Assembly (NCBI GenBank): GCA_020627535.1
Contig: JAHDGU010000006.1
Location: 1 to 64,000 of the forward strand
Length of the DNA stretch: 64,000 bases
Origin: Saprospiraceae bacterium
GTDB taxonomy: Bacteria; Bacteroidota; Bacteroidia; Chitinophagales; Saprospiraceae
Direction: 5' to 3'
A model generated the notes under the pieces. The model saw only the letters and a list, made by a program, of their open reading frames with translations, had not been told where the DNA came from and searched no databases. This document shows positions 1 through 64,000 of the stretch, piece by piece; position 1 is the stretch's first letter; the number at the start of each line of letters is the position of its first letter. The translations under genes were made by a program, and so were the position numbers.

Positions 1-47
1 ACCTCATTCCAAGCCAGCATTCACCAGCCCTCCCGTAAAAGGGATCG

Positions 48-80
48 CAAAGATACGGTAGCCGTATCCACTTATACAAA
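48..80 (-). promoter_or_regulatory. Bacteroidota-type promoter reading off the left edge, with an overlapping inverted repeat
   Basis: On the minus strand TTTG (77-80) lies 21 bases ahead of TATCTTTG (48-55), matching the Bacteroidota -33/-7 promoter pattern. It would drive a transcript starting near base 41 and leaving the window. A perfect 7-bp inverted repeat, GATACGG (52-58) / CCGTATC (62-68), overlaps the -7 box and could be an operator. No gene is visible in bases 1-131. Confidence 0.5.
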
Positions 81-131
81 CACGATTTTGCAGAAGTTTT
101 TGGCAATGCATGGCAATCTGTTAGGAGCCAT

Positions 132-683
132 CTAGTCTGATGTATCCGTCAGGATCGAGTAGAGGCTTGACCTATCTACAAGCTCAGGAATCCCAGCAGG
201 AAAGCGAGCAAACTTCTTCAGATCTTCCCAATTGCATTCTTCTGGATAATTCACCTCATATGCTCCATCGGCCGCATCTGTCGATAGACTTGCACCGACG
301 ACAAGATTTATCGTCCCCGTGATAGGAAGCAGGAATCCATGAAATACGCTTCCAACAATATTAGCAATCGCCAATCCTCTGACCAGCCGGGGGTTATCAC
401 TGGTACTTGCGATCTTGAGGCTGAGTTCTTCAATCTCTCCCCGACTCACTTGCCAAAGACTGTCTTGAAATCTGTTTGAAGCCACAAGCATGAGCATTGA
501 GCTGTCGGTGACCTCTATAAGCTCAGCAACAACCCTTCGGCCTCTTTCATAGCTGTACACAAAATGAGCGCCATGTACAGCCTCGCGGAATTCACTAGGC
601 GCTGTCAAATACTTGGGAGAACTGCAAGAACTCAGCAGGGTGACTAGGCTTGCAGCAAGCAGACAAAAAATTGTGCTTTTCAT
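132..683 (-). CDS. Lipoprotein of unknown function
   Basis: 183-residue protein that I cannot assign to a named family. The N-terminus is a lipoprotein signal with the lipobox LSSC (Cys20). The mature part has a charged segment (about 40-95) and one hydrophobic stretch (about 103-135: LAIANIVGSVFHGFLLPITG), which could be a membrane segment. The start overlaps the stop of the upstream 529-residue lipoprotein gene by four bases (ATGA), so the two are translationally coupled and probably act together in the envelope. Function is unknown. Confidence 0.75.
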   Translation of the reverse strand: MKSTIFCLLAASLVTLLSSCSSPKYLTAPSEFREAVHGAHFVYSYERGRRVVAELIEVTDSSMLMLVASNRFQDSLWQVSRGEIEELSLKIASTSDNPRLVRGLAIANIVGSVFHGFLLPITGTINLVVGASLSTDAADGAYEVNYPEECNWEDLKKFARFPAGIPELVDRSSLYSILTDTSD

Positions 684-2269
684 AATTCAATCATTTCTAA
701 TTGTGAGTAAGTCGTATTCCAAAATGCCCATTCCATCTGATCTTCGTATGCCTTATACTCTCGGGCCATGATTTTCCATTCTTTCTTATTCTGCATCAGA
801 AGTCTTTTGAGTCTTGGCTCGTCTTGGTCTTGAATCCAATCAGTGCGCATCCACTCCAAGTAATAGCCACGACTGCCGAGAAATAAGCGATTGGTCTCTC
901 CATCAGAGCATGTGGGCAGATGGTACTCCAGACTGTACTCATCTCCCGGCAGGGAGATTAACACCTCGTCATCCTCTGCTGTGACATCTTGGACTTGTCC
1001 GCATGAGCCTTGAATCACAGCGAGGTGGCTCGGGTGGATTTTTTGCACCTCCATTTTTAAAGGTTCTTGGGCCAGGGCAATTCTATCAATGCGCCAGGCG
1101 CCTTTTGACATCTTGACCTTGACCGAGAGCTGGCCTTGTTCGCTCAGCTGCGGAGGAATTGGAATCATCAGTTCATTGCTAGCTATTGGCCCAGTCTCAG
1201 ATATCGACTCTAGAGGTGTCCACCTCTCTCGCTGTAGGTCCCATACTTCTATATCCAGTTGACTGAAACGATCGAACACCGACTCCATCATACGGCGGGA
1301 TCGTCCTCCCTTTTCAATCTCCGCGAAGTACTCGCCGACATTTGTCCCCATAAAGGAGAGTCCACTATAGAGCACAAAGGTTGTCATCAATGATTGACGG
1401 AATTCGATGACCAACCCAAGCTTCTTAGTGTGATGAGGAAATTGGAGAATGAGCTCTTCTTGGTGAAAAAGATCATTGCTGTCTGCTAAAGAAAAATACT
1501 CATAGCCATCGCCGCTTTGCAACTCGGCAACTGCACATCGATCGTCCACAAGGGCAGAGCTTGGAGTCATTAACTCTGAGTAGGCGTAAACATCTCCTTC
1601 CATCGTCTGAGATGCCATTTGACCGTCTGAGATCTTTACTGTTTCCAGAAAAAGCTCATCAATCACGTGGGTTTCGAGAGCCTCATTTTTTACGGTGAGA
1701 CAAAAGCTTGGGTCCTGAGTCTGATAAGCTATATCGTCCCGATCAAGTGCCTTGAGGCTGGGACTGATGCTGCTAGAGAAGCCCTCCGCCCTGGCTGCCA
1801 TCACAGGATCTGCAGCGTCGATGTAAAAAGTAGGACAGGAACCAAAACAAGCTTTAGGATTGATCGCACAGTATATGGCACCAGCGACTGTAACTCCTGA
1901 TAAAATCGTCAAGGCCGTGAGTCTTCCTTTGTCCTTTGACTGAATAGCAGCTAGATCATTGGTCTCCGCGATGAGGATATCATCGATATCAATGCTGAGC
2001 TGACCGGTCGAAGAGATTGATCGATTGTAGTCGTACATCGTACCAGACCCTCTAACGATTTTGTCATCTTCGACCAGCCAGCTGTCCAGGACGGCAAGAT
2101 CTCCATTTGCCAGATAGATTTTCAGAAAGGTCTGCTGAGTGGTATCCGGGATTGTCGAGATTTCGTGGCTTCCGAGATGCTGTCTGAACTGGTGACTCAG
2201 ATTGTGCTGACATGCAAGTAGTGCCAATACACCTACGGAGATGATGATAAGGTGTTTCAAAGTTTTCAT
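680..2269 (-). CDS. Large lipoprotein with a conserved-looking CFGSCPTFY segment
   Basis: 529-residue lipoprotein: signal segment with lipobox LLAC (Cys20), then mostly soluble sequence. A hydrophobic patch (about 132-150) runs into KACFGSCPTFYIDAADPV. From memory this Cys-rich segment recurs in uncharacterised Bacteroidota lipoproteins, but I know no function. Eight or more cysteines in the mature part suggest disulfides in the periplasm or outside. It is followed by the 183-residue lipoprotein gene with an ATGA overlap. A perfect 8-bp inverted repeat sits two bases before its start codon and may control it. Confidence 0.75.
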   Translation of the reverse strand: MKTLKHLIIISVGVLALLACQHNLSHQFRQHLGSHEISTIPDTTQQTFLKIYLANGDLAVLDSWLVEDDKIVRGSGTMYDYNRSISSTGQLSIDIDDILIAETNDLAAIQSKDKGRLTALTILSGVTVAGAIYCAINPKACFGSCPTFYIDAADPVMAARAEGFSSSISPSLKALDRDDIAYQTQDPSFCLTVKNEALETHVIDELFLETVKISDGQMASQTMEGDVYAYSELMTPSSALVDDRCAVAELQSGDGYEYFSLADSNDLFHQEELILQFPHHTKKLGLVIEFRQSLMTTFVLYSGLSFMGTNVGEYFAEIEKGGRSRRMMESVFDRFSQLDIEVWDLQRERWTPLESISETGPIASNELMIPIPPQLSEQGQLSVKVKMSKGAWRIDRIALAQEPLKMEVQKIHPSHLAVIQGSCGQVQDVTAEDDEVLISLPGDEYSLEYHLPTCSDGETNRLFLGSRGYYLEWMRTDWIQDQDEPRLKRLLMQNKKEWKIMAREYKAYEDQMEWAFWNTTYSQLEMIEL

Positions 2270-2270
2270 G

Positions 2271-2294
2271 TTGTAGAGCGATTATTCTCTACAA
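2271..2294 (-). promoter_or_regulatory. Perfect 8-bp inverted repeat directly before a start codon
   Basis: TTGTAGAG (2271-2278) and CTCTACAA (2287-2294) flank an 8-base loop. The repeat ends two bases from the ATG at 2267-2269 on the minus strand. In the mRNA it would form a hairpin covering the ribosome entry site; in DNA it could be a repressor site. No promoter box or Shine-Dalgarno sequence was recognised here. Confidence 0.5.
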
Positions 2295-2370
2295 ACATGA
2301 TCTTGATGAGCTTTCATAAAAACTCGATGTGATAGATTCCTCACCAAAATTGTCTACCCTGAATAGACTT

Positions 2371-2512
2371 GACCGTGTACCCTTTCTCTTTCGGTCTCCG
2401 TGGACAAGCGCTGCGAAGACCCGTAGGTCACGAGTCCCGCAGGGCTCGGGACAGAGCGAATAGCGAAGGTCGTAGCATAGCGACCCTGCCATTCAGCTCG
2501 CTGATGGCAGGG
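2371..2512. repeat. Cluster of five hairpins between two genes, possible structured RNA or dispersed repeat element
   Basis: Five inverted repeats lie in 142 bases: GACCG/CGGTC (2371-2375, 2392-2396), GACC/GGTC around a CGTA loop (2418-2429), GTCCCG/CGGGAC (2434-2439, 2447-2452), GGTCG/CGACC (2468-2472, 2481-2485), and CCCTGCCAT/ATGGCAGGG (2484-2492, 2504-2512). The last two share two bases, so they compete. The element is GC-richer than its surroundings and lies just after the stop of the S74 gene. Small open frames inside it look spurious. Confidence 0.55.
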
Positions 2513-2519
2513 ATGGCCC

Positions 2520-4997
2520 CTAGTCCTCTGCGACATGTCCTTGGTCGGCTTTCGCCAAAAGGAGATTGACACTATCGGTCAATGCAGATATCTGCTCGCT
2601 GAGCTTTTGCATGGTGCTATCCTTGTGCTCCAACTCCTCCTTGAGTTCTTGGATGCTTGCCAGCAAAAGAGGCACAAGCTCCACATAGTTGATACTCAAA
2701 AACTCTGTCTGCTCGCCTCGCTCATCGATACGCCTAGACCCTACAGTCACCAACTCTGGAAAATGCTGCTGTAGCTCTTGTGCGATCAAGCCCATCCGCT
2801 CCCCACTGGGGAGATTGAGGTCCTGGTACTTTCTCGTCTTAAAGCTGTAGCTGACGGGACGCAAACTGGAGAAAGCTTCCAATGCATTCAGGATCGGCTT
2901 GATGTCCTTCTTGAGGCGCTCATCTGATGAGCTTGTCAATTCTCCCGTGATATTGACATTGCCGACTACATCTAGTGCCGCAGTCGGCGTGGAAGTTCCG
3001 ATGCCGACGAATCCCGCGGCACGATGTACATCTGCTCCACTCTCTGTCCAGGGACCCTCGGGACCTAAGTCTGTGAAAGAAACCCACTCACTACCATTGT
3101 AACCTTGGAAGTCTCCGTCGTCATACTGAATCATACCAGCAGTCGTATCAAAGGCTGTCCACAACCTCAGACCTCGAGTGGCTATATCTCCAAATACATT
3201 GAGTTTGGTGGATGCGCTCGTGGTGCCGATTGCTACGTTTCCCTCTTGTGTCAAAGTCAGGCCGACAGCATTGTTGCTCATGAGACGGAAAGCGTGGTTG
3301 CTCGTGGTGCCGATGGAGGCTTCTGACCCATCAGATGACCACTCCGATATCACAGAGCTACCGGATCTGGAGACACGGATGCCATCCCCTGCGAAGTCGC
3401 CCTCTACGTGCAAGGTCGCTCCTGTGGGAGTGGTGGTGCCGATGCCTACATTGCCTTGCTCATAGATCGCGTCGGCACCATTGGCATACCATAAAGATGT
3501 ATCTGTCAATGAGGTCCAACCATTGGGTGTTCGCGCTTCAAAATCCGTGCCTGTGTATCGGATGGTGCCTTCATTGTCTTCTGTGGTGTTAGCTAGGCGT
3601 ATTCCTCCATCGACATCAAGTTGCTCCTGTGGACTAGCAGGGCCAATAGCTACTCTGCCATTGGAGGCAATGATCATGCGGTCTGGAGAACCAAACTCAA
3701 TATTTCCATTTGTACGAAGGCCTATGGTTCCAGGAGCGATCAGCCTCATCTCATTGCTCTCGTAGCCCAGCCTTCCTCGCTGAAAAGTGCCTTCATAGAA
3801 ATAGACCAACTGACCGATATCACCATCTAGTCTTAGGCCAGCCACTTGTGGATCTTTGATATGCAGATTTGCGAGGGGCTGGCTCGACAAGCCGATTCCG
3901 ACATCACCAGAATCAAAGTAGATATCGTCTCCATTGTAACTCCATACTGCAGGGTCGCCAGTATCCGTGAGTGACCGCCAGCCACTTGCTGTCCTACCCT
4001 CAAAGTCTGATCCCGTGTATCGGATAGTTCCTGAATTGGCATTGGAAGTGCTGCCAATATTGATCGCTCCGTTGATAGCAAGCTTTTCATTGGGCGAGGT
4101 GGTTCCAATACCTACATCTCCTTCCTCGGTGATAGACAATTTACTTGTGCCATTGGTTTGAAGCTGCACGTCATTGTCCGAGTCAAGAATAATACTTCCA
4201 TCTTCCAAAAAATTTCGAAGCGTAATATCATCTCCCCCAACATTACCTATACCCAAAAATCCACTCTGTACTCCAGAATCATAGAATCTCAGATAGGTGC
4301 CATTTGTGCCGTCCATTCTCAAGGTCGTATTCACTCCATTGAGGTGAAGAGCGGCACCGGGACTCGTGGTACCTATGCCCACCAAGCCGGATTTGCTGAT
4401 GGTCATTCTTGTGATGTCGTCAGTGTTCATCCGCAAGATGCTTTCTGCATCGATCGTGACGTCCCCACCCGTCTCGTCATTCTCGATCAATAGGTCGGTG
4501 CCAGAGTGACCGATGAATGCCTTTTGTGTAGCTCCTTCATAAAATCTGATATACTTAGACAAGTCTGCTTCTAGCCTGAGATCAGCAGCTCCGGAAGCAC
4601 CATCTAGGTGCAGCAATTCCTGTGGAGAAGTGGTACCAATACCTAGCAATCCACCACCGCTCAAAAACATCCTATTGGTATTGTCCGACTGAAACCAAAA
4701 GTCATCTGATGAATCAAAAATGATGTCATCCTCCTCACACTCAATATGCAAGTCTCCTCCACTCGGACTGAATTGCATCCACGCCCTATTTGTTGATGCT
4801 TCTCGCATGATGATTCCAAATTGAGAATCATCGGATCCCGTCTCGACGAGTATCAGATCGGGATCTCCTGTCTCAATGATAGGATCCGCCCCACTCCAGA
4901 CATTGATGCTTCCTACTGGCGCCCACTGGGCAGATAAAGATGATAGGGCTGTCGCCCAAATGAGGAGGACAATGATCGTCAAGAATCTAGGATACAT
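2520..4997 (-). CDS. Secreted tail-fibre-like protein with C-terminal S74 chaperone domain
   Basis: 825 residues. Signal peptide about 1-23 (cleavage after SLSAQ region), then a long repetitive body in which GIGTTSP-type segments (GIGTTSPQELLHL, GIGTTSPGAALHL, GIGTTSPNEKLAI, GIGTTTPTGATLH, GIGTSTPTAALDV) recur every 60-100 residues, typical of beta-helical trimeric fibres. The C-terminus (about 690-760, SSDERLKKDIKPI...LPSGERMGLIAQEL) is the peptidase S74 / intramolecular chaperone domain, which in phage tail spikes folds the trimer and cuts itself off. A predicted coiled coil follows (about 775-815). No phage genes are nearby, so this is likely a chromosomal surface protein, as is common in Bacteroidota. 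The iterated hairpin word occurs in both its signal peptide and its last codons. Confidence 0.85.
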   Translation of the reverse strand: MYPRFLTIIVLLIWATALSSLSAQWAPVGSINVWSGADPIIETGDPDLILVETGSDDSQFGIIMREASTNRAWMQFSPSGGDLHIECEEDDIIFDSSDDFWFQSDNTNRMFLSGGGLLGIGTTSPQELLHLDGASGAADLRLEADLSKYIRFYEGATQKAFIGHSGTDLLIENDETGGDVTIDAESILRMNTDDITRMTISKSGLVGIGTTSPGAALHLNGVNTTLRMDGTNGTYLRFYDSGVQSGFLGIGNVGGDDITLRNFLEDGSIILDSDNDVQLQTNGTSKLSITEEGDVGIGTTSPNEKLAINGAINIGSTSNANSGTIRYTGSDFEGRTASGWRSLTDTGDPAVWSYNGDDIYFDSGDVGIGLSSQPLANLHIKDPQVAGLRLDGDIGQLVYFYEGTFQRGRLGYESNEMRLIAPGTIGLRTNGNIEFGSPDRMIIASNGRVAIGPASPQEQLDVDGGIRLANTTEDNEGTIRYTGTDFEARTPNGWTSLTDTSLWYANGADAIYEQGNVGIGTTTPTGATLHVEGDFAGDGIRVSRSGSSVISEWSSDGSEASIGTTSNHAFRLMSNNAVGLTLTQEGNVAIGTTSASTKLNVFGDIATRGLRLWTAFDTTAGMIQYDDGDFQGYNGSEWVSFTDLGPEGPWTESGADVHRAAGFVGIGTSTPTAALDVVGNVNITGELTSSSDERLKKDIKPILNALEAFSSLRPVSYSFKTRKYQDLNLPSGERMGLIAQELQQHFPELVTVGSRRIDERGEQTEFLSINYVELVPLLLASIQELKEELEHKDSTMQKLSEQISALTDSVNLLLAKADQGHVAED
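2547..2560 (-). repeat. Iterated hairpin word, exact core, in coding sequence
   Basis: TTTTGGCGAAAGCC on the minus strand, in the last codons of the S74 gene, read as L-A-K-A. Confidence 0.7.
4946..4962 (-). repeat. Iterated hairpin word, GACA-loop variant, in coding sequence
   Basis: CATTTGGGCGACAGCCC on the minus strand, in the signal peptide of the S74 protein (read as I-W-A-T-A). The stem and the 5' flank match the consensus; the loop is GACA instead of GAAA. Confidence 0.5.
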
Positions 4998-5100
4998 GCT
5001 TTGGCTTTATTGGTGAAGACCAAAGATGTCCTTAATATCATGTCAATCGCCTCTATGGAAATGGGGATATTTTGTAGCGAATGGGCAGGAAATAGTGCAT

Positions 5101-5538
5101 CTATCTCAAGAGCTCAATAATCTCCTCATTGCGCTCTGCATCTACCAGCGGACAACTGTACAGACCTAAATCCACAGCAGATTCGGCCAAATAAGCCTCT
5201 AGAAACAGCCGTGCAAAGCCGCCTGCCTCTGCCGAGTCTGAAGGCAAAAATGAAGAAAGCACATTGACATAACAGGCGCTAGGCTCTGTAGATCCCAGCA
5301 AGGCTAGAAGCTCAGAGACATGAGATTCCTGTATCCACCCGTCCGGAAAGTCGCCGCTGATCGTCTTATAGTCTGAGTACTCCTTCGCCTCTACCATGAC
5401 TTCGATAAACTCTACAGGTCCGAGTAGATCCAGTCGAACCGTGCGTACCATATCCGTAGATCGACACGACACGAAAAAAACCAATATGATTATAGAAAAG
5501 ATGATTCTCATGCTTCCAAAATTGAATAATTGCTTCAT
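5101..5538 (-). CDS. Small lipoprotein ending the sigma-factor operon
   Basis: 145 residues with a lipoprotein signal ending FVSC (Cys25). The mature part is a short alpha/beta-looking domain with no family I recognise. The start chosen gives an ATGA overlap with the upstream membrane protein gene; an internal ATG nine codons later (MRIIFSI) would give a tidier signal peptide and cannot be excluded. It is the last of five minus-strand genes with gaps of 0-4 bases. It may be an accessory of the envelope-stress or surface-sensing circuit implied by that operon. Confidence 0.7.
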   Translation of the reverse strand: MKQLFNFGSMRIIFSIIILVFFVSCRSTDMVRTVRLDLLGPVEFIEVMVEAKEYSDYKTISGDFPDGWIQESHVSELLALLGSTEPSACYVNVLSSFLPSDSAEAGGFARLFLEAYLAESAVDLGLYSCPLVDAERNEEIIELLR

Positions 5539-6974
5539 ATAAATCGCCTCACTGACAATTCATATGACCTTCTCGCAAATCTTGATTCTCCTCCTAGATA
5601 ATCCCGCTTGATCCGTGAGCTCAATCCGCGACGATATGCTGCTCCAATTGACCACTTGCCGAGATGATAATCCACAAGAAATCTGGACGATAAAGAAGTG
5701 CGGTTCAGTGCATCTACATCTCGAAATAAATTCAAGCCGCCATTTTCCTGCGCCACGATCTGTCTGATATTATTTCCCTCAATATCCTGCTCTGTGGTAA
5801 GTGCATAATCAGACTTTGCCGACAGGATATACTCTCCTGTGACACCAAGACCTATGCGCCATCTGGGGCTCAATCTATACATCATGGAGCTGTTGAGCTC
5901 CAAGGAATGTATATCAGTGATCAGCCTATGAGCTCCTGATAAAATTCCACTACCCACGGCATTGAGATCTTGGCTAAGGTTCTCCACTCCTGGCTCAGCA
6001 ATGGCAAAAGCCTGTGATCCATTACCTAATCCACCACGGTAGTACTTGTCCAAAGCATAGCCTGCACTATTGTCCCAATCCCATCGAGAGGAAACACTGC
6101 TGACCTTGCCCACATGCAATGCAATACCTGTCGCCGAAGGTGAGAACTGTAGCTCTCCTGTGAGTGCAAGGTAGAGGCCGCTATTGCGTTGACTCCTATC
6201 GATCTCTGGATGGAGATCCAATGATACTGGCAATGCATCTATGCTCCATACATCTTCATCCCACAGAAGAGTCCTATTCTGTATAAATGGCAGGCTCGAG
6301 ATCGACACTCGCGCCCGATCCTCCCGAGAGCTCACCTCTGCTGTGGCATCTGTCATGAGTACACCATCCGCACTCGTGACTGGGTTCTTTACATTTTCCG
6401 ATGATTTAAAATCCTCTGTTTTGTTTTTTTCTTGATGTATATTCAGGAAATTATTTACTACTTCTTCTTCAATTTGTAATTCAGTAATGCTTGTTTCAAT
6501 TCCCCGATTTCTATTTAAATTATTCTCTATTATTTTTTCTGAAGCGCTATTTTCTAGGCGGCTAGAGGCATCATCGGATACCCTTTTATTGTCAGAATAT
6601 AAGGAGCTACTTAAAGCCTTATTTTCTTCCAATTTTTTGGACACGTCTATAGTAGCAAACTGTTGAAGTGTTTCTACTTCTTCCGCATCTTTATCTTCAG
6701 TATTATTCAGATTCTTTTTTTGAGATGATGAAGGAGCATCCATGATATTTTCACTGTCGACCACCTCTGTCTGTATGCCTTGCTTTCCAGAGACATCGCT
6801 TGTCACATACCACAAGATCCCAATGATGGCGATCAAGCCAAGGGCTGACCACCACCAAAAGAATCTACGCTTCTTATCTTGCTGTGGAGGCATACTTGCA
6901 TCGAGGAGAACAGCCATATCTGACCAAGCTTTGTCCTCGAAGTCCTTTTGGAAATATTTATCCTGATTAGCCAT
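5535..6974 (-). CDS. Single-pass membrane protein, likely anti-sigma factor, with a beta-barrel-like C-terminus
   Basis: 479 residues in three parts: a cytoplasmic head (1-35), one transmembrane helix (about 38-57, FFWWWSALGLIAIIGILWYV), and a long Asn/Glu/Ser-rich, AT-rich-coded linker (about 60-215). The C-terminal domain (about 230-479) has alternating aromatic/hydrophobic strands ending in ...SYELSVRRFI, like an outer-membrane barrel. It overlaps the ECF sigma gene by 8 bases. This position and topology are those of an anti-sigma factor, although no zinc-binding HxxxCxxC motif is present, so I infer the role. A barrel-type domain behind an inner-membrane helix is odd. It may span to the outer membrane or be a periplasmic sensor that only resembles a barrel. 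Confidence 0.7.
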   Translation of the reverse strand: MANQDKYFQKDFEDKAWSDMAVLLDASMPPQQDKKRRFFWWWSALGLIAIIGILWYVTSDVSGKQGIQTEVVDSENIMDAPSSSQKKNLNNTEDKDAEEVETLQQFATIDVSKKLEENKALSSSLYSDNKRVSDDASSRLENSASEKIIENNLNRNRGIETSITELQIEEEVVNNFLNIHQEKNKTEDFKSSENVKNPVTSADGVLMTDATAEVSSREDRARVSISSLPFIQNRTLLWDEDVWSIDALPVSLDLHPEIDRSQRNSGLYLALTGELQFSPSATGIALHVGKVSSVSSRWDWDNSAGYALDKYYRGGLGNGSQAFAIAEPGVENLSQDLNAVGSGILSGAHRLITDIHSLELNSSMMYRLSPRWRIGLGVTGEYILSAKSDYALTTEQDIEGNNIRQIVAQENGGLNLFRDVDALNRTSLSSRFLVDYHLGKWSIGAAYRRGLSSRIKRDYLGGESRFARRSYELSVRRFI

Positions 6975-7521
6975 ATGCCTCTCTTTGTTGTAGTATCAAT
7001 TGTTGTAGTAATTTCTTTGCTTCAGCCACATGCCACTTGGATGTGCCGATGCTAATCTCAAAGTGCTCTGCAATTTCTTTGTGAGAGAATCCATCAATCA
7101 CAAATGATTTGAAGACACGTGCGCTCTTGGGCGGCAATTTTTCTAGCAAAGCCAATAGATCATCATAAAATAATTCTTGCATGACTGACTCTTTGGCTTG
7201 CCAGTTTTCGTCTTCATGCAGAACTACATGCTCTGCGTAGTTTTTCTGCTTCGCAAAGTGGTTCGAAATCTCGTGATAGATGATTTTCCTGATCCACCCT
7301 TGAAGAGATCCTGTACCACTATATTTCTCGATTTTTTGAAATACCCGAAGAAAACCAGCATTGACAATCTCTAGAGCCTTCTGCTCGTCTCGAGTCTGTC
7401 GCATGCAGTAAGCCATCATCACACCGATGTGCTGACGATAGAGCATCTCTTGGAACTTGCGCTGATTTTTCACGCAGCCCTTGATGATCTCTGCTTCGGT
7501 ATATTCTTTTTTGCCAAACAA
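6967..7521 (-). CDS. ECF-type RNA polymerase sigma factor
   Basis: 184 residues, normal for ECF (sigma-70 group 4) factors. Region 2 lies about 22-95 (YRQHIGVMMAYCMRQTRDEQKALEIVNAGFLRVFQKIEKY...LQGWIRKII), binding core polymerase and the -10 type element. Region 4 lies about 120-175 (LLALLEKLPPKSARVF...IDGFSHKEIAEHFEISIGTSKWHVAEAKKLL), a helix-turn-helix for the upstream element. It sits three bases after the outer-membrane protein gene and overlaps the putative anti-sigma gene, so one operon encodes the switch and its likely controller. The promoter it recognises is not evident in this window. Confidence 0.92.
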   Translation of the reverse strand: MFGKKEYTEAEIIKGCVKNQRKFQEMLYRQHIGVMMAYCMRQTRDEQKALEIVNAGFLRVFQKIEKYSGTGSLQGWIRKIIYHEISNHFAKQKNYAEHVVLHEDENWQAKESVMQELFYDDLLALLEKLPPKSARVFKSFVIDGFSHKEIAEHFEISIGTSKWHVAEAKKLLQQLILQQREAYG

Positions 7522-7524
7522 GTC

Positions 7525-8265
7525 CTAAAAGATATAGCTTCCTTTTAGCTCGATCCTCTTGAAGGTAATATCTTCTGAGTAGCTGACCTCTCCAAAATCG
7601 ACTCGCTGGTATTGAGCTTTTTGGATCTGCAATCCCAGGCCTAGAATAAAATCACTTCCCATACCATCTCTCAGCCTCAAGCCTAGCTCAGGATTAAACA
7701 TGAGACCGCCTCGCGAGTTGTTCAACCAGCCCCAATCATCATTGATTGTTGCAAAACCATACCCGACCTTGACACTATAGTATGGCGAAAAACCACGCGG
7801 CTTCATAAATCCGCTCACCTCGGCAAATACTGGGATGATGAGTCGTCCACTTCCAGTGCTAAAGTTGTTCAGTCCTACTCCTGTTCCTGTCATCAGATAA
7901 TGACTGTGTCTGTACCCGATGGCATAAGTAGCAGAGTAGCCAAATACAGGACCGGCGCTGAGTCCGAGGCCCGCACGGTGGACGATCCCTGGCTCAAGTA
8001 CACTGTCATCCTCTTGAGCGAGTGCTCCATTGATACCGCGAGATTTGACTTTCTTGACGACGTCTGAGGCTATCGTGAGTTCACGGCCATCAAATAGGAG
8101 GAGCTTCATCACTCCGTTCGCAGTCATATCCCACGACTGTACTTTGCCCTTGAGGACACTTCCATCTCTCAGGATCACTGACTCATACGCGTCCTTGGTC
8201 TGAGCTATAGCAGTGATCGACATCAATATGCCCATCACTGCTACTATGATTCTTAGTTTGTTCAT
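7525..8265 (-). CDS. Outer-membrane beta-barrel protein
   Basis: 246 residues. A signal peptide (about 1-22, ending AIAQ) is followed by a short beta-rich region (about 28-70: VILRDGSVLKGKVQSW...GRELTIASDVVKKV), similar to plug-like segments that precede Bacteroidota barrels. The C-terminal part has amphipathic strands (GLGLSAGPVFGYSATYAIGY through IELKGSYIF). The protein ends in phenylalanine, as many outer-membrane proteins do. It lies between the LVIVD lipoprotein gene (4-base gap) and the sigma factor gene (3-base gap). It may be the surface part of the same signalling or adhesion unit. Confidence 0.75.
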   Translation of the reverse strand: MNKLRIIVAVMGILMSITAIAQTKDAYESVILRDGSVLKGKVQSWDMTANGVMKLLLFDGRELTIASDVVKKVKSRGINGALAQEDDSVLEPGIVHRAGLGLSAGPVFGYSATYAIGYRHSHYLMTGTGVGLNNFSTGSGRLIIPVFAEVSGFMKPRGFSPYYSVKVGYGFATINDDWGWLNNSRGGLMFNPELGLRLRDGMGSDFILGLGLQIQKAQYQRVDFGEVSYSEDITFKRIELKGSYIF

Positions 8266-8269
8266 CGTC

Positions 8270-9556
8270 TTATCCTTGTACGTCTATGACTGAAATCAAT
8301 CTGAGATTGTCTTCTTCTATGAGATACTGATGGATACCACCTTCACCGACCACCATCGCCAGATTGATCGGTGGGATGATGATGATATCATTGGCCATAT
8401 GCTCCCTGTGCTGCAGTAGTAGAGGCAAAGTCTCGGCTTGCGGATTGCTGATGTCAAGCACCTTCACACCTTCTTCCCCATCACACAGGTAGAGTTGCTC
8501 TCCCAGTACTGAGAGTCCTCTAGGATTGTGCATGGGGTGTGTATTGATCAATCGCGGATTGTCAAATTGACTGACATCCAATACTTCCAACTGGTTGATA
8601 AATCCAGCGCACTGATTTCCATCACGAAGCGTCACGTAGGCAATATCACCAGAAACCCAGACAGGATCACATGCTCGCGCATGCACAAATTCTCCCACCA
8701 GATTGGGTCTGTCTGGATCATCGAGTCCATAGATGTACATACCTGCCTCAGCACCGACAAATAAGTGGTCCTTGTATGGGTATACGGTCTCTATGCCCCA
8801 GTCTGTATCGACACTCGCTAGATGGTCCGTCTCTGGACTGAGCGCGAAGCTCTCGATCTTACTTTGATTAAGGGCGTATAGTCTATCCCCTTTGATACCA
8901 AACCTTGCGAGAGATCCTGCCACCGATACATTAGGCGCACTAGCACGGTTGCTATTGCTATTAAAAACAAAATTGGCGTCTAAGTTGATATTAGGTGTGG
9001 CGAAGATGGAATTCTCAAAGGCAAACCAAGGACTACTACCCCAGCGGCCATCCATGCAGTCAATTGTGACTGTCTCATCCCGCTCTTCATAGCCCGTAAT
9101 CAGGCCGAGCTCCTCATCTACATAGTAGTAAGCCCGAAAGACATTGTGTTCTTGATCTATCAGCTTCACATCGGTGATCTCACTGATATCAAAGGTCATG
9201 AGCTCGGTATACATGTCAGCATAGAGCCGATTGCCTTTGACAGCCATATCCAAGTTGCCAGGAATATTGATAAATGATAGGTTCACTGGATTGGCCGGAT
9301 CACGGTTGTCAATGACATGAATCCCCTCATACACTTCACTGATGAGCAAGTAGCCATTGTGATAGAAGATCTTCCCCGTCTGGCCTAGTTCTCGAGCAGG
9401 CTCTGACTTGATTTCTTGAGCAAGATCGTCAAGTGTGCGGTAGATAGGATCCCAGCGCGTATATGTCTGAGTAGCTTCGCATTCGTCTTGGAGACATGAG
9501 CTCAGCGCAGAGATCGCGAGCATCGCCAGGAGGCAGTAGATCAGATTTGATTTCAT
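8270..9556 (-). CDS. LVIVD-repeat lipoprotein (beta-propeller-like)
   Basis: 428 residues. Lipoprotein signal with lipobox SSC (Cys21). The mature part consists of LVIVD-type repeats, for example YNGYLLISEVYEGIHVIDNRDPANPVNL (about 70-95), LMTFDISEITDVKLI, AGMYIYGLDDPDRPNLVGEF, LEVLDVSQFDNPRLI and VKVLDISNPQAETL. Such repeats are predicted to form a beta-propeller on the cell surface. It is the first gene of the five-gene operon that includes the ECF sigma factor, so it could be a sensor or a target of that circuit. No enzymatic motif is seen. Confidence 0.85.
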   Translation of the reverse strand: MKSNLIYCLLAMLAISALSSCLQDECEATQTYTRWDPIYRTLDDLAQEIKSEPARELGQTGKIFYHNGYLLISEVYEGIHVIDNRDPANPVNLSFINIPGNLDMAVKGNRLYADMYTELMTFDISEITDVKLIDQEHNVFRAYYYVDEELGLITGYEERDETVTIDCMDGRWGSSPWFAFENSIFATPNINLDANFVFNSNSNRASAPNVSVAGSLARFGIKGDRLYALNQSKIESFALSPETDHLASVDTDWGIETVYPYKDHLFVGAEAGMYIYGLDDPDRPNLVGEFVHARACDPVWVSGDIAYVTLRDGNQCAGFINQLEVLDVSQFDNPRLINTHPMHNPRGLSVLGEQLYLCDGEEGVKVLDISNPQAETLPLLLQHREHMANDIIIIPPINLAMVVGEGGIHQYLIEEDNLRLISVIDVQG

Positions 9557-9675
9557 GATATTATGAGTTTTAGGTTTTATTATTTCTTCCTTCTACTGGC
9601 CTAGACCCGGTGAATTTTTGATTTGGTTGGGTACGCTGGAGATTTTTTCACTTTTTTCTTTTTTGGATCACTAGT

Positions 9676-9692
9676 GGGCTTTCGCCCAAATG
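9676..9692 (-). repeat. Iterated hairpin word, exact core, intergenic
   Basis: CATTTGGGCGAAAGCCC on the minus strand, between the sigma operon start and serC (4-bp stem GGGC/GCCC, GAAA loop). Confidence 0.7.
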
Positions 9693-9746
9693 CTTTGATC
9701 TTCACCTGGGAGGGCTCATATAATGATTTCACAATATGTATAGGGC

Positions 9747-9754
9747 TATCTTTG
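9747..9754 (+). promoter_or_regulatory. -7 promoter box of serC, four bases from the ATG
   Basis: TATCTTTG matches the Bacteroidota -7 consensus exactly. Only TGAC separates it from the serC ATG at 9759, so transcription should begin at or next to the start codon. This implies a leaderless mRNA. Confidence 0.55.
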
Positions 9755-9758
9755 TGAC

Positions 9759-10829
9759 ATGACAAAACACAACTTCTTTGCAGGTCCTGCGGTGCTTGAT
9801 CGGAGCGTCATGGACCAAGCGGCATCAGCTGTCGGCACATTTGATGATATGGGGCTTTCTATCCTTGAGATTTCGCATCGCAGCAAGCAATTTGTCGCGG
9901 TGATGGAGGAGGCAGAAGCTCTAGTGCGCGAGCTCCTCAATCTCTCAGATGACTATGCTGTACTCTTCCTCACAGGTGGTGCGAGTAGTCAATTCTTCAT
10001 GGTGCCGATGAATATCCTTGCCTCTGGAGATACAGCAGGATATGTCGACACGGGCACATGGTCGACCAAGGCCATCAAAGAGGCTAAGCTCTATGGCAAT
10101 ATCGAGGTCCTTGCTAGCAGCAAAGAAGACGGCTTCAATCACATACCTAAGCCGGATGTACCTGACCATCTGAGATACTTACACATCACGAGCAACAATA
10201 CCATCTACGGTACGCAGTACAAGGGCTTTCCCAACACCTCAGTACCTATCGTCGCAGATATGTCCTCTGACATCTTCAATCGTCCGATTGATGATATCTC
10301 CAAGTTTGGCGTGATATACGCTGGCGCGCAAAAGAATCTCGGTCCTGCAGGTACCACACTGGTCATTGTCCGCAAAGACTTGCTCGGTAAAGTGGATCGC
10401 CAGATCCCTACGATGCTCAACTATGAGACGCATATCGCCAAGAATAGCTCATTCAATACACCTCCTGTCTTCCCGATCTATGTGTGTATGCTCAGCCTCA
10501 GATGGCTCAAAGCTAATGGCGGCCTCAAGGTCATGCAAGCCAAAAACGATGCCAAGGCCAAAGTGCTCTATGATGAGATCGATCGCAATAGCCTCTTCGC
10601 AGGCGTAGCTGCCACTGAGGATCGCTCCAATATGAATGTCACCTTCACGATCAACAATGCTGATCTCGAAGGCAAGTTTCTGGACTTCGTCACTGAGCAT
10701 GATATCATGGGTCTCAAAGGACATAGATCTGTCGGTGGATTCCGTGCATCGATCTACAATGCGCTCAAGACGGAGAGTGTCCATCACCTTGTGAGCCTCA
10801 TGAAAGAGTTTGAGTCCATGCATGCCTAA
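9759..10829 (+). CDS. serC: Phosphoserine aminotransferase
   Basis: 356 residues, the normal length. Converts 3-phosphohydroxypyruvate plus glutamate to phosphoserine plus 2-oxoglutarate in serine synthesis; the same enzyme type also serves pyridoxal phosphate synthesis, which fits pdxA elsewhere in the window. The start HNFFAGPAVLD is the family's N-terminal signature. The PLP lysine lies in YAGAQKNLGPAGTTL (about 190-200), and the C-terminus VGGFRASIYNAL is typical. It begins four bases behind a -7 box. Its end overlaps the next gene by 8 bases, so the two are co-transcribed. Confidence 0.96.
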   Translation: MTKHNFFAGPAVLDRSVMDQAASAVGTFDDMGLSILEISHRSKQFVAVMEEAEALVRELLNLSDDYAVLFLTGGASSQFFMVPMNILASGDTAGYVDTGTWSTKAIKEAKLYGNIEVLASSKEDGFNHIPKPDVPDHLRYLHITSNNTIYGTQYKGFPNTSVPIVADMSSDIFNRPIDDISKFGVIYAGAQKNLGPAGTTLVIVRKDLLGKVDRQIPTMLNYETHIAKNSSFNTPPVFPIYVCMLSLRWLKANGGLKVMQAKNDAKAKVLYDEIDRNSLFAGVAATEDRSNMNVTFTINNADLEGKFLDFVTEHDIMGLKGHRSVGGFRASIYNALKTESVHHLVSLMKEFESMHA

Positions 10830-11565
10830 GCACCTGAGGGACATCATACATTTTGGCGAAAGCCAGATACCTCTCAAAATCTACTATGAGTGGCGTGACA
10901 ATGTGCGTGTCGCCTTCGGAAAAAATGCTGTGTATCTGCGTATTCCAAGATTCCTACCCAAGTTCCAAAAGACACGAGAAGTCGAGAAAGCAAAAGTCTG
11001 GGCACATCGGATGCTCGAGAGGCGCGAAGATCTGAGATCGAGATTTGCCCCGAGCAGCTATGCAGACGGTGATGTGCTTGAGATGCGCGGCGAAGAGTTT
11101 CCTCTGGTCATACGCGAAGCGAATCGCAAAAGCAGCAAAGGTGAAATCGCCCAAGATGGACATATCCATCTGAGCCTTGTGCCCGGACTCCCGCAAGCAG
11201 AGCGCCTCAAGACCATCCGACATCTACTCAGTCGACTGATGGCGCAGCACTTTCGACCCATGCTAGAGGCACGTGTCCATGCGCTTAATACCCAGCACTT
11301 CCAGGAGAAGATCAATAAGATCGCCCTCAAGTACAACAGCAGTAACTGGGGCAGTTGCTCGACCAACAATATCATCAATCTATCTACGCGCCTGCTCTTC
11401 ACACCGGATCCAGTGCTGGACTATGTCATCATCCACGAGCTAGCCCATCTCAAGGAGATGAATCACGGTCCCAGATTTTGGGCATGGGTGGAGCGCGCCG
11501 ATCCTGACTACAAGACCAAGGTCAAGTGGCTCAAGGAGCATGGACATAAGTGTGATTTTCGGTAG
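10822..11565 (+). CDS. YgjP-like (DUF45) zinc metallopeptidase
   Basis: 247 residues from the ATG at 10822, which overlaps the serC stop by 8 bases; a TTG four codons earlier is also possible. The C-terminus has the zinc-peptidase motif HELAHLKEMNHGPRFW: HExxH with a downstream His, as in SprT/YgjP proteins. It is preceded by the family motif WGSCSTNNIINLSTRL. Cytoplasmic, no signal peptide. Substrate unknown. Being coupled to serC is probably a matter of genome compaction. The iterated hairpin word lies in its first codons. Confidence 0.85.
   Translation: MPKHLRDIIHFGESQIPLKIYYEWRDNVRVAFGKNAVYLRIPRFLPKFQKTREVEKAKVWAHRMLERREDLRSRFAPSSYADGDVLEMRGEEFPLVIREANRKSSKGEIAQDGHIHLSLVPGLPQAERLKTIRHLLSRLMAQHFRPMLEARVHALNTQHFQEKINKIALKYNSSNWGSCSTNNIINLSTRLLFTPDPVLDYVIIHELAHLKEMNHGPRFWAWVERADPDYKTKVKWLKEHGHKCDFR
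10849..10864 (+). repeat. Iterated hairpin word, consensus copy, in coding sequence
   Basis: CATTTTGGCGAAAGCC near the start of the YgjP-like gene, read as H-F-G-E-S. Confidence 0.7.
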
Positions 11566-11572
11566 ATGAAAA

Positions 11573-11604
11573 AAGGGCCAACTGAAATCACCCAGTCGGC
11601 CCTT
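11573..11604 (-). terminator. Rho-independent terminator of the rpsF-rpsR-rplI operon
   Basis: AAGGGCC (11573-11579) pairs with GGCCCTT (11598-11604), and the stem continues with ACTG/CAGT after one mismatch. On the minus strand it is followed by a run of T. It lies between two convergent genes and may also stop plus-strand transcription. Confidence 0.75.
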
Positions 11605-11629
11605 CTTGATATTGATTGGTTTGTAATGT

Positions 11630-12076
11630 CTAGTCTTGCACTACGTCAAATGCCACAGTCGCTTGCACCTCTGGGTGGAGATTGACATTCGCGGTATAGC
11701 TACCGAGCTCCTTGACCTCATCTACGATCTCAATCTTCTTGCGATCTACAGAGATGGTCAATTGCTCCTCGAGAGCTTGTGCGATCTGAAGATTGGTCAC
11801 ACTACCGAAGATCTTGCCGCTCGTACCGGCTTTGGCCTTGATATTGAGCTTGCTTGCGCTGAGCTTCTCGGCTACTTGCTGGAATTCTGCGATGATCTCT
11901 GCTTGTCGTGCAGCTTCTTCTTTCTTGATCTCCTCCAACTTGGCAAGATTGCCCTTGTTGGCGATGATTCCGATGCCCTTGGGAATGAGGTAGTTTCTAC
12001 CATAGCCAGGCTTCACATTGACAACATCGTGCTTGCTGCCCAGTGTGGTTACGTCTTTTAAGAGTATGAGTTGCAT
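11630..12076 (-). CDS. rplI: 50S ribosomal protein L9
   Basis: 148 residues, normal length. The N-terminal RNA-binding domain (MQLILLKDVTTLGSKHDVVNVKPGYGRNYLIPKGIG, about 1-36) carries the L9 signature with GYGRNYLIP. A long connecting helix (about 40-75) and the C-terminal domain (about 77-148) follow. L9 binds 23S rRNA near the L1 stalk and helps keep the reading frame. It is the last gene of rpsF-rpsR-rplI, seven bases after rpsR, with a terminator behind it. Confidence 0.97.
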   Translation of the reverse strand: MQLILLKDVTTLGSKHDVVNVKPGYGRNYLIPKGIGIIANKGNLAKLEEIKKEEAARQAEIIAEFQQVAEKLSASKLNIKAKAGTSGKIFGSVTNLQIAQALEEQLTISVDRKKIEIVDEVKELGSYTANVNLHPEVQATVAFDVVQD

Positions 12077-12083
12077 GATGTGT

Positions 12084-12350
12084 CTATTTAAGTTGGTCAG
12101 TGACGAATGGGAGCAAAGCCAAGTGTCTTGCTCTTTTGATAGCTGTCGACATCTTGCGCTGGTACTTCAGAGAGTTACCTGTGATGCGACGAGGAAGGAT
12201 CTTTCCTTGTGGATTGATAAACTGCAAGAGAAAATCAGGATCCTTGTAATCGATGTGTTTGATGCCGTACTTCTTGAATCGGCAGTACTTCTTGCGCTCT
12301 TTTCCAATATTGGGATTGCTCAAGAATTTGATATCGTCTCTACTAGCCAT
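12084..12350 (-). CDS. rpsR: 30S ribosomal protein S18
   Basis: 88 residues. Core S18 motif [39 protein letters not shown] covers about 23-62, with the usual basic tail. S18 pairs with S6 on the 30S platform, and both are encoded here in the standard order. Located 33 bases after rpsF and 7 bases before rplI on the same strand. Confidence 0.97.
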
Positions 12351-12383
12351 AGCTATTGATTTTTGATGTGATAGATGATAGGG

Positions 12384-12833
12384 TTATTCTTCCTCAGCTT
12401 TTGCCTCGGCTTTCTCTACAGGTGCCGGAGCAGCTTTGGCAGGAGCTGGAGCAGCGGCCTTAGGCGCTTCCTTTTTGCTCTCTTCCTCAGTACGCTTCTT
12501 GCCGATGAGGCCATTTCTCTTGTCCTCATTGTACTTGACACCAAATTTGTCAAGAGATACCGTCAAGAATCTCATGATGCGCTCATCTCTCCGCAGCGCG
12601 AGCTCGAGCTGATCGATGATGGCACCGTTGGGTGTCGTGAACTCGATGCACTCATACACACCAGTTGTACGCTTCTTGATTGGGTAAGCTAGTTGCTTGA
12701 GGCCCATCTTATCTACATGGACGATTTTGCTATCTCCGCTTTTGATCAGATCCTGATAGGTGGTCGAGATGCCCTTGAGCTCACCATCGGATAGCACTGG
12801 ATCTACGATGTACGTGACTTCGTAATTACGCAT
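12384..12833 (-). CDS. rpsF: 30S ribosomal protein S6 with Ala/Lys/Glu-rich tail
   Basis: 149 residues: a normal S6 domain (about 1-100, MRNYEVTYIVDPVLSD...YPIKKRTTGVYECIEF) plus an extra low-complexity tail of about 40 residues rich in Ala, Pro, Lys and Glu (EESKKEAPKAAAPAPAKAAP). Such tails are common in Bacteroidota S6. First gene of the rpsF-rpsR-rplI operon. A minus-strand -7 box (TATCTTTG) lies about 64 bases upstream. Confidence 0.97.
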   Translation of the reverse strand: MRNYEVTYIVDPVLSDGELKGISTTYQDLIKSGDSKIVHVDKMGLKQLAYPIKKRTTGVYECIEFTTPNGAIIDQLELALRRDERIMRFLTVSLDKFGVKYNEDKRNGLIGKKRTEEESKKEAPKAAAPAPAKAAPAPVEKAEAKAEEE

Positions 12834-12896
12834 GGTCTACTGTTTGCGGCCCGCCTACTCTACATTGGTGACGAGCACGTGTTTACAAATGGGCGG

Positions 12897-12904
12897 CAAA
12901 GATA
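12897..12904 (-). promoter_or_regulatory. -7 promoter box of the rpsF operon
   Basis: TATCTTTG on the minus strand. Transcription would start near 12891, giving a leader of about 58 bases before rpsF. Such a leader could hold a site for S6:S18 autoregulation, but I did not recognise the known motif. Confidence 0.55.
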
Positions 12905-12954
12905 GGGATTATGCTTGGATATCAGTGAGTTGTATAGTTCTTATGGTAGAGAGA

Positions 12955-12971
12955 GGGCTTTCGCCCAAATG
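12955..12971 (-). repeat. Iterated hairpin word, exact core, intergenic
   Basis: CATTTGGGCGAAAGCCC on the minus strand, identical over 17 bases to the copy at 9676-9692. It lies between the rpsF promoter and the broken T9SS gene. Confidence 0.7.
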
Positions 12972-13075
12972 TGCCACCTCATTCATATGCTCATTACCTG
13001 ACAAATAGCTGGTCATTTGGCTGACAAGCCCGGCTTGATTTGATTCTTTGATGATTCTAGACTACCTTGCAAGGC

Positions 13076-14777
13076 ATGAAATCCTCTATCCCTACACTCC
13101 TCGTACTGCTATTCCTTTCTGGTATCGGAGCATCACTATCCGCACAGGAAGTCTTTTACTATCCTGATGAGGCAGGTCACATGCACTTTACTAGCTCTGG
13201 CATCACCTACTTCAAAGACCAGCTCATTGTTGCAGAATACGGCAGGCATCTCGATGATGCGTTTCTTTTCTCCACTGCCAGGCTGAAGGCCATTGATCGC
13301 ACTGGTGAAGTGTCTATGGAGATCGACTATAGTGCCGACTTCACCAACTATATCACACTAATCGGTGAGTCACAATCCGCCCTATGGTTTACGCTAAGGT
13401 CGAGTACTTGCCCACAAGCCAATTCTCAACAGCATCTCCACTACATGGTAGATAGTACCACTCAAGGCTCTTATCGACTGCCATCAAATGACCCTGATCA
13501 GTCTGAGGTCCATCTTTTCTTTGACCCTGAGACAGGCATAGCAGCAAGTACCGACTGGAGTTTCACCTTGTATACGACTTCTGGAGATTATACACTTGAC
13601 AACTCCGAGATATTCCCCACCTACAATGTGGTACAGACATCAAGGAACCGCTGGCTCGCCCAGAATGACGAGCAACAGTGGTGGATACACTGGGATGCAA
13701 TCAACCAAGAATTGACTGCCAGCTCAGCAGATGTCAACACCTACGACTATGACATGTATGACTTCTATGCTTACAATCATGTCTCAGGAAGCGGTGGCTA
13801 TTATATACCAGTACGGCGACTATATCTTGACAGATACAGTTCTCAGACCTTATGATACTCTCTTGGCTGAGGAGATCTTCGTATGATTTGGGATCAGCTC
13901 TCTTCATGGGATCCGTGGCTATGACAGTGACTCTCAGAGCTACTATTATTTTGATGAAGACTATCAACCGGTCAGAGAGATACACATCGCATCCAGAGAT
14001 CACTTCGCATATCTCGACTCCAATGGGTATGCAGCATACAATCTTCGATACCAGGGGCAGCAAAACGCAGACGCAGATTACTTCATCACACAGTACGATG
14101 GGGACACCCTCGCCTTAGAAGCGACACGAGATCTTTCTCTGAATGATGTAGAACTCATCAATCCGTGGGTCGAAAACTATGAAGAAGGACCTCCCTTAGA
14201 CTATATCAGGATGGACAACATCAGCATTCAAGTGAGCAATATGGGAAGCGCCGATATTACAGCCTTTGACCTGAGCTTCATCCACACGAATAGCGGTGCT
14301 GATGGCTGTCCGATCGTCATCTCAGAACACATTCAAATAGAAACACTGATCGAGGCGGGAATGATAAAAAATATTGCCATCCCCTTTGACTCCATAGTCC
14401 AATGGAGTGGACAAGATGCAGAAGTCTGCTTTTATATCTCAGACATACACCCTAGACTTGACCACAATCTAGACAACAATAGCCTCTGCATACCCATAGA
14501 CATATTGAGCTCAAGCTTGGACATCAACGCCGATGTGCTCTCATCTCTTGTGACACCCAATCCGACAACTTCTTCGTTCATGATCTCGGCTTCAGAAATA
14601 TTCGATGGCGGTAAATTATTTATCACGGATATCTCAGGCCAGATAATTTATTCTGATACCTTTTTTTCCGATAATAAATATCAATTGGCTCCATATTCTT
14701 CAGGTATTTATTTCTATGCTCTTTGGAGTGCCGATGCCAATCACTTCAGTACTGGTAAAATCATTTTATCCCCATGA
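13076..14777 (+). pseudogene. Broken T9SS-secreted protein gene (frameshift plus nonsense codon)
   Basis: The first part (13076-13855) has a signal peptide (ending SLSAQ) and a beta-rich domain, then goes out of frame near 13798-13808. Dropping one base there restores YQYGDYILTDTVLRPYDT. The restored frame meets an in-frame TGA at 13884-13886 and then runs open to 14777, ending in a T9SS type A sorting domain (about the last 80 codons, VTPNPTTSSF...YSSGIYFYAL...GKIILSP). The layout matches the next gene, a tandem paralogue. Two independent lesions suggest decay rather than one sequencing error. ATG 13076 is preferred over a TTG three codons earlier. Confidence 0.75.
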
Positions 14778-16417
14778 GAAAATTCTTACTACTAGGGATA
14801 TTTTTCAGCGTTATTTCACTCTCTGCTCAGGAGATTATTTATCGTTCAAATAATTCTTTCGAAATATGCACTCGTATTGTTCAATTGATCTCATTTGGAG
14901 ATAGACTTGTCATTATAGAAAACACAAAAGATGGTTACTTTGACAGGCATCATATCAGATGTATTGATACATCCGGAAGTGAATTGTGGTCACGCTTTTA
15001 TCGGCCTAGTGATGGAATGCCTTACGTAAGATTCTATGATGATGAGCGTATGTGGATTACACTGAGATCAGGCAATTGTGGTGAACCAGATTGTAGTTTG
15101 AGCTTGATCGCCATCGACAAAGATGGTAATCAGACCATGAGTGCGACAGGTGAATGGTACAGGGATGCCAATATCTGCAGAATCAGGTATTCCCTAGATC
15201 CTCAAACAGGCGTAGCAATTTTCAGAAATAATTACTTCCACCTCCACTTGGTAGACACACTTCTTGAATTAGAGGTATTTCCCATAGATACAACACCACC
15301 ATGGGAAGTAACAGGCTATCCAAATTCTGAGCGTATCATTGTCCAATCAAGTCCTACGCGCTGGCTTGTAGAGGATACCCTACAGAATCTGAGCTACTGG
15401 ATAGACTACGACTCACTGAACATTAAATTGGACAGCACAAGAAGAATTGAAATGTTTGATCGCGATTATCCAAGGTATAGCTCCATCATCAGTTCTTCTG
15501 CGTTCTATCAGCATGGAGATACATTGATCATTTTGGACGAAAACCTTGACATCACGGATACAATTTTCATTCCGTCATCAATATGCAATTCCTATTTGCA
15601 GTATGAGAATGGTTATTATGCTTGTCGCGATGATGAGCTCGATCGAATTACATACTACGATCTAGACTATCTCCCACTAGACACATTATTTCTTCAAAAT
15701 AATCCACTACTCTCCGCTGTCACTCGTGATGGATACGCAGCCTACAATTATGGTGAAGAGAGCTTTCATGAGTACATCATTACCAAGACTGAATCCGGCA
15801 CCATTTCATACAATGTCGACAATATTATCAGTTTAGATACTGTCTTTTTTCATCGATACAGTAGCAGTGTTATTGATCTATATGGCTGCGAGGTACGTGA
15901 AGTACTGGTAGACAGCCTAGGATTTACCATTACGAATCATAGCGACACTGCTCTGGACTCTTTTCGCTTCGGCCTGGCCCTCGAACATCCTTGCAGTCAT
16001 TGTTTATTCTATCTGGAACAATCTATGGGATTCGGTACGACCATCTCGCCCGGTGCCTCACATACATTCTACATGGAAGATGTGACACTAAAGTTCAAAC
16101 CAAGAAACCATGACATGGAGTCAATTTGCTTTCATGTGTCCAATGTCAGCCCTAAAGTTGACATGGTCACATCAGATAATCTGATCTGTCGCAGTAGCGA
16201 TGTGCTCACCTCTTCAGTAGATGTGCTCATTGACCTACATCGCACATTAGTTTATCCCAATCCTAGTAATGGCTCCGTATATTTCGACACCGATCTCAAT
16301 CTGGCTGACGCCCAATTGGTGGTATATAATCAAGAAGGTGTTCAAGTCCATGCCAGCGCATTCACACCGCAACGTGCCTATGAATTTGACTTTCCTTCTG
16401 GTATCTATTACTATTAG
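14774..16417 (+). CDS. T9SS-type secreted protein, tandem paralogue, with its last 18 residues cut off by a stop codon
   Basis: 547 residues. Signal peptide about 1-18 (ending SLSAQ), a beta-rich middle of unknown function, and a T9SS sorting domain near the end (VYPNPSNGSVYFD...VQVHASAF...FPSGIYYY). It starts with an ATGA overlap on the previous gene. TAG at 16415-16417 ends it early: reading through gives IINRDKPVSSGKLILSK and a TGA at 16469-16471 that overlaps the next start codon. So the ancestral gene very likely ran to 16471. Loss of the terminal strand should impair T9SS export. The middle resembles that of its broken neighbour. Function unknown. Confidence 0.75.
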   Translation: MRKFLLLGIFFSVISLSAQEIIYRSNNSFEICTRIVQLISFGDRLVIIENTKDGYFDRHHIRCIDTSGSELWSRFYRPSDGMPYVRFYDDERMWITLRSGNCGEPDCSLSLIAIDKDGNQTMSATGEWYRDANICRIRYSLDPQTGVAIFRNNYFHLHLVDTLLELEVFPIDTTPPWEVTGYPNSERIIVQSSPTRWLVEDTLQNLSYWIDYDSLNIKLDSTRRIEMFDRDYPRYSSIISSSAFYQHGDTLIILDENLDITDTIFIPSSICNSYLQYENGYYACRDDELDRITYYDLDYLPLDTLFLQNNPLLSAVTRDGYAAYNYGEESFHEYIITKTESGTISYNVDNIISLDTVFFHRYSSSVIDLYGCEVREVLVDSLGFTITNHSDTALDSFRFGLALEHPCSHCLFYLEQSMGFGTTISPGASHTFYMEDVTLKFKPRNHDMESICFHVSNVSPKVDMVTSDNLICRSSDVLTSSVDVLIDLHRTLVYPNPSNGSVYFDTDLNLADAQLVVYNQEGVQVHASAFTPQRAYEFDFPSGIYYY

Positions 16418-16467
16418 ATCATCAATAGAGATAAGCCAGTCTCAAGCGGGAAATTAATATTGAGCAA

Positions 16468-17385
16468 ATGAAGTACTTAAGCTGTAGCATATTTTGTCTG
16501 GCTGCTATTTTTTTTACTCCAGGAAATGCCCAATGGTTTGAAGGAAACTCCAGTTGGTATTACGACTTTGAGAATCCTTGTCTAAGACCTAGTCACGGAT
16601 ATGATATCATGCGATACTCACACGATACCATCATTGACGGCAAGCTCTTGGCTGTCGTTAATGTGAGGAGCTTCCGTGTTGATTTCTATCAGGATACTTC
16701 AGACTACACCAGGGAGAGATATTACTTGGAGGAAGACGATAAGATCTATCAGTACTATACTGATCAGCAGAAAGAACTGCTCTATGATTTTACCAAAAGC
16801 ATAGGCGACACCATTCGCTGGCCAATAGAAAACTCTCATGACTGGTGCGATATAGCGCTAGTTGCTGTATTGACGGAACTTGATACAATCATGGTCGGAG
16901 ATACTCCACTACTACGACAGTATTGGACATATCTCAATGATCAAGATGAATTTGGGGATGGACAAGAGGTCATAGAAAAAATCGGTGATACACGTGGACC
17001 ATTTGACCATACTTTTCAACATCGATGTTTTATTGATGAGTGTCGTACATATACATTCAAGTGTTTCACCAACACCGACACTGATATTCACTATGGTCGA
17101 GAAAACTGTCTAGACCTACTTCTCTCGAGTAGGTCCACCCTTGATTCAGAGGATATAAAAATATTCCCCAATCCTGCCTCAAATATGTTTGTGATACAAT
17201 CAGAAGAATGGTTGAATAATGCTTTTGTTTCTATTCAAAGCATGACTGGCGAAACCATTTTACTACGTGAGTATTTTCCGAGAATGGAAATTAATGTTTC
17301 CGATTTATCTCCGGGAGTATACATTATCTCTGTACTCTCAAGGGATCGAAAAAAATCCGGCTATAATAAGGTCCTCATTTACTAG
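16468..17385 (+). CDS. T9SS-type secreted protein of unknown function
   Basis: 305 residues. Signal peptide about 1-21 (ending GNAQ), then a domain of about 200 residues with several Cys (CLRPSHGYD, HDWCDI, CFIDECRTYTFKC), probably disulfide-bonded. An intact T9SS type A sorting domain closes it (about 225-305: IFPNPASNMFVIQ...LSPGVYIISVLS). I do not recognise the N-terminal domain. Its ATG overlaps the TGA at which the previous, now truncated, paralogue would have ended. The three genes therefore look like one operon of related cargo proteins. Confidence 0.8.
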   Translation: MKYLSCSIFCLAAIFFTPGNAQWFEGNSSWYYDFENPCLRPSHGYDIMRYSHDTIIDGKLLAVVNVRSFRVDFYQDTSDYTRERYYLEEDDKIYQYYTDQQKELLYDFTKSIGDTIRWPIENSHDWCDIALVAVLTELDTIMVGDTPLLRQYWTYLNDQDEFGDGQEVIEKIGDTRGPFDHTFQHRCFIDECRTYTFKCFTNTDTDIHYGRENCLDLLLSSRSTLDSEDIKIFPNPASNMFVIQSEEWLNNAFVSIQSMTGETILLREYFPRMEINVSDLSPGVYIISVLSRDRKKSGYNKVLIY

Positions 17386-17406
17386 TGTCCAACTTGAGAG
17401 TGGAAC

Positions 17407-17859
17407 TCAATCCTTCAACTCCACCCTAAGAGCAACAAAGGGTACCGAGTCAATATTTTCCACAGCGTGAATTCCCTCACGCTGCATCCAATTGGGCATA
17501 ATCTCAAAATCTTCAGGCATCGGTCGATCCGGTGACTCAAATACCATGAGATCATTGGCCAAGTAGTAGCGAATCCTCGCTGGACTAGTGACCATCATGA
17601 TACTCTCCCATTGATGCGTATGCATGGGTTCCTTGACGCCTGGATCTATGGTCACTCGAAGTACTCTGACACGATCATTCTCTAGCAGGATCTCATGAGA
17701 CTCTGGTGCGACGACCACTGCATCTAGCGTGTCCAAGACATTTAAATCTACGCTTGGCCCTGGCTTATCTACAGGCACATTTTGCTTGATTTCCACATGC
17801 GTGCTGCAGCTCAATATACCGATCAATAGAATCCCAGAAAATAGTGTCATGTGCCTCAT
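17407..17859 (-). CDS. Cupin-domain lipoprotein
   Basis: 150 residues from the ATG at 17859 (a GTG one codon earlier is also in frame). Lipobox LSC in GILSCS. The mature part is a single cupin: motif 1 around EPMHTHQWESIMMV supplies metal-binding His-x-His with a nearby Glu, and motif 2 around EGIHAVENI gives the third His. Cupins of this kind act as small metal-dependent enzymes or binding proteins; the substrate is unknown. It converges with the T9SS gene at 17385. A TTGATCAA palindrome lies 13 bases upstream of the start and recurs before the sulfatase gene. Confidence 0.75.
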   Translation of the reverse strand: MRHMTLFSGILLIGILSCSTHVEIKQNVPVDKPGPSVDLNVLDTLDAVVVAPESHEILLENDRVRVLRVTIDPGVKEPMHTHQWESIMMVTSPARIRYYLANDLMVFESPDRPMPEDFEIMPNWMQREGIHAVENIDSVPFVALRVELKD

Positions 17860-17870
17860 CACATCATGGT

Positions 17871-17880
17871 TTTGATCAAA
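17871..17880. promoter_or_regulatory. TTTGATCAAA palindrome before the cupin gene
   Basis: Perfect 10-bp palindrome between the sulfatase stop and the cupin start. It shares the core TTGATCAA with the 16-bp palindrome at the sulfatase promoter, so one regulator may bind both. An 8-bp core alone is weak evidence. Confidence 0.3.
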
Positions 17881-17903
17881 CAGATGTGAAAAGCTAACTT
17901 GAT

Positions 17904-20480
17904 TTAATTCACGATGATTTTTTCTTCGACGACAAGTCTAGATCCTCGGACAAACTGTAAATAATATGCCCCGGGCGATAAATTATGTAACCAATATTGA
18001 CCTTGTATTTGCTCCTGCCTCATGACTATACCTTTCACATCCGTGAGACGAATCAGATACTGTTGGCCACTAGGGATATCTATACGAAGACTTCCGAGGT
18101 TGGGATTGGGGCCTACGGTGATTCCTAGATCTGCTAGCTCGCGCGTACTCGTAAGCATACCATCACAATTCTCATCCACGTCATTGCCCTCAATCTCCTC
18201 TGCAAATGGGTTGATATCTGGATTTGTATCGTCACAGTCATAGCTATCGATGAAGCCATCTCCATCAAGATCTTCTCCCTCGAGACCTGAGCCTCCATTG
18301 TCAAAATCTGGACTGACAAAGCCCTTCATACACCTGCCAATCTGAGGATAGTCAGAGCTAATCACATAGTAATAATCAAAAGTCTGCTCTCCTAGTGCCG
18401 TCTCGAGCGTGATGCTTGCCTCAATACCGTTGCACTCATCAAGATCGCCCTTACCACAGATATACTCATAGTCGGCGCTATACTTGCCTGAGTACGGACC
18501 GCAGGGTGCTGTGATACCATCACCGGGTCGCAGTCCAGCCCGCAACTGATAGCTTGGAAGAAGCTCCTTGATATTGCCATCTGGGTCTGGACCAAATCGG
18601 TAGATGATCGGAAATCCATCTGAGGCCCAGCCAACTTGTACTGGCGCATCTGGAATCTCTGCAGAGTAAGGAAGATTTTCATCAATACCCTCTACATACT
18701 CAAACATGTTGCCGTGGTAGTGGTAGCCATTGTCATTGGTGTGCGCTGAGGAACAATCTAGGGAGACAAATCCTTGGCCTTCGCCTTGGTTGACGGTAGG
18801 CTCAAAGACCCAATCCCAATTAAACTCTCCTGTCTCTTGATTTTCAAAAATGAAAGGTGTTGCTGGCGCTGGCATGATAAAGACACCATTGAGTGCTACA
18901 CCAAAAAACCTAGCAGGTCGATTATTTTCTCTGACCACAGATGTAGTCTCTCCGGATAGAGCGGGTACCTGATCTACTCGATACAGTCGGTAGTTGGGTT
19001 CGGGAACACGATTGTTGACAAAGCAGAAGTCATGATTGGGGTAGCTATTGGTATACAGATGGCGCTGACCTTCTTCTTCAAATTCCCAGAATACACTTGG
19101 CTGACTTGGCTCTTCACAGCAGCCAATATTCTCAGTACTCAATTCATCCAGTTCTTCACAGTCATTGTCACAGTCATCAATGGTCGTCTCATCACCATTT
19201 CTGATTCCGTCATGACAGGACCATCCAGAGCGAATCGCATTAGCCTCAGCTTCTAGTACAGCCTTGACCTCTTCTTGCTCTGGAGTGAGTATATCTATCA
19301 AATTATCCTCCTCAAATAAATTGGTACTGATGTCATAGAATTCTTGCACTCCATCCTCTCCTTCGATAAGCTTGTACTGTGCATTTCGAGTTGCCCATAT
19401 GATACGGCCATCATCATTGTAATCACTGTAGTTCACTTCTTTCCATGTCTCCATGTCACAGCTCAGAAGAGGCTTGAAGCTTCGACTATTTTGCTCACCA
19501 CCAGGAACTTGAATTCCCGTCAACTCAAGGATGGTGGCATAAATATCTGCTGCTTGAACTAGGCTCTCATCGATCTCTGCAGTTCGTAAGACTTGTTTGC
19601 CACTGACGATCAGTGGGACGCGAAGTCCTCCTTCGTAGATGGACGATTTGACATGTCCTCTGGGGTAGTAGTCATTGACTGGACCAGGAGTCCCATTATC
19701 GCCGATAAAAATGATAGAGGTGTTATCTCTAGTCTGCTGATCCATGGAATGAATCAGTCTACCGATCTCATGATCCATACTCTCAACCATGGCAAAATAT
19801 AGCTGCCGATCGTCCGTAGAGTCCGTAATCTCTGTGGTATAGAGCTCCGACGGTGGAAGGTGAAAGGGTCCGTGTGGCGCTGCATGAGCGAACCAAAGAA
19901 ACCATGGCTCATCTCTGTCATTAATCCAATCTATGGCTGCATCGGTCAAGTGGGTGGTGACATATTCATCAACGACTTCCTGCTCGCCATTGATCGTCTT
20001 TGTCCAGCTGTAGTAGTCATCCACTCCAGAGTTCCAGACGCCTTCATAGTGATCCACGCCGTGATCAGTTGGATGATTGTAGTCCATATCAGAATTGACA
20101 TGCCATTTGCCGATGACCGACATGTCATAGTCCAACTCTGACTCCTGCTTGATGCGGTTGAATATCGATGTATGCTCTAACTCAAGTGTGGTCCCAGGCC
20201 TATATACACCTGTATTGACTCCATACTTGCCACTCATGATCGCAGATCTTGTGGGGGAGCATTGTGGTGTAGCCCAGCACTGCGTGAATGCCAATCCAGC
20301 TTCTCTGAGAGAGTCTAGAGTTGGTGTCGAGGGTTTGTCTCCTTCTGCACCAAAACCACTCAACATGTCAATACCGAAGTCGTCGGCAATGATGAGAAGG
20401 ATATTAGAATTTTGATTTTGTGCAAAAGCGTTGATGTTTATGGAAGCAATGAGAGCCACCAAGAAAGTTGTTCGCTTCAT
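17904..20480 (-). CDS. Secreted sulfatase fused to a YHYH domain, MopE-type motif and T9SS domain
   Basis: 858 residues. Signal peptide about 1-21. A sulfatase domain follows (about 25-420): metal-binding DD (33-34) and the C-x-P-x-R signature CSPTRSA, whose Cys74 would become formylglycine. About 455-700 is a YHYH-type domain (WEFEEEGQRHLY..., NDNGYHYHGNMFEY, PYSGKYSADYEYI). About 715-765 has an acidic Asp/Asn motif typical of MopE-like calcium sites (DLDGDGFIDSYDCDDTNPDI). The last 80 residues are a T9SS sorting domain. Likely a surface or secreted enzyme removing sulfate from polysaccharides; the role of the YHYH part is unknown. No formylglycine-generating enzyme or sugar hydrolase is in the window. 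Confidence 0.88.
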   Translation of the reverse strand: MKRTTFLVALIASININAFAQNQNSNILLIIADDFGIDMLSGFGAEGDKPSTPTLDSLREAGLAFTQCWATPQCSPTRSAIMSGKYGVNTGVYRPGTTLELEHTSIFNRIKQESELDYDMSVIGKWHVNSDMDYNHPTDHGVDHYEGVWNSGVDDYYSWTKTINGEQEVVDEYVTTHLTDAAIDWINDRDEPWFLWFAHAAPHGPFHLPPSELYTTEITDSTDDRQLYFAMVESMDHEIGRLIHSMDQQTRDNTSIIFIGDNGTPGPVNDYYPRGHVKSSIYEGGLRVPLIVSGKQVLRTAEIDESLVQAADIYATILELTGIQVPGGEQNSRSFKPLLSCDMETWKEVNYSDYNDDGRIIWATRNAQYKLIEGEDGVQEFYDISTNLFEEDNLIDILTPEQEEVKAVLEAEANAIRSGWSCHDGIRNGDETTIDDCDNDCEELDELSTENIGCCEEPSQPSVFWEFEEEGQRHLYTNSYPNHDFCFVNNRVPEPNYRLYRVDQVPALSGETTSVVRENNRPARFFGVALNGVFIMPAPATPFIFENQETGEFNWDWVFEPTVNQGEGQGFVSLDCSSAHTNDNGYHYHGNMFEYVEGIDENLPYSAEIPDAPVQVGWASDGFPIIYRFGPDPDGNIKELLPSYQLRAGLRPGDGITAPCGPYSGKYSADYEYICGKGDLDECNGIEASITLETALGEQTFDYYYVISSDYPQIGRCMKGFVSPDFDNGGSGLEGEDLDGDGFIDSYDCDDTNPDINPFAEEIEGNDVDENCDGMLTSTRELADLGITVGPNPNLGSLRIDIPSGQQYLIRLTDVKGIVMRQEQIQGQYWLHNLSPGAYYLQFVRGSRLVVEEKIIVN

Positions 20481-20485
20481 TTATC

Positions 20486-20507
20486 TGACTTGATCAAGTC
20501 AAAATTA
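20486..20507 (-). promoter_or_regulatory. Sulfatase promoter box with a perfect 16-bp palindrome
   Basis: TAATTTTG (20500-20507, minus strand) fits the -7 consensus. The palindrome TGACTTGATCAAGTCA (20486-20501) covers the expected transcription start, just before the ATG at 20480. A repressor bound there would block initiation. Confidence 0.5.
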
Positions 20508-20552
20508 GACGCATCGCTTGGTCATAGGTTTAATTCCCCTGTGATGACAATC

Positions 20553-20569
20553 CATTTGCGCGAAAGCGC
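20553..20569 (+). repeat. Iterated hairpin word, compensated stem variant, intergenic
   Basis: CATTTGCGCGAAAGCGC: stem GCGC/GCGC instead of GGGC/GCCC, same GAAA loop and 5' flank. Located between the caspase gene stop and the sulfatase promoter. Confidence 0.6.
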
Positions 20570-20594
20570 CCGATAAATAAAAATGTAATAGACC

Positions 20595-22250
20595 CTAGTA
20601 GTCCAAGAAACTGCGCTTCATACCCAGAGGCATATTCTCATCATACTCACCGCTCAGTACGGGTGTCTGCTGGCCACCTGTATACTTACTCACCGCCTCA
20701 TGGAGAAAGCCGTGTAGCTCGCCTATCGTGACAATACCGTTTTCGTTGGTGTCCGCTTCGCCTTTGATACCCCTGATGAGGAAATGACTAAATATACCTT
20801 GCTTCAATCCGCGATCCTCGAGGCTCACCTCACGATCCTTGCTTGACAACAGAAATGCCATCCCTGGTGCAGTCTCATCTATTTCCTTGTAAAATTCTTC
20901 GAGAAACTCTTTGTTGATCTTCTTATCCACTGCGAGCGATCCGCTGTAGCAAGCATCAGCGATGCAGATCTTATGTCTCGCACTGCTTTTTTCAAATACT
21001 TCTTTGAGCTTACGATGATCTAGAAGCTCATTGCGTCCATTGTAGTCAATCGGCACGAAGGAACCATCGAGTCCATGTCCGCTATAAAACATGAGGATGA
21101 CATCGTTCTTATCCGCTTTGTAAAACAAGGCTTGCATCTGTGCGAGAATATTGGGTATCGTGGCGCTCTCATCGATCACAAGTCTGATCTGCTCATCCGG
21201 CAATGCTCCGCCTTCAGGGCTCTTCAGGAAGGCGTAGACTTGATAAGCATCATCGTCCGCGTACTTGAGACCTGGTAAGTGATCATAGGTGCTTACCCCC
21301 ACGATCAATGCCCATATCTTGACATCTTCACTCACGTCAGGTACGATCATCTGCTCGAGCGACAACTGCTCAAGGCTCTGAAGATCGCGGACGGGTTCTC
21401 CCCGATTCCACACTGCTGTGATGATCCGACCAGAGGTGTAGTACATGGTGCCTTCTCCATGAGGTGCATTGTCTCGCCAGTAGCCAATGTACCGATTCCC
21501 ACTGGCGTAGTCGACTTCTCCTCGTCCAAAGGGGATGCCATTTTTCACCTCTCCTCGATAGATCGATCCATCAGCAAACTCCACTTCTTCTTCTTCGAGA
21601 GTCAGGTATTCTTCTCTGGGCTTTTCTTGGACACTGCTGGCTAGTTCTTCACTCAGCTTGGTATCGCTATCTGGGTCCTTGATGGCAACTCCTTCATTCC
21701 ACTCCCCAGACCAACTTTCTCCGTTGGCATCAATGTACTCTCCAACTCCATGCCACTTACCGACTTTCCAGTGACCGTCATAGACACTCCGATCCTTGTA
21801 CTTCATGACACCATAGCCATCAAACTTTCCTCCGCGTAGATGACCCACATACTCTGAGCCATCGACAAAGGTGAAGACACCTTCACCTTCTGGGCGGCCT
21901 TGGCTGAATGCTCCAGAGTATGTGTCTCCACGCGCAAAAATCATCTCGCCTTTGCCTTCAAACTGGTTTTTGACAAACTGTCCTGAGTAGACAGTCCCGC
22001 TGGCAAAGTGAAACTTGCCGCGTCCCTGCCGCATACCACTTTGCCACTCTCCGACATAGCGATCTCCATTGTCAAAAAACAGGATACCAATGCCTTCTTG
22101 CTTTGAATCCACAAAGTCTCCGACATATTTCATACCACCACCCATGAGAAAGGTACCCTTACCGTCGATGCAGTCGCCTTTGACACATTGTGCCTTGGCT
22201 ACATGGACGCTGAGGGTGATGAGTAAGCCGAGTGTAATGAGCTTGTTCAT
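20595..22250 (-). CDS. MORN-repeat protein with C-terminal caspase-like (C14) peptidase domain
   Basis: 551 residues from the ATG at 22250 (MNKLITLGLL...); an upstream in-frame start would place 23 residues ahead of the signal peptide. Signal peptide about 1-20. About eight MORN repeats (20-190: YVGEWQSGMRQGRGKFHF, YSGQFVKNQFEGKGEM, and so on) and two more (about 225-290) follow. The caspase domain covers about 310-545, with the catalytic pair in FYSGHGLDGSF (His) and ADACYSGSL (Cys). Inside it, DTNENGIVTIGEL looks like an EF-hand calcium loop. Likely a periplasmic or surface metacaspase-like peptidase. MORN arrays bind membranes or proteins in other organisms. Target unknown; no obvious partner gene nearby. 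Confidence 0.9.
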   Translation of the reverse strand: MNKLITLGLLITLSVHVAKAQCVKGDCIDGKGTFLMGGGMKYVGDFVDSKQEGIGILFFDNGDRYVGEWQSGMRQGRGKFHFASGTVYSGQFVKNQFEGKGEMIFARGDTYSGAFSQGRPEGEGVFTFVDGSEYVGHLRGGKFDGYGVMKYKDRSVYDGHWKVGKWHGVGEYIDANGESWSGEWNEGVAIKDPDSDTKLSEELASSVQEKPREEYLTLEEEEVEFADGSIYRGEVKNGIPFGRGEVDYASGNRYIGYWRDNAPHGEGTMYYTSGRIITAVWNRGEPVRDLQSLEQLSLEQMIVPDVSEDVKIWALIVGVSTYDHLPGLKYADDDAYQVYAFLKSPEGGALPDEQIRLVIDESATIPNILAQMQALFYKADKNDVILMFYSGHGLDGSFVPIDYNGRNELLDHRKLKEVFEKSSARHKICIADACYSGSLAVDKKINKEFLEEFYKEIDETAPGMAFLLSSKDREVSLEDRGLKQGIFSHFLIRGIKGEADTNENGIVTIGELHGFLHEAVSKYTGGQQTPVLSGEYDENMPLGMKRSFLDY

Positions 22251-22327
22251 GGTCTTGGCTATGTGTATGGGTAATATTGAGGTGGTGAGTACTGCTCTAT
22301 CTGGACGCTGATGGGCCATAGAAAAAT

Positions 22328-22386
22328 AAAAAAGCAGTCCCGGATAACTCTCACTTTGCTTGTAACTAAACCTTTATCGGGACTGC
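22328..22386 (-). terminator. Rho-independent terminator downstream of fic
   Basis: GCAGTCCCG (22334-22342) pairs with CGGGACTGC (22378-22386), with ATAA/TTAT extending the stem around a loop of about 26 bases. On the minus strand a T-rich tail follows. A further inverted repeat, ATATTTCCC / GGGAAATAT (22408-22416, 22457-22465), lies between this and the fic stop. Confidence 0.65.
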
Positions 22387-22509
22387 AGAAGTATAGAGTT
22401 AACGAGAATATTTCCCAATTAATTTCCTTGGGTTTGTCATTTTGTGTACAGAAGTGGGGAAATATGGTCAGCCGAGCAATTGTAAAAATCAGCCTGAGTC
22501 ATATCTATA

Positions 22510-23547
22510 TCAGAAGTATGTGTCCACTGCAAAAGCAAATTGCTCCATAAAGATTTTCTTCATGGGGTAGATATTATTTTGTTCATAAAATACAAGCATA
22601 GCCATTTTATAGTCCAATGAATTGACCGTCCGGAAAGAGATCGGACAATGCTTGTGATGTGCCAAGCAGGCGTTGGAGACTATCCTTGCAGTACGCTTGT
22701 TGCCATCCTCAAATGGCTGAATGTAGGATAGTAGCAATAAGAGAAACAAGGCCTTTTCAAAGACATTGTCTCTGGCATTGACAAGTCGACAAGTGTCGTA
22801 AAGAGCTTCTTTGATTTGGTACTCATTATCCAGAGGTCGATAATTTGTACCTGTAATCCCCACACTTCGATTGCGAATATTGTAGTCGACATCCAATCCT
22901 GTCATCAAGATCTTGTGGATTTCTTCAATTCTGGAGACCTGTACTGGGTCAAGGTAGTCAGGATTCTCTGAGATAAAATCCAGAGCAGCCTTGTGATTGA
23001 GCAACATGGTTGCTTCGTCTTTATGCTTACCTGATGCAGTTTCTTTTTCTTTGAGGAGTCGTTCCGTTTCCAGCAGGGAGTAAGTATTGCCCTCGATCTG
23101 TGAAGATTTCCAACTGAGATCTATAGCCAGTCTCTCTTGTTCTTGTTGATACTGAGACGGTGTAAGCTTCCTTGTCTTTTCAGAGAACTTGTCCTGCATA
23201 GCCACTAGACTCATCATCTCATCTCTGCTAAATGGCTGAATATCCCTGAGCACATTGGAAATGAGCTCATGATTGTAATCTCGCCGACCAGCTCGTTGGT
23301 CTACTTCTTTTTGGAAGTATTGGTCAAGATCTACAGGAGAGACAATCGTGTATTGATCACTCAGTCGATATTTCGTGGCTTTCCCATTGCCTGATTTCGT
23401 CACTAGTCCTTGCAGTTGGAGAAAAGACAGTACTCTCTTGATGGTTGCCAGCGAGATCGGCTCTGAGAGTCCATCGAGGATGTCTGTTGAGGAGCAGTGA
23501 GGCCTTTCGGCCAAAAAAGACAAGATCTGCTTGTCATTATCACTCAT
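22510..23547 (-). CDS. Fic-domain protein with N-terminal winged helix; Gln replaces the catalytic His
   Basis: 345 residues from the ATG at 23547; a TTG at 23571 is in frame but lies over the promoter's expected start site. Residues 1-65 form a winged helix-turn-helix (SSTDILDGLSEPISLATIKRVLSFLQLQGL). An inhibitory motif SSQIEGN (about 148-154; Glu152) matches the S/T-x-x-x-E-G/N helix that blocks Fic enzymes. The active-site loop reads IQPFEDGNKRTAR (about 276-288): Gln277 stands where AMP-transferring Fic proteins have His. I recall a Fic subgroup with QPFEDxNKR, so this may be a natural variant rather than a dead enzyme. The promoter is covered by TGAGCY half-sites, suggesting autoregulation through the winged helix. 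Confidence 0.85.
   Translation of the reverse strand: MSDNDKQILSFLAERPHCSSTDILDGLSEPISLATIKRVLSFLQLQGLVTKSGNGKATKYRLSDQYTIVSPVDLDQYFQKEVDQRAGRRDYNHELISNVLRDIQPFSRDEMMSLVAMQDKFSEKTRKLTPSQYQQEQERLAIDLSWKSSQIEGNTYSLLETERLLKEKETASGKHKDEATMLLNHKAALDFISENPDYLDPVQVSRIEEIHKILMTGLDVDYNIRNRSVGITGTNYRPLDNEYQIKEALYDTCRLVNARDNVFEKALFLLLLLSYIQPFEDGNKRTARIVSNACLAHHKHCPISFRTVNSLDYKMAMLVFYEQNNIYPMKKIFMEQFAFAVDTYF
23501..23516 (-). repeat. Iterated hairpin word, compensated stem variant, in coding sequence
   Basis: TTTTGGCCGAAAGGCC on the minus strand, in the winged-helix part of fic, read as F-L-A-E-R-P. Stem GGCC/GGCC with the usual GAAA loop. Confidence 0.6.
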
Positions 23548-23564
23548 ATTCACACGAAAATTGA

Positions 23565-23688
23565 AGCTCAATATGAGCTACAAATATACTTCTTTTGAGC
23601 CGAATACGTCTTTCAGCTCAACGAAATGCCACTTGAGGCTCTAAATTGCCAATAAATGAGCTGATTGGGTCGCTTCTGTGAGCCGAAT
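23565..23688 (-). promoter_or_regulatory. fic promoter covered by an array of TGAGCY half-sites
   Basis: A -7 box TATATTTG (23581-23588, minus strand) lies 34 bases before the fic ATG. Half-sites: palindrome AGCTCA-ATA-TGAGCT (23565-23579) over the expected start site, TGAGCCGAAT (23596-23605), AGCTCA (23615-23620), TGAGGCTC (23634-23641), TGAGCT (23657-23662) and TGAGCCGAAT (23679-23688). Successive sites start 22, 19, 19, 23 and 22 bases apart, about two helical turns, so they face the same side of the DNA. Confidence 0.65.
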
Positions 23689-23691
23689 CGA

Positions 23692-24798
23692 CTAAGAAGT
23701 GCACCACTTCTCGATCAAATCAGTATTGACATTCTCCTCTACAAGTTGGATCGCTCTCGCTACCTTCCAAGGCGTGCTCCGATTGATCTTGACCTCTATA
23801 CGCTTGATCTTGAGATATGATCCGTACGTGTCCAGATGTGTACGAATGAGCGGTAGCTGATGTTTTTCAATGTAGTCAATGGTCTCTGGCTTCAGAGCCT
23901 CCTTGCCGGTGCATATGATCCCGCTGAGTGGAAAGTCCTTGATGTGAAAGATGCGTACAAGGGAGTCGATGCGATTGATCGCCCGCTCGATCTGCCTCGG
24001 ACTGACGATGAGAAGTAGATTGGTCAAGTCTCCCAGTTCATCCACATCCATCAATGATCCGGGCAAAATGTCTACCACGATATTATCCAGCCGATCGGCA
24101 TTGTGCGTCACGGTGCCATTGAGCGCATCCGCCACTGTACGGGCGACGGGGTATGCCAATACCTGATCATAGGGTATGGATCCAAGAAGAGGAAGCCCCA
24201 TGGCCTCAAGTTTCTTACCGACATACTTGACGACCTTGTCTCTCTTATCCTCCTTGATCTTGTTAATGATGACACCAATGATGGGTACATTCTGTTCTCG
24301 GAAGAGGGCTAAGCTGAGATTGAGCTGATCGATCGTATTACCGATACCACCTTCGACGACCATAATGACGCCTGCACCCAGCGCTTTTGCCACATCGGCA
24401 TTGCTCACATCAGCGACACTACCTACTCCAGGATGCCCAGTGCCTTCGTAGACCGTCAACTCGTGTGATGAGGTCAATGAGGACTCGGCATCCATGATCA
24501 CCTTCTCTAGGTCTATTTCCTCAGGATTGTCAAGATATTTGGCCGTCGCGCCTTTGCCCAGGATCACCGGGCTATGCACTTCAGGAACGAGCTCTAGACC
24601 TAGAAGATCCGCGAAAAGCACTGCATCCTTATCCACGCGGAGGTTCTGCAAATCAAGAAATTTTTGGCCGACAGGCTTACAGTAACCCACATTGAGCCCT
24701 CGATTCTGAAAAGCTGCTGTGAGACCTAGAGTCGTGGTGGTTTTCCCCACGTGTTGACCAGTCGCGGCGACGAAAATATTTCTGCGTTTCTTAGGCAT
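23692..24798 (-). CDS. BioD/Pta-N-like P-loop ATPase with DRTGG-type domain
   Basis: 368 residues, cytoplasmic. The N-terminal half (about 5-215) is a BioD-like dethiobiotin-synthetase-fold NTPase: P-loop GQHVGKTTTTLGL (about 14-26), conserved KPVGQK and a VYEGTGHPGVGSVADVSNADVAKAL region. The C-terminal part (about 225-340) resembles the DRTGG domain found between the N-terminal domain and the catalytic domain in long phosphotransacetylases. The acetyl-transferring domain is absent, so this is a stand-alone regulatory-type protein rather than Pta or BioD. Divergent from panC with a 51-base gap. Possible ties to CoA or acetyl metabolism are inference from position only. Confidence 0.75.
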   Translation of the reverse strand: MPKKRRNIFVAATGQHVGKTTTTLGLTAAFQNRGLNVGYCKPVGQKFLDLQNLRVDKDAVLFADLLGLELVPEVHSPVILGKGATAKYLDNPEEIDLEKVIMDAESSLTSSHELTVYEGTGHPGVGSVADVSNADVAKALGAGVIMVVEGGIGNTIDQLNLSLALFREQNVPIIGVIINKIKEDKRDKVVKYVGKKLEAMGLPLLGSIPYDQVLAYPVARTVADALNGTVTHNADRLDNIVVDILPGSLMDVDELGDLTNLLLIVSPRQIERAINRIDSLVRIFHIKDFPLSGIICTGKEALKPETIDYIEKHQLPLIRTHLDTYGSYLKIKRIEVKINRSTPWKVARAIQLVEENVNTDLIEKWCTS

Positions 24799-24849
24799 TG
24801 CTGTATTTTGTGAGCTCGTTTTTGGACTAAACCACTAATCTAAGAAAAG

Positions 24850-25707
24850 ATGCAAGTATTCGCGGATATCGTCAAGATGCAGTCCCACATATCGTCGCTC
24901 AAATCAGAAGGGAAAAAGATCGGTTTTGCTCCGACAATGGGCGCACTGCACCTCGGGCACATCTCACTGATCCAACAGATCCAAGACCGCAACATGGTTT
25001 CGGTCTGCAGCATCTTTGTCAATCCCACCCAGTTCAATCAGCAATCAGATCTCGATAAATATCCTCGTGTCCTCCGCGAGGACCTTACGCTCCTGGAGCA
25101 ACATGACTGCGACATTGTATTTATCCCGACGGTGGATGCAGTCTATCCCCAGGATCTGGATACACGAGTGGAAATCGATAGAGAAGGTCTAGATATGACG
25201 ATGGAAGGTCATTTTCGCCCTGGTCACTTTGACGGCATGCTTCAAGTGGTCAATCGCTTGATCAATATCGTGCTTCCCGAGGCCATCTTCATGGGGCAAA
25301 AAGACTATCAGCAGTTTGCACTAGTCCAGCACATGGGTCACAAGTTACATCCTGGTCTGGATGTGGTGATGTGTCCGATCATACGAGAGGGGTCGGGACT
25401 TGCGATGAGTTCGCGCAATCGCAGACTCACGGAGGAGTGGCGCGAGAGGGCTCCAATGCTTTCACAGACCCTCAAGGAGGCTAAGTCGCGTATAGAGATA
25501 GACCCTGTCCAGGAGATTCAAGATAGGGCTTTCGCCAAAATGCGCTCTGCAGGATTCAAACCAGAATACTTTGAGATTGCTGACGGAGTTACTCTCAAGA
25601 CAGTAGAAGACGCCGCCGATCATGAGATCATTGTGGCCTGCCTTGCAGCATGGGCAGGAGAGATTCGTTTGATTGACAATATGATCTTGAAGGACTCAAC
25701 TCTCTAG
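24850..25707 (+). CDS. panC: Pantothenate synthetase
   Basis: 285 residues, normal length. Joins pantoate and beta-alanine with ATP to make pantothenate, the precursor of coenzyme A. The family signature GFAPTMGALHLGHISLI (about 24-40) holds the HxGH nucleotide-binding motif, and NPTQFN, GQKDYQQ (about 145-155) and MSSRNRRL (KMSKS-equivalent, about 185-192) are all present. Divergently transcribed from the BioD-like gene. The iterated hairpin word lies in its 3' part. Confidence 0.97.
   Translation: MQVFADIVKMQSHISSLKSEGKKIGFAPTMGALHLGHISLIQQIQDRNMVSVCSIFVNPTQFNQQSDLDKYPRVLREDLTLLEQHDCDIVFIPTVDAVYPQDLDTRVEIDREGLDMTMEGHFRPGHFDGMLQVVNRLINIVLPEAIFMGQKDYQQFALVQHMGHKLHPGLDVVMCPIIREGSGLAMSSRNRRLTEEWRERAPMLSQTLKEAKSRIEIDPVQEIQDRAFAKMRSAGFKPEYFEIADGVTLKTVEDAADHEIIVACLAAWAGEIRLIDNMILKDSTL
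25526..25542 (-). repeat. Iterated hairpin word, exact core, in coding sequence
   Basis: CATTTTGGCGAAAGCCC on the minus strand, in panC, read on the plus strand as A-F-A-K-M. Confidence 0.7.
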
Positions 25708-25775
25708 TTCCTCCTTTTGGGCGGTAATCATAGTGACGCGCATCATACACAATGTTTGGCTACAAACAGACAAAG

Positions 25776-25790
25776 CCAAATGACATTTGG
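25776..25790. promoter_or_regulatory. CCAAAT-GAC-ATTTGG inverted repeat
   Basis: Perfect 6-bp inverted repeat with a 3-base spacer, 72 bases before the start chosen for the following six-gene operon. Possible operator; no partner identified. Confidence 0.3.
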
Positions 25791-25820
25791 ATACTTTTCG
25801 GAATTTTGCGAGAAATTCAA

Positions 25821-25860
25821 CTGCTGACCATCCAAAACAACTGCTGACCATCCAAAACAA
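25821..25860 (+). repeat. Perfect tandem duplication of a 20-base unit
   Basis: Two identical 20-base copies (unit CTGCTGACCATCCAAAACAA) stand side by side immediately before the first gene of the envelope operon. Because 20 is not a multiple of three, the duplication shifts any frame read across it. This supports placing the start codon after it, and it could alter leader spacing or duplicate a binding site. Confidence 0.75.
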
Positions 25861-25861
25861 C

Positions 25862-26800
25862 TTGAAAACAACTTTGACATCTGTAGGCTCCGTGTGGCTA
25901 TACATCACTGGAATCCTGGTGCTAGCATGCTTCTCATGTGAACAGATCACAGAGGAGGTCATCCCAGACAATGATGCCTTCTCTACCAGCAATGTCTCTC
26001 GCATCAAGATCGAGAACTATGTCAATCGACTGTATATCGATATCTTGTCTCGAGAGCCTACCGATCTTGAGCTCCAAGAGGAGGCAGATCGGCTCAATGA
26101 AGCTGAGCTCAGTGAAGCGTCAAGACTGTCCCTCATCGAAAAGCTGATGTCCGACACCACCTTGAGTCCAGGTGAAGGATCGTACAAGCAAGCATACACT
26201 CTCACGCTCTACAATCTAGCCAAGATCAGATGTCTCGAAGGTGCCGCAGATGCTGTCATACAACAGTACCTCGGAATTGCCAAAGGGGCAGCATTGCGCG
26301 ATTCACTCAATGGCAACTGGGAGAGCTACTATGCGAGCCAGATCACGATCAGAAACTATGAGCTCCTCCTCCAATCAAAAAACGAGCTATTTGATGGAAA
26401 TCTGAAGTACCACCAGGTCTATGCCTTCATGATCAATAATGGCGTCTATGACATCATCAATATGAATAGCTTCAATTTCATCCGTGCAAGCTTTGATGAG
26501 CTACTCTTCAGGTTACCTACTTCACAGGAATATGATGCAGCATTCGATATGGTAGAAAAAGAGCTCCCAAGTTTCTTATTTGGTCAAGAAGGCGCTTCAA
26601 AGAATGACTACGTCGACATTATTATCCACAGTGAAGCAATGCTCAGCGGTATGCTAGATTGGAGTTTTCAAGTATTTCTCAATCGCCCCGCTACCGCTCA
26701 AGAAAGAGCCGGTCTACTTCCTGGCTACATAGCAAATCAAGACATCAATCAACTCATAGCACAAATCCTGTCTACTGATGAATATGCCAATTTTCGATAG
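25862..26800 (+). CDS. Lipoprotein with DUF1549/DUF4214-like helical repeats
   Basis: 312 residues from the TTG at 25862 (MKTTLTS...). This start gives a clean signal segment ending LACFSC and lies directly after a 20-base tandem duplication; an in-frame TTG at 25787 would add 25 residues read through that duplication. The mature part is helical, with two segments of the kind RLYIDILSREPTDLELQEEA and SFDELLFRLPTSQEYDAAF. These resemble the 'R-x-LGR-x-PT' helices of DUF1549 and DUF4214 proteins. First gene of an operon of six overlapping or adjacent genes. Function unknown. Confidence 0.65.
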   Translation: MKTTLTSVGSVWLYITGILVLACFSCEQITEEVIPDNDAFSTSNVSRIKIENYVNRLYIDILSREPTDLELQEEADRLNEAELSEASRLSLIEKLMSDTTLSPGEGSYKQAYTLTLYNLAKIRCLEGAADAVIQQYLGIAKGAALRDSLNGNWESYYASQITIRNYELLLQSKNELFDGNLKYHQVYAFMINNGVYDIINMNSFNFIRASFDELLFRLPTSQEYDAAFDMVEKELPSFLFGQEGASKNDYVDIIIHSEAMLSGMLDWSFQVFLNRPATAQERAGLLPGYIANQDINQLIAQILSTDEYANFR

Positions 26801-27278
26801 GCTTAAGGCTCTTTGGTTGCCTTTGATATTGCTAGCATGTCTCTCCTGCCAGCAAGACCTGTATGAAGTCTACGAAATCAATCCTGTGGATGTGCTACCG
26901 GTCAATGCTGAAAAAGATAAGAGCAAGACTGATGCTCAGTATATATCCATATTGTACACCAATCTGTTTCAAGAGCCTATCGGCCCCAATAGAATGCTTG
27001 AAGCACAAGCTGCCATCGCGTCAGTAGGCGACAAACAAATCGCATATGATATGCTCGTGAGTAAATACATGAGAGATGCCCCTGCTTTACCCTCTCGCCA
27101 AGAACTCGATGATGACCCGAGACAATTTATCATAGACACTTATCAGCGATTTTTTACACGACTCCCGACGCAAGCTGAGCTTGAATGGATGGACTCTTTT
27201 TTGACGAGAAATCCGAGCCTCACTCCAGAGCAGATTTATTTTTCTTTTGCCACGAGCTATGAATACTATCACTACTAG
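26778..27278 (+). CDS. Lipoprotein with an R-L-P-T helical motif, paired with the previous gene
   Basis: 166 residues (an internal ATG two codons later is also possible). Lipobox LSC in LACLSCQ (Cys24). The mature part holds ILYTNLFQEPIGP and TYQRFFTRLPTQAELEWMD, related to the motif of the preceding lipoprotein, so the two are probably distant paralogues working as a pair. It overlaps the previous gene by 23 bases and ends three bases before the Tat-signal protein gene. Confidence 0.7.
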   Translation: MNMPIFDRLKALWLPLILLACLSCQQDLYEVYEINPVDVLPVNAEKDKSKTDAQYISILYTNLFQEPIGPNRMLEAQAAIASVGDKQIAYDMLVSKYMRDAPALPSRQELDDDPRQFIIDTYQRFFTRLPTQAELEWMDSFLTRNPSLTPEQIYFSFATSYEYYHY

Positions 27279-27281
27279 ACC

Positions 27282-28637
27282 ATGAAGCGCAGAGATTTTA
27301 TTAAAAAAAGTGCGGGCGCCGGAATATACTCTGCAGCCTTCCCATGGATCGTACCATCCAAAACTGTCTTTGGCTCGATGCCTCCCCCGATGGCAGAGCA
27401 CGTGGTATTCGTTTTATTTGCCGGAGGTGTGAGACAGCAAGAAGCAGTCTTGCAGAGATATCTTGCTGATGGACAAAATGAAGATGTAGAGGGAAATATT
27501 CTCTACAATATGCTCGCAGGTGCACCTCCTGAGACCAAAATAGCCTACGGCATAGACGACCTAGACAATGATATCGTCGGAAGATTTCCCATAGATCGTA
27601 TTCTGGAAACACCACTTGATGTGCAAGGGACGCTTTTTCCAGAAGTCAGATTTTCTCGAGGAGGTGCCGGTCATTTCAATGGCCTCAGTACTGGCGTCAC
27701 AGGAAATTACTATGTATCGGCTGGATTGAGAAATCGCCCTCCATCTCCGACCATCTTTGAATATCTCAGGCGACACGCTGGATTTAAAGCCACCGACACT
27801 TGGTATGTAGGTGCTGGCGTGGGAGGTTCCCGACCCCTACTTAACTACTCTACGCATCCTGACTATGGTCGGCAATATGGTGCCAACTTTCTAGCGCCTA
27901 CCACCACCTTTGGCTCTCCAGGCATGAATCACTTCATGGATTTTAAAAACTATCATGAGACTGATGCCTGGAATGAAATGCTGGAGATGAGGTCATTTCT
28001 GAATCAAAACTTTGCCCAAGGTGCTAGAGAAATTCCTCACTTGTACAACACCAGAGAAGAATCAAACGCCATCAAAACATTTGTGTCTCAGACATTTGAC
28101 AAGGTCCAAAATGGTAGCGTTTTTCTCCCTCCTGTGAATGACAATAATGATTTAAAAACAATAGGCTTCACACTGGAAGTCCTGAATTACTTCAAGCCAA
28201 AATTGACCGTCGTGGACATGACAAATATCGATGTCTGTCATGGCAACTATACCGCGTATCTCAAGAATATGCATCGAGCAGATCACGGCGTGGGATTCCT
28301 GTGGCGGGAAATACAGCGCATACCAGAAATGGCCGGCAATACTATAATGATTGTCATGCCAGAGCATGGTCGTGACTATGATCCAAATCCCATCATGGAT
28401 GATAATCTCTGGTATTCATTTGATCATAGTGGAAATAATGAAAATACTCGCAGAATTTTCAGTCTCATGGTAGGTCCTGGAGTCGATGGAGGTCTCAAAG
28501 TTGGTTCTGAAAACAATCCTGTTGGAGATGCCTCAGATATCGTACCCACCATTGCAGACATCTTTGGTATCAAAGAGACCGTCTATGATGAAGGCCTTCT
28601 CGACCCAAATGCTCGCTCATTATTTGACAGGATATGA
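27282..28637 (+). CDS. DUF1501-like Tat-exported protein (alkaline-phosphatase fold)
   Basis: 451 residues. The N-terminus MKRRDFIKKSAGAGIYSAAF is a twin-arginine signal, implying export of a folded, probably metal-loaded protein. The body resembles DUF1501 / alkaline-phosphatase-superfamily proteins: VVFVLFAGGVRQQEA near the start, DMTNIDVCHGNYTAYLKNMHRADHGVGFLW (about 305-335), IMIVMPEHGRDYDPN (about 345-360) and DHSGNNENTRRIFSLMVGPGV, which supply Asp/His residues of the kind that bind metal. It stands between RLPT-type lipoproteins and a cytochrome-like lipoprotein, the same neighbourhood as planctomycete DUF1501 genes. Substrate unknown. Confidence 0.75.
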   Translation: MKRRDFIKKSAGAGIYSAAFPWIVPSKTVFGSMPPPMAEHVVFVLFAGGVRQQEAVLQRYLADGQNEDVEGNILYNMLAGAPPETKIAYGIDDLDNDIVGRFPIDRILETPLDVQGTLFPEVRFSRGGAGHFNGLSTGVTGNYYVSAGLRNRPPSPTIFEYLRRHAGFKATDTWYVGAGVGGSRPLLNYSTHPDYGRQYGANFLAPTTTFGSPGMNHFMDFKNYHETDAWNEMLEMRSFLNQNFAQGAREIPHLYNTREESNAIKTFVSQTFDKVQNGSVFLPPVNDNNDLKTIGFTLEVLNYFKPKLTVVDMTNIDVCHGNYTAYLKNMHRADHGVGFLWREIQRIPEMAGNTIMIVMPEHGRDYDPNPIMDDNLWYSFDHSGNNENTRRIFSLMVGPGVDGGLKVGSENNPVGDASDIVPTIADIFGIKETVYDEGLLDPNARSLFDRI

Positions 28638-29572
28638 CCAGAACTGTGAGAATAATTCGTGCATATATTGCCCTATTCTTCGTCCTACTAATAGGCTGTG
28701 AAGACCCTCAAGTGGAACCAAATCCATTTGAAAATATTATTTCCAATCAGGATACTGTGAATTTTAGTTTTGATACGGTTGATGCAGCTAGTATTCTAGG
28801 AATATATCAAAACACTTTTGGTCCCACTTGTGCCAATATCGGGTGTCACGACGGCACATTTGAACCTGATTTTCGTACCGTCGAAAGTGCATATAATTCT
28901 CTTCTCTTTCAAGTACCCATAAAAAATGATGGGAGCCTTGTCTATCGTGTCAAACCAGGAAGTCTATCAGAATCTGCCCTGCATAATCGCATCACTGGCT
29001 TGATCTCTCCTGCCATGCCCATAGAGATAGAACCGGACTCTGACTGGCCCACAAATAAGTCTCAGTATATCAAAGACATCGAGAACTGGATCCTTGATGG
29101 TGCTCCCGATATCATGGGAATTCCCGCTGGACAATCAGGCATAGCTCCAAGCATCACAGGTCTATCCATATACGTCAACGACATAAAACAAGTCCGTCCT
29201 GCGAATTATAGACCTATTAAGGTCACAGCGGATTTTGATCAAATAGAGTTCCTCCTCTCTGTCAATGAAGAGCTGCTCACTCAAGACATAAGCAAAATTA
29301 TTCTTGGCATATACAGTGACTCAGACTACACTACACAAGTTTGCTCCAAGGAACTCCTGAGACTCTCTGATTCTCGGTTCGACTATGGACTTTCTGGAAC
29401 AGAGATAGCACATCATTATACTATGAGCTTCAACCTTGATTGCCTCACTGAGGCTACATCGCAGTGGTATGTGAGAGCAGATATCATACTTGTCGATGAT
29501 AGTAGCTACATCGTCCCTCACGATGAAGTTATTTATTACATCAAAGATTACTTGTCTTTTGAATTGCTTTAA
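28634..29572 (+). CDS. Lipoprotein with a CX4CH haem-like motif
   Basis: 312 residues, ATGA overlap with the DUF1501-like gene. Lipobox LIGC (Cys22). The segment CANIGCHDG (Cys66, Cys71, His72) is CX4CH rather than the standard CXXCH. The surrounding sequence (IYQNTFGPTCANIGCHDG...SLVYRVKPGSLSESALHNRI...MPIEIEPDSDWPTNKSQYIKDIENWILDGAPD) matches the layout of c-type cytochrome domains with a distal MP-like Met-Pro. Haem attachment is therefore plausible but not certain. The C-terminal half is beta-rich and unassigned. It may pass electrons to or from the neighbouring exported protein. Confidence 0.7.
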   Translation: MTRTVRIIRAYIALFFVLLIGCEDPQVEPNPFENIISNQDTVNFSFDTVDAASILGIYQNTFGPTCANIGCHDGTFEPDFRTVESAYNSLLFQVPIKNDGSLVYRVKPGSLSESALHNRITGLISPAMPIEIEPDSDWPTNKSQYIKDIENWILDGAPDIMGIPAGQSGIAPSITGLSIYVNDIKQVRPANYRPIKVTADFDQIEFLLSVNEELLTQDISKIILGIYSDSDYTTQVCSKELLRLSDSRFDYGLSGTEIAHHYTMSFNLDCLTEATSQWYVRADIILVDDSSYIVPHDEVIYYIKDYLSFELL

Positions 29573-30008
29573 ATATATCGGTCTTGGTCTCCTGGGTTTG
29601 TGTGCCTTGTCATCTTGTGAGGATGACGTAGATTTTATTCTAGGATCTACTCCCCAAATTACCGGTGTCATCTTATCTCAAGATACCATCAGACAGTTTA
29701 CAGACAATCTCATATTTACCATTGACTATACCGATGGTGATGGTGATCTTGGATTTGACGAGACAGATAGATTTGCATTATTCATCAGAGATGTTCGCCT
29801 ACAAGATTTTGACGGCTTCTATGTGGGTCCCATTGCACCTCCCGAGAGTAATGTCCCAATCAGAGGAAGTCTTGAGGTGCGATTTCCAGAGTTATTTTTA
29901 TTTGGAAGCACGCCTACGGAGGAGACCTGGTTTGAAATAAAACTTGTCGATCGAGCAGGAAATAATAGTGACATATATGTCACAGAAAAAGTACTTCTCG
30001 TCAGATGA
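29523..30008 (+). CDS. Lipoprotein, beta-sandwich-like
   Basis: 161 residues from the ATG at 29523, which overlaps the previous gene by 50 bases. A TTG at 29559 would give a shorter signal segment (M-N-C-F-K-Y-I-G...) and is a real alternative. Lipobox LSSC. The mature part includes TIDYTDGDGDLGFDETD, an Asp-rich calcium-type loop, followed by strands; it resembles single Ig-like or CalX-like beta domains of Bacteroidota surface proteins. It ends in an ATGA overlap with the large CUB protein gene. Confidence 0.65.
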   Translation: MKLFITSKITCLLNCFKYIGLGLLGLCALSSCEDDVDFILGSTPQITGVILSQDTIRQFTDNLIFTIDYTDGDGDLGFDETDRFALFIRDVRLQDFDGFYVGPIAPPESNVPIRGSLEVRFPELFLFGSTPTEETWFEIKLVDRAGNNSDIYVTEKVLLVR

Positions 30009-33000
30009 GGCTTCTCTATTCCATAGTTTTTCTATTGCTGTGCAATTTATGTATAGGCCAAAGCTATGAAATGCAAGACGCGCTGGTACGAGACTGCGAA
30101 GGCACACTGACTGATAGCAATCTGGGACCAGAAGAAGGTCAATATGATCATGATGAAGATTACACATTTACCATATGTGTGGAGGGGGCTGAGCAAATCA
30201 TTCTAGAGTTTGACTTCTTCGCCACTGAAGAGCAATTTGATGTACTCGAGATTTATGATGGATCGGATATATCTGCGACTCTACTCACCAGCCTTACGGG
30301 CGTGATCAATCCTGTCCCGGTTATCGTCGGCTCGTCTGATTGCATTACACTTCGCTTCACGACAGATGATAATATTGTGGCTTCAGGCTGGAGCATGCGC
30401 TGGCGTACAGAACTCGAAGAATTTGCTGAGCCCGAACTTGAAATACTCACAGAACTTTCTTGTCCAAGCAATAATTTGGCTTTTCAACTTTCAGGAAGTA
30501 TTCTTTGTAGCTCGCTTCATCCCAACAACTTCAATCTCATTGGACCAGGAAGTGTTGATATCATTGATATCGTAAGTCCTGACTGTGATTCCGGCTCCGA
30601 CTCAACTGATCAGTTTTTTGTGGTTTTCTCCGATAGCTTGGCGACAAGTGGATCTTATCAATTATTATTTTCTGGTGAGATCATTAATGCTTGTGGCGAC
30701 ACCGCTCCTTTCAATACTTCGGCATCTTTTGATCTTGAAAATTGTCCTCTTGAAATCGAAGCATATGTGCTCCAGCAATCATGCCCAGGAGACTGCGGTG
30801 TGCTGCGAGTAGATATATATGACGACCATCCAGGTCCACATGAGATCACATGGTCACATACAGCTTCGTCAACACAAGAAGTCGAAATCTGCACTGATGT
30901 TCCGACAGAAATCTCTGTGACTGTACAGAATACGGTTACAGATCATTCGAAGACTGCCATTTTTTGGTATTCTCCATTTGAAGAGCCAATGATATTGAAT
31001 CCCCTTGGCTATGACACCATTTGTACTGCAAGAGGTGATCACAATTACATTGTCACTCCTCTTGGTGGTGAGTTTTATTCCAGGATTATCCCTGATGGCG
31101 AAAGGACCAGTGGTAAATATCAATTTTGGAGATGGAACTCAACTTCTGGATATCAAGAAGATATCGTGACGTACATATCAGCAGATGGCTGTGAGGTACA
31201 AGACACATTTGTTGTATCGCCCATATATGCTGGGCTCGATGAAGCGAGCTGTGTTGGAGCTGATTCTTTTTCACTTTTGGCAAGAGCCAATCCAAGAGAT
31301 GGGCTTTGGACAGGTCCACATACGAGCCCTGAAGGAAGATTTGGGCCAGTAGAGTCTGGAGTATTTGACATAAGTCTGACCAATGAGCATGGCTGCCAGG
31401 ACTGGCTCAGGGTGACCGTCATTGATGAAATCATTTTTTCTACTCCTGACACCATTTGTAGTAGCACACAGATACAGCTCAGACAGCACGTCAACGCACT
31501 CGGTGGAGTCTGGTCCGGCCCTGGAGTAGATAATTGGTACACCGGCAGACTCCGAGCCTGGAATGCAACTCCAGATATGTGGCATAGCTACACTTATTCC
31601 GTCAACGGATGCATTGATAGTACCATGATTTATATCATCGGTCTCGATGCTGGGCCTGATCAATCAGTCTGTGGCTCTTCTACAAGTATTCAGCTCCCTT
31701 TTGCTGGAAACTGGTCTGGTCCCGGAGAGTATATATCTGCTGATTCAAGCTACGATATCAGCGGCCTTGAACCTGGAGAATACGACATCACTATAAGCAA
31801 TGAGTTTTGCTCTGACGCCTTCAAGCTGTCAATTCTCGATGTTGGCTTTCAAACAAATGACACCTCACAAGTTTGCCTTAGTGATAAAGACATCCTTCTA
31901 CGAGATATACTAGAATGGTCTCCTAGTGATGCCATTATTTCTGGGCCAGGAATAGTCTTTGCCTATGATCAATATTATTTTGACCCTTCTGAGTTTGGTC
32001 CGGGTTTTTATTCCATTTATTTGGAATCCAGTTCCTGTCAAGACTCTGTGGAAATAGAAATACTACAAGAAGACACTGTTCACCAAGAGTCATTTTGTGA
32101 GCTGAGTGGTATTCAAAAAATAAATTACTCTGTTGAAGGAGCCATATTTTCGGGTCTAGGGATCGTGGATGAGGATGATGGTTTTTTTGATCCATCGATC
32201 ACAGGTGTAGGACGATTTCCCGTGTACGTTTCCTTACAGGATCAATGCGACCAGTTGATTCTCATCGAGGTCACTGGAACGTGGGATGTGTCAATTGCCA
32301 ATCTCCAAGAAGTATATTGTACCAAGGACAGCAACATCATATTGGACATTAGCCCAGCTGATGCAGAGTTCTACATCAACGACGAGTCACAGGATGAGTA
32401 TGTATTGAATACAGCTTTGCTGGGCGAAGGATTCTATCAGCTAACTGTTGCAGGTGGTGCAGGTCTTTGCCGGGATGAAGAGTCATATTTTATTAGTATC
32501 GCCCCTGCGATCGATGGATCTATACAGACACAGTTTGATAGTATTTGCCCTGATGGCTCCACCACAATTTCTGTAACCAGCTCTGGTGGCTTTGGAGATA
32601 TCAGCTCCACCTGGGACAATGATCTTGGCTTTGGCACTAGCCATATTATCAAACCAGATGAAAGCACCACCTATTCTGTCACAATATCTGATGGCTGCTC
32701 TGACGATCTCGTACTATCGCAGTATATCCATGTCCATGATACTATCTCGTATGAAATTCTCCAAGGGCCCGCTGTTTGTCATGACGAATTTTCTTGGGCA
32801 GAAGTTATATTGAACGATCCCATAGACTATGAGATCTTCTGGTTTGAAGAAGAAGAGTGGAATGATCTAAGCATAGAAGCCAATCCAGGAGACTACCACG
32901 CAGAGTTGACCAATCTATCCACCACTTGCTCCCAAAACATTGAAGTCCAAGTCCCAGGTTCACCTCAGCTCCACGCCGACTTCCTGATTGTGCCCAATCA

Positions 33001-33508
33001 AGAGTGTATTGATCTCAGTAATAATCAGATTCAACTCATCGACTTGTCATTTGGTGCTACAAGTGGTATCGTCAATTATGGATTTGGTCAGGAGGATACG
33101 GATACTTTGTTCCTAGAAGACCTGGAACATAGCTATTTTGATATTGGTGAATACGATATCACGATGACGGTCTTCAATGACCTCGGCTGCAAGGATAGTA
33201 CAAGCATGAATATCTGTGTGGAAAACAGGGTGAAGGTTTACTTACCCAATGTTTTTTCTCCCAATGGCGATGACATGAATGATCAGTATGAGGTCTTCTC
33301 CATCGGCCTAGAGCAGCTTCAGCTGCGGATATACAATCGCTGGGGTCAGCTTGTTTTTGAGTCTGTCGGCGACGATCTCTCGCCTTGGGATGGGACATTC
33401 AAAGGTCTTGAGATGGAGGCATCCGTACTCTCTGTAGTGTTTAGCGGTATCAATCGAGAGACCGGTGCACTGGTCACTGAGTCGACAGATTTGACACTTC
33501 TACGCTAG
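30005..33508 (+). CDS. Large secreted CUB-domain protein with gliding-motility-type (T9SS type B) C-terminus
   Basis: 1167 residues. Signal peptide about 1-18 (ending CIGQ). A CUB domain (about 28-133: YTFTICVEGAEQIILEFDFFATEEQFDVLEIYDGSD...ITLRFTTDDNIVASGWSMRW) follows. A long body contains several repeats with GGxWSGPG-type turns (LGGVWSGPGV, GNWSGPGEY, ISGPGIVF, FSGLGIV) and about 30 Cys, so it is probably disulfide-rich. A PKD-like stretch (about 995-1070) precedes the C-terminal type B sorting domain (VYLPNVFSPNGDDMNDQ...LRIYNRWGQLVFE). Surface or secreted adhesin-like protein and the last gene of the operon. Confidence 0.88.
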   Translation: MRLLYSIVFLLLCNLCIGQSYEMQDALVRDCEGTLTDSNLGPEEGQYDHDEDYTFTICVEGAEQIILEFDFFATEEQFDVLEIYDGSDISATLLTSLTGVINPVPVIVGSSDCITLRFTTDDNIVASGWSMRWRTELEEFAEPELEILTELSCPSNNLAFQLSGSILCSSLHPNNFNLIGPGSVDIIDIVSPDCDSGSDSTDQFFVVFSDSLATSGSYQLLFSGEIINACGDTAPFNTSASFDLENCPLEIEAYVLQQSCPGDCGVLRVDIYDDHPGPHEITWSHTASSTQEVEICTDVPTEISVTVQNTVTDHSKTAIFWYSPFEEPMILNPLGYDTICTARGDHNYIVTPLGGEFYSRIIPDGERTSGKYQFWRWNSTSGYQEDIVTYISADGCEVQDTFVVSPIYAGLDEASCVGADSFSLLARANPRDGLWTGPHTSPEGRFGPVESGVFDISLTNEHGCQDWLRVTVIDEIIFSTPDTICSSTQIQLRQHVNALGGVWSGPGVDNWYTGRLRAWNATPDMWHSYTYSVNGCIDSTMIYIIGLDAGPDQSVCGSSTSIQLPFAGNWSGPGEYISADSSYDISGLEPGEYDITISNEFCSDAFKLSILDVGFQTNDTSQVCLSDKDILLRDILEWSPSDAIISGPGIVFAYDQYYFDPSEFGPGFYSIYLESSSCQDSVEIEILQEDTVHQESFCELSGIQKINYSVEGAIFSGLGIVDEDDGFFDPSITGVGRFPVYVSLQDQCDQLILIEVTGTWDVSIANLQEVYCTKDSNIILDISPADAEFYINDESQDEYVLNTALLGEGFYQLTVAGGAGLCRDEESYFISIAPAIDGSIQTQFDSICPDGSTTISVTSSGGFGDISSTWDNDLGFGTSHIIKPDESTTYSVTISDGCSDDLVLSQYIHVHDTISYEILQGPAVCHDEFSWAEVILNDPIDYEIFWFEEEEWNDLSIEANPGDYHAELTNLSTTCSQNIEVQVPGSPQLHADFLIVPNQECIDLSNNQIQLIDLSFGATSGIVNYGFGQEDTDTLFLEDLEHSYFDIGEYDITMTVFNDLGCKDSTSMNICVENRVKVYLPNVFSPNGDDMNDQYEVFSIGLEQLQLRIYNRWGQLVFESVGDDLSPWDGTFKGLEMEASVLSVVFSGINRETGALVTESTDLTLLR

Positions 33509-33633
33509 AGATTTCTCCCCTCTTTGTTAGAGTTTTCTTGCAATCTGTGCCCAAGTGTTAAGATTTCCTGAGCGCTGCAACCCTTCACATTTCATAGCCG
33601 TCATTGAAGCAAAATGACTTAAAACCCAATACT

Positions 33634-34293
33634 ATGAAAAACATCATCTACAGCCTTTTTGCCCTCTTTCTCGCCCTTGGATTTAGCTCATGTGGTAATG
33701 ACGACATCTGCGTCCGAGGTAACAATCGCATCGATACTGAGGTGCGAAATATTGAGTCTTTCATAGGCGTCTGCAAAGTCAACAGCATCGACGTCGAGGT
33801 CTACAGTGCTCCATACTTTGAAGTAGTTGTTACTGCGGATGACAATATCATCCCAAGCATCTTGACTTATGTCTCGCGAGATATTCTCCATGTCGAGTTA
33901 GACGGAGGATGCTTCCGGAGCTTTGATGCACGTGTAGAGATCTACATGCCAGACATCGCGGTGCTTGAATCACGTGGGAGTGGTAACATGCTCGTGGATG
34001 GTTTCTTCAATATCCCAGACCTTACACTCGATCTGAGTGGTAGTGGTGACATCAGACTGATTGGCTCCACAGAGGAGTTTATTATTGATAAGTCTGGTAG
34101 CGGAGATGTAAGAGCTTTTGACATGAGAGCCGAAGCCGTGATCCTAGACAAGTCCGGCAGTGGTGATCTTGAGGTGTTTGCCTCTGATGAGATTCTCGGT
34201 GAGATGTCTGGGAGTGGAGATTTACTCTATCGAGGATTTCCGATCATCAACCTCAATAAGTCTGGCAGCGGAGACATCATAGATGCCAACTAA
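33634..34293 (+). CDS. Lipoprotein with GIN / DUF2807 beta-helix domain
   Basis: 219 residues from the ATG at 33634 (an ATG-less 10-codon extension upstream lacks a signal). Lipobox FSSC. The mature part is the putative auto-transporter adhesin head GIN domain (DUF2807): strands with the recurring motif SGSGD (LSGSGDIRL, KSGSGDVRA, KSGSGDLEV, MSGSGDLLY, KSGSGDIID), one per turn, as in a right-handed beta-helix. Role unknown; such proteins are widespread in Bacteroidota envelopes. It converges with the di-haem cytochrome gene, with 20 bases between. Confidence 0.88.
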   Translation: MKNIIYSLFALFLALGFSSCGNDDICVRGNNRIDTEVRNIESFIGVCKVNSIDVEVYSAPYFEVVVTADDNIIPSILTYVSRDILHVELDGGCFRSFDARVEIYMPDIAVLESRGSGNMLVDGFFNIPDLTLDLSGSGDIRLIGSTEEFIIDKSGSGDVRAFDMRAEAVILDKSGSGDLEVFASDEILGEMSGSGDLLYRGFPIINLNKSGSGDIIDAN

Positions 34294-34313
34294 ACCAAGG
34301 CTCGCACACGAGG

Positions 34314-35717
34314 TCAAAGCGTCTTGAGATATTCGATCAAGTCATCACGCTCTGCATCGCTGAGAACATCTCCATAGATGTGGCCCTGATTTCCATAGCC
34401 TTCGATCCTCGTGTCATATACGGCTGAGCTCGTGGCTTCTGTCTCGACCTCGTACGGCCAACCCACCTTGACATGATCATAGCTACTATCATCATGATCT
34501 CTGCTCCATAGCTCAGGCCTACCTGGGCTATGGAGTAAGTCATCAAGGGTAGGTATAGATCCATTGTGCAAGTAAGGGGCTGTCGCCCAAATGCCGTCTA
34601 GTGGTGGTGCTATATATCCTGCTGGCGCCGCCAGATACTCATCAAATAAGCTACCCTCTCCGATCCAACTCTCCTTCACCCAATTGATGAAATCCGTTTG
34701 TTGCAGAAAGTACTGTGCATAGTGGGGATCCGTGCCAATGGTCTCAAGATCAATGAGCAAGTTGGGGTACTCGTCGGTATCATAATTTCCATGACAAGAA
34801 GCGCAGTGTCGCTCAAATAGTGCCTTACCCCGATTAGCTTTCTCGCTATCAATGTCTCCACGATAGGTAGGGGCGTCAAGCTGCATGATCCAAGCAAGTA
34901 CATCGTCAAAGTTGTCATGGATGCGCTCTGCTTCCTCTTGATCATCAATCGCCACCACCATCACTTGCTGGAGCAACTTGGTATAGTCTCCTCTTCCCAT
35001 ACCAGTGTAGTAGAGTCCATTTTTCTTTTTTACATGCCACAGTGGTGGCACATCTGAGCTGTATCCACCGCTTGGTACTTCAAAGTATGGCTCCTCGAGC
35101 CAACTCATATCAGATGGGTCACGATGAGCCACCGCTGCTTCCTCGATCCTAAACGCCGGATTGACTCCACGCATAGGGCTGATAGAGTGCGGAGCCACGG
35201 CCTTGGTACCTAGGTAAAATGGCTCAAATGATCTGTACTCTGGACTGTCTTCACCATAGACAGTGATCACCGTCGTACGTAGTAGATCTGTAATAAGGCC
35301 TTGATCAGTGGTAAAGTCACTATTTGCTCCTCCGAGACCCAAGATATACTCACCGTCGATCTCTCCTGAGTGACAGCCAAAACAGGTCAGACCACCAACG
35401 AGCTTGACGCCTGACTCATCTGTAAATGCATTCCATCCATAGGGAATCGGCTCATTATCTCCAGTGCGATTGAGTAGATTATCTCCCGGATTAAACACAC
35501 TGGTATACAGATCATATGGAATCCCGCTACCGATGTAGCCACCTGTGGTCAGATATGTCCATCCTTCATCAGAGCTTCCTGACAGGTCTTGATCCGCGCT
35601 AGGGATTTGAGTAGCGCCAGCGGGTAGCGGATCCGGCATGGGTGTAGGCTCAGGATCATTGTTACAAGACATGATCGCGTATGCACTAACCAAGATGATT
35701 AACACTCTTTTTATCAT
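34314..35717 (-). CDS. Di-haem c-type cytochrome lipoprotein (cytochrome c peroxidase-like)
   Basis: 467 residues. Lipoprotein signal ending IMSC (Cys18) and a Pro-rich spacer. There are two haem sites: TCFGCHSG (Cys112, Cys115, His116) and HCASCHGN (Cys305, Cys308, His309). The C-terminus GIWATAPYLHNGSIPTLDDLL is the typical closing motif of MauG/CcpA-type di-haem proteins. This suggests a periplasm-side redox enzyme (peroxidase or oxygenase-like), exact substrate unknown. Divergent from the histidine kinase gene with 79 bases between, which may make it a target of that system. Confidence 0.85.
   Translation of the reverse strand: MIKRVLIILVSAYAIMSCNNDPEPTPMPDPLPAGATQIPSADQDLSGSSDEGWTYLTTGGYIGSGIPYDLYTSVFNPGDNLLNRTGDNEPIPYGWNAFTDESGVKLVGGLTCFGCHSGEIDGEYILGLGGANSDFTTDQGLITDLLRTTVITVYGEDSPEYRSFEPFYLGTKAVAPHSISPMRGVNPAFRIEEAAVAHRDPSDMSWLEEPYFEVPSGGYSSDVPPLWHVKKKNGLYYTGMGRGDYTKLLQQVMVVAIDDQEEAERIHDNFDDVLAWIMQLDAPTYRGDIDSEKANRGKALFERHCASCHGNYDTDEYPNLLIDLETIGTDPHYAQYFLQQTDFINWVKESWIGEGSLFDEYLAAPAGYIAPPLDGIWATAPYLHNGSIPTLDDLLHSPGRPELWSRDHDDSSYDHVKVGWPYEVETEATSSAVYDTRIEGYGNQGHIYGDVLSDAERDDLIEYLKTL
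34577..34593 (-). repeat. Hairpin word, GACA-loop variant, in coding sequence
   Basis: CATTTGGGCGACAGCCC on the minus strand, coding for I-W-A-T-A-P of the cytochrome. This peptide is conserved in the protein family, so the match may be driven by protein sequence. It is identical to the copy at 4946-4962. Confidence 0.35.
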
Positions 35718-35784
35718 GGAATCTAATATACTGTGAGGATGTTATAAATTGTTAACTGTACAGAGCATCAGCATGTTGCGCCTC

Positions 35785-35792
35785 TAACTTTA
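35785..35792 (+). promoter_or_regulatory. -7-like box of the two-component operon, four bases from the ATG
   Basis: TAACTTTA, one mismatch from TAnnTTTG, followed by TTAT and the ATG at 35797. The spacing is the same as at serC and gpmI, suggesting a leaderless mRNA. Confidence 0.4.
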
Positions 35793-35796
35793 TTAT

Positions 35797-37224
35797 ATGA
35801 GCAGGAAAATTGCCAGTATTGCAGTCCTCATGGCTATATCCATTCTAGGCCTGATCTTCCTTCAGGTAAGATGGCTCAAGGACAGCTACGAAAAGAGTCG
35901 GGAGCAGTTTGATAAGTCAGTAGGCCTTGCGACCAAAGCCGCATTTGACCTCGAGCGCAAGGATATGGTCAATGCACTCCTCAAAAAAGAAGATCCAAGC
36001 CTCCTTCATGATCGATATACCTGTCAAGAAGGAACTATCGAAGTAGACCGCAAGATGACTTGGAATGGAGATAGCTCATTTATGAGTGTACAGATCATCT
36101 GTGAAGAGGGAGACAGCGCATACTTGGAAAACTTTGAGATGCTGCTTTCTGCCAACAAGGGAAAGAGATATATCACCACTTCGAGCCATCAAGATAGCCA
36201 AGAGATAGCCCATCAAATGAAAGAGTTCTATGCTCTTTACGCTCAGGAGCCTATCAATGTGGTCAAAGTGGAAGACTTTCTGAAGCAATCATTGGTAGAC
36301 AATGGTATTTGCTTACCCTACAGACTGTCCATCATCAATGGCCCATTCGCTGGTACCCCCAAAGACAATCAACATGTCTTTTCTCTCGGTACAGGTTCTG
36401 CCGTATTGAGTTTTGACGGCGAAAGGGCATATCTGCTACGCTGTCTGGCTTGGCATTTCCTCAGTAGCTTCATGCTCAGCGCCCTCGTCATTGCTTGTCT
36501 TCTCTATATGATGAGTACCATTCTGAGACAAAAGAAGCTCTCAGAAATCAAGAATGACTTCATCTCCAATATGACCCATGAGCTTAAGACCCCGATCTCT
36601 GTGATTGCTGCAGCAAATGAAGCCATGAGACACTTTCAGGTCCTTGATGATAGAGAACGCACAGACAAGTATCTCAAGATCTCCAAGAATGAGCTAGATC
36701 GCCTGGCACTCATGGTAGACAAAGTGCTTGATGCCGCTAGACTCGAAAAACAAAGCATCCGTCTCAAGCCTGAGCCCGTCAACGTGCAAGCGCTACTAGA
36801 GACCGTCGTCGATAATCATAAGCTCAACAGCAACAAGGATATCATATTTACTCTCAAATCTGAGCTCAAGACAGACAGTCTATCCCTAGATCGCATGCAT
36901 TTCTCCAATGTGCTGAATAACATCGTCGACAATGCCGTCAAGTACAGCAAGGATCAAGTGGTCATAGATGCAGAGATCAAAGAAAGTCCAGCAGAAGTGA
37001 TGATCAGCATCAAGGATGAGGGCCGAGGAATGAAATCTGAGACGCTTAAGCATCTCTTTGACAAATTTTACCGCGAACCACAAGGTGACGTCCACGACGT
37101 CAAGGGATTTGGGCTTGGATTACACTATGTCAAAAACATCATGGATCTCATCGGAGGTCAAGTCAGCGTCTCCAGTCAATATGGCCAGGGAAGCCGATTC
37201 ACACTATCTATACCTAAAAGCTAG
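35797..37224 (+). CDS. Membrane sensor histidine kinase
   Basis: 475 residues. Transmembrane helices about 6-25 and 223-245 enclose a periplasmic sensor domain of about 200 residues with no recognised fold. HisKA domain about 255-320, with the phospho-accepting His in NDFISNMTHELKTPISVI. HATPase domain about 365-473: N box NNIVDNAVKYS, G1 DEGRGM, F box FDKFYREP, G2 GFGLGLHYVKNI. Intact, so it should autophosphorylate and feed the response regulator encoded six bases downstream. Signal unknown. Confidence 0.93.
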   Translation: MSRKIASIAVLMAISILGLIFLQVRWLKDSYEKSREQFDKSVGLATKAAFDLERKDMVNALLKKEDPSLLHDRYTCQEGTIEVDRKMTWNGDSSFMSVQIICEEGDSAYLENFEMLLSANKGKRYITTSSHQDSQEIAHQMKEFYALYAQEPINVVKVEDFLKQSLVDNGICLPYRLSIINGPFAGTPKDNQHVFSLGTGSAVLSFDGERAYLLRCLAWHFLSSFMLSALVIACLLYMMSTILRQKKLSEIKNDFISNMTHELKTPISVIAAANEAMRHFQVLDDRERTDKYLKISKNELDRLALMVDKVLDAARLEKQSIRLKPEPVNVQALLETVVDNHKLNSNKDIIFTLKSELKTDSLSLDRMHFSNVLNNIVDNAVKYSKDQVVIDAEIKESPAEVMISIKDEGRGMKSETLKHLFDKFYREPQGDVHDVKGFGLGLHYVKNIMDLIGGQVSVSSQYGQGSRFTLSIPKS

Positions 37225-37230
37225 AACACA

Positions 37231-37917
37231 ATGAAAAAAGTCCTCTTGGTAGAAGACGAAGTCTTGTTGGCAGAAATCATGTCAGAGACTCTAGAGACGC
37301 GAGGTTTCCAAGTCTCCACGGCCCCTGATGGCGCACAAGGCCTCAAAGAATACAGACGCGTCAAACCCGACATCTGCGTCCTTGATATCATGATGCCTGA
37401 GCTCGATGGCTACTCTGTCGCTACTCAGATCCGTCAAGACAATCCCAATATTCCCATCATCTTCGTCACGGCAAAGTCCCAGATGGATGACCTTAAAAAA
37501 GGATTTGAAGTAGGTGCCAATGACTATATGAAAAAGCCTTTCAGCATCGAAGAGCTTATTGTGCGGATGAATGCCCTTTTGGCGCGAAGCCAAAATAGCA
37601 CTAGCCCCAAAAAGCTAGACATCTCAGAATGCCAGATCGGTCATTTCCACTTTGATTTTACGCGACAGCGTCTCAAATCACACGAAAAAGACGTAAGACT
37701 CACGGGGAGAGAATCTGAAATGCTCAAGATGCTCTATCAAAACAAAAACGAGATCACAGACAAGAGCTCTGCCCTCAAAGAGCTCTGGGGCGACGATAGC
37801 TTCTTCAATGGCCGGAGCATGGATGTCTTTATCACCAAGCTGCGCAAGCATCTCAAGTCAGATCCCAATGTAGAGATCCTCAATATCAGAGGAAAGGGCT
37901 ACAAACTCGTGTGCTGA
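37231..37917 (+). CDS. OmpR/PhoB-family response regulator
   Basis: 228 residues. Receiver domain 1-120, with acidic pocket Glu8/Asp9, phospho-acceptor Asp52 (VLDIMMPELDG), a Thr in FVTAKS and a Lys in YMKKPFS. Winged-helix DNA-binding domain about 130-226 (LTGRESEMLKMLYQNKNEI...SMDVFITKLRKHLKSDPNVEILNIRGKGYKLVC). Co-transcribed with the kinase. A pair of iterated hairpin words follows 100 bases after its stop. Confidence 0.94.
   Translation: MKKVLLVEDEVLLAEIMSETLETRGFQVSTAPDGAQGLKEYRRVKPDICVLDIMMPELDGYSVATQIRQDNPNIPIIFVTAKSQMDDLKKGFEVGANDYMKKPFSIEELIVRMNALLARSQNSTSPKKLDISECQIGHFHFDFTRQRLKSHEKDVRLTGRESEMLKMLYQNKNEITDKSSALKELWGDDSFFNGRSMDVFITKLRKHLKSDPNVEILNIRGKGYKLVC
37577..37595 (+). repeat. 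Hairpin resembling the iterated word, in coding sequence
   Basis: TTTTGGCGCGAAGCCAAAA: a perfect 7-bp inverted repeat around GCGAA inside the response regulator gene (read as L-L-A-R-S-Q-N). The sequence is close to, but not the same as, the consensus word, so membership is uncertain. Confidence 0.4.
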
Positions 37918-38021
37918 GATGCTTTTGAGAAAAAAGTTAAAAAATAATTCAAGCACTGAACAATAATCGATCTAATCGTATCATTATATACGCGCAAGGG
38001 GTTGCAGCATGAACAGAAGGT

Positions 38022-38069
38022 CTTGTAGGCGAAAGCCTGCAAGGCTTTCCTCTTTTTGGGCGAAAGCCC
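38022..38069 (+). repeat. Two iterated hairpin words side by side, intergenic
   Basis: The first copy (GGCGAAAGCC, 38028-38037) lies inside a longer stem: CTTG at 38022-38025 pairs with CAAG at 38040-38043, with one G-T pair between, giving a 9-bp stem with a GAAA loop. The second copy is TTTTTGGGCGAAAGCCC (38053-38069). A half-copy AGGCTTTCC (38042-38050) sits between them and could pair with either. Located after the two-component operon. Confidence 0.7.
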
Positions 38070-38094
38070 TAGACAACTCCACTAGCACTCATCC

Positions 38095-38102
38095 TACCTT
38101 TG
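38095..38102 (+). promoter_or_regulatory. -7 promoter box of the SRPBCC-GyrI gene
   Basis: TACCTTTG, exact fit to the consensus, 22 bases before the ATG at 38125. Confidence 0.5.
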
Positions 38103-38124
38103 TGCTACATCAACGATCTCAATC

Positions 38125-39123
38125 ATGAAATTTCTCAAAACTGTAGGTATTATCCTACTCATCCTCTTGCTACTATTCCTCGCGCTATCCTTCATCATGC
38201 CAAAGGAGTATACTGTCAGCAAATCAAGGACTATAGATGCGCCAAGATCTCTCGTATTTGGAAAGGTGAATGACCTCTCTCAAAACGCCGCTTGGAACTA
38301 CTGGGCCGTCATGGATACGACGATGAAGGTCACTGTCGGCAAGCCATCCATCGGCAAAGGCGGAAATTATAGCTGGACTAGTGAGAAAATGGGCAGTGGA
38401 ACCTATACCACAACCGACTTGGTACATGGAGATCAGATCGATCTCAAGATGGAATTTGAATCTTTTCCTCCGGGTACTGGTACTTGGACTTTTGAAGATG
38501 CTGATAAGGGGACAGAGGTAAACTGGAGTTTCAACGGATCCAGCAAATGGCCTATGAATGTCTTCAACTTCATCGGTAAGTCAGCTCTCGGCAAATCCTT
38601 TAAGAACGGGCTAGAAATGCTCGATAAGAGTTGTCAGTCCGATATGAGCAAAGCTCTCAAGAAATATGATATCAAGAGCGTCGAGTTTCCTTACACTAGC
38701 TTTCTCGCCAAGAAGGGCAAGGTCGAATTTGCGGAGATCGAGAAATTTTACCAGAACAATCTGCGATCCATCTACAGCGAACTACTAGACCGTCGCATGG
38801 ATCCAGTGGGTCAGCCATGTGCTTTGTTTTTTACTTGGGACGAAGCGCATACCATGACTGATATGGCCGCTGGGATTCCGATCGATCAATCTATCGACGT
38901 GGATGGCTTTGATAATATCAATATCGAGAATACGGAGGCATTCATGATCGAGTACTACGGTGATCCCGCCATGACCATCGATGCACATATGGCCATGGAC
39001 TATCACCTGTACAAAGAAGGTCTAGACCCATCAGATCTTGTCGTAGAAGAGTACGTCACTGACCCAACCGAGTTTCCTGGTGAGCCCAACAAGTGGCTGA
39101 CCAAGATCTACTACCAGAAGTAG
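38125..39123 (+). CDS. Membrane-anchored SRPBCC protein with GyrI-like domain
   Basis: 332 residues. One N-terminal hydrophobic helix (about 5-27, ILLILLLLFLALSFI) anchors it. About 30-175 is a SRPBCC / polyketide-cyclase-like pocket (YTVSKSRTIDAPRSLVFGKVNDLSQNAAWNYW...GTEVNWSFNG). About 190-332 is a GyrI-like small-molecule-binding domain as in AraC effector domains and SbmC (FPYTSFLAKKGKVEF...GQPCALFFTWDE...PNKWLTKIYYQ). No DNA-binding part is present. Probably binds a hydrophobic ligand; unknown role. Has its own -7 box. Confidence 0.85.
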   Translation: MKFLKTVGIILLILLLLFLALSFIMPKEYTVSKSRTIDAPRSLVFGKVNDLSQNAAWNYWAVMDTTMKVTVGKPSIGKGGNYSWTSEKMGSGTYTTTDLVHGDQIDLKMEFESFPPGTGTWTFEDADKGTEVNWSFNGSSKWPMNVFNFIGKSALGKSFKNGLEMLDKSCQSDMSKALKKYDIKSVEFPYTSFLAKKGKVEFAEIEKFYQNNLRSIYSELLDRRMDPVGQPCALFFTWDEAHTMTDMAAGIPIDQSIDVDGFDNINIENTEAFMIEYYGDPAMTIDAHMAMDYHLYKEGLDPSDLVVEEYVTDPTEFPGEPNKWLTKIYYQK

Positions 39124-39124
39124 C

Positions 39125-39877
39125 TCAGTATAGGTACGGAAATAGTCTCCAGCTAGAGCTGAGATACTCTTGATATTCTCGGACCTTGCCATATTGCTGC
39201 GTCCTTGCAGATTCGATCAACGGTATGCCTGAGATGAATAGGAGTAGTACGCTGATCCATAGTGGAGAGATGATCCCTAGGAGACTTGTGGGTGCACTCA
39301 ATGTGATAAGCCAAAGCATGGTCCACATCATGATCTCTCCCAGATAGTTGGGGTGACGGATCTTGTGCCAGAGCCCTCTCAGCTCCCAAGGAGCTCCTTT
39401 ACCACTGCTTTTGGCGCGTAACTTCTGTGTATCCGCTACCGCTTGCCAGATCCAAAATCCCAGAAACAGCCCCGACCAAAGACCATGGAGTGTCGTCAGA
39501 CTTGAGTCAGGGTCTATCAGATAAAAGGGACAGACGATGATCAGCACACTCACTGTCTGCAAGATCCAAAACTTGGCAAAACTCCAAGCGCCATCGCGCA
39601 TGTCATCAAAGCGCTCATCCCTACCCATCTTCAAGATTCTATACAACAAGAAAGATCCTAGTCGTACAGCCCACAGGCTGACCAACACGGCATAGAGCAT
39701 ATGGACATCAGATTGGAGATCTCCGATGATCACGCCAGACCAGACTGCTGTCAAAAAGGATAGGCTGTAGCTGATATCCGTAAACTTGTCAGTGCGCCAC
39801 TTGAAGCCCATGATGTACCCTGCCAAGTTGATCAGGACCACTGGTAACACTGCCGTCAAAATAAATGCGTGCCACAT
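39125..39877 (-). CDS. DUF1295 (steroid 5-alpha-reductase-like) membrane protein
   Basis: 250 residues with about six membrane segments. DUF1295 features: GFKWRTDKFTDISYSLSFL (about 24-42), SLWAVRLGSFLLYRILKMGRDERFDDMR (about 85-112), and the C-terminal signature GLWHKIRHPNYLGEIMMW (about 168-186), which in relatives binds NADPH. The family reduces double bonds in steroids or fatty acids, or methylates; substrate here unknown. Converges with the SRPBCC gene with one base between. Confidence 0.88.
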   Translation of the reverse strand: MWHAFILTAVLPVVLINLAGYIMGFKWRTDKFTDISYSLSFLTAVWSGVIIGDLQSDVHMLYAVLVSLWAVRLGSFLLYRILKMGRDERFDDMRDGAWSFAKFWILQTVSVLIIVCPFYLIDPDSSLTTLHGLWSGLFLGFWIWQAVADTQKLRAKSSGKGAPWELRGLWHKIRHPNYLGEIMMWTMLWLITLSAPTSLLGIISPLWISVLLLFISGIPLIESARTQQYGKVREYQEYLSSSWRLFPYLY

Positions 39878-39946
39878 GGTAGTGTAAGCGGGTTTTGGGG
39901 GGGATTGTTGTTGATCAGTCTACAACAATACTGAAGACTCACCAGC

Positions 39947-40285
39947 TTATAGACTCAAAATAGTACGCAGTCGACTATCAACCAGTTTAAGTGTCGAGGG
40001 ATCCAATTCTTCCATAAAGGCTACATTTCGCAGCTCCCAATCCAAGGCCAACATCTGATTGGTCAAGATCACACCTGTGACATTTTGAGACGATCTGAGT
40101 GGCACTTCTATACTGTAGCCTTTGACGACACTAGTGATCGGAAGAGCATAACATAGTCCGAAACTGTTGTATGCTCTGGTGGTTAATATGACTCCTGGTC
40201 TTCTTCCCTTTTGTTCTGAGCCTCTAGATGGATCAAAATCAATCCATACGATGTCTCCTCGATCCGGCGTATAGTTATTGCTCAT
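39947..40285 (-). CDS. mazF: MazF/PemK-type mRNA endonuclease toxin
   Basis: 112 residues, normal for MazF. Fold motifs GDIVWIDFDPSRGSEQKGRRPGVILT (about 9-34, with the loop that binds RNA and the catalytic Arg) and LPITSVVKGYSIEVPL, then VILTNQMLALDW. It overlaps the antitoxin gene by 11 bases, the normal toxin-antitoxin layout. Cleaves RNA at short single-stranded sequences when free of MazE; the specificity is not predictable here. Confidence 0.92.
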   Translation of the reverse strand: MSNNYTPDRGDIVWIDFDPSRGSEQKGRRPGVILTTRAYNSFGLCYALPITSVVKGYSIEVPLRSSQNVTGVILTNQMLALDWELRNVAFMEELDPSTLKLVDSRLRTILSL

Positions 40286-40535
40286 CTTCTACAGACCACC
40301 ACTTTTCTTTCCCTACTGGCTTTGTGTTTTGCCACTGATCCATGACTTTTTCTTTCGTCATTCCTTCAAGCAGCTCAGTCATCGTCATATCTCTATCTGA
40401 AGATTCAATGATGATGCGGCCACCATCATTTGTGACTTTCACTTCGGCTCCATCTTTAAGGCGTAACTCATCCAAGATTGCCTTTGGAAGTCGGACACCC
40501 AAGGAGTTTCCCCATTTACTCAGTTTAGTTATCAT
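40275..40535 (-). CDS. mazE: MazE-type antitoxin (AbrB-fold)
   Basis: 86 residues from the ATG at 40535 (MITKLSKWGNSLGVRLPK); an in-frame extension of six codons upstream adds no domain. Residues 1-45 form the swapped-hairpin AbrB/MazE DNA-binding domain. The acidic, flexible C-terminal tail (SSDRDMTMTELLEGMTKEKVMDQW...KPVGKEKWWSVEDEQ) would wrap around MazF. It overlaps mazF by 11 bases. It should repress its own promoter together with MazF; no clear operator was identified. Confidence 0.9.
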   Translation of the reverse strand: MITKLSKWGNSLGVRLPKAILDELRLKDGAEVKVTNDGGRIIIESSDRDMTMTELLEGMTKEKVMDQWQNTKPVGKEKWWSVEDEQ

Positions 40536-40632
40536 AAGTACAGGTATATACAATGTATAAATATAACATGCTTGAGGAGTGATAGTTCCTTACAATTTGA
40601 TGACGCCAGTGATATTTTGAACATGTAACAAA

Positions 40633-40664
40633 AAAACCCACCACAAATCAATGTAGCGGGTTTT
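40633..40664 (-). terminator. Probable terminator of the acyl-CoA dehydrogenase gene
   Basis: AAAACCC (40633-40639) pairs with GGGTTTT (40658-40664), with an inner ACA/TGT pair. On the minus strand the stem runs into a string of T. The stem is A/T-heavy, so it may be weak. Confidence 0.5.
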
Positions 40665-40690
40665 CATATATCAATACCAACTGGATCAAA

Positions 40691-42508
40691 TTACATGATC
40701 GCCTCCGCGATATCCTCATGCTTGATCGTCGGCGTCTCTTCGCTCATGATGATCTCTGCGATTCCCTTGGTACGGCTCATCTCATACTTATAGTAGTACT
40801 TGAGCGTATGGATTTTGCTCTCGTAAAACTTAGCATCCTGTACCATATTTCCTGTCACGAGTGCCTCCTTGGCTTTGGTCGCCATCTTGAGCCATTGCCA
40901 TCCGACAAGGATCTTGGAGACAAACTCCATGTAGATCGTCGCATCTGACAGGAAGCGCTCATAGTTGCCTTCCATAGCGTACGGCATGATCTGCGTCAAG
41001 ACTTTCTGTGTGAGCTGCAGGCTTTCGCCCAAAGACTTGGCGTATGGCTTGAGCTCATCATAGGTGCTTGCTCCTTTGATTGTTTCTTGGATCTCTGCCA
41101 TGATAAATTGCAGAGCAGCACCGTTCTTCATCGTCGTCTTGCGACCAAGAAGATCGATAGACTGGATTCCTGTCGTACCCTCATAGAGAGACAAGATCCT
41201 CATATCTCTTAAGTACTGCTGCAGTACATACTCACTGCAGAATCCGTATCCTCCTAGCACCTGCAGCCCATTGTTCGTCGCTGTGAATCCCATCTCGGCT
41301 GGATAGGTCTTGATCACAGGTGTCATGAGCTCGATCAGCATCTTGTACTTGAACTTCTCGTCCTCATCTGTACTCGTGAGGTATCTCTCCTGGTACTCTG
41401 CTCCTTGCAGGACTAGTGCTAGCGATCCCTCTGCTACAGACTTTTGGAGTAAAAGCATACGTCGCACATCCGCATGATTGATGATGAGCGTCTGCTCTTG
41501 ATTGACATCCTTGCGGCCATCACGGCTGATGGGTCGACCTTGAGGGCGCTCATTGGCATACTGCAAGGCTGCATAGTAGGCAGCTGTCGTACAAGACGCA
41601 CCGATGCGACCCACAGTCATCCTCGCCTCATTCATCATGAGAAACATATTCTTGAGGCCTTCATTTTCATTGCCGACGAGCCAACCCTTGGAGTTTTGCT
41701 CTTCTCCGAAGACCAAGTGCGTCGTACACCAGCCGCGCTGACCCATTTTCTGATAGTCTCCTGCACATATCACATCATTTGGCACAAACTGTCCATCTTC
41801 CTCTCGGAGCTTGGGTACTACAAAAAGTGAGATCCCCTTGGTACCAGCTGGCGCTCCATCAATACGGGCTAGTACGAGGTGTACAATGTTATCTGTCTTA
41901 TCATGCTCTCCACCTGAGATGAAGATCTTCTGTCCTTGGATAGAGTAGCTACCGTCACCATTGGGTGTGGCGCTTGTCTGTACATCACTCAGAGACGATC
42001 CTGCCTGTGGCTCAGTGAGGCACATGGTACCTGCCCACTCTCCTGAGCACATCTTGGGGAGATAGTAGTCCCGTAGCTCTGGCGTACCAAATGACTCGAT
42101 CAAGTGGGCCGACCCAGTGGTCAGGTCCAAGTAGCCCGGCAAGTGATTGTTGGCTGCATCCATGATGAAGTACGACGCGATATAAGCCAGGTACGGCATC
42201 TGCATGCCACCATGTTCCTTAGGAAAGAATGAGCCCAAAAGACCGAGCTCTCCGCCAGTCTTAAAAAGATCTCTCACGGCTTCGTGCACATGGACCATGC
42301 CATCTTCATATCGCGCAGGGTCCTCATCCATCTCGCGGAAGACGGGGTAAAGCTTCTGATCAGCAAAGGTCTTGACACTGTCGAGTAGCATATCGATCAT
42401 CTCAGGATCATAGTCTTCGTACCGCTCTGTGTCGAGGATTTCCTTCATGTTGAAGATTTCATACAATTGAAATCTCAGGGTCTCCATGTCCATATACTTC
42501 GCACTCAT
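40691..42508 (-). CDS. Acyl-CoA dehydrogenase with C-terminal extension
   Basis: 605 residues, longer than the usual 380-residue dehydrogenases and like the AcdC/AidB-type group with an extra C-terminal domain (about 475-605). FAD-dependent oxidation of acyl-CoA to enoyl-CoA. Signatures: AGTMCLTEPQAGSSLSDVQT (about 160-180) and GGYGFCSEYVLQQYLRDMRILSLYEGTTGIQSIDLLGRK (about 425-465, including the catalytic-base region). Divergent from a TetR regulator with a palindrome between, the usual arrangement for fatty-acid degradation genes controlled by a TetR-family repressor. Confidence 0.93.
   Translation of the reverse strand: MSAKYMDMETLRFQLYEIFNMKEILDTERYEDYDPEMIDMLLDSVKTFADQKLYPVFREMDEDPARYEDGMVHVHEAVRDLFKTGGELGLLGSFFPKEHGGMQMPYLAYIASYFIMDAANNHLPGYLDLTTGSAHLIESFGTPELRDYYLPKMCSGEWAGTMCLTEPQAGSSLSDVQTSATPNGDGSYSIQGQKIFISGGEHDKTDNIVHLVLARIDGAPAGTKGISLFVVPKLREEDGQFVPNDVICAGDYQKMGQRGWCTTHLVFGEEQNSKGWLVGNENEGLKNMFLMMNEARMTVGRIGASCTTAAYYAALQYANERPQGRPISRDGRKDVNQEQTLIINHADVRRMLLLQKSVAEGSLALVLQGAEYQERYLTSTDEDEKFKYKMLIELMTPVIKTYPAEMGFTATNNGLQVLGGYGFCSEYVLQQYLRDMRILSLYEGTTGIQSIDLLGRKTTMKNGAALQFIMAEIQETIKGASTYDELKPYAKSLGESLQLTQKVLTQIMPYAMEGNYERFLSDATIYMEFVSKILVGWQWLKMATKAKEALVTGNMVQDAKFYESKIHTLKYYYKYEMSRTKGIAEIIMSEETPTIKHEDIAEAIM
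41020..41034 (-). repeat. Iterated hairpin word, exact core, in coding sequence
   Basis: CTTTGGGCGAAAGCC on the minus strand, in the acyl-CoA dehydrogenase gene, read as S-L-G-E-S. Confidence 0.65.
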
Positions 42509-42549
42509 CTCTGATTATTTTTTATGTTTGAACAAATCTAAGCCTGTTT

Positions 42550-42567
42550 TTTGTACAGTTGTACAAA
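42550..42567. promoter_or_regulatory. Probable TetR operator (18-bp palindrome)
   Basis: TTTGTACA-GT-TGTACAAA, a perfect 8-bp inverted repeat with a 2-base centre, in the middle of the 99-base gap between the divergent acyl-CoA dehydrogenase and TetR genes. A second, looser pair, TTGAACAA (42525-42535 area) and TTGTTCAA (42590-42599 area), flanks it. Position and symmetry fit a TetR dimer site. Confidence 0.65.
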
Positions 42568-42607
42568 TTTTTAAGGAAAAACTTGCTGGCTTGTTCAAGA
42601 TCTGCCT

Positions 42608-43279
42608 ATGAAAATGCGCGAACGTATACTCGTCACAGCCATCCAGCTCTTCAATGAGCAAGGTTTTGTCAATGTCCGCGTTCGCGATATTGCCAGCACG
42701 ATGTCAGTAAGCCCTGGCAGCATCAGCTACCACTTCCGCAACAAGGAAGAGTTGATGTTTGAGATCTATAAGTTCATGCTCAACAATCTCAACAATGCTG
42801 CCATTGCTGAGCGTCTCATTTCTGGGAGCAATCTCATGGAGATCGCTCGTGTCTATGCGGAGTACGTTTACCGCTTTCGATTTTTCTTTCAGGATACGAT
42901 TGATATCATCCGCGCCTATCCGCGCATCGGCAAGATGCACCAATCACAGACACAAACTGAGATCACCACACTTCAGAACATCGTCTATATTGCCGTAGGC
43001 AACGGCACCATCATTCCAGAGCCCGCGGACGGTGTATACGCTCATCTCTGCGAAGTAGCTTGGATGACCTTGCACTTTTGGTTTGCTCGAGGACTGATCC
43101 TTGGCAAGGAAGAAGAAGGTATAGAAAAAGCTCTTGTCTTTGCAGGTGAGCTTGCAAGACCATATTTTACCGAAAAAGGCAAGCAAGACTTGAAAGAATT
43201 CGCTAAGCGTATCAGGAGCTACTCGAGCACTACATCGACTCAAGAGTTCAGCGAAGAAGGTCGCGCGCCTTTGGACTAG
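42608..43279 (+). CDS. TetR/AcrR-family transcriptional regulator
   Basis: 223 residues. N-terminal helix-turn-helix (about 3-50: ERILVTAIQLFNEQGFVNVRVRDIASTMSVSPGSISYHFRNKEELM) is a clear TetR domain. The C-terminal ligand/dimer domain (about 60-205) resembles TetR_C regulators seen next to fatty-acid genes. Divergent from the acyl-CoA dehydrogenase with a perfect palindrome between, so it probably represses that gene and itself and responds to an acyl-CoA. Its end overlaps the convergent pdxA gene by four bases. Confidence 0.92.
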   Translation: MKMRERILVTAIQLFNEQGFVNVRVRDIASTMSVSPGSISYHFRNKEELMFEIYKFMLNNLNNAAIAERLISGSNLMEIARVYAEYVYRFRFFFQDTIDIIRAYPRIGKMHQSQTQTEITTLQNIVYIAVGNGTIIPEPADGVYAHLCEVAWMTLHFWFARGLILGKEEEGIEKALVFAGELARPYFTEKGKQDLKEFAKRIRSYSSTTSTQEFSEEGRAPLD

Positions 43280-44328
43280 GATCGACCTCGATCCTTCTTA
43301 GTCTTCTCCACAGGATTCGCCGTTGCCTCTGCATACTCTTTGCGATGCCGATAGATATCTATTGCAGTGAATAGTGCCGCTCGCATGCTAGAAGCATCAG
43401 CTGCATTGTTGCCAGCCTTGTCAAATGCCGTACCGTGGTCGGGAGATGTCCTTACGACCGGCAATCCTGCTGTATAATTGACGCCAGACTGTCCACTGAT
43501 CGTCTTGAAAGGGATCAAACCCTGATCATGGTACATCGCCAGGATCCCATCAAACTTGCTGTACATACCACTACCAAAAAAGCCATCCGTACCATAAGGA
43601 CCCATGACATTGAGACCAGCTTCTCTCGCTGTCGCGATAGCAGGCTCTATGATCTCTTCCTCTTCTGCCCCGAGTACACCTCCATCACCAGAGTGTGGAT
43701 TGAGACCCATGACAGCAAGTAACGGCTTGACAACTCCAAAGTCTTTTCGCAATGACTCATCAAATTTCTTGAGCTTCCGCAAAATGAGATCTTGTGTGAT
43801 CTTCGCCGCCACCTCCTTGAGGGGCAGGTGTTCAGTGACTAGAGATACTCTCAGATCATCACAGACCATCATCATCATATAGTCCTCCGTATCAAAGTTG
43901 TCCGCGAGGTACTCGGTATGCCCAGGATACATGAATCCTGCCATACTCATGGCTTTCTTGTTGATCGGTGCTGTGACCATGCAGTCGATGTGGCCATCTC
44001 TCAGATCAGCTGTGGCGCGCTCCAGAGATGTGTAAGCGTATTTGCCCCCTTCTTCTGACACCTGACCTAGTGTGATATTGACATTGTCTTCCCAGCAGTT
44101 GACCACATTGATCCGTCCCTTTTTGGCGGAAGCCGCATCGCTGATCGTAGCGAAGTTGAGCTCATTCTTCTTGACGATATTCTTGTGGTAGGCGACGACC
44201 TTGGTGGAACCATAGATGATCGGTGTCAGTTTCTTCAGCACGAGATCATTGCTCAGGCTCTTGAGGATGACCTCTAGACCGATTCCATTCATGTCTCCTA
44301 TCGTAATACCTACTTTTATCGCTGTCAT
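43276..44328 (-). CDS. pdxA: 4-hydroxythreonine-4-phosphate dehydrogenase
   Basis: 350 residues, normal length. Oxidises 4-phosphohydroxy-threonine with NAD in the DXP-dependent pyridoxal-phosphate pathway, in which serC also takes part. Signatures: GITIGDMNGIGLEVILKSL (about 7-25), MVTAPINKKAMSMAGFMYPGHTEYL (about 120-145, metal/substrate His), and CDDLRVSLVTEHLPL; later Asp/His positions in MYHDQGLIPFK and GTAFDKAGNNAADASSM are present. Divergent from rsmA with a gap of 42 bases. Confidence 0.96.
   Translation of the reverse strand: MTAIKVGITIGDMNGIGLEVILKSLSNDLVLKKLTPIIYGSTKVVAYHKNIVKKNELNFATISDAASAKKGRINVVNCWEDNVNITLGQVSEEGGKYAYTSLERATADLRDGHIDCMVTAPINKKAMSMAGFMYPGHTEYLADNFDTEDYMMMMVCDDLRVSLVTEHLPLKEVAAKITQDLILRKLKKFDESLRKDFGVVKPLLAVMGLNPHSGDGGVLGAEEEEIIEPAIATAREAGLNVMGPYGTDGFFGSGMYSKFDGILAMYHDQGLIPFKTISGQSGVNYTAGLPVVRTSPDHGTAFDKAGNNAADASSMRAALFTAIDIYRHRKEYAEATANPVEKTKKDRGRS
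44120..44134 (+). repeat. Iterated hairpin word, GGAA-loop variant, in coding sequence
   Basis: TTTTTGGCGGAAGCC, inside pdxA on the opposite strand, where it is read as A-S-A-K-K. The loop GGAA is also of the GNRA class. Confidence 0.55.
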
Positions 44329-44370
44329 GCTTCACTCATTTTTTCGCATCGCGAAGTTAGTCACGCCCTA

Positions 44371-45165
44371 TTGAAAGCCAAGAAATCATATGGTCAGCAC
44401 TTCCTTGTCAATCAATCTCTGATCGACAAGATCGTCTCCGAAATCAAGCGATATAGTGGCAAGCTTCCCATACTAGAAGTAGGCCCAGGTCGTGGCGCTC
44501 TTACAGCTCAGCTTTGTGAGCTAGAGCAATTCAGCGCAGTGGAGGCAGATCCAGATATGATCGAGTATCTCCGACAGCACTTTCCTAAGACGGATGGCAA
44601 AGTCATCGGTGCAGACTTCGTCAAGTGGAGGCTCAAAGAATCAATCTCACAAGAGACCTCTCTGGTGGGCAACTTCCCTTACAACATCTCTACGCAGATC
44701 GTCTTCAAGCTTCTAGAGCATGTGGAGCTATTTCCTGTGATGGTCGGTATGTTTCAAAAAGAGGTCTCAGATCGGATCATCTCAGGTCCGGGAACCAAAG
44801 TCTATGGCATACTGAGTGTGCTCACAGCGCACCTCTACACAGGCAAGACAATCATCAAGGTGGCTCCAGGATCCTTCAGTCCGCCGCCCAAGGTCCAGTC
44901 ATCCATCATCGTTCTAGAGCGTAAAGATGACTGGCAGCAGCAAGTAGATCTGTATCGCCCTCTCAAGACTGTCGTCAAAATGGCTTTCAATCAACGAAGA
45001 AAAATGCTTCGGTCAAGCCTGAAGTCATTGGATGTTCTAAGTTTTTTGGCGGAAGCCGGACTCGATGACAAACGGCCTGAGCAGCTAGACTTAGAAAACT
45101 TCAGGGATATAGCGAGATACTACTCTGGCATGAATGCCTCAAAAAACTCATCAAGCTCATCATAG
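44371..45165 (+). CDS. rsmA: 16S rRNA adenine dimethyltransferase
   Basis: 264 residues, normal length, from a TTG start (MKAKKSYGQHFLVNQ); no ATG fits, and the GQHFL motif must be included. SAM motif ILEVGPGRGALTAQL (about 34-48), catalytic motif NFPYNISTQIV (about 107-117). Dimethylates two adjacent adenines near the 3' end of 16S rRNA (KsgA). Its last 46 bases overlap the end of the convergent beta/alpha-barrel gene. Confidence 0.95.
   Translation: MKAKKSYGQHFLVNQSLIDKIVSEIKRYSGKLPILEVGPGRGALTAQLCELEQFSAVEADPDMIEYLRQHFPKTDGKVIGADFVKWRLKESISQETSLVGNFPYNISTQIVFKLLEHVELFPVMVGMFQKEVSDRIISGPGTKVYGILSVLTAHLYTGKTIIKVAPGSFSPPPKVQSSIIVLERKDDWQQQVDLYRPLKTVVKMAFNQRRKMLRSSLKSLDVLSFLAEAGLDDKRPEQLDLENFRDIARYYSGMNASKNSSSSS
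45042..45057 (+). repeat. Iterated hairpin word, GGAA-loop variant, in coding sequence
   Basis: TTTTTTGGCGGAAGCC in rsmA, read as F-L-A-E-A. Confidence 0.55.
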
Positions 45166-45626
45166 GACTTGAAGCCGGGACGCTCCTCTTCGGCACCGCA
45201 GATCTGTATGGCGTAAAGCTTGCGAATCATCTCCGGCTCGATCTCGGAGAGGGATAAAGACGTGATGTCGACAATCACTTCCTGTACACCGACATACTTG
45301 TCCAGTTGTGCTGCATTGTCCACCGTGATCAATCTGAGGCCCTCGCCGGCTTCTATCTGAATCGCATCGTAAGCCGTCGGAATCTTGGATTGGATCAGCT
45401 TGGGTTGAAACATCTGGACAAACCCATCCCAGTCCACGGGACTATACTCAGCACTCTCAGGCACGATGATCGGCCCCTCGACCCAGTCCACGATCTCCTT
45501 GTAGTCCTGTACCGGATCATGCAGAGCATCGAGATTGATCCCCAGCCACTCCACGCCCAAAGCGGCAAAATACCTGGCATCAGTAAGATGTGTAATGGAT
45601 CCTGCCTTGACTCTGATGGTAAGCAT
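45120..45626 (-). CDS. Beta/alpha-barrel-domain protein related to TrpF
   Basis: 168 residues. The start VKAGSITHLTDARYFAALGVEWLGINLD resembles the first strand-helix units of phosphoribosylanthranilate isomerase (TrpF), but the catalytic Cys of KxCG is replaced by Ala in VKAGS and the protein is shorter than TrpF (about 200). I recall uncharacterised Bacteroidota proteins with an LTDARYFAA start. It is therefore probably not a tryptophan enzyme. Overlaps rsmA tail-to-tail by 46 bases. Function unknown. Confidence 0.75.
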   Translation of the reverse strand: MLTIRVKAGSITHLTDARYFAALGVEWLGINLDALHDPVQDYKEIVDWVEGPIIVPESAEYSPVDWDGFVQMFQPKLIQSKIPTAYDAIQIEAGEGLRLITVDNAAQLDKYVGVQEVIVDITSLSLSEIEPEMIRKLYAIQICGAEEERPGFKSYDELDEFFEAFMPE

Positions 45627-45787
45627 AGCTTAAGATTATCCTACAAATGTCATGCTTTCGGCGAATGTCTGGCATTGACTATCACAAGCTATGTAGCCTA
45701 AGCATCAAGTAGGAAGTGGACGAAGCGCAATAGAATAGATCAGAACAAATATCATTCTTACCTTGGGACTCTTAATTCTTGCCAGAG

Positions 45788-46945
45788 ATGAATAATGAGA
45801 TCACCAATAAAGTCAACCTTGTCATCATTATTGTTGGCCTATTTCTAGGTGTGACCCTAGGCCTATTTCTCCTTTTCAACAAGTCAGATAGAAATAAGGC
45901 CAACAGATACCTAGGTCTTCTCGTGTTGCTTTCACTGGCGTATTTTCTTGTGGGCTTTCTGTACAGATTCGATCTACTGGAAGAATTCCCCTATGCCATC
46001 GGATGGACAGAGTTGATCAATCCTTTGATCGGTCCTTTGACATTCTTTTATGTCAAGAGCTGCACCACAAAAGACTTCAAGTTTCAAAAACTTCACCTGC
46101 TCCATTTCACGCCCTTTTTTCTCCTTGTCCTTTCCAATGCTCCAGAGCTTATATCCGGAGCTCCAGAAAAGATCGCCGCGTTTGTCAAGATGGTAGAGAC
46201 GAGGGTCGTGGATGCAAACAAGCCGATGCAAATCCTACAGAGTATACATGTGATCATTTACTTCTTTTTTTCGATTAAGATCTTGCTTCAGTATCGTCAA
46301 CATCTCAATGATAATGCATCATCGATCGACAGATCGCTCTACCGTTGGATACTCATATTTATCGCAATCCATGCTCTCCCTGTGGTCGCTTTGATCTTTT
46401 CCTTTGTCATCGGGTCCTTCGGAGATTTCATCTTCACCGCCGTATTGCTAAGCTTTTTCATTTTTTCGTTGGCGGTATATCTTGCTATTCTTCTTAAACC
46501 AGAGCTATTCCACACATTTCCTCATCAAATGCCCGAGGCCGACTCTGTCGAGCAAAAGAACCTGAGGTATGAAAGCTCCAATCTACAAGAAGAATTGAAG
46601 GAGAAGTATCGAACTACCATCCTCACGCATTTAGAGCAAGAGAAGCCGTACCTGGAGCCTGAGTATACGCTGTCCCAGTTGTCAGAACAAACCAGGATTC
46701 CCAAGCACTATGTGAGTCAAGTGATCAACGAAAAGCTCAACTGTAATTTTCTCGAGCTGATCAATGGTTATAGAATTAGCGAAGCAAAACACATGCTCAC
46801 AAGTGGAGACCATGAGCACTTCACCATTCTAGCCATTGCCTTTGAAGTGGGATTCAATTCTAAGTCCGCCTTCTACAGCGCCTTCAAGTCTCAAGTAGGT
46901 ATGACACCCAGCAAATACAAGAATTCAACACTTGTTCGCGCCTAG
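45788..46945 (+). CDS. Membrane-bound AraC-family transcriptional regulator
   Basis: 385 residues from the ATG at 45788 (a TTG three codons earlier is in frame). Residues 10-235 hold about seven hydrophobic helices (for example VNLVIIIVGLFLGVTLGLFLLF and FIFTAVLLSFFIFSLAVYLAIL), as in the 7TM AraC-type regulators common in Bacteroidota. Residues about 280-382 are the AraC double helix-turn-helix (LEPEYTLSQLSEQTRIPKHYVSQVINEKLNCNFLELINGYRISEA...ILAIAFEVGFNSKSAFYSAFKSQVGMTPSKYK). It probably senses a ligand in the membrane and binds DNA from there. An array of ATCAGGAC sites lies downstream, before the TonB-C gene, and is a candidate target. Confidence 0.9.
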   Translation: MNNEITNKVNLVIIIVGLFLGVTLGLFLLFNKSDRNKANRYLGLLVLLSLAYFLVGFLYRFDLLEEFPYAIGWTELINPLIGPLTFFYVKSCTTKDFKFQKLHLLHFTPFFLLVLSNAPELISGAPEKIAAFVKMVETRVVDANKPMQILQSIHVIIYFFFSIKILLQYRQHLNDNASSIDRSLYRWILIFIAIHALPVVALIFSFVIGSFGDFIFTAVLLSFFIFSLAVYLAILLKPELFHTFPHQMPEADSVEQKNLRYESSNLQEELKEKYRTTILTHLEQEKPYLEPEYTLSQLSEQTRIPKHYVSQVINEKLNCNFLELINGYRISEAKHMLTSGDHEHFTILAIAFEVGFNSKSAFYSAFKSQVGMTPSKYKNSTLVRA

Positions 46946-46997
46946 GATTTGCCAGTTTTCAAACTGCTATTCCCGCTTTTCGCGACAAGTTTCTGAA

Positions 46998-47011
46998 AAC
47001 AACAGGTTGTT
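46998..47011. promoter_or_regulatory. AACAAC-AG-GTTGTT palindrome
   Basis: Perfect 6-bp inverted repeat 53 bases after the AraC-type gene. Too short a loop and no T-run for a good terminator, so a protein-binding site is more likely. Confidence 0.3.
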
Positions 47012-47051
47012 CACAAATAGTTGATAATCAATTGGTTTCATAAAATCTATG

Positions 47052-47122
47052 GCGTCCTGATATCCCTATTTATCAATCAGGACTTCCACATACATCGATC
47101 AGGACGCTTCTCGAATCAGGGT
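47052..47122 (+). promoter_or_regulatory. Array of ATCAGGAC repeats with 22-base spacing
   Basis: GTCCTGAT (47054-47061, inverted), ATCAGGAC (47076-47083) and ATCAGGAC (47098-47105) begin exactly 22 bases apart. The outer pair extends to a perfect 10-bp inverted repeat, GCGTCCTGAT (47052-47061) / ATCAGGACGC (47098-47107). A weaker copy, ATCAGGGT, starts near 47115. In RNA the first unit could pair with either of the others, giving two exclusive hairpins. It lies 100-150 bases before the TonB-C gene. Confidence 0.6.
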
Positions 47123-47205
47123 CTCTCATCTTCGTATTGTCAACTGCGGAAAACGCATTTGCACAACACCAAAAAAATGATTCTAACATCCAAAAGCAAT
47201 CACAC

Positions 47206-47628
47206 ATGAAAAGCTCAATCATCCTTACTCTTGCCCTCGCATTCGTCTCGATCAATCTACAAGCACAAGACCAGCTCATAGCATCGACCGATGATCTCTC
47301 CATCATACTAGACGACGCCAAGTCTACCCAAAGCGAATCAACGCTCACAATGTGGAAAGCCATGGAACAAAGCATCATCGCCAAACTCCAAGCCGAGGTA
47401 GTCTATCCAGAAGTCGCTCAGGACAACTACATCGAAGGAACAGTGCTCGTACTCTTGAGCTTTGACGGTCAGATCCATGATGCAAAGATCATTCGATCGC
47501 TTCCTGGTGGATGTGATCAAGCTGCACTTGATGCGCTCAAGAATCTGCCAGCACATTACAAAGACCTAGGTGGTGTGGTAGGAGAGGCCTTCAACATGAC
47601 CATCCCTTTCCATTTCCACATGAAATAA
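47206..47628 (+). CDS. Secreted protein with TonB C-terminal domain
   Basis: 140 residues from the ATG at 47206 (MKSSIILTLALAF...); longer in-frame starts lack a signal at their N-terminus. Signal peptide about 1-20 (ending LQAQ). The C-terminal 85 residues (VVYPEVAQDNYIEGTVLVLLSFDGQIHDAKIIRSLPGGCDQAALDALKNLPAHY) form a TonB-C (energy transducer) domain with the YP...G-x-V-x-V-x-F pattern. No membrane anchor or Pro-rich spacer of true TonB is present, so it is a stand-alone periplasmic domain. Upstream lies the 22-base-phased repeat array. Confidence 0.85.
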   Translation: MKSSIILTLALAFVSINLQAQDQLIASTDDLSIILDDAKSTQSESTLTMWKAMEQSIIAKLQAEVVYPEVAQDNYIEGTVLVLLSFDGQIHDAKIIRSLPGGCDQAALDALKNLPAHYKDLGGVVGEAFNMTIPFHFHMK

Positions 47629-47766
47629 TCAAGATAGCTAATCACAGCAGATTGCTGATTTGCCTTATCAGCAACTCTGCGAATGACGATCATGGCCATT
47701 GTGCGGTGATCGTTTTTTTTCGTCTGGACTTGCTGATTGTCCCCACCAAATCAGATCTTCACCTTT

Positions 47767-48096
47767 ATGTCCAAGACACACTACTATGATGACGTCTACG
47801 ACGTAGTCCGCCTCATCCCCAAGGGACGCGTCAGCAACTATGGCGCTATTGCTGACTTTCTCTCCCTCGGCAGTGCTCGCATGGTCGGGTGGGCCCTCAA
47901 TCAGTCCATCAAGTCATCAGAAAATGTGCCGGCCCATCGCGTCGTCAATCGGAAGGGGGAGCTCTCAGGTCGGATCCACTTCAGCACTCCTACAGCTATG
48001 CAAGAGCGCCTTGAAGCAGAGGGCATCAAGATCGTCGACAATAAGGTCCAAGACTACGACAAGCTTCACTGGCACCCAGAAGAACTCGTGAGATGA
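47767..48096 (+). CDS. Alkyltransferase-like (ATL) protein of the MGMT family
   Basis: 109 residues from the ATG at 47767 (MSKTHYYDD), matching the length of ATL proteins. MGMT-type DNA-binding core VYDVVRLIPKGRVSNYGAIADFLSLGSARMVGWALN. The active-site motif reads PAHRVV: Ala56 replaces the alkyl-accepting Cys of PCHRV. Such proteins bind O6-alkylguanine without removing the alkyl group and hand the lesion to nucleotide excision repair; uvrA is also in this window but 15 kb away. It overlaps the sulfotransferase gene by four bases. Confidence 0.9.
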   Translation: MSKTHYYDDVYDVVRLIPKGRVSNYGAIADFLSLGSARMVGWALNQSIKSSENVPAHRVVNRKGELSGRIHFSTPTAMQERLEAEGIKIVDNKVQDYDKLHWHPEELVR

Positions 48097-48806
48097 TCAT
48101 CAATCTCATGGCGACTCCGCGCAATCTTAGCACTGCGCTTATGTACAGCTTTCGCAGCCGATCAGATTGCAAAGTGATTGACGAGCCATTCTTTGGTCAC
48201 TTTCTGGTGCACTCTGACGCATTTCGTCCGAGTCGCGATGAGACACTCGCTCAGTGGCCGAGCAAGATGTCCGACATCCAAAAATGGATCGAGCGGGAAT
48301 GCCAAGACACAGAGCATCTCTTTCTCAAAAACATGGCTTCTCATCATCTAGGAGTTGACTTCAGCTATGCTCTTGGGTACACCAACATCTTTGTGCTCCG
48401 TCATCCCGGATTGATCATCAACAGTTTCACTAAGGGTGTCGTCACACCAAACATGGGAGATATTGGTCTGGAGCTACAACATGAAATTTACGATGAGCTC
48501 CTTACTCATGGAGCTCGGTGCATTGTCATCGATTCCGAAGAGTTGTTGCAAGATCCTGCTAGCTATCTTGCTTCGCTCTGTGCTAAGCTTGGAATTCCTT
48601 GGCAGCCCGAGATGCTCATTTGGCCGAAAGGCCCCAAACCAGAAGACGGACCATGGGCTAAGTACTGGTACACCAATCTCCACAGCTCGACAGGATTCCA
48701 GACTTACGTCAAAAAATCTAGAAAAGTCCGAGCGGAGCACCAAAGCTTGCTAGACGAGTGTATGCTCCACTACAGATATTTGTCCTCTCACAAAATGTCC
48801 GTCTGA
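48093..48806 (+). CDS. Sulfotransferase-like protein coupled to an aminotransferase
   Basis: 237 residues. Start INLMATPRNLSTALMYSF matches the 5'-phosphosulfate-binding loop region of P-loop sulfotransferases (here ATPRNLSTAL), and VLRHPGLIINSF is the 3'-phosphate site. Cytoplasmic. TGATG coupling to the branched-chain-type aminotransferase downstream. I recall this gene pair, sometimes fused, from other bacteria, where it is annotated only by family. The acceptor is unknown. Confidence 0.8.
   Translation: MIINLMATPRNLSTALMYSFRSRSDCKVIDEPFFGHFLVHSDAFRPSRDETLAQWPSKMSDIQKWIERECQDTEHLFLKNMASHHLGVDFSYALGYTNIFVLRHPGLIINSFTKGVVTPNMGDIGLELQHEIYDELLTHGARCIVIDSEELLQDPASYLASLCAKLGIPWQPEMLIWPKGPKPEDGPWAKYWYTNLHSSTGFQTYVKKSRKVRAEHQSLLDECMLHYRYLSSHKMSV
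48617..48633 (+). repeat. Iterated hairpin word, compensated stem variant, in coding sequence
   Basis: CATTTGGCCGAAAGGCC in the sulfotransferase gene, read as I-W-P-K-G-P. Stem GGCC/GGCC, GAAA loop. Confidence 0.6.
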
Positions 48807-49717
48807 TGCTACAGCAATTCAATGAGCGCAATCGAGATATCAAGGTTCATGTCAATGGCAAGATCGTCCATCGTGACGAAGCTAGGATTTCTGTCTTTGA
48901 CTCTGTGGTCCAAGGTGGCGATGCTGTCTGGGAAGGGCTAAGGATTTATGATGGCAAGGTGTTTTGTCTAGATCGACATCTGGATCGATTGTACGCCTCG
49001 GCGCATGCCATGCTGTTTCAGGATGTTCCACCACGTGAGCACATCATTGGTGCCTTGATGGATCTGCTGCAAGCCAATGACATGTACGATGATGTACACG
49101 TGCGACTCACCCTCACACGTGGAGAGAAGATTACCAGTGGCATGGATCCAAGGCTCAATCAGTCTGGTCCCGGTCTGATCATATTGCCTGAGTGGAAGCC
49201 ACCAGTCTATGACAATAAGACCGGCATCAGTGTCATCACTTCAGCCATCCGTCGCAACAATCCACAATTCTTAGATTCCAAGATCCATCACAACAATCTC
49301 ATCAATAATATCCTTGCCAAGATTCAGGCCAATGAAGCAGGAGCAAGCGCGGCACTAATGTTGGACGAGAGAGGTTTTGCTGCTGAGCTCAATGGGACAA
49401 ATGTCTTCGTCATTCGTGGCGAGCAGGTCTTGACACCATATGCTCACAATTGCTTGCCGGGCATCACCCGAGGACTTGTTCTCGAGATCTGTCAAGAGCA
49501 GTCTTGGGCGCACAGCCAGGCAGACTTATCTCTTACGGAGATGTATACTGCTGATTTTGCATTTGGGACAGGGACTATGGGTGAATTGACACCGATATCC
49601 AAGCTTGATGGGAGAGAGATACAGGTCAGCGCTTTCGCGCAAATGCGCTTTGACGAGATCTGTGACGCCTTCGTCAACAAGCGAGACGTGCTGAGTACAG
49701 ATATCCCGCGACAATGA
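48806..49717 (+). CDS. Aminotransferase class IV (branched-chain aminotransferase-like)
   Basis: 303 residues from the ATG at 48806, whose A is the last base of the sulfotransferase TGA. Fold type IV PLP enzyme: start VHVNGKIVHRDEARISVFDSVVQGGDAVWEGLRIY (IlvE-like), PLP Lys in LDSKIHHNNLINNI (about 153-166), and LNGTNVFVIRG, GITRGLVLEIC and FGTGTMGELTPI. Possible activities are branched-chain amino acid, D-amino acid or aminodeoxychorismate-type reactions; the sequence favours an IlvE-like one. Coupling with the sulfotransferase suggests a shared substrate. Confidence 0.88.
   Translation: MLQQFNERNRDIKVHVNGKIVHRDEARISVFDSVVQGGDAVWEGLRIYDGKVFCLDRHLDRLYASAHAMLFQDVPPREHIIGALMDLLQANDMYDDVHVRLTLTRGEKITSGMDPRLNQSGPGLIILPEWKPPVYDNKTGISVITSAIRRNNPQFLDSKIHHNNLINNILAKIQANEAGASAALMLDERGFAAELNGTNVFVIRGEQVLTPYAHNCLPGITRGLVLEICQEQSWAHSQADLSLTEMYTADFAFGTGTMGELTPISKLDGREIQVSAFAQMRFDEICDAFVNKRDVLSTDIPRQ
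49629..49645 (-). repeat. Iterated hairpin word, compensated stem variant, in coding sequence
   Basis: CATTTGCGCGAAAGCGC on the minus strand, identical over 17 bases to the intergenic copy at 20553-20569. Inside the aminotransferase gene, read as S-A-F-A-Q-M. Confidence 0.6.
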
Positions 49718-49803
49718 TTGCAGGACGCGGGCTGTGGACAATAAGTTGGGTTAAAATCAAGTTAAAGGAGCGAGAAATCCATTAACCCATCTAAAACTTC
49801 TAC

Positions 49804-50040
49804 ATGAAGCAAAGCTTACGTTCTAATTTATTTCTGAAAACAATTTACGGAGAAGCTTCTGAGAGCAAAAAGGAGCTGACCAAAGCACTCATTGCCAAAG
49901 ACTGGGGATTGAGAGAAGAGTATGTCGAGCTACACGAAGCTGTCAAATCTCTCCCACGGCTGAAACTCAGTCCATCGAGCAATGTACTGCAGTCTATCTT
50001 GCGCAGAAGTGCTTTGAGACCTGCTGGTAGCTGTTGCTGA
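49804..50040 (+). CDS. Small conserved-looking protein of unknown function
   Basis: 78 residues, no signal peptide or membrane segment. The pattern IYGEASESKKELTKALIAKDWGLREEYVELHEAVKSLPRLKLSPSSNVLQSILRRS, a charged helical first half followed by LP and SPSxxxxxxIL, resembles small Bacteroidota proteins I recall with the same layout (tens of residues, often before housekeeping genes). No function is known to me. A strong terminator follows 46 bases later, so it is a separate transcription unit from recA. Confidence 0.7.
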   Translation: MKQSLRSNLFLKTIYGEASESKKELTKALIAKDWGLREEYVELHEAVKSLPRLKLSPSSNVLQSILRRSALRPAGSCC

Positions 50041-50085
50041 TCGGTAGATTGTTACAACTTATTGAGACCCATGTGGTCACAAATG

Positions 50086-50118
50086 CCCCTGGTCATAACA
50101 TATGATCAGGGGTTTTTT
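50086..50118 (+). terminator. Rho-independent terminator after the 78-residue gene
   Basis: CCCCTGGTCATA (50086-50097) pairs with TATGATCAGGGG (50101-50112) with one G-T pair, a 3-base loop, and TTTTTT (50113-50118). Confidence 0.9.
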
Positions 50119-50182
50119 GTGTATGTCACACTTCCGTGCAAATCAATTGCATAGGTAGTTCATCAAACCTTCTTTCACGTAT

Positions 50183-50190
50183 TAACTTTA
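50183..50190 (+). promoter_or_regulatory. -7-like promoter box of recA
   Basis: TAACTTTA, one mismatch from TAnnTTTG, 23 bases before the recA ATG at 50214. No LexA-type palindrome was recognised nearby. Confidence 0.4.
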
Positions 50191-50213
50191 GTACTTATAT
50201 TAAAAAACTCAAT

Positions 50214-51266
50214 ATGACTGATAAGGAACGTCAAGAGAAAATGAAAGCTCTCAATCTGACCCTGGACAGATTGGAAAAGACATATGGCAAAGGCGCCGTC
50301 ATGAAGCTCGGTGACAAACAAGTATTGGACGTAGATACTATATCTACAGGTTCGCTAGGCTTGGACATCGCTCTCGGTGTGGCAGGTTTCCCTAGAGGTC
50401 GTATCATCGAGATCTACGGTCCTGAGTCATCCGGAAAGACGACACTAGCCATTCACGCAATCGCAGAGTGCCAGAAAAATGGCGGTATTGCTGCATTCAT
50501 CGATGCAGAGCATGCCTTCGATCGTACATACGCAGAAGCGCTTGGCGTCGATACAGAAAATCTGCTGATCTCTCAGCCAGATAGCGGTGAGCAAGCACTG
50601 GAAATCACAGAGAATCTTATCAGATCTGGAGCCATCGATATCATAGTGATCGACTCCGTCGCAGCACTAGTCCCTAGATCAGAACTAGAAGGCGAGATGG
50701 GAGACAGCAAGATGGGCCTGCAAGCACGACTGATGTCACAGGCCATGAGAAAGCTCACATCTACTATTGGCCGCACAGGATGTACTTGCATCTTCATCAA
50801 TCAGCTCCGTGAGAAGATCGGTGTCATGTTTGGCAATCCTGAGACTACCACTGGTGGTAATGCTCTGAAGTTCTACGCATCGCAACGTCTAGATATCCGT
50901 CGCTCTGGTTCACCTCTCAAGGATAAGGAAGGCAACGTGATCGGAAACCACGTCAAAGTGAAGGTGGTCAAAAACAAAGTTGCTCCTCCATTCCGTATTG
51001 CGGAGTTTGACATCATGTATGGCAAAGGAATCAGTAAGTCTGGTGAGATTCTTGATATCGCCACCGAGCTCGGCCTCATACAGAAGAGTGGCTCTTGGTA
51101 TAGCTATAGCGGGACCAAAATCGCCCAAGGTAGAGATAGTGCCAAGAACTTTCTTGAAGACAATCCGGAGGTCGCTCAAGAGCTCGAAGTACAAATCAAG
51201 GCGAAGTATCTGCCTGATCTTGCCCCACAAGCTGCAGAAAACGGTGTGGAAGCACCAACAGCATAG
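50214..51266 (+). CDS. recA: Recombinase A
   Basis: 350 residues from the ATG at 50214 ([15 protein letters not shown]); an upstream in-frame start would lie in the promoter. P-loop [14 protein letters not shown] (about 70-83), [14 protein letters not shown], the L2 region [19 protein letters not shown] and the Walker [20 protein letters not shown] are all intact. Forms the DNA-strand-exchange filament and activates the SOS response where present. Single gene with a terminator on each side. ComM/YifB is encoded 0.8 kb away. Confidence 0.98.
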
Positions 51267-51289
51267 TCGCTCTTTGACAAAACAATCTC

Positions 51290-51322
51290 AGCCGACTCTG
51301 GTATTCAGGGTCGGCTTTTTTT
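51290..51322 (+). terminator. Rho-independent terminator of recA
   Basis: AGCCGAC (51290-51296) pairs with GTCGGCT (51310-51316), with a TCTG/CAGG-type inner extension, followed by a run of seven T (51316-51322). Confidence 0.9.
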
Positions 51323-51344
51323 ATGATCTTCGCGACCTCGACTT

Positions 51345-52052
51345 ATGGCCAAGACTCTCGATATCATCTTGCCGATCTATAACCCCAGCGCCGATTGGTA
51401 CCAGGCTCTCAAGAGCTCCGATCAGGTCTGGGAGGCAGCACTTGACGATGTCAAGATTCGCTATATCATCGTGGATGATGGTTCACGACAGGCTCTAGAT
51501 ACGCCCACTCTAGAAGCCATCAAAGATGGACTCCATGGCGAAGTTCTCTATCATCGCTACACGGATAATGGTGGTAAAGGCAAGGCAGTACGCGAAGGAG
51601 CATTGCAGAGCGATGCCGATGTACTGGTCTACACGGATCATGACATTCCCTATCTCGATCAATACCTCGTGGAATTCTATCACTTAGTGGCCAAAGATCA
51701 AGCTGATCTTGTCCTGTGCTATCGTGACGACAGCTACTACGAGCAGGCACCTCTCATTCGTCGCATCATCTCACGCGTCCTCAAGAGCATGATCCGTACC
51801 ATGGTGCAAATACCCACTACAGATACCCAAGGAGGGCTCAAAGCACTCAGCCCTGCAGCTCGTATGAGACTGCAGCAGTGCAAGACTGATAGCTATCTGT
51901 TTGACCTTGAGTTGGTCAAACGCTGTCATCGAGACGGACTGAGGATCGATAGCAAGCCCGTTCAGATCCGGGATGGTCTCGTCTTCTCCAAGATGGGCGT
52001 ATCACTTCTCTTCAGAGAGCTAGGAGCGTTTTGTCGCATCCTGTTTTCCTGA
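51345..52052 (+). CDS. Family 2 glycosyltransferase
   Basis: 235 residues, GT-A fold. LDIILPIYNPSADW (5-18) starts the Rossmann-like fold, IIVDDGSRQ (about 41-49) is the first nucleotide-sugar Asp site, and DVLVYTDHDIPYL (about 92-104) is the metal-binding D-x-D region (DHD). YRDDSYYEQAPLIRR and TDTQGGLKALSP follow, as in dolichyl-phosphate-mannose-synthase-like enzymes, but no membrane helices are present. Sugar and acceptor unknown. Converges with yifB with one base between. Confidence 0.88.
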   Translation: MAKTLDIILPIYNPSADWYQALKSSDQVWEAALDDVKIRYIIVDDGSRQALDTPTLEAIKDGLHGEVLYHRYTDNGGKGKAVREGALQSDADVLVYTDHDIPYLDQYLVEFYHLVAKDQADLVLCYRDDSYYEQAPLIRRIISRVLKSMIRTMVQIPTTDTQGGLKALSPAARMRLQQCKTDSYLFDLELVKRCHRDGLRIDSKPVQIRDGLVFSKMGVSLLFRELGAFCRILFS

Positions 52053-52053
52053 A

Positions 52054-53610
52054 TCAACCAGCCCACTCTTCGCGATCTAGACTTCGATACTGGATCGCTT
52101 CTGCCAGATGCTCCATTGCAATACTCTCTGATCCTGCCAAGTCGGCAGCAGTGCGCGCTACCTTCAATATCCGATCATAAGCTCGCGCAGAGAGATTGAG
52201 TTTGGTCATAGCAGTTTTTAAGAGCATCGTACATGCCTGATCAAGTTGACAAATCTCTCTGACCATCCTTGTGGGCATTTGTGCATTGGCATGCAAGCCA
52301 TTGACTTTTTCAAATCTACTCTCTTGAATTTTCCGAGCACGGACGACCCTCTCACGGATATCACCACTTGTCTCGCCTTTGTATTGGTGGATCGAAAGCT
52401 CATCATAGCTCACAGGCGTCACCTCCACATGGAGATCAATACGATCCATGAGTGGCCCGGAGATCTTGTTGAGATACTTCTTGACGACCCCTGGACCACA
52501 GACACAATCTTTTTCTGGATGATTGTAGTAGCCACATGGACAAGGATTCATACTTGCGATGAGCATGAAATTAGCTGGGTAATCTACGCTAAGCTTTGCT
52601 CTTGAAATCGAGACCTTGCGATTTTCCATCGGCTGTCGCAGGACCTCTAGCACTGTCCGCTTGAATTCTGGCAACTCGTCTAGAAACAAGACACCATTGT
52701 GTGCAAGTGAAATCTCGCCTGGCATGGGATTACTCCCTCCACCGACCATAGCTACATCGCTGATCGTGTGATGTGGGGAGCGAAATGGTCGTCTCGCCAT
52801 GAGGGCTGATCCGTGCTCAAGCTTACCCGTGACGGAGTGAATCTTAGTCGTCTCTAGTGCTTCGTATAGTGACATTGGCGGTAAGATGGTCGGAAATCTT
52901 CGACTGAGCATGGTTTTCCCGGCACCGGGCGGTCCTATCAAGATCACATTGTGTCCTCCCGCGGCAGCCAACTCAAGCGCCCTTTTGATATTTTCTTGCC
53001 CCTTCACATCATTGAAATCAACAAGGTGGATCCCATTTTCTTCCTCAAACTCAGTCCTTGTATCCACGGTCACCGGAGTCAGGCTTTTCTCTCCATTGAG
53101 AAAATCCACAGCCTCGGATATGTGCTCTACCCCATAGACTTCAAGTTGATCCACGATTGCAGCTTCTCTTGAAACTGATTTGGGAAGTATGATGCCTTTG
53201 TACTTTTCCTTGCGCGCTTGAATTGCTACTGGCAACGCTCCTTTGAAGGGTCTAAGGCTGCCATCCAAGGATAGCTCTCCCATCATGAGATAATCCGAAA
53301 ATCGCTCACTACTCATCTGTCCTGTACTCGCCATGATACCCATGGCAATCGGGAAGTCGTATGCCGTACCTTCCTTACGGATATCAGCAGGTGCCATGTT
53401 GACCACTAGCTTGATCCTAGGCATCCGATAACCACTGTTCTTAAGAGCAGCCTCTATCCGCTGATAGCCTTCTTTGACTGCATTATCTGGCAGACCTACT
53501 AGATAGTAGCCCAACTTACCTGCGGGGACATTGCCACCACTATTGACCTCGATAGTTAATGTCGTCGAGTCGACTCCGGATACTGCGCCGGCATAGTTTT
53601 TTACAAGCAC
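52054..53610 (-). CDS. comM: YifB/ComM-family Mg-chelatase-like AAA+ ATPase
   Basis: 518 residues, normal length. N-terminal Lon-protease-like (ChlI) domain (about 20-175). AAA+ domain (about 190-400): P-loop LIGPPGAGKTMLSRRFP, Walker B GVLFLDELPEF, the family's zinc-type Cys region MNPCPCGYYNHPEKDCVC. C-terminal Mg-chelatase domain (about 400-515). In naturally competent bacteria ComM drives branch migration of incoming DNA; orthologues also occur in species not known to be competent. It is the last gene of the gpmI operon, ten bases after the metallo-beta-lactamase gene. Confidence 0.94.
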   Translation of the reverse strand: MLVKNYAGAVSGVDSTTLTIEVNSGGNVPAGKLGYYLVGLPDNAVKEGYQRIEAALKNSGYRMPRIKLVVNMAPADIRKEGTAYDFPIAMGIMASTGQMSSERFSDYLMMGELSLDGSLRPFKGALPVAIQARKEKYKGIILPKSVSREAAIVDQLEVYGVEHISEAVDFLNGEKSLTPVTVDTRTEFEEENGIHLVDFNDVKGQENIKRALELAAAGGHNVILIGPPGAGKTMLSRRFPTILPPMSLYEALETTKIHSVTGKLEHGSALMARRPFRSPHHTISDVAMVGGGSNPMPGEISLAHNGVLFLDELPEFKRTVLEVLRQPMENRKVSISRAKLSVDYPANFMLIASMNPCPCGYYNHPEKDCVCGPGVVKKYLNKISGPLMDRIDLHVEVTPVSYDELSIHQYKGETSGDIRERVVRARKIQESRFEKVNGLHANAQMPTRMVREICQLDQACTMLLKTAMTKLNLSARAYDRILKVARTAADLAGSESIAMEHLAEAIQYRSLDREEWAG

Positions 53611-53620
53611 CTTGTCACAT

Positions 53621-54508
53621 TTATTCTCTTGTCAAGTCTGTGTAGATGGTATTTACCCATCGGTCAGGTTTGATGAATCCCTGTCCCCACTGCTCATTGT
53701 ATTTTTTGAGAGGATCTTTGGTCAAGATGCTTTCGTAATCAAGACCTTCTTCGATCATTGCCCCGATGATCTCGTGGCAATCAGCAATCATGTCCCGATA
53801 GGCTTGTAGCTCAGGCTTCTTCACTACCTTTCCATGGCCAGGCACGATATGCGTCTCTTCATTGATGGTGAACAGCACCTGGTCTAGTGTCTTCACCAGT
53901 CCTTCGACTGAACCACCAGAGCCCAGATCAACGAATGGATACTTCCCCTCAAAAAATACATCTCCCATATGGATGACATTATTCTCCACGAAGAGTACTA
54001 GCCCATCTCCATCGGTGTGTCCATCATGATGATGAAAGAATAGGATTGTCTCTCCGTCGATATGTAATGTCATGGATTCGCCAAACGTGACCCTCGGCCA
54101 GAAATTTGATGGTCTCGCTGGTACTTCCCGACTGAAGGCCTTCATGAACTGATCCGTACTCAACCGCTCATATACTTGCTCGTGCGCATAAATGCGCATG
54201 CCCTCATCAGCAAAGTTGCCATTGCCACCGGTGTGGTCACCATGCCAATGGGTATTCAACAAATAGTCAGGTCTGTGATTGGTCAGACGATCCACTGCTT
54301 CCAAAATTCTCTCAGACAAGGGAGCAAATTGCGCATCGATTAACAAGCTTTCTTCCTCTCCTACGTAGAGTCCGATATTACCACCTGCTCCGAAAAGCAC
54401 ATAGAACTCATCTGTGATCTGCTTGGTCTCAATGACAACGTCAGCATAGTCTTGGGCAACAGTGGTTTGTAGAAGAAGTGCAAAAAATAAGACGAATCCG
54501 TGTTTCAT
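53621..54508 (-). CDS. Secreted metallo-beta-lactamase-fold hydrolase
   Basis: 295 residues. Signal peptide about 1-18 (ending TTVAQ). Zinc motif NTHWHGDHTGG (His-x-His-x-Asp-His, about 82-92), further ligands in HHDGHTDGD (about 160-168) and VPGHGKVV (about 230-237). Similar to B3/glyoxalase-II-like periplasmic hydrolases of unknown substrate; being beta-lactamase-fold does not imply antibiotic resistance. It overlaps the upstream lipoprotein gene by four bases. Confidence 0.9.
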   Translation of the reverse strand: MKHGFVLFFALLLQTTVAQDYADVVIETKQITDEFYVLFGAGGNIGLYVGEEESLLIDAQFAPLSERILEAVDRLTNHRPDYLLNTHWHGDHTGGNGNFADEGMRIYAHEQVYERLSTDQFMKAFSREVPARPSNFWPRVTFGESMTLHIDGETILFFHHHDGHTDGDGLVLFVENNVIHMGDVFFEGKYPFVDLGSGGSVEGLVKTLDQVLFTINEETHIVPGHGKVVKKPELQAYRDMIADCHEIIGAMIEEGLDYESILTKDPLKKYNEQWGQGFIKPDRWVNTIYTDLTRE

Positions 54509-55020
54509 TGCTCAAGTATTGTGACATCCAGGCTCAGACTAGATAGTATGCCGTCCTGTTTCGTCGTCTCTGTGGTGTACAAATATCCTTTGGGGCCCAC
54601 GGACAAGATTTCTATCTTTTCTTGTCCGAGTAGTTTGCTCCTTCTTTCCCCTTGCATTTCAAGTCCTGCCACACGCACCATTCTCACTGCCTCGTCGTCA
54701 CTCATAGCTTGATAGATGACTGTATCTCCGCTTTTCTCGGAAGAGTACAAGCCGATCAGGCTCGGTTTATTGAGATGAAAACCCTTGAGCAATTTCCGCA
54801 ATTCTGTCTCAAGATCGTGGTCCTCGAGTGTCTTACTCTCTGATTGGCCTGCGACCGTGAGTTTTTTTCGCACCGTATAGCTCTTATTCTTATCGTGATT
54901 TTGCAAGAGTTGGTCTATATACTGCTCATAATCAAATTGTTCTGAGCTCTGGTTTTGATCTTTCTGATTTACACAAGACCACAGTAGGATGCCGATGATC
55001 AGGAGTCTCCAAGTCTTCAT
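54505..55020 (-). CDS. Lipoprotein of unknown function in the gpmI operon
   Basis: 171 residues. Lipoprotein signal with lipobox LWSC (Cys16). The mature part begins with an acidic, Gln-rich region, then an alpha/beta domain (VRKKLTVAGQSESKTLEDHDLETELRKLLKGF...YLYTTETTKQDGILSSLSLDVTIL). I do not recognise a family. Four-base overlaps with gpmI upstream and the metallo-beta-lactamase gene downstream. Confidence 0.75.
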   Translation of the reverse strand: MKTWRLLIIGILLWSCVNQKDQNQSSEQFDYEQYIDQLLQNHDKNKSYTVRKKLTVAGQSESKTLEDHDLETELRKLLKGFHLNKPSLIGLYSSEKSGDTVIYQAMSDDEAVRMVRVAGLEMQGERRSKLLGQEKIEILSVGPKGYLYTTETTKQDGILSSLSLDVTILEQ

Positions 55021-56528
55021 AAGATGAGAGATTTTCCAGTCATATGCTCAGAGACTTCCAGCCCCATGATATCGAGTATTGTGGGTGCCACATCTGCCAA
55101 GATTCCATCTCGCAGAGCTTCCACTTGATCATCGATCACAATGATCGGAACCAAGTTGGTCGTATGTGCCGTATGAGGGCTTCCGTCTGGCTTGATCATG
55201 ACATCTGCATTTCCGTGATCCGCGATGATGACGACTGCATAGTTTTTTTCTTCGGCTTTCGCCAAAATGCGTGCTAGCTCGGCATCTACTGTCTCTGCCG
55301 CCTTGACTGCTGCCTCAAAGTCTCCAGTATGTCCTACCATGTCGGTATTAGCAAAGTTGAGGCAGACAAAATCTGCTTGTCTAGCATCAATCTCCGCAAG
55401 TGTTTTATCCGTCAACTCCCTGGCGCTCATTTCTGGCTGTAGATCATATGTGGCTACTGCCGGACTGGGCACCAATATCCTTGTTTCACCTTCATAGGCT
55501 TCTTCCCTTCCTCCAGAAAAGAAATAGGTCACATGGGGATACTTTTCTGTCTCTGCCGCCCTCACCTGAGTACCGCCATTTTTACTGATCACTTCTCCCA
55601 GTGTAGCTGGCAAGATTTCTTTATCAAACAGGATATGAAGACCTTGGAAAGCTTCATCATAAGGCGTCATGGTCACAAAGTGAAGATTCAGAGAATCCAT
55701 TCCCTCTTCTGTAAGACCAGATTGGGTCAGTGCTTGCGTGATCTGTCGCGGGCGGTCGGTCCTATAGTTGAAGAAGACGACTACGTCTCCACTCTTGATC
55801 GGTGCGAAGTCCTTGGATTTGATTGGTATCATGAACTCGTCCGTAATCTCTCTTTGGTACATTTTGGCGACAGCCTCAGATAGACAGACCACTTGCTGAT
55901 CAGCCTGACCATGTACTAGGAGATCATAAGCCTTCTTGGTGCGTTCCCAGCGTCTGTCTCTATCCATAGCATAGTACCGACCGATGACTGAAGCTAGCTT
56001 GACATGGTCCATAGGATCCAAAAGCTCTTCCAGCTGTCGTAGATACATTTCACCACCAGTAGGAGCTGTATCTCGGCCGTCAAGAAAAGCATGGATTTTC
56101 ACAGACTCTACTCCTTGGTCATCCAGCGTATGACAGATAGACCTGAGATGATCTATATGGCTGTGGACGCCGCCATCAGACACGAGACCCATGAGATGTA
56201 GCGTCGCTCCTGATGCCTGTGCAGTGTGGATTGCGTCTTTGAAAGCCGGTAGCTCCTTGAGGCTGTCATCCACAATGGCATTATTGATCCTTGAGAGTTC
56301 TTGATAGACCACACGCCCTGCGCCGATATTGAGGTGCCCCACTTCAGAATTCCCCATTTGACCCGCAGGTAATCCTACTTCTTCTCCATATGTCACAAGT
56401 GTGGCATGAGGAGCTGTTTTCATCAAGTCATCCATCGTAGGAGTCTTGGCGGCTGCAAGAGCGCTGATGAGCTTATCTTCATTGAGCCCCCAGCCATCAA
56501 GGATGAGGAGCATACACTTCTTCTTCAT
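55017..56528 (-). CDS. gpmI: 2,3-bisphosphoglycerate-independent phosphoglycerate mutase
   Basis: 503 residues, normal length. Interconverts 3- and 2-phosphoglycerate in glycolysis using two Mn ions. LLILDGWG (about 6-13, first metal Asp), GNSEVGHLNIGAGRVVYQ (about 58-75, phospho-Ser), RDTAPTGG and a C-terminal FVCLNFANTDMVGHTGDFEAAVKAAE with IIADHGNAD supply the remaining metal ligands. First gene of a four-gene operon (gpmI, lipoprotein, metallo-beta-lactamase, yifB). Its -7 box sits four bases from the ATG. It contains two copies of the iterated word. Confidence 0.97.
   Translation of the reverse strand: MKKKCMLLILDGWGLNEDKLISALAAAKTPTMDDLMKTAPHATLVTYGEEVGLPAGQMGNSEVGHLNIGAGRVVYQELSRINNAIVDDSLKELPAFKDAIHTAQASGATLHLMGLVSDGGVHSHIDHLRSICHTLDDQGVESVKIHAFLDGRDTAPTGGEMYLRQLEELLDPMDHVKLASVIGRYYAMDRDRRWERTKKAYDLLVHGQADQQVVCLSEAVAKMYQREITDEFMIPIKSKDFAPIKSGDVVVFFNYRTDRPRQITQALTQSGLTEEGMDSLNLHFVTMTPYDEAFQGLHILFDKEILPATLGEVISKNGGTQVRAAETEKYPHVTYFFSGGREEAYEGETRILVPSPAVATYDLQPEMSARELTDKTLAEIDARQADFVCLNFANTDMVGHTGDFEAAVKAAETVDAELARILAKAEEKNYAVVIIADHGNADVMIKPDGSPHTAHTTNLVPIIVIDDQVEALRDGILADVAPTILDIMGLEVSEHMTGKSLIL
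55254..55269 (-). repeat. Iterated hairpin word, consensus copy, in coding sequence
   Basis: CATTTTGGCGAAAGCC on the minus strand in gpmI, read as I-L-A-K-A. Confidence 0.7.
55860..55875 (+). repeat. Iterated hairpin word, GACA-loop variant, in coding sequence
   Basis: CATTTTGGCGACAGCC, in gpmI but on the strand opposite the gene, where the codons read A-V-A-K-M. Confidence 0.5.
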
Positions 56529-56532
56529 AGGT

Positions 56533-56540
56533 CAAAAGTA
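56533..56540 (-). promoter_or_regulatory. -7 promoter box of gpmI, four bases from the ATG
   Basis: TACTTTTG on the minus strand, followed by ACCT and the gpmI ATG at 56528. Same spacing as serC, suggesting a leaderless mRNA. Confidence 0.5.
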
Positions 56541-56655
56541 CTCGACTGTATCAGGGTGTGAGGCGTTATCATTGTCTTAACTATACGCTAATCTAGCGAC
56601 AGATAGAACTCTGGGTACAATATTTGCCGTTAGAGCAGATGGAAAACCAAGGATC

Positions 56656-57048
56656 ATGAAATACATCCTCAGCACTATCTTATGCATATCTCTCAGCGTC
56701 ATTTCCGCCCAGGACGGTGCACGCAAGGCCATCGCCGCCGCTATAGGCAGTGGAGACGTCGGCATACTTGCCGATCATCTTGCCCGAGAATTGACGCTTT
56801 CTTTTCACGATGAAGAACGTATTTTGGCGAAAGCCGCAGCTGAGAGCAGACTGCGCAAGTTCTATGCAGAGAATAAAGCCATCACCTACAAGGTAAGGCA
56901 CAACGGCGGGGCCATGCGAGACAAGAGTAGCTATATGGTCGGTCGATTGATGACAGAAAATCTCAGCTACCGCGTATTCGTCTACTTGGAAAAAGATCGC
57001 AAAGGCGTCTCCAAGATCTCAGAAATCCGTTTCGAGAAGCCTCTATAA
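56656..57048 (+). CDS. Secreted DUF4783 protein
   Basis: 130 residues. Signal peptide about 1-18 (ending VISAQ). The rest (DGARKAIAAAIGSGDVGILADHLARELTLSFHDEERILAKAAAESRLRKFYAENK...YMVGRLMTENLSYRVFVYLEKD...ISEIRFE) matches DUF4783, a small cystatin/NTF2-like fold of unknown function found in Bacteroidota. Converges with the TIGR02757 gene with a 6-base overlap. The iterated hairpin word lies in the middle. Confidence 0.88.
   Translation: MKYILSTILCISLSVISAQDGARKAIAAAIGSGDVGILADHLARELTLSFHDEERILAKAAAESRLRKFYAENKAITYKVRHNGGAMRDKSSYMVGRLMTENLSYRVFVYLEKDRKGVSKISEIRFEKPL
56821..56835 (+). repeat. Iterated hairpin word, exact core, in coding sequence
   Basis: ATTTTGGCGAAAGCC in the DUF4783 gene, read as I-L-A-K-A. 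Confidence 0.7.
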
Positions 57049-57825
57049 GTCCAAGATACCTAATCCAAAGAGGGCGAAATCATACTTGACCGGATCGTCT
57101 GCGTCAAGCTCTGCCATCTTGCTCGTGAGCTCTACGACTGTCTTCCAGCCTGTGGTCTTTGATTTGATCAAGCCTAGAGACCTGGCGCTGTTTTCTACAT
57201 GTACGTCCAGTGGTAAAAAGAGTTGGCTAGCCTTGATACCCTTCCATAGGCCAAAGTCCACGCCTGCCGAGTCAGATCGGACCATCCATCTGAGAAACAT
57301 ATTGATGCGCTTGCATCGCGATTTTTTCTTGGGGCAGCTAAGATGCTTGCGCGTCCGCTGTGGTGCGTACTCTGCATCAAAGAAGTAGTCGTAGAACCCA
57401 TTGAGTGCTGGCTCTACATTTACTGAGTCGACAGTGAGATGCTTAGTGAATGCCGTCTCCAGACTATCGTGACGCTCGTAGTGCCTTCGCAGAAAATCAA
57501 TGAAGTACAGCGTGTCAGTATATTGAAATGTCCGGTGCTTGAAGATCTCAAATCGCTTGAGATCTTGTTCCTGGTGGTGCAAAATAAATTCATGCGGAGC
57601 ATCATCCATGAGCCCAAAAAGCTCTGCGGCCTTGTTGATAATCGTCTTCCGTTGACCCCATGCGAGTATGGCTGTCCAGAAAGCAGTGATCTCGATATCT
57701 TGCTTCTTGGTATAGCGCTTTGGGATACAGATGGGGTCATCTGTAATGAAGTCAATGCGATTGACTCTCTCTACAATCTGATCGAGATAGGCTTTGAGTC
57801 GAGCCTTAGATTTCGGAGGATTCAA
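57043..57825 (-). CDS. TIGR02757 (DUF2400) family protein
   Basis: 260 residues. Motifs DDPICIPKRYTKKQDIEITAFWTAILAWGQRKTIINKAAEL (about 25-65) and CKRINMFLRWMVRSDSAGVDFGLWKGIKASQLFLPLDVHVENSARSLGL (about 170-220) are characteristic. The latter contains a helix-hairpin-like, Cys/Arg-bearing region reminiscent of DNA glycosylases, so a nucleic-acid role is possible but not shown. Cytoplasmic. It ends the infB side of the minus-strand cluster, three bases after infB. Confidence 0.88.
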   Translation of the reverse strand: MNPPKSKARLKAYLDQIVERVNRIDFITDDPICIPKRYTKKQDIEITAFWTAILAWGQRKTIINKAAELFGLMDDAPHEFILHHQEQDLKRFEIFKHRTFQYTDTLYFIDFLRRHYERHDSLETAFTKHLTVDSVNVEPALNGFYDYFFDAEYAPQRTRKHLSCPKKKSRCKRINMFLRWMVRSDSAGVDFGLWKGIKASQLFLPLDVHVENSARSLGLIKSKTTGWKTVVELTSKMAELDADDPVKYDFALFGLGILDL

Positions 57826-57828
57826 ATG

Positions 57829-60525
57829 CTAGTTAAGAGTCTGAGCTATCTCCTCGATGACATAGCCTTCGATAACATCACCGACTTTGATGTCATTGAA
57901 GTTTTTGACCGAGAGTCCGCACTCTAGACCTGTCTTCACTTCGCGCATATCTTCCTTGAAGCGCTTGAGTGATGCCAATTCGGCTATCGCACCTTCCTTT
58001 GTCGGATAGATCACGATTCCATCTCTGATGATACGGATCTTGGTATTACGAGTGATCACGCCATCTTGTACAAAGCAACCTGCTACCGTACCGACCTTAC
58101 TGATCTTGTAGACTTCACGGACTTCGACTTGCGCGACGATTTTCTCTTCTTTGTCTGGCTCGAGCATGCCTTCGATCGCCTTGGTCACTTCATCGATTGC
58201 CTCATAGATGATCGAGTAGGTCTTGATCTCTACACCTTCTTTTTCAGCAACCTTTCTAGCACCTAGCGAAGGCCTTACTTGGAATCCTATGATGATCGCA
58301 TCTGAGGCAGATGCCAACAAGACATCTGACTCAATGATCTGTCCGACGGCCTTGTGGATCACATTGACCTGCACGCTCTCTTGAGATAGCTTGATGAGTG
58401 AATCACTCAATGCCTCGACAGATCCATCCACATCACCCTTGACGATGAGATTGAGCTCTTTGAAGGAACCTAGTGCAAGTCGGCGACCGATCTCATCAAG
58501 AGAAATCCTCTTGGATGCTCGATTGGTCTGTTCACGAGCAATCTGAGATCTACGCGTGGCGACCTCTCTGGCCTCTTGCTCAGATGGGTAAACTTTGACT
58601 TTTTCTCCTGCTTGAGGAGCACCGTTGAGTCCTAGCACAAGTACGGGTACGGCTGGCCCTGCAGTCTTGATCTTTTTACCACGATCATTGAACATGGCTT
58701 TAACTCTTCCTGCATATTCACCTGCGCTGACAGAATCTCCTATACTTAGGGTACCATTTTGCACAAGAATTTTGGTGACATAGCCTCTTCCTTTGTCTAG
58801 CGAGGCTTCAATGACTGCTCCCGTCGCAAGTCGATCAGGATTTGCCTTGAGCTCGAGCATTTCTGCTTCGAGGCTGATCTTTTCGAGGAGCTTATCCACA
58901 TTGAGACCAGTCTTCGCTGATATATCTTGACTCTGATATGTACCACCCCATTCTTCTACTAGGAGGTTCATAGAAGCGAGCTCCTGCTTGATACGCTCTG
59001 GCGATGCGCCTTCTTTGTCGATCTTGTTGATTGCAAATATCATGGGCACACCAGCTGCTTGAGCATGGCTGATGGCCTCCTTGGTCTGGGGCATGATATT
59101 GTCATCTGCTGCGATGATGATCACGACGACATCGGTGACCTTGGCTCCACGTGCACGCATGGCAGTAAAGGCTTCGTGACCTGGCGTATCCAGGAATGTC
59201 ACCTTCTTTTCACCGACTTTGACCTCGTAGGCTCCGATGTGCTGCGTGATTCCTCCGGCTTCACCTTCGGCGACAGTTGCATTTCTGATGTAATCTAGTA
59301 GAGATGTCTTACCATGATCGACGTGACCCATGACGGTCACGATCGGAGCTCTCGGCCTGAGATCTTCTGGTGCATCTTCCTCTTCAACTTCTTCGACAGC
59401 CTCCTCTGCATTGACAAATTTGATCTCCTTGTCAAATTCATCTGCAAGCAGCTCGATGAGCTCAGCATCTAGTCTTTGATTGATCGAGACGATGACACCA
59501 AGATTCATGCAGGTCATGATGACATCAGTGGAAGAGACATTCATCAAGCTCGCAAACTCCGAGACAGAGATAAACTCGGTGAGCTCGACGGTTGTGTTAT
59601 CCTGTTCGAGTTCTTTGAGTTCTTGCTTCTCTCTTTTTTCTGCTCGGTTATCTCTTCTGATTTTCTGGCGCTTGTTTTTGCCACCTCCAGAAATCCGAGC
59701 CATGGTTGCCTTGATCTTGTCTTCAATCTCTTTTTGTGAGACTTCTTTGACATCGTCTGGACCACCTTTGCCTTTGCGTTGGCCTCGTCCGCGACCTTGT
59801 TGTCTAATGACATCTGCGGTAGAGACCTTTCTTCTTGTCCTTTTTCGCTTTCGCTTTTGTGCGTCAGGGCTTTCTGTATCTTCTGTCTTTTCCTTCTTCT
59901 TTTTCTCAAACTGCTTGGTATCTATCTTCCCTAAGATCTTGAGACCTTGCAGCTGAGGAGTCTCTGCGCGTACTACTTTTTCTGTCGGAGCTTCCTTATC
60001 GTCGGTCGCCGCAGAGCCTGCTTCCTCTTTTCCTTCGGCTTCTTTTTGAGCTTGAGGCGCCGGCACCTCTTCTTGCTCAGATACTTTTTCTTCTTTCTTC
60101 TGGGCCTTGGGCGGATCCAGGTCTATCTTACCCACGACTTTCACCTTGGGCTTCATCTCTTCTGTGATCTCCGCCTTGATCACATCTTCTTTTTTCGGCA
60201 CTTCCTCTACCACTTCTTCCTGGACCTTAGGTGCTGGTGCCTCTTCTTTGGGCTTTTCAGTCACCTTACCGAGAGGTGGAAGTGGAGGCAATGGTGGCAA
60301 GGTGCTTTTTGCTCCAGGTTTTGGATTGCCCAATACTAGCTGATCAGCCTCTTGCTTGACCGCTATAGAATATTGAAATTCTTTGAGCAGCTCAAGGTAC
60401 ATCTCATCGCTCACTTTGGACGTAGGACGGTTTTCTATCTCATAACCTTTGGCTACAAGATGCTCGACGATGGTGGCCGTACCAACGTTTAATTCGGATG
60501 CTACTTTGACAAGACGTTTCGACAT
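57829..60525 (-). CDS. infB: Translation initiation factor IF-2
   Basis: 898 residues. N-terminal IF2_N helices (1-60), then a long charged Pro/Glu/Lys linker (about 70-290), typical of Bacteroidota IF-2. GTPase domain about 395-565: G1 [12 protein letters not shown]2 [10 protein letters not shown]3 DTPGHEAF, G4 NKID. Beta-barrel domains II-IV follow to the C-terminus ([17 protein letters not shown]). Loads initiator tRNA onto the 30S subunit. Third gene of rimP-nusA-infB. Confidence 0.97.
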
Positions 60526-60586
60526 TAAGTGGTCTACTGATTTAGCTGGTGCAAAAGTAATTTAAATAGCGCAACCCTTGATTTTC

Positions 60587-61837
60587 CTAGGAATTTGACT
60601 CTTCTTCAAACTCGGCTGCGAGGATTTTCATGACATTGTCTATTGTCTCTTCTTCAAGGTCCGACCTTCTGAGCAATTCTTCTTTGCTTAGATTCAGAAC
60701 ACTCTTGGCGGTATCGCATCCGATATCCTTGAGTGCGTCGATGACCCAGTTTTCGATTTCATCATTGAATTCTTCTAGATCGACATCGTCCATCTCGAAG
60801 GTGTCGGTATCTCGATACACATCGATTTCAAATTCCGAAAGTTGGCTAGCCAGCTTGATGTTGGCTCCACCTTTTCCAATCGCAAGAGACACTTGATCTG
60901 GCTTAAGGAATACAGACGCCTTTTTCGCCTCCAGATTAAGTTCGATACTTGTGACCTTAGCAGGCGTCAGTGCTCTTTGGATGAGGAGCGAGGTATTATT
61001 GGTGTAGTTGACGATATCAATGTTCTCGTTTTTGAGCTCTCTTACGATACCATGGATGCGACTACCTTTCATACCGACACATGCTCCTACTGGATCGATC
61101 CTGTCATCATATGACTCTACGGCAACCTTCGCTCTTTCACCTGGAAGTCGCACGATCTTCTTGATGGTGATAAGACCGTCTTCTATCTCTGGTACCTCTT
61201 GTTCCATGAGCTTCTCCAAGAATCTCGTGTCTGTACGAGATACCACCACTAGAGGATTGTTGTTTTTCATCTCCACGCGGCTGATGATCCCTTTCACCAT
61301 GTCACCCTTGCGGAAGTAATCGCCTCGGATGGCATCAGACTTGGGCAGGATCAGCTCATTTCCTGTGGCGTCATCGATGACGAGGAATTCTCTTTTGAGT
61401 ATTTGATGTACTTCTGCGAGTACGATCTCACCCACGCGGTCTTTGTACTTCTTGAAGATCTCGTCTTTTTCGAGCTCCATGATCCGAGAGATTAGCGTCT
61501 GACGCGCTGCCATGATGGCCCTACGGCCAAAGTCAGCGAGATAGAGCTGCTGATAACACTCTTCTCCGACTTCATAGTCTTCTTCGATCTCGTTGGCCTC
61601 GGTGATACTGATTTGTTTGAGATCATCCGTCACCTCGCCATCCGGCACGATTTCTCTTACTCGCCAGAGCTCAAGGTCTCCTTTCTGCGTGTTGACAATG
61701 ACATCAAAGTTCTCGTCGCTACCGTATTTCTTTTTGATCAGCGTGCGAAATACATCTTCGAGCACCCGCACCATCGTGGGGCGGTCTATGTTTTTTCCCG
61801 TTTTAAATTCCGAGAACGTATCTACCAAGTTCATCAT
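60587..61837 (-). CDS. nusA: Transcription termination/antitermination factor NusA
   Basis: 416 residues from the ATG at 61837 (MMNLVDTFSEFKTGKNI); a further in-frame ATG one codon later is possible, while the longer frame would run into rimP. N-terminal polymerase-binding domain (about 1-110), S1 domain (about 125-195), two KH domains (about 215-340, with GMKGSRI and GKGGANIKLASQL), and an acidic, helical tail (about 345-416). Stimulates pausing and intrinsic termination. Fourteen bases after rimP and 61 bases before infB. The hairpin with U-run at the operon front is a possible target of its own feedback. Confidence 0.96.
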   Translation of the reverse strand: MMNLVDTFSEFKTGKNIDRPTMVRVLEDVFRTLIKKKYGSDENFDVIVNTQKGDLELWRVREIVPDGEVTDDLKQISITEANEIEEDYEVGEECYQQLYLADFGRRAIMAARQTLISRIMELEKDEIFKKYKDRVGEIVLAEVHQILKREFLVIDDATGNELILPKSDAIRGDYFRKGDMVKGIISRVEMKNNNPLVVVSRTDTRFLEKLMEQEVPEIEDGLITIKKIVRLPGERAKVAVESYDDRIDPVGACVGMKGSRIHGIVRELKNENIDIVNYTNNTSLLIQRALTPAKVTSIELNLEAKKASVFLKPDQVSLAIGKGGANIKLASQLSEFEIDVYRDTDTFEMDDVDLEEFNDEIENWVIDALKDIGCDTAKSVLNLSKEELLRRSDLEEETIDNVMKILAAEFEEESNS

Positions 61838-61850
61838 GGTTCCAATAGAT

Positions 61851-62288
61851 TTAAAAGCTTGGAATGACCTTACAGCGATCAATCGCTGACAAGCTCACTG
61901 TGATTTCTTTTTGTTCTTTTTTTGATTTCTGTATGCGCAAGGTGATTTCCGACTCTCCCACTTCTTGCAGTATTCCTTCTAGCTTCTCATCATCGACTTT
62001 GACCTCCAGTTTTCGTCCGATGTTCTTGACATATTGGCGTCTGAACTTTAGAGGCCTATCGAGACCCGGTGATGATACATCAAGCTTGTAGTTTTCAGGG
62101 AGTAGCTTGTGCTCCTCTATATGCTCTTCCAGCAATCTGCTCAGCTTCCTACAGCGCTCTAGGGTCACTTGAGTGTCTGAGTCAAAATAAACTTGTACCA
62201 CGCGATCCTTCTCGATCAAGTCCACGAGAAAACAGTCGTCAAATTCTCCTTGACCAAGGACACTTTCTATGTATGCTTCAATTGACAT
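61851..62288 (-). CDS. rimP: Ribosome maturation factor RimP
   Basis: 145 residues from the ATG at 62288 (MSIEAYIESVLGQGEF); longer frames upstream would run through the leader hairpin. N-terminal alpha/beta domain (LEEHIEEHKLLPENYKLDVSSPGLDRPL, with the family's VSSPGLDRPL) and C-terminal SH3-like barrel (GRKLEVKVDDEKLEGILQEVGESEITL). Needed for 30S maturation. First gene of rimP-nusA-infB, the order found in most bacteria. Confidence 0.95.
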   Translation of the reverse strand: MSIEAYIESVLGQGEFDDCFLVDLIEKDRVVQVYFDSDTQVTLERCRKLSRLLEEHIEEHKLLPENYKLDVSSPGLDRPLKFRRQYVKNIGRKLEVKVDDEKLEGILQEVGESEITLRIQKSKKEQKEITVSLSAIDRCKVIPSF

Positions 62289-62294
62289 ATGGCG

Positions 62295-62328
62295 AAAAAA
62301 AGAGGGAACGCTTTTACCCGTTCCCTCT
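62295..62328 (-). terminator. Hairpin with U-run in the rimP leader (possible attenuator)
   Basis: A perfect 10-bp stem, AGAGGGAACG (62301-62310) / CGTTCCCTCT (62319-62328), with an 8-base loop is followed on the minus strand by seven T (62295-62301), then CGCC and the rimP ATG. It is an intrinsic-terminator structure placed inside the 5' leader, between the promoter box at 62339-62346 and the first gene. Confidence 0.75.
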
Positions 62329-62338
62329 TCCGATACTG

Positions 62339-62346
62339 CAAATATA
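62339..62346 (-). promoter_or_regulatory. -7 promoter box of rimP-nusA-infB
   Basis: TATATTTG on the minus strand, exact fit. The transcript should start near 62332, so the hairpin at 62301-62328 forms almost at its 5' end. Confidence 0.5.
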
Positions 62347-62410
62347 AGGCTCAGCATGCAATCTATATTTTTGTGGGTTGTCTCATCAAGCACTCAGAAA
62401 GGTGTAAACC

Positions 62411-63235
62411 ATGATTCAAGAGCACATAGAAGCGACCAAGTATATCACAGATCGGGTCGAAAATTTCCCGACGATCGCTATTCTCACAGGCACCGGACTG
62501 GGGCTTTCAACTGAGTTGGAGTCAGCCACTACTCGGTTGCCATATCGCGGTATACCGTACTTCCCGTCGGCGAGTTCACGCGGTCATGACGGCGAACTCA
62601 TCATATCTCATCTTGGAGGGCAGGACGTCGCCGTATTCTCCGGCAGGCTGCACTACTACGAGGGGCACGATATCCAGTCCTGTGGATTTCCGATTCATCT
62701 GATGGCGACCCTGGGAGTCAAAAATCTCATCATGTCCAATGTCAGTGGCTCCGTAAATCCTAAAATGACCCAAGGAGACCTCGTGCTGATCAAAGACCAT
62801 ATCAATCTTATGGGTGTCAATCCGCTACGAGGACAGAGAAACCAGGACGGCTATATCAGCTTCCCAGAGATGCGTGAGGCTTACGCCAAAATGTACCACC
62901 AACCATTGATCCAGTTTTGCAAATCGACAAGTCTCAATCTCCAAGAAGGCGTATATGCTGCCTTTGCTGGACCAAGCCTTGAAACTCCGCAAGAATACAA
63001 GATGGCATCCATACTAGGAGCAGATCTCGTCGGTATGTCTACCGTACCAGAGGTCATAGTAGCCGCGGCATATGGCATACGCACCAATGTCATTTCACTG
63101 GTCTCCAATGAGTGTTTTGGCGAAAGCCCGCAACCAACTAGCATAGAGACAGTTTTAGCAGTGGCTGAGGCGAAGCGATCAGATGTCTTGAAAACCATCG
63201 TCCAGCTGATCGGACACATATCCAGTACTACTTGA
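62411..63235 (+). CDS. punA: Purine-nucleoside phosphorylase
   Basis: 274 residues, normal for the trimeric PNP family. Signatures: [14 protein letters not shown] (about 24-37), [11 protein letters not shown] (about 77-87, phosphate-binding His), [26 protein letters not shown] (about 113-138), [16 protein letters not shown] and [12 protein letters not shown] (about 215-226). Cleaves guanosine/inosine with phosphate in purine salvage. Its stop TGA overlaps the uvrA ATG (TGATG). Two copies of the iterated word lie in its second half. Confidence 0.96.
62878..62893 (-). repeat. Iterated hairpin word, GTAA-loop variant, in coding sequence
   Basis: CATTTTGGCGTAAGCC on the minus strand, in punA, read on the plus strand as A-Y-A-K-M. 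GTAA is also of the GNRA class. Confidence 0.55.
63115..63129 (+). repeat. Iterated hairpin word, exact core, in coding sequence
   Basis: TTTTGGCGAAAGCCC in punA, read as F-G-E-S-P. Confidence 0.7.
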
Positions 63236-64000
63236 TGGGCAGCTACCAGAAAAAAGAAGTCATCTCCATATACGGAGCAAAAGAAAACAACCTCAAGGAT
63301 GTCAGCGTCGACATTCCCAAGAATGAACTTGTCGTCATCACAGGTGTGAGCGGGAGCGGAAAGTCATCACTCGCCTTCGATACCATCTATGCAGAAGGTC
63401 AGCGTCGATATCTTGAGACTTTCAGCGCTTATGCCCGTCAGTTTATCGGTAAGATGGAAAGGCCAGAAGTCGAAAAGATCGATGGCCTTAGCCCAGTGAT
63501 CTCGATCGAACAAAAAACAACAGGATGGAATCCTCGATCCACAGTTGGGACCACCACTGAGATCTATGACTTCTTGAGACTCTTGTTTGCCAGAGCCGGC
63601 GAGGCCTTTAGCCATGTCACAGGCAAGAAAATGCAGCGCTTCACGGAAGAGCGGATCATCTCGACGATTCTTGAGCAATTTGACGGGTGCAAAATCATCA
63701 TTCTCGCGAGGCTAGTAGATGGCCGGAAAGGTCACTACAGAGAGCTTTTCGAACAGCTGCGCAAGCAAGGATATACACGATGCCTCGTAGATAGCGAAAT
63801 GACCGAGTTGACGCCAGGTCTCAAGGTTGAGAGGTACAAGACACATACGATCGAGCTAGTCGTTGATCGGATCAAAGTTGACGCGGCCAAGTCTGATCGG
63901 ATCAAATCATCCATCCAGTTGGCTCTCAAAAAAGCTGGTGGCGTAGTCTTCATCATGGATGCAGACACGGAAGAGCGCAAAGTCTACAGTAAGCGCCTCA
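63235..64000 (+). CDS. uvrA: Excinuclease ABC subunit A, 5' part (runs off the window)
   Basis: The first 255 codons are present; the gene continues past the right edge. ABC signature start [61 protein letters not shown]: Walker [15 protein letters not shown] (about 37-50), the Q-loop region and UvrB-binding insert follow. UvrA scans DNA and loads UvrB in nucleotide excision repair. Its ATG overlaps the punA stop, so it is translated from the same message. The distant ATL protein in this window is a possible functional partner. Confidence 0.96.

Follow-up and report, generated by a model that had tools for sequence, protein, structure and literature searches.

A structural hairpin word repeated through the genomes of many Saprospiraceae

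The genome of a Saprospiraceae bacterium (assembly GCA_020627535.1), and those of many of its relatives, contain hundreds to ~2,000 copies of one structural word. It is a short hairpin whose stem letters are free to vary provided that pairing is kept, and it is maintained at fixed places in ordinary genes, on both strands, by point changes. A literature search found no earlier description of this genome-wide motif. Because the letters of the stem can pair only when the strand is single, we infer that the folded hairpin, together with the T-rich sequence before it, is read by a protein that acts on single-stranded DNA.

The motif and its copies in the window

We refer to the whole 64-kb stretch that we analyzed (positions 1 to 64,000 of contig JAHDGU010000006.1) as the window. 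As originally predicted, the exact core GGCGAAAGCC occurs 11 times in the window, on both strands; dinucleotide shuffles give an expectation of 0.09, and none of 100 shuffles reached 11. The excess extends to the whole genome (4.09 Mb), with 411 exact cores (202 on the forward strand and 209 on the reverse) and only 2 copies of the word read backwards. About 464 kb of this genome was read as stretches. The motif unit starts with C-W-TTT-K, which is followed by a stem of 3–4 bp with a closing C:G pair and by a loop of the form G-N-(A/C)-A; the 5' flank is a defined component. With our site model (a T-rich 5' flank, a 3-bp stem closed by C:G, and the loop G-N-[AC]-A), the window yields 32 sites, compared to 1.1 (maximum 5) in order-2 Markov simulations. 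The strict CWTTT form accounts for 16 window sites versus 0.08 expected. With one exact core that has a poor flank, there are 33 sites; the repetition is as first described, but the count of about 22 was too low. The sites are spaced ~2–4 kb apart.

Sites with a GGC stem and a GAAA loop include cctttt-GGC-GAAA-GCC (2546..2562, − strand; sense in ORF 2520–4997, which has a Peptidase_S74 domain); catttt-GGC-GAAA-GCC in the YgjP-like metallopeptidase gene (10849..10865, +, sense), panC (25526..25542, −, antisense), and gpmI (55253..55269, −, sense), where homologs show substitutions and no insertion; tctttg-GGC-GAAA-GCC in an acyl-CoA dehydrogenase-like gene (41019..41035, −, sense); tatttt-GGC-GAAA-GCC in the DUF4783 gene (56820..56836, +, sense); and tgtttt-GGC-GAAA-GCC in the purine-nucleoside phosphorylase gene (63113..63129, +, sense). 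Intergenic sites are catttg-GGC-GAAA-GCC-C at 9676..9692 (−; 4-bp stem) and 12955..12971 (−), and tttttg-GGC-GAAA-GCC-C at 38053..38069 (+). The core with the poor 5' flank, GGCGAAAGCC, is at 38028..38037 (+).

Other loops on the GGC stem are found in catttg-GGC-GACA-GCC (4946..4962, −; strict form, also in ORF 2520–4997), catttg-GGC-GACA-GCC-C (34577..34593, −; sense in a di-haem cytochrome c peroxidase-like gene), cttttt-GGC-GGAA-GCC (44119..44135, +; antisense in pdxA), tttttt-GGC-GGAA-GCC (45042..45058, +; sense in the rRNA adenine dimethylase gene), catttt-GGC-GACA-GCC (55860..55876, +; antisense in gpmI), and catttt-GGC-GTAA-GCC (62877..62893, −; antisense in the purine-nucleoside phosphorylase gene, which also holds the 63113 site). 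Sites with other stems are cttttg-CGC-GCCA-GCG (10318..10334, −; antisense in serC), tttttg-GCC-GACA-GGC (24661..24677, +), catttt-GAC-GACA-GTC (44966..44982, −; antisense in the same rRNA adenine dimethylase gene as the 45042 site), cttttg-CTC-GACA-GAG (46542..46558, −), tttttt-GAC-GTAA-GTC (48700..48716, −), and gatttg-CAC-GGAA-GTG at the start of recA (50128..50144, −). Weaker sites are caattg-GGC-GTCA-GCC (16302..16318, −; antisense in ORF 14774–16417), one with stem CTC and loop GGAA (24291..24307, +), atttta-CGC-GACA-GCG (37655..37671, +), ttcttg-GTC-GCAA-GAC (41135..41151, −), gctttt-CTC-GGAA-GAG (54730..54746, +), and ctctta-CTC-GCCA-GAG (61654..61670, +; antisense in nusA).

Stem letters are free provided that they pair

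Four variants with paired stem changes had been reported, and all four are present. GCGC/GCGC is found as catttG-CGC-GAAA-GCG-C at 20553..20569 (+, intergenic) and 49629..49645 (−; antisense in a class IV aminotransferase-like gene, branched-chain/D-amino acid). GGCC/GGCC is found as tttttG-GCC-GAAA-GGC-C at 23501..23517 (−; sense in ORF 22510–23571) and catttG-GCC-GAAA-GGC-C at 48617..48633 (+; sense in a sulfotransferase-like gene). The GAAA loop is indeed constant in these four, but elsewhere GACA, GGAA, GTAA, and GGCA are common, and GNGA is absent.

To quantify the pairing, we fixed the flank and the GAAA loop and left the stem free: 65 of 76 stems pair (86%). The same test with a GNGA loop gives 0 of 40, and with a GNTA loop 3% pair. 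This pattern was repeated in four other genera, and in motif-poor genomes 0–5% of stems are paired. Among stem mismatches, G.T is not clearly preferred over the others.

GNAA loops are enriched more than 10-fold, and GNGA loops are unenriched (19 v 17, 2 v 3, and 9 v 5). Under DNA energy rules, the two kinds of loop are equally stable. The enrichment of GNAA but not of GNGA therefore points to recognition of the loop rather than stability. Also, the exclusion of GNGA loops and the indifference to gene strand favor DNA over RNA. GAAA is a classical RNA tetraloop, and sense sites are weakly enriched within the first 10% of gene length (KS p 0.034), as might be expected if the motif were a processing or protein-binding hairpin in transcripts. 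However, GNGA is standard in RNA GNRA loops and is absent here, while GNCA occurs; G.U pairs are not clearly preferred; we found no Rfam match; and the sites lie on both gene strands, with if anything an antisense preference (278 v 204) that is mild and only partly explained by coding composition. We consider an RNA element, including the RNA processing site that was first proposed, to be quite improbable.

The loop and stem also resemble extraordinarily stable DNA mini-hairpins such as d(GCGAAGC), which have C-closed GNA or GNNA loops. Those are chemical or engineered cases, unlike these natural sites; for instance, they have been employed to raise the nuclease resistance of aptamers (PMC4686876). 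Among the papers that we searched, none described a natural use of them across a genome. Like HIP1 of cyanobacteria (GCGATCGC), the motif is a short palindrome-like word that is iterated through the genes of a bacterial clade. But HIP1 consists of a single self-complementary 8-mer, invariant in sequence and associated with GATC and CGATCG methyltransferases (PMC4390886), while the hairpin motif has an asymmetric loop, distinguishes one strand, and has stem letters that vary freely with pairing kept. This speaks against the idea that it is a HIP1-like iterated palindrome.

Placement and upkeep within genes

About 90% of the sites are within genes, as expected from the original prediction. There are 101 in-gene sites, versus 2.8 after synonymous shuffling (maximum 7 in 100 shuffles), and codon alignments show that sites arise through substitutions where the protein sequence is variable. 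Codon or protein constraint is ruled out by the shuffles together with these substitutions at variable residues, so protein sequence does not explain the motif, as had been argued. The argument that the motif is not a terminator holds as well, since the T run precedes the hairpin and most copies are inside genes.

Site positions are often kept between species at 67–77% DNA identity, which is the positional conservation that had been proposed as a check. At one conserved position, both sides of the stem changed in a compensatory way, with GTC/GAC becoming ATC/GAT, and where the loop differs at conserved positions it still keeps GNAA. Template switching can produce perfect stems, so mutation bias or quasi-palindrome correction could leave functionless hairpins behind. 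Such a process would have no preference for GNAA loops, for T-rich sequence on the 5' side, or for genus-specific dialects, and would not keep positions with compensatory change; we view it as very improbable.

It is hardly credible that the motif is a mobile palindrome that owes its spread to a Y1 transposase, whether of the IS200/IS605 type or associated with REP elements. These enzymes read short single-stranded hairpins together with a 5' guide sequence. More generally, the REP/RAYT, IS200/IS605, and integron attC systems all have proteins that recognize single-stranded DNA folded into a hairpin, with a short guide that is 5' or extrahelical. But those elements insert, are mostly intergenic, and depend on a Y1 transposase or an integrase, while the hairpin sites are created within genes by point changes, do not avoid genes, and do not track Y1: the Y1 transposase (Pfam Y1_Tnp) is absent from the window's genome and from several other motif-rich genomes and is present in motif-poor ones. 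An origin from a mobile element, which had been named as a possible refutation, did not hold up.

Genes are hit at a Poisson rate, that is, at random, and both gene orientations are used. On six contigs of at least 80 kb, there is no replication-strand skew, and skews between 60:40 and 75:25 are disfavored by 4.9 to 42 log units. This argues against a replichore-oriented chromosome-organizing site, as had been suggested. Like the hairpin motif, Chi and oriented chromosome sites are short, frequent, and intragenic, and Chi is read as single-stranded DNA; unlike the hairpin, Chi is a linear word. A site for replication, repair, or recombination on single-stranded DNA (a Chi-like site, a start point for primase, a place of fork restart, or an exonuclease-blocking hairpin), with no role in uptake, would account for the loop rule and the paired stems equally well. 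Universal processes generate single strands, and the conserved positions and the ~2–4 kb spacing also fit. Because such sites are usually strand-skewed, and because a universal process would not be expected to be patchy within genera or to have dialects, we consider this unlikely.

Judging by examples only, sites are found in housekeeping genes, and the widest gaps are at efflux, SusCD/sulfatase, and secreted-protein genes. Two scans of viral contigs returned 96 and 68 stretches, nearly all with a single match, which is about our rough estimate for chance.

Relatives, competence genes, and a possible role in transformation

Many other Saprospiraceae share this design, with genus-specific dialects and up to ~2,000 pattern matches per genome. 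The loop is G-N-A-A across the relatives (G-N-[A/C]-A in the window's genome), and the 5' flank varies (CWTTTK, TTTT, [CA]TTC, CATTT, or GTTTT). The motif is missing from some congeners and from most other Bacteroidota, and it is patchy within genera: for instance, one genome has 165 matches (control 9) and another has 10 (control 9). In the motif-poor genomes G198, G007, and G105, the words that we checked for an alternative dispersed word were all tandem or clustered repeats. In genome G030, some intergenic copies carry a flank on each side and might also serve as terminators.

An uptake sequence was among the original suggestions. DUS of Neisseriaceae and USS of Pasteurellaceae likewise occur in hundreds to thousands of copies, on both strands, in genes, and above a codon-aware background, and some of their copies act as terminator-like inverted repeats between genes. 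DUS also has genus dialects (Frye et al., PMC3630211). So, the number, placement, orientation, and dialects of the hairpin fit an uptake sequence. Two aspects do not. First, the sequence of DUS and USS is linear and fixed, while the hairpin keeps pairing, loop, and T-rich flank with free stem letters. Second, DUS and USS are read, or predicted to be read, by type IV minor pilins, and the type IV pilus ATPase (T2SSE/PilB-PilT) has a strong match in just 2 of 63 genomes (G087 and G128) and none in the window's genome. Because this machinery is missing from nearly all motif-rich genomes, we rejected uptake mediated by a type IV pilus. Bacteroidota are able to transform without it (PMC8459023).

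Competence genes had been named as a check: we found ComEC, DprA, RecA, and an HHH (ComEA-like) protein, whose gene often adjoins comEC, but not the pilus ATPase. ComEC, DprA, and HHH/ComEA-like proteins are nearly universal in motif-rich and motif-poor genomes alike, and none of them tracks the motif; comparing these proteins across motif-rich and motif-poor genomes did not reveal a reader.

We tentatively suggest that the motif is a self-label that is read on single-stranded DNA, most plausibly during natural transformation. One point against this is that the uptake systems known to be specific discriminate between double-stranded molecules outside the cell. A 3–4 bp hairpin needs single strands, so selection would have to be later in the pathway. 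Incoming DNA would be made single-stranded at ComEC and then handled by DprA and RecA. A putative reader that prefers hairpin-bearing strands would let the cell keep DNA of its own kind, and repeated recombination would spread and maintain the motif, by analogy with the uptake sequences of Neisseria and Haemophilus. Each genus dialect would reflect a reader and a motif that had evolved in step, and congeners without sites would have lost the reader. More tentatively still, the motif may be a structural address label, with a putative reader recognizing the cell's own DNA, in pilus-independent natural transformation, by a folded hairpin in which the stem letters are free, the loop rule is fixed, and the 5' flank is particular to the genus.

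Alternatively, the hairpin could be a self-marker for a defense system that destroys single-stranded or replicating DNA without it. The even chromosomal spread would suit this, as would the patchy phyletic pattern and dialects of a fast-changing defense pair, and the viral contigs have single scattered matches only. But we could tie no defense gene to the motif, and we know of no defense system that uses a hairpin marker of this kind, so we consider this improbable.

Known genome-wide address words are linear, while this word is set by the pairing of its stem, its loop rule, and its flank, and selection maintains it within ordinary genes. If the address-label explanation is correct, it would be the third independently evolved signal of the uptake type and the first to be based on structure and not on a word. 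If the motif's role is instead in replication, repair, or defense, then it would be a new kind of single-stranded DNA signal. If it is an uptake mark, it would give a molecular handle on the poorly understood, pilus-independent transformation of Bacteroidota, with a folded oligonucleotide such as CATTTTGGCGAAAGCCA directly usable as bait for the putative reader protein.

A hairpin defined by flank, pairing and loop

All 11 exact copies of GGCGAAAGCC claimed by the original prediction are present in the window (0.09 are expected from dinucleotide shuffles), as are its paired-stem variants at 20553, 49629, 23501, and 48617. The 4.09-Mb genome has 411 copies of this core, split 202 to 209 between the strands, and 2 copies of the reversed word, so the finding is not peculiar to the window or to a single mobile element. 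We sampled 464 kb of this genome, as stretches. The 56 exact cores in this sample have a sharply defined 5' flank in common, C-[A/T]-T-T-T-[T/G], which directly abuts the core; there is nothing strong on the 3' side. Once the stem is freed, the real unit is C-W-TTT-K, followed by a stem of 3–4 bp with C:G as its inner pair and then by one of the loops GAAA, GACA, GGAA, GTAA, GGCA, or GCAA. The sample contains 113 such sites, or about 1 per 4.1 kb, and the stem letters are GGC (63), CGC (23), GCC (11), CAC (5), GAC (5), and others seen once. With a looser T-rich flank, the window contains 33 sites versus 1.1 expected.

To score pairing, we held the flank and the loop constant and left the stem free. 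Because sites were picked without regard to pairing, the test is not circular. Stems were paired at 65/76 sites with GAAA loops and 29/60 with other GNAA loops, versus 0/40 with GNGA and 1/34 with GNTA. This contrast was repeated in four other genera. In a fifth (genomes G100 and G190), 11/37 of the GAAA-loop stems were paired, and sites were too few to judge other loops. In motif-poor genomes (those with near-background counts), 0–5% of stems were paired, whatever the loop. Relative to a reversed-sequence control, GNAA loops are over 10-fold enriched and GNGA loops are not enriched (19 versus 17 in the window's genome; also 2 versus 3 and 9 versus 5). Since GAAA and GAGA versions are equally stable by DNA energy rules, the choice of loop reflects recognition.

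An RNA site, as originally suggested, is disfavored: GNGA, an equally normal GNRA loop in RNA, is not enriched, and GNCA loops are in use in the window's genome. Also, G·T pairs were not clearly preferred over other stem mismatches, and no Rfam family matched within the window. In pooled samples, 278 sites are antisense to the gene and 204 are sense, a mild excess that coding composition explains only in part. A word read in duplex DNA needs no complementarity between arms while both arms change, so the most economical interpretation is that the reading takes place on one strand, in its single-stranded state.

Origin, placement and conservation of the sites

As originally predicted, protein sequence does not explain the motif: shuffling synonymous codons in 418 predicted genes gave 2.8 expected full-model sites (at most 7 in 100 shuffles) versus 101 real ones, so we rejected protein or codon constraint. 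Aligning gpmI by codons across 28 genomes placed the three sites examined (from this genome and a congener) in columns free of gaps, at variable residues for which the codons of other species are unrelated. This rules against insertion; the sites therefore arise via point change. A Y1 transposase as the mover was also rejected, as its presence does not track the motif.

Sites are found in 142 genes, versus 142.6 under a Poisson spread, and about 90% of sites are within genes, versus 93% at random. Antisense sites are uniform along the gene, and sense sites are slightly in excess in its first tenth (p = 0.034). A site-free 17-kb stretch of this genome (L018:4918-14354) encodes sulfatase, SusC/SusD-like, and T9SS-sorted proteins. 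We found no strand skew in six contigs of at least 80 kb each (60:40 and 70:30 skews are disfavored by 4.9 and 24 log units, respectively), which argues against a chromosome-organizing site oriented by replichore. A strand-symmetric repair or restart site is one of the two main rivals to a role in transformation, and we consider it unlikely. In genome G030 (stretches L021, L031, and L171-L177), intergenic copies, for example CTTTCGGCGAAAGCCAAAAAA, are flanked on both sides by T-rich and A-rich sequence; these copies may also act as bidirectional terminators, as some Neisseria DUS do.

We compared positions between genome G155 and two congeners, G027 and G226; their aligned DNA is 67–77% identical. 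Sites whose T flank is good and whose closing pair is C:G are mostly shared with at least one relative. Among the three species, loops swap between GCAA and GTAA and between GAAA and GGAA. At L183:10599, the third species has the stem ATC/GAT where the other two have GTC/GAC, which amounts to a double compensatory change. There were also some gains or losses. These comparisons show that the position and structure of the sites are under selection. Separately, there are two unrelated high-copy dispersed repeats, each in one of these species: about 320 bases in G155 (L183:11233-11551) and 70–100 bases, with many copies, in G226 (L183:1-107).

Dialects across the family

RecA matches place this genome within the Saprospiraceae. 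We counted TTNNGCGNAAGC and its reversed control in 248 genomes of the family. The window's genome has 1084 versus 18; others have 2027 versus 57, 1834 versus 30, 1703 versus 31, 1324 versus 85, and 1283 versus 69; and some are near background (13 versus 13, 11 versus 13). Rich and poor genomes sometimes share a genus (165 versus 9 against 10 versus 9). Low counts could instead reflect another dialect; among the top words checked in three motif-poor genomes, we found only tandem or clustered repeats. One array (L392, the first 10.6 kb of contig C33 of G105) has about 40 near-perfect units of 267 bases and probably encodes a large, repeat-rich surface protein.

Elsewhere in the order, families are near control, and so is most of the phylum, except for one Flavobacteriaceae-like genus, in which many members exceed the control by about three- to sixfold; its sampled sites look similar and are few. 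G641, from the Flavobacteriaceae-like genus g149, has a similar but weaker excess of TGC/GGC-GAAA hairpins with a T-rich flank (L418-L423).

The stem-loop rule is common to the genera and the flank is genus-specific: CWTTTK in the window's genus, TTTT in g27, [CA]TTC in G030, CATTT in g61 and G156, and GTTTT in g99. Our results establish a dispersed DNA motif that is defined by structure, is under selection, and has dialects. Every known kind of element that we considered misses at least one tested defining feature. Among the open-access papers that we searched, none describes the motif, although an earlier account may exist elsewhere.

A possible role in transformation

We infer that a protein reads the motif on single strands. 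The likeliest role, tentatively and by analogy, is self-recognition during transformation, because the motif resembles uptake sequences (PMC3630211) in its number of copies, its symmetry, its random distribution over genes, its emergence by substitution, and its dialects. The other main rival, a self-marker for defense, seems quite improbable. In self-recognition, the putative protein would bind the motif on single-stranded DNA, and DNA of the cell's own kind would thereby be recognized.

As for machinery, comM/yifB was correctly named in the original prediction (52054-53610 of the window; Mg chelatase-like AAA ATPase, TIGR00368; no motif site inside). ComEC and an HHH-domain protein, often adjoining comEC, are present in motif-rich and motif-poor genomes alike, and DprA is in all but three genomes of both kinds, so none of the three tracks the motif, and we found no other gene that does. 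Nearly all genomes examined lack type IV pilus motor ATPases. Riemerella anatipestifer, also of the Bacteroidota, transforms via ComEC, DprA, ComF, RecA, and an HHH protein, along with outer-membrane proteins unlike known machinery (PMC8459023). Transformation without a pilus is thus known in the phylum, and genomes of this kind could make use of a signal.

Follow-up and report, generated by a model that had tools for sequence, protein, structure and literature searches.

Six adjoining envelope genes in a Saprospiraceae genome form a block that we consider almost certain to be a real conserved unit. The block occupies positions 25862 to 33508 of the window, by which we mean the whole 64,000-nucleotide stretch of DNA that was analysed. 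Its first five genes, A to E, are inherited and retained as a set, to which a sixth gene, F, is added in one of two subtypes (subtype I). The genome carrying the window measures 4.09 Mb and has a type 9 secretion system (T9SS), and its named relatives are Saprospiraceae. A literature search, with most subscription papers outside its reach, found no account of the set in Bacteroidota.

Results

Gene content of the block

All six open reading frames lie on the forward strand and either overlap or stand a few bases apart, as the preliminary description of this DNA had it. Gene A (25862..26800, +) encodes an all-helical lipoprotein resembling DUF4214 proteins and phycobilisome linkers, with weak similarity to DUF1549/DUF1553, and gene B (26778..27278, +), which overlaps it by 23 bp, encodes a smaller helical lipoprotein related to A, whose family matches DUF4214. 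After a gap of 3 bp comes gene C (27282..28637, +) for a Tat-exported, DUF1501-like protein of the alkaline phosphatase (AP) superfamily, recognized by its RRxFIKK signal, its AF2 model and its conserved residues. Gene D (28634..29572, +) overlaps C by 4 bp and encodes a lipoprotein in which a PSCyt1-like monohaem cytochrome c domain, predicted from CX4CH and hhalign, precedes a C-terminal domain. It overlaps in turn with gene E (29523..30008, +), encoding a small lipoprotein whose DGDGDLG stretch is conserved in 21 aligned loci. Gene F (30005..33508, +), overlapping E by 4 bp, encodes a surface protein of about 1167 aa with CUB, WSGPG-type repeats, PKD and a T9SS type B sorting domain (Pfam, TIGR04131). 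The individual features singled out earlier are likewise present: C begins with MKRRDFIKK, the CX4CH motif of D reads CANIGCH, and F combines CUB with the T9SS type B domain. Lipobox-type signals precede the cysteine in A, B, D and E. TTG codons at 25787 and 25862 are alternative starts for gene A, and E probably starts at the ATG at 29523, its listed reading frame beginning at TTG 29490.

The surroundings of the block hold several features of their own. Directly before the probable start codon of A, positions 25820-25859 consist of a perfect 20-bp tandem duplication (ACTGCTGACCATCCAAAACA twice). Directly after F lies a gene for a DUF2807 head-GIN lipoprotein (33604-34293, +), which was considered as a seventh member and rejected, as it has no homologue beside the block in relatives. 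Just downstream, outside the conserved block, positions 34314-35717 (-) encode a lipoprotein matching RoxA-like / di-haem cytochrome c peroxidase (NF040606, 152.6 bits against a cut-off of 150).

Conservation, subtypes and distribution

The block is widespread yet patchy. GTDB genomes contain 317 loci coding for a protein related to C, and the carriers of the block, hundreds of Bacteroidota genomes, are mostly uncultured; in an even draw across the phylum C is present in only 3 of 396 genomes. The best 80 of the 317 loci are labelled as Bacteroidota lineages except two, one of these labelled Sphingomonadales. The gene order proves to be conserved in relatives, A-B-C-D-E-F being complete in 68 of these best 80 loci; most of the incomplete ones run into the edge of their contig, and C stands alone in four.

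Homologues of C in 61 related genomes fall into two groups, 50-72% and 37-45% identical. The closer group defines subtype I (ABCDEF) and the other subtype II (ABCDE), F occurring in subtype I only, and the order A-B-C-D-E is found in nearly all loci inspected (3 to 19 kb each). Both subtypes are present together in four genomes (G030, G040, G047 and G049). Two subtype II loci carry further genes: an aminotransferase-like gene stands between C and D in one operon (L046:10232-11332), and at L048:3612-7517, next to another block, two tandem proteins of ~600-700 aa, DUF4331-like by eye, have the motif SSHREAPxIxxDPLADNTDLY in common.

A recount of the flanks found no gene family recurring beside the block beyond close relatives, and no conserved glycan-related gene among the flanking families. 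The block is therefore a self-contained unit. A larger conserved neighbourhood was rejected, since flanking genes are not kept while the A-F order recurs.

Inheritance and joint retention

The split between subtypes I and II is exact in all five single-gene trees (A-E), with support of 0.97-1.0, and the recurrence of the same split in every tree indicates that the block diverged as a whole. Its members also occur together. C is found in 22 of the 61 related genomes, of which 21 have A and 21 a strong D, the two exceptions being G042, which lacks A, and G028, which lacks D, in both of which a contig end truncates the locus; every strong match to A or D among the 61 genomes comes from a genome that also has C. 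The co-occurrence of A, C and D has a Fisher p of 1.8e-15 over the 61 genomes, with kinship between genomes uncorrected. A weak D-like match stands alone in G019 and G024 (E 6e-11 and 9e-14).

The strongest evidence for a unit comes from what amounts to a natural experiment. In genome G016 the block is scattered, each of A, B, C, D and E having a contig to itself (C155, C196, C236, C231 and C240, respectively), yet none of the five has been lost, which suggests that the parts need each other. In G052 the block is divided between two contigs, one with A, B and C and the other with D and E.

Linker-like lipoproteins A and B

When the window's own A to E were scanned one by one against Pfam and NCBIfam, almost nothing matched, and family-wide scans were needed. 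Family A matches DUF4214 in 18/24 sequences (best 2.8e-8), PBS_linker in 9/24 (best 1.6e-7), DUF1549 in 8/24 (best 3.5e-4) and DUF1553 in 5/24 (best 2.3e-3); family B matches DUF4214 in 20/24 (best 2.3e-6) and DUF1553 in 3/24 (0.072). Against DUF4214 the window's own A and B score 15.9 and 18.2 bits, under the cut-off of 23.2, with relatives reaching 2.8e-8; against DUF1549/DUF1553 they have no match, and those of their relatives are weak and below the Pfam cut-off. The likeness of A to DUF1549 is confined to the first motif (ENYVNRLYIDLLGREPLDxE against LIRRLSFDLTGLPPTPEE). A and B match each other in hhalign at 91-94%, the signal peptide making up part of the alignment. AF2 models A entirely from helices (pLDDT 91.3), and phycobilisome linker domains account for most of the model's high-probability matches in the PDB (3pru_D, TM 0.67 by target length), none of the PDB matches having E <= 0.001. 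A DUF1800-like identity was rejected for both proteins (hhalign 0.1-2.6%).

By their profiles, A and B read as linker-like helical lipoproteins nearer to DUF4214 than to DUF1549. The DUF1549 likeness first proposed for the operon survives in the weak DUF1549/DUF1553 matches of the family, but DUF4214 and PBS linkers score better.

The AP-superfamily protein C

The AF2 model of C (pLDDT 81, pTM 0.82) has 446 PDB matches with E <= 0.001; among the matches listed are sulfatases, phosphatases and phosphodiesterases, with sulfatases/phosphatases at probability 1.00 and E 5e-9. As modelled, C has an alkaline phosphatase fold, and it carries a Tat signal. Invariant in 104/104 C sequences are G48, G49, R51, H131, G141, D317, H320, G363, R364, D381 and H382, and E361 is kept in 102/104; position 362 is His in 71 sequences and Cys in 33, both of which are able to bind metal. 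Judged by motif spacing (x8-TG), the invariant H131, which starts helix 131-140 of the model, occupies the position of the sulfatase Cys/Ser, and C has no Ser/Thr/Cys nucleophile there. The identification of C as a sulfatase was rejected on the absence of the nucleophile motif, and C may be a pseudoenzyme.

Three signatures of DUF1501 recur in C, namely GG after strand 1 (104/104), His at the nucleophile position (104/104) and E-x-G-R (102/104). Planctomycete-type DUF1501 proteins have H-x8-TG in 10/10 and EFGRT in 10/10, and the sulfatase controls have neither (0/4), the motifs common to C and DUF1501 having been defined after inspection of the sequences. In hhalign the profile of C reaches 33-46% against local DUF1501 sets and 52% against sulfatases, and the two are not separated. 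No Pfam match to DUF1501 (PF07394) was found for C, and only one among 24 relatives (E 0.069); a DUF1501 search of its own genome listed 7 genes, C not among them. Plain membership in DUF1501 was rejected on the Pfam result, with hhalign no better than to sulfatases. We take C to resemble DUF1501 without belonging to it, because the motifs separate DUF1501 from sulfatases and the profile scores do not. The original designation of C as a Tat-exported DUF1501-like protein thus stands in fold, Tat signal and signature residues, but not in Pfam membership.

Genes D, E and F

D aligns with PSCyt1 over the whole domain (hhalign 96.3%, E 2e-9), and the two have the landmarks PG..S.L..R, MP and WI..GAP in common; Pfam matches to PSCyt1 in the D family are sub-threshold only (2/21). 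By profile the homology of D to PSCyt1 is clear, and the likening of D to a planctomycete cytochrome was well founded. The CX4CH motif, which D has in place of CXXCH, is present in 96/96 D sequences and the downstream MP in 95/96, and D is a putative haem-c lipoprotein with a predicted covalent haem at CX4CH. The cytochrome domain occurs alone, its C-terminal domain lost, at L034:8771-9262 and on contig C231 of G016 (L197:9309-9788). For the conserved lipoprotein E no Pfam family was found.

The F protein of the window matches CUB near its N-terminus (1.5e-9) and CHU_C (6.8e-13) in Pfam as well as TIGR04131 (Bac_Flav_CTERM; 3.2e-10, 40 bits, cut-off 35), and its relatives retain CUB, WSGPG-type repeats, PKD and the sorting domain. 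F shows both marks of a T9SS type B cargo, having a C-terminal sorting domain and SprA encoded in the same genome (SprA_N 5.8e-144). TatC and cytochrome c assembly proteins are encoded there too. The idea of a complete surface system exported through the Tat, lipoprotein and T9SS routes holds for subtype I, but subtype II is without a T9SS protein.

Discussion

What could such a unit do? We regard it as a reasonable possibility, somewhat short of probable, that the block is one functional unit making an envelope protein complex with redox or hydrolase activity on a surface substrate. C would be exported folded by Tat, its signal being cleaved after ..LFA, and A, B, D and E would be lipid-anchored in the outer membrane. 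By analogy with phycobilisome linkers, A and B might act as scaffolds that hold C beside the haem protein D. C would bind metal through the superfamily ligands D317, H320, H382, E361 and H/C362, and would bear H131 where sulfatases and phosphodiesterases have Cys/Ser/Thr; with a histidine at the nucleophile position it is probably off the classical covalent route of ester hydrolysis. Together with the haem of D, it could carry out a redox-assisted reaction whose substrate lies in the envelope or outside the cell, a (poly)saccharide being the likeliest candidate, and in subtype I the T9SS would bring F to the surface as a capture or adhesion module. The more specific proposal, that of an unnamed envelope system in which an AP-fold protein with His at the nucleophile position and a haem-c lipoprotein are carried on linker-like scaffolds, is offered tentatively.

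The products of genes A to E might instead be dedicated to assembling or anchoring the giant T9SS protein F, which they would modify, fold or attach at the outer membrane. Several AP-superfamily proteins decorate surface polymers, and F is always the last gene in subtype I, with a near-constant length (median 1166 in 62 relatives); A to E, however, exist without F in subtype II, and the subtypes coexist in four genomes, so that we find this unlikely. Nor do we expect the block to form a non-catalytic adhesive or structural layer, composed of linker-like A and B, a dead AP-fold protein C, the lipoprotein E, the adhesin F and a degenerate cytochrome D. DUF4214 and PBS linkers are structural, and His replaces the nucleophile in 104/104 C sequences, as such a layer would allow, but D317, H320, D381-H382 and E361 of C and the haem Cys, His and Met of D are (near-)invariant, which is unusual for dead proteins.

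A cell-surface electron-transfer chain leading from the haem lipoprotein D to an extracellular acceptor, with the other parts structural, seems a little less likely still. The invariant haem motif (96/96) agrees with it, as does FoxE, the only PDB match of profile A2 and a weak one (E 0.019), whereas only a single haem can be seen in each complex, accompanied by neither a porin nor a multihaem partner, and the strictly conserved metal-ligand residues of C suggest more than scaffolding. The idea that unrelated envelope genes came to lie together by chance, for which the unrelated and unconserved neighbours (DUF2807, RoxA-like cytochrome) might speak, is already contradicted by the conserved gene order, by the co-occurrence of the genes and by their survival as a set where the block has been dispersed, and its probability is negligible.

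If the reading of the block as a redox or hydrolytic envelope complex is true, undescribed chemistry of one of these kinds would be common to the block and the planctomycete PSCyt/DUF1501 sets, whose genes are present dozens of times in a single genome and have been unexplained in function for years. Here each of the same ingredients has a gene to itself and the core is strictly conserved, so that single-gene knock-outs, purification of the complex and active-site tests are feasible, and the places to look are the haem of D and, in C, His131.

Comparison with known systems

In predicted fold and in motif A and B resemble phycobilisome linker / DUF4214 proteins, but they are lipoproteins of non-photosynthetic Bacteroidota, without phycobiliproteins. 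C has in common with sulfatases and the wider AP superfamily its predicted fold and several metal ligands; unlike sulfatases, it is without the Cys/Ser formylglycine motif and has His at the nucleophile and Gly in place of the first metal Asp.

DUF1501 proteins are also found paired with DUF1800 and exported by Tat, and in this pair a helical secreted protein stands beside a Tat AP-superfamily protein, as it does here (PMC5122149). In Saprospiraceae the pair is often accompanied by a small third protein, apparently T9SS-sorted (L097, L099-L104). DUF1501 genes are present elsewhere in the window's genome, and two or more of them belong to DUF1800-DUF1501 sets: L097 (G000:C16:8000-23000) holds two apparent tandem sets of DUF1800, DUF1501 and a small third protein that looks T9SS-sorted (DUF1800 and T9SS assigned by eye), with similar triplets at L099-L104. 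The arrangement is a parallel one, in which a helical protein is joined by a Tat AP-fold protein and a partner that is secreted. A and B, in contrast, have no profile similarity to DUF1800, and the pair is without a haem protein.

In planctomycete sets PSCyt1, DUF1549 and DUF1553 are fused and DUF1501 adjoins, with function unexplained (PMC5615132); carbohydrate or redox roles have been suggested for PSCyt proteins (PMC5615132; PMC2754498), and R. baltica has 41 of each PSCyt/DUF1549/DUF1553/DUF1501 domain (PMC2754498). The block contains the same ingredients as the PSCyt1-DUF1549(PSCyt2)-DUF1553(PSD1) + DUF1501 arrangement, the PSCyt1-type haem domain corresponding to D and the DUF1549/1553-like helices to A and B, while DUF1501 and C are both Tat-exported AP-superfamily proteins with GG, H-x9-G and ExGR signatures. 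It differs in having one domain per gene, with A, B and D separate in all loci, in the higher scores of A/B to DUF4214, and in the additional genes E and F. Profile searches against the families first named upheld a PSCyt1-like D and gave matches to DUF4214 among relatives of A and B, but left DUF1501 and DUF1549 below cut-off; with C and A/B under the Pfam cut-offs, no DUF1553 above its own and no fusion, the block is, by its sequence, formally outside the planctomycete set. Other members of this bacterial family carry canonical PSCyt1-DUF1549-DUF1553 + DUF1501 pairs (L088-L096), and the block is thus a separate distant variant; the window's own genome has no PSCyt2 match and no planctomycete-type set. 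The suggested planctomycete likeness is therefore sound for the ingredients, but not for formal domain membership or for the notion of 'the Bacteroidota version'. By analogy, the likeliest parallel in action would be the planctomycete PSCyt1-DUF1549-DUF1553 + DUF1501 pair, and in its sequences the block resembles a remote relation of the planctomycete haem-protein sets that has been divided into separate genes.
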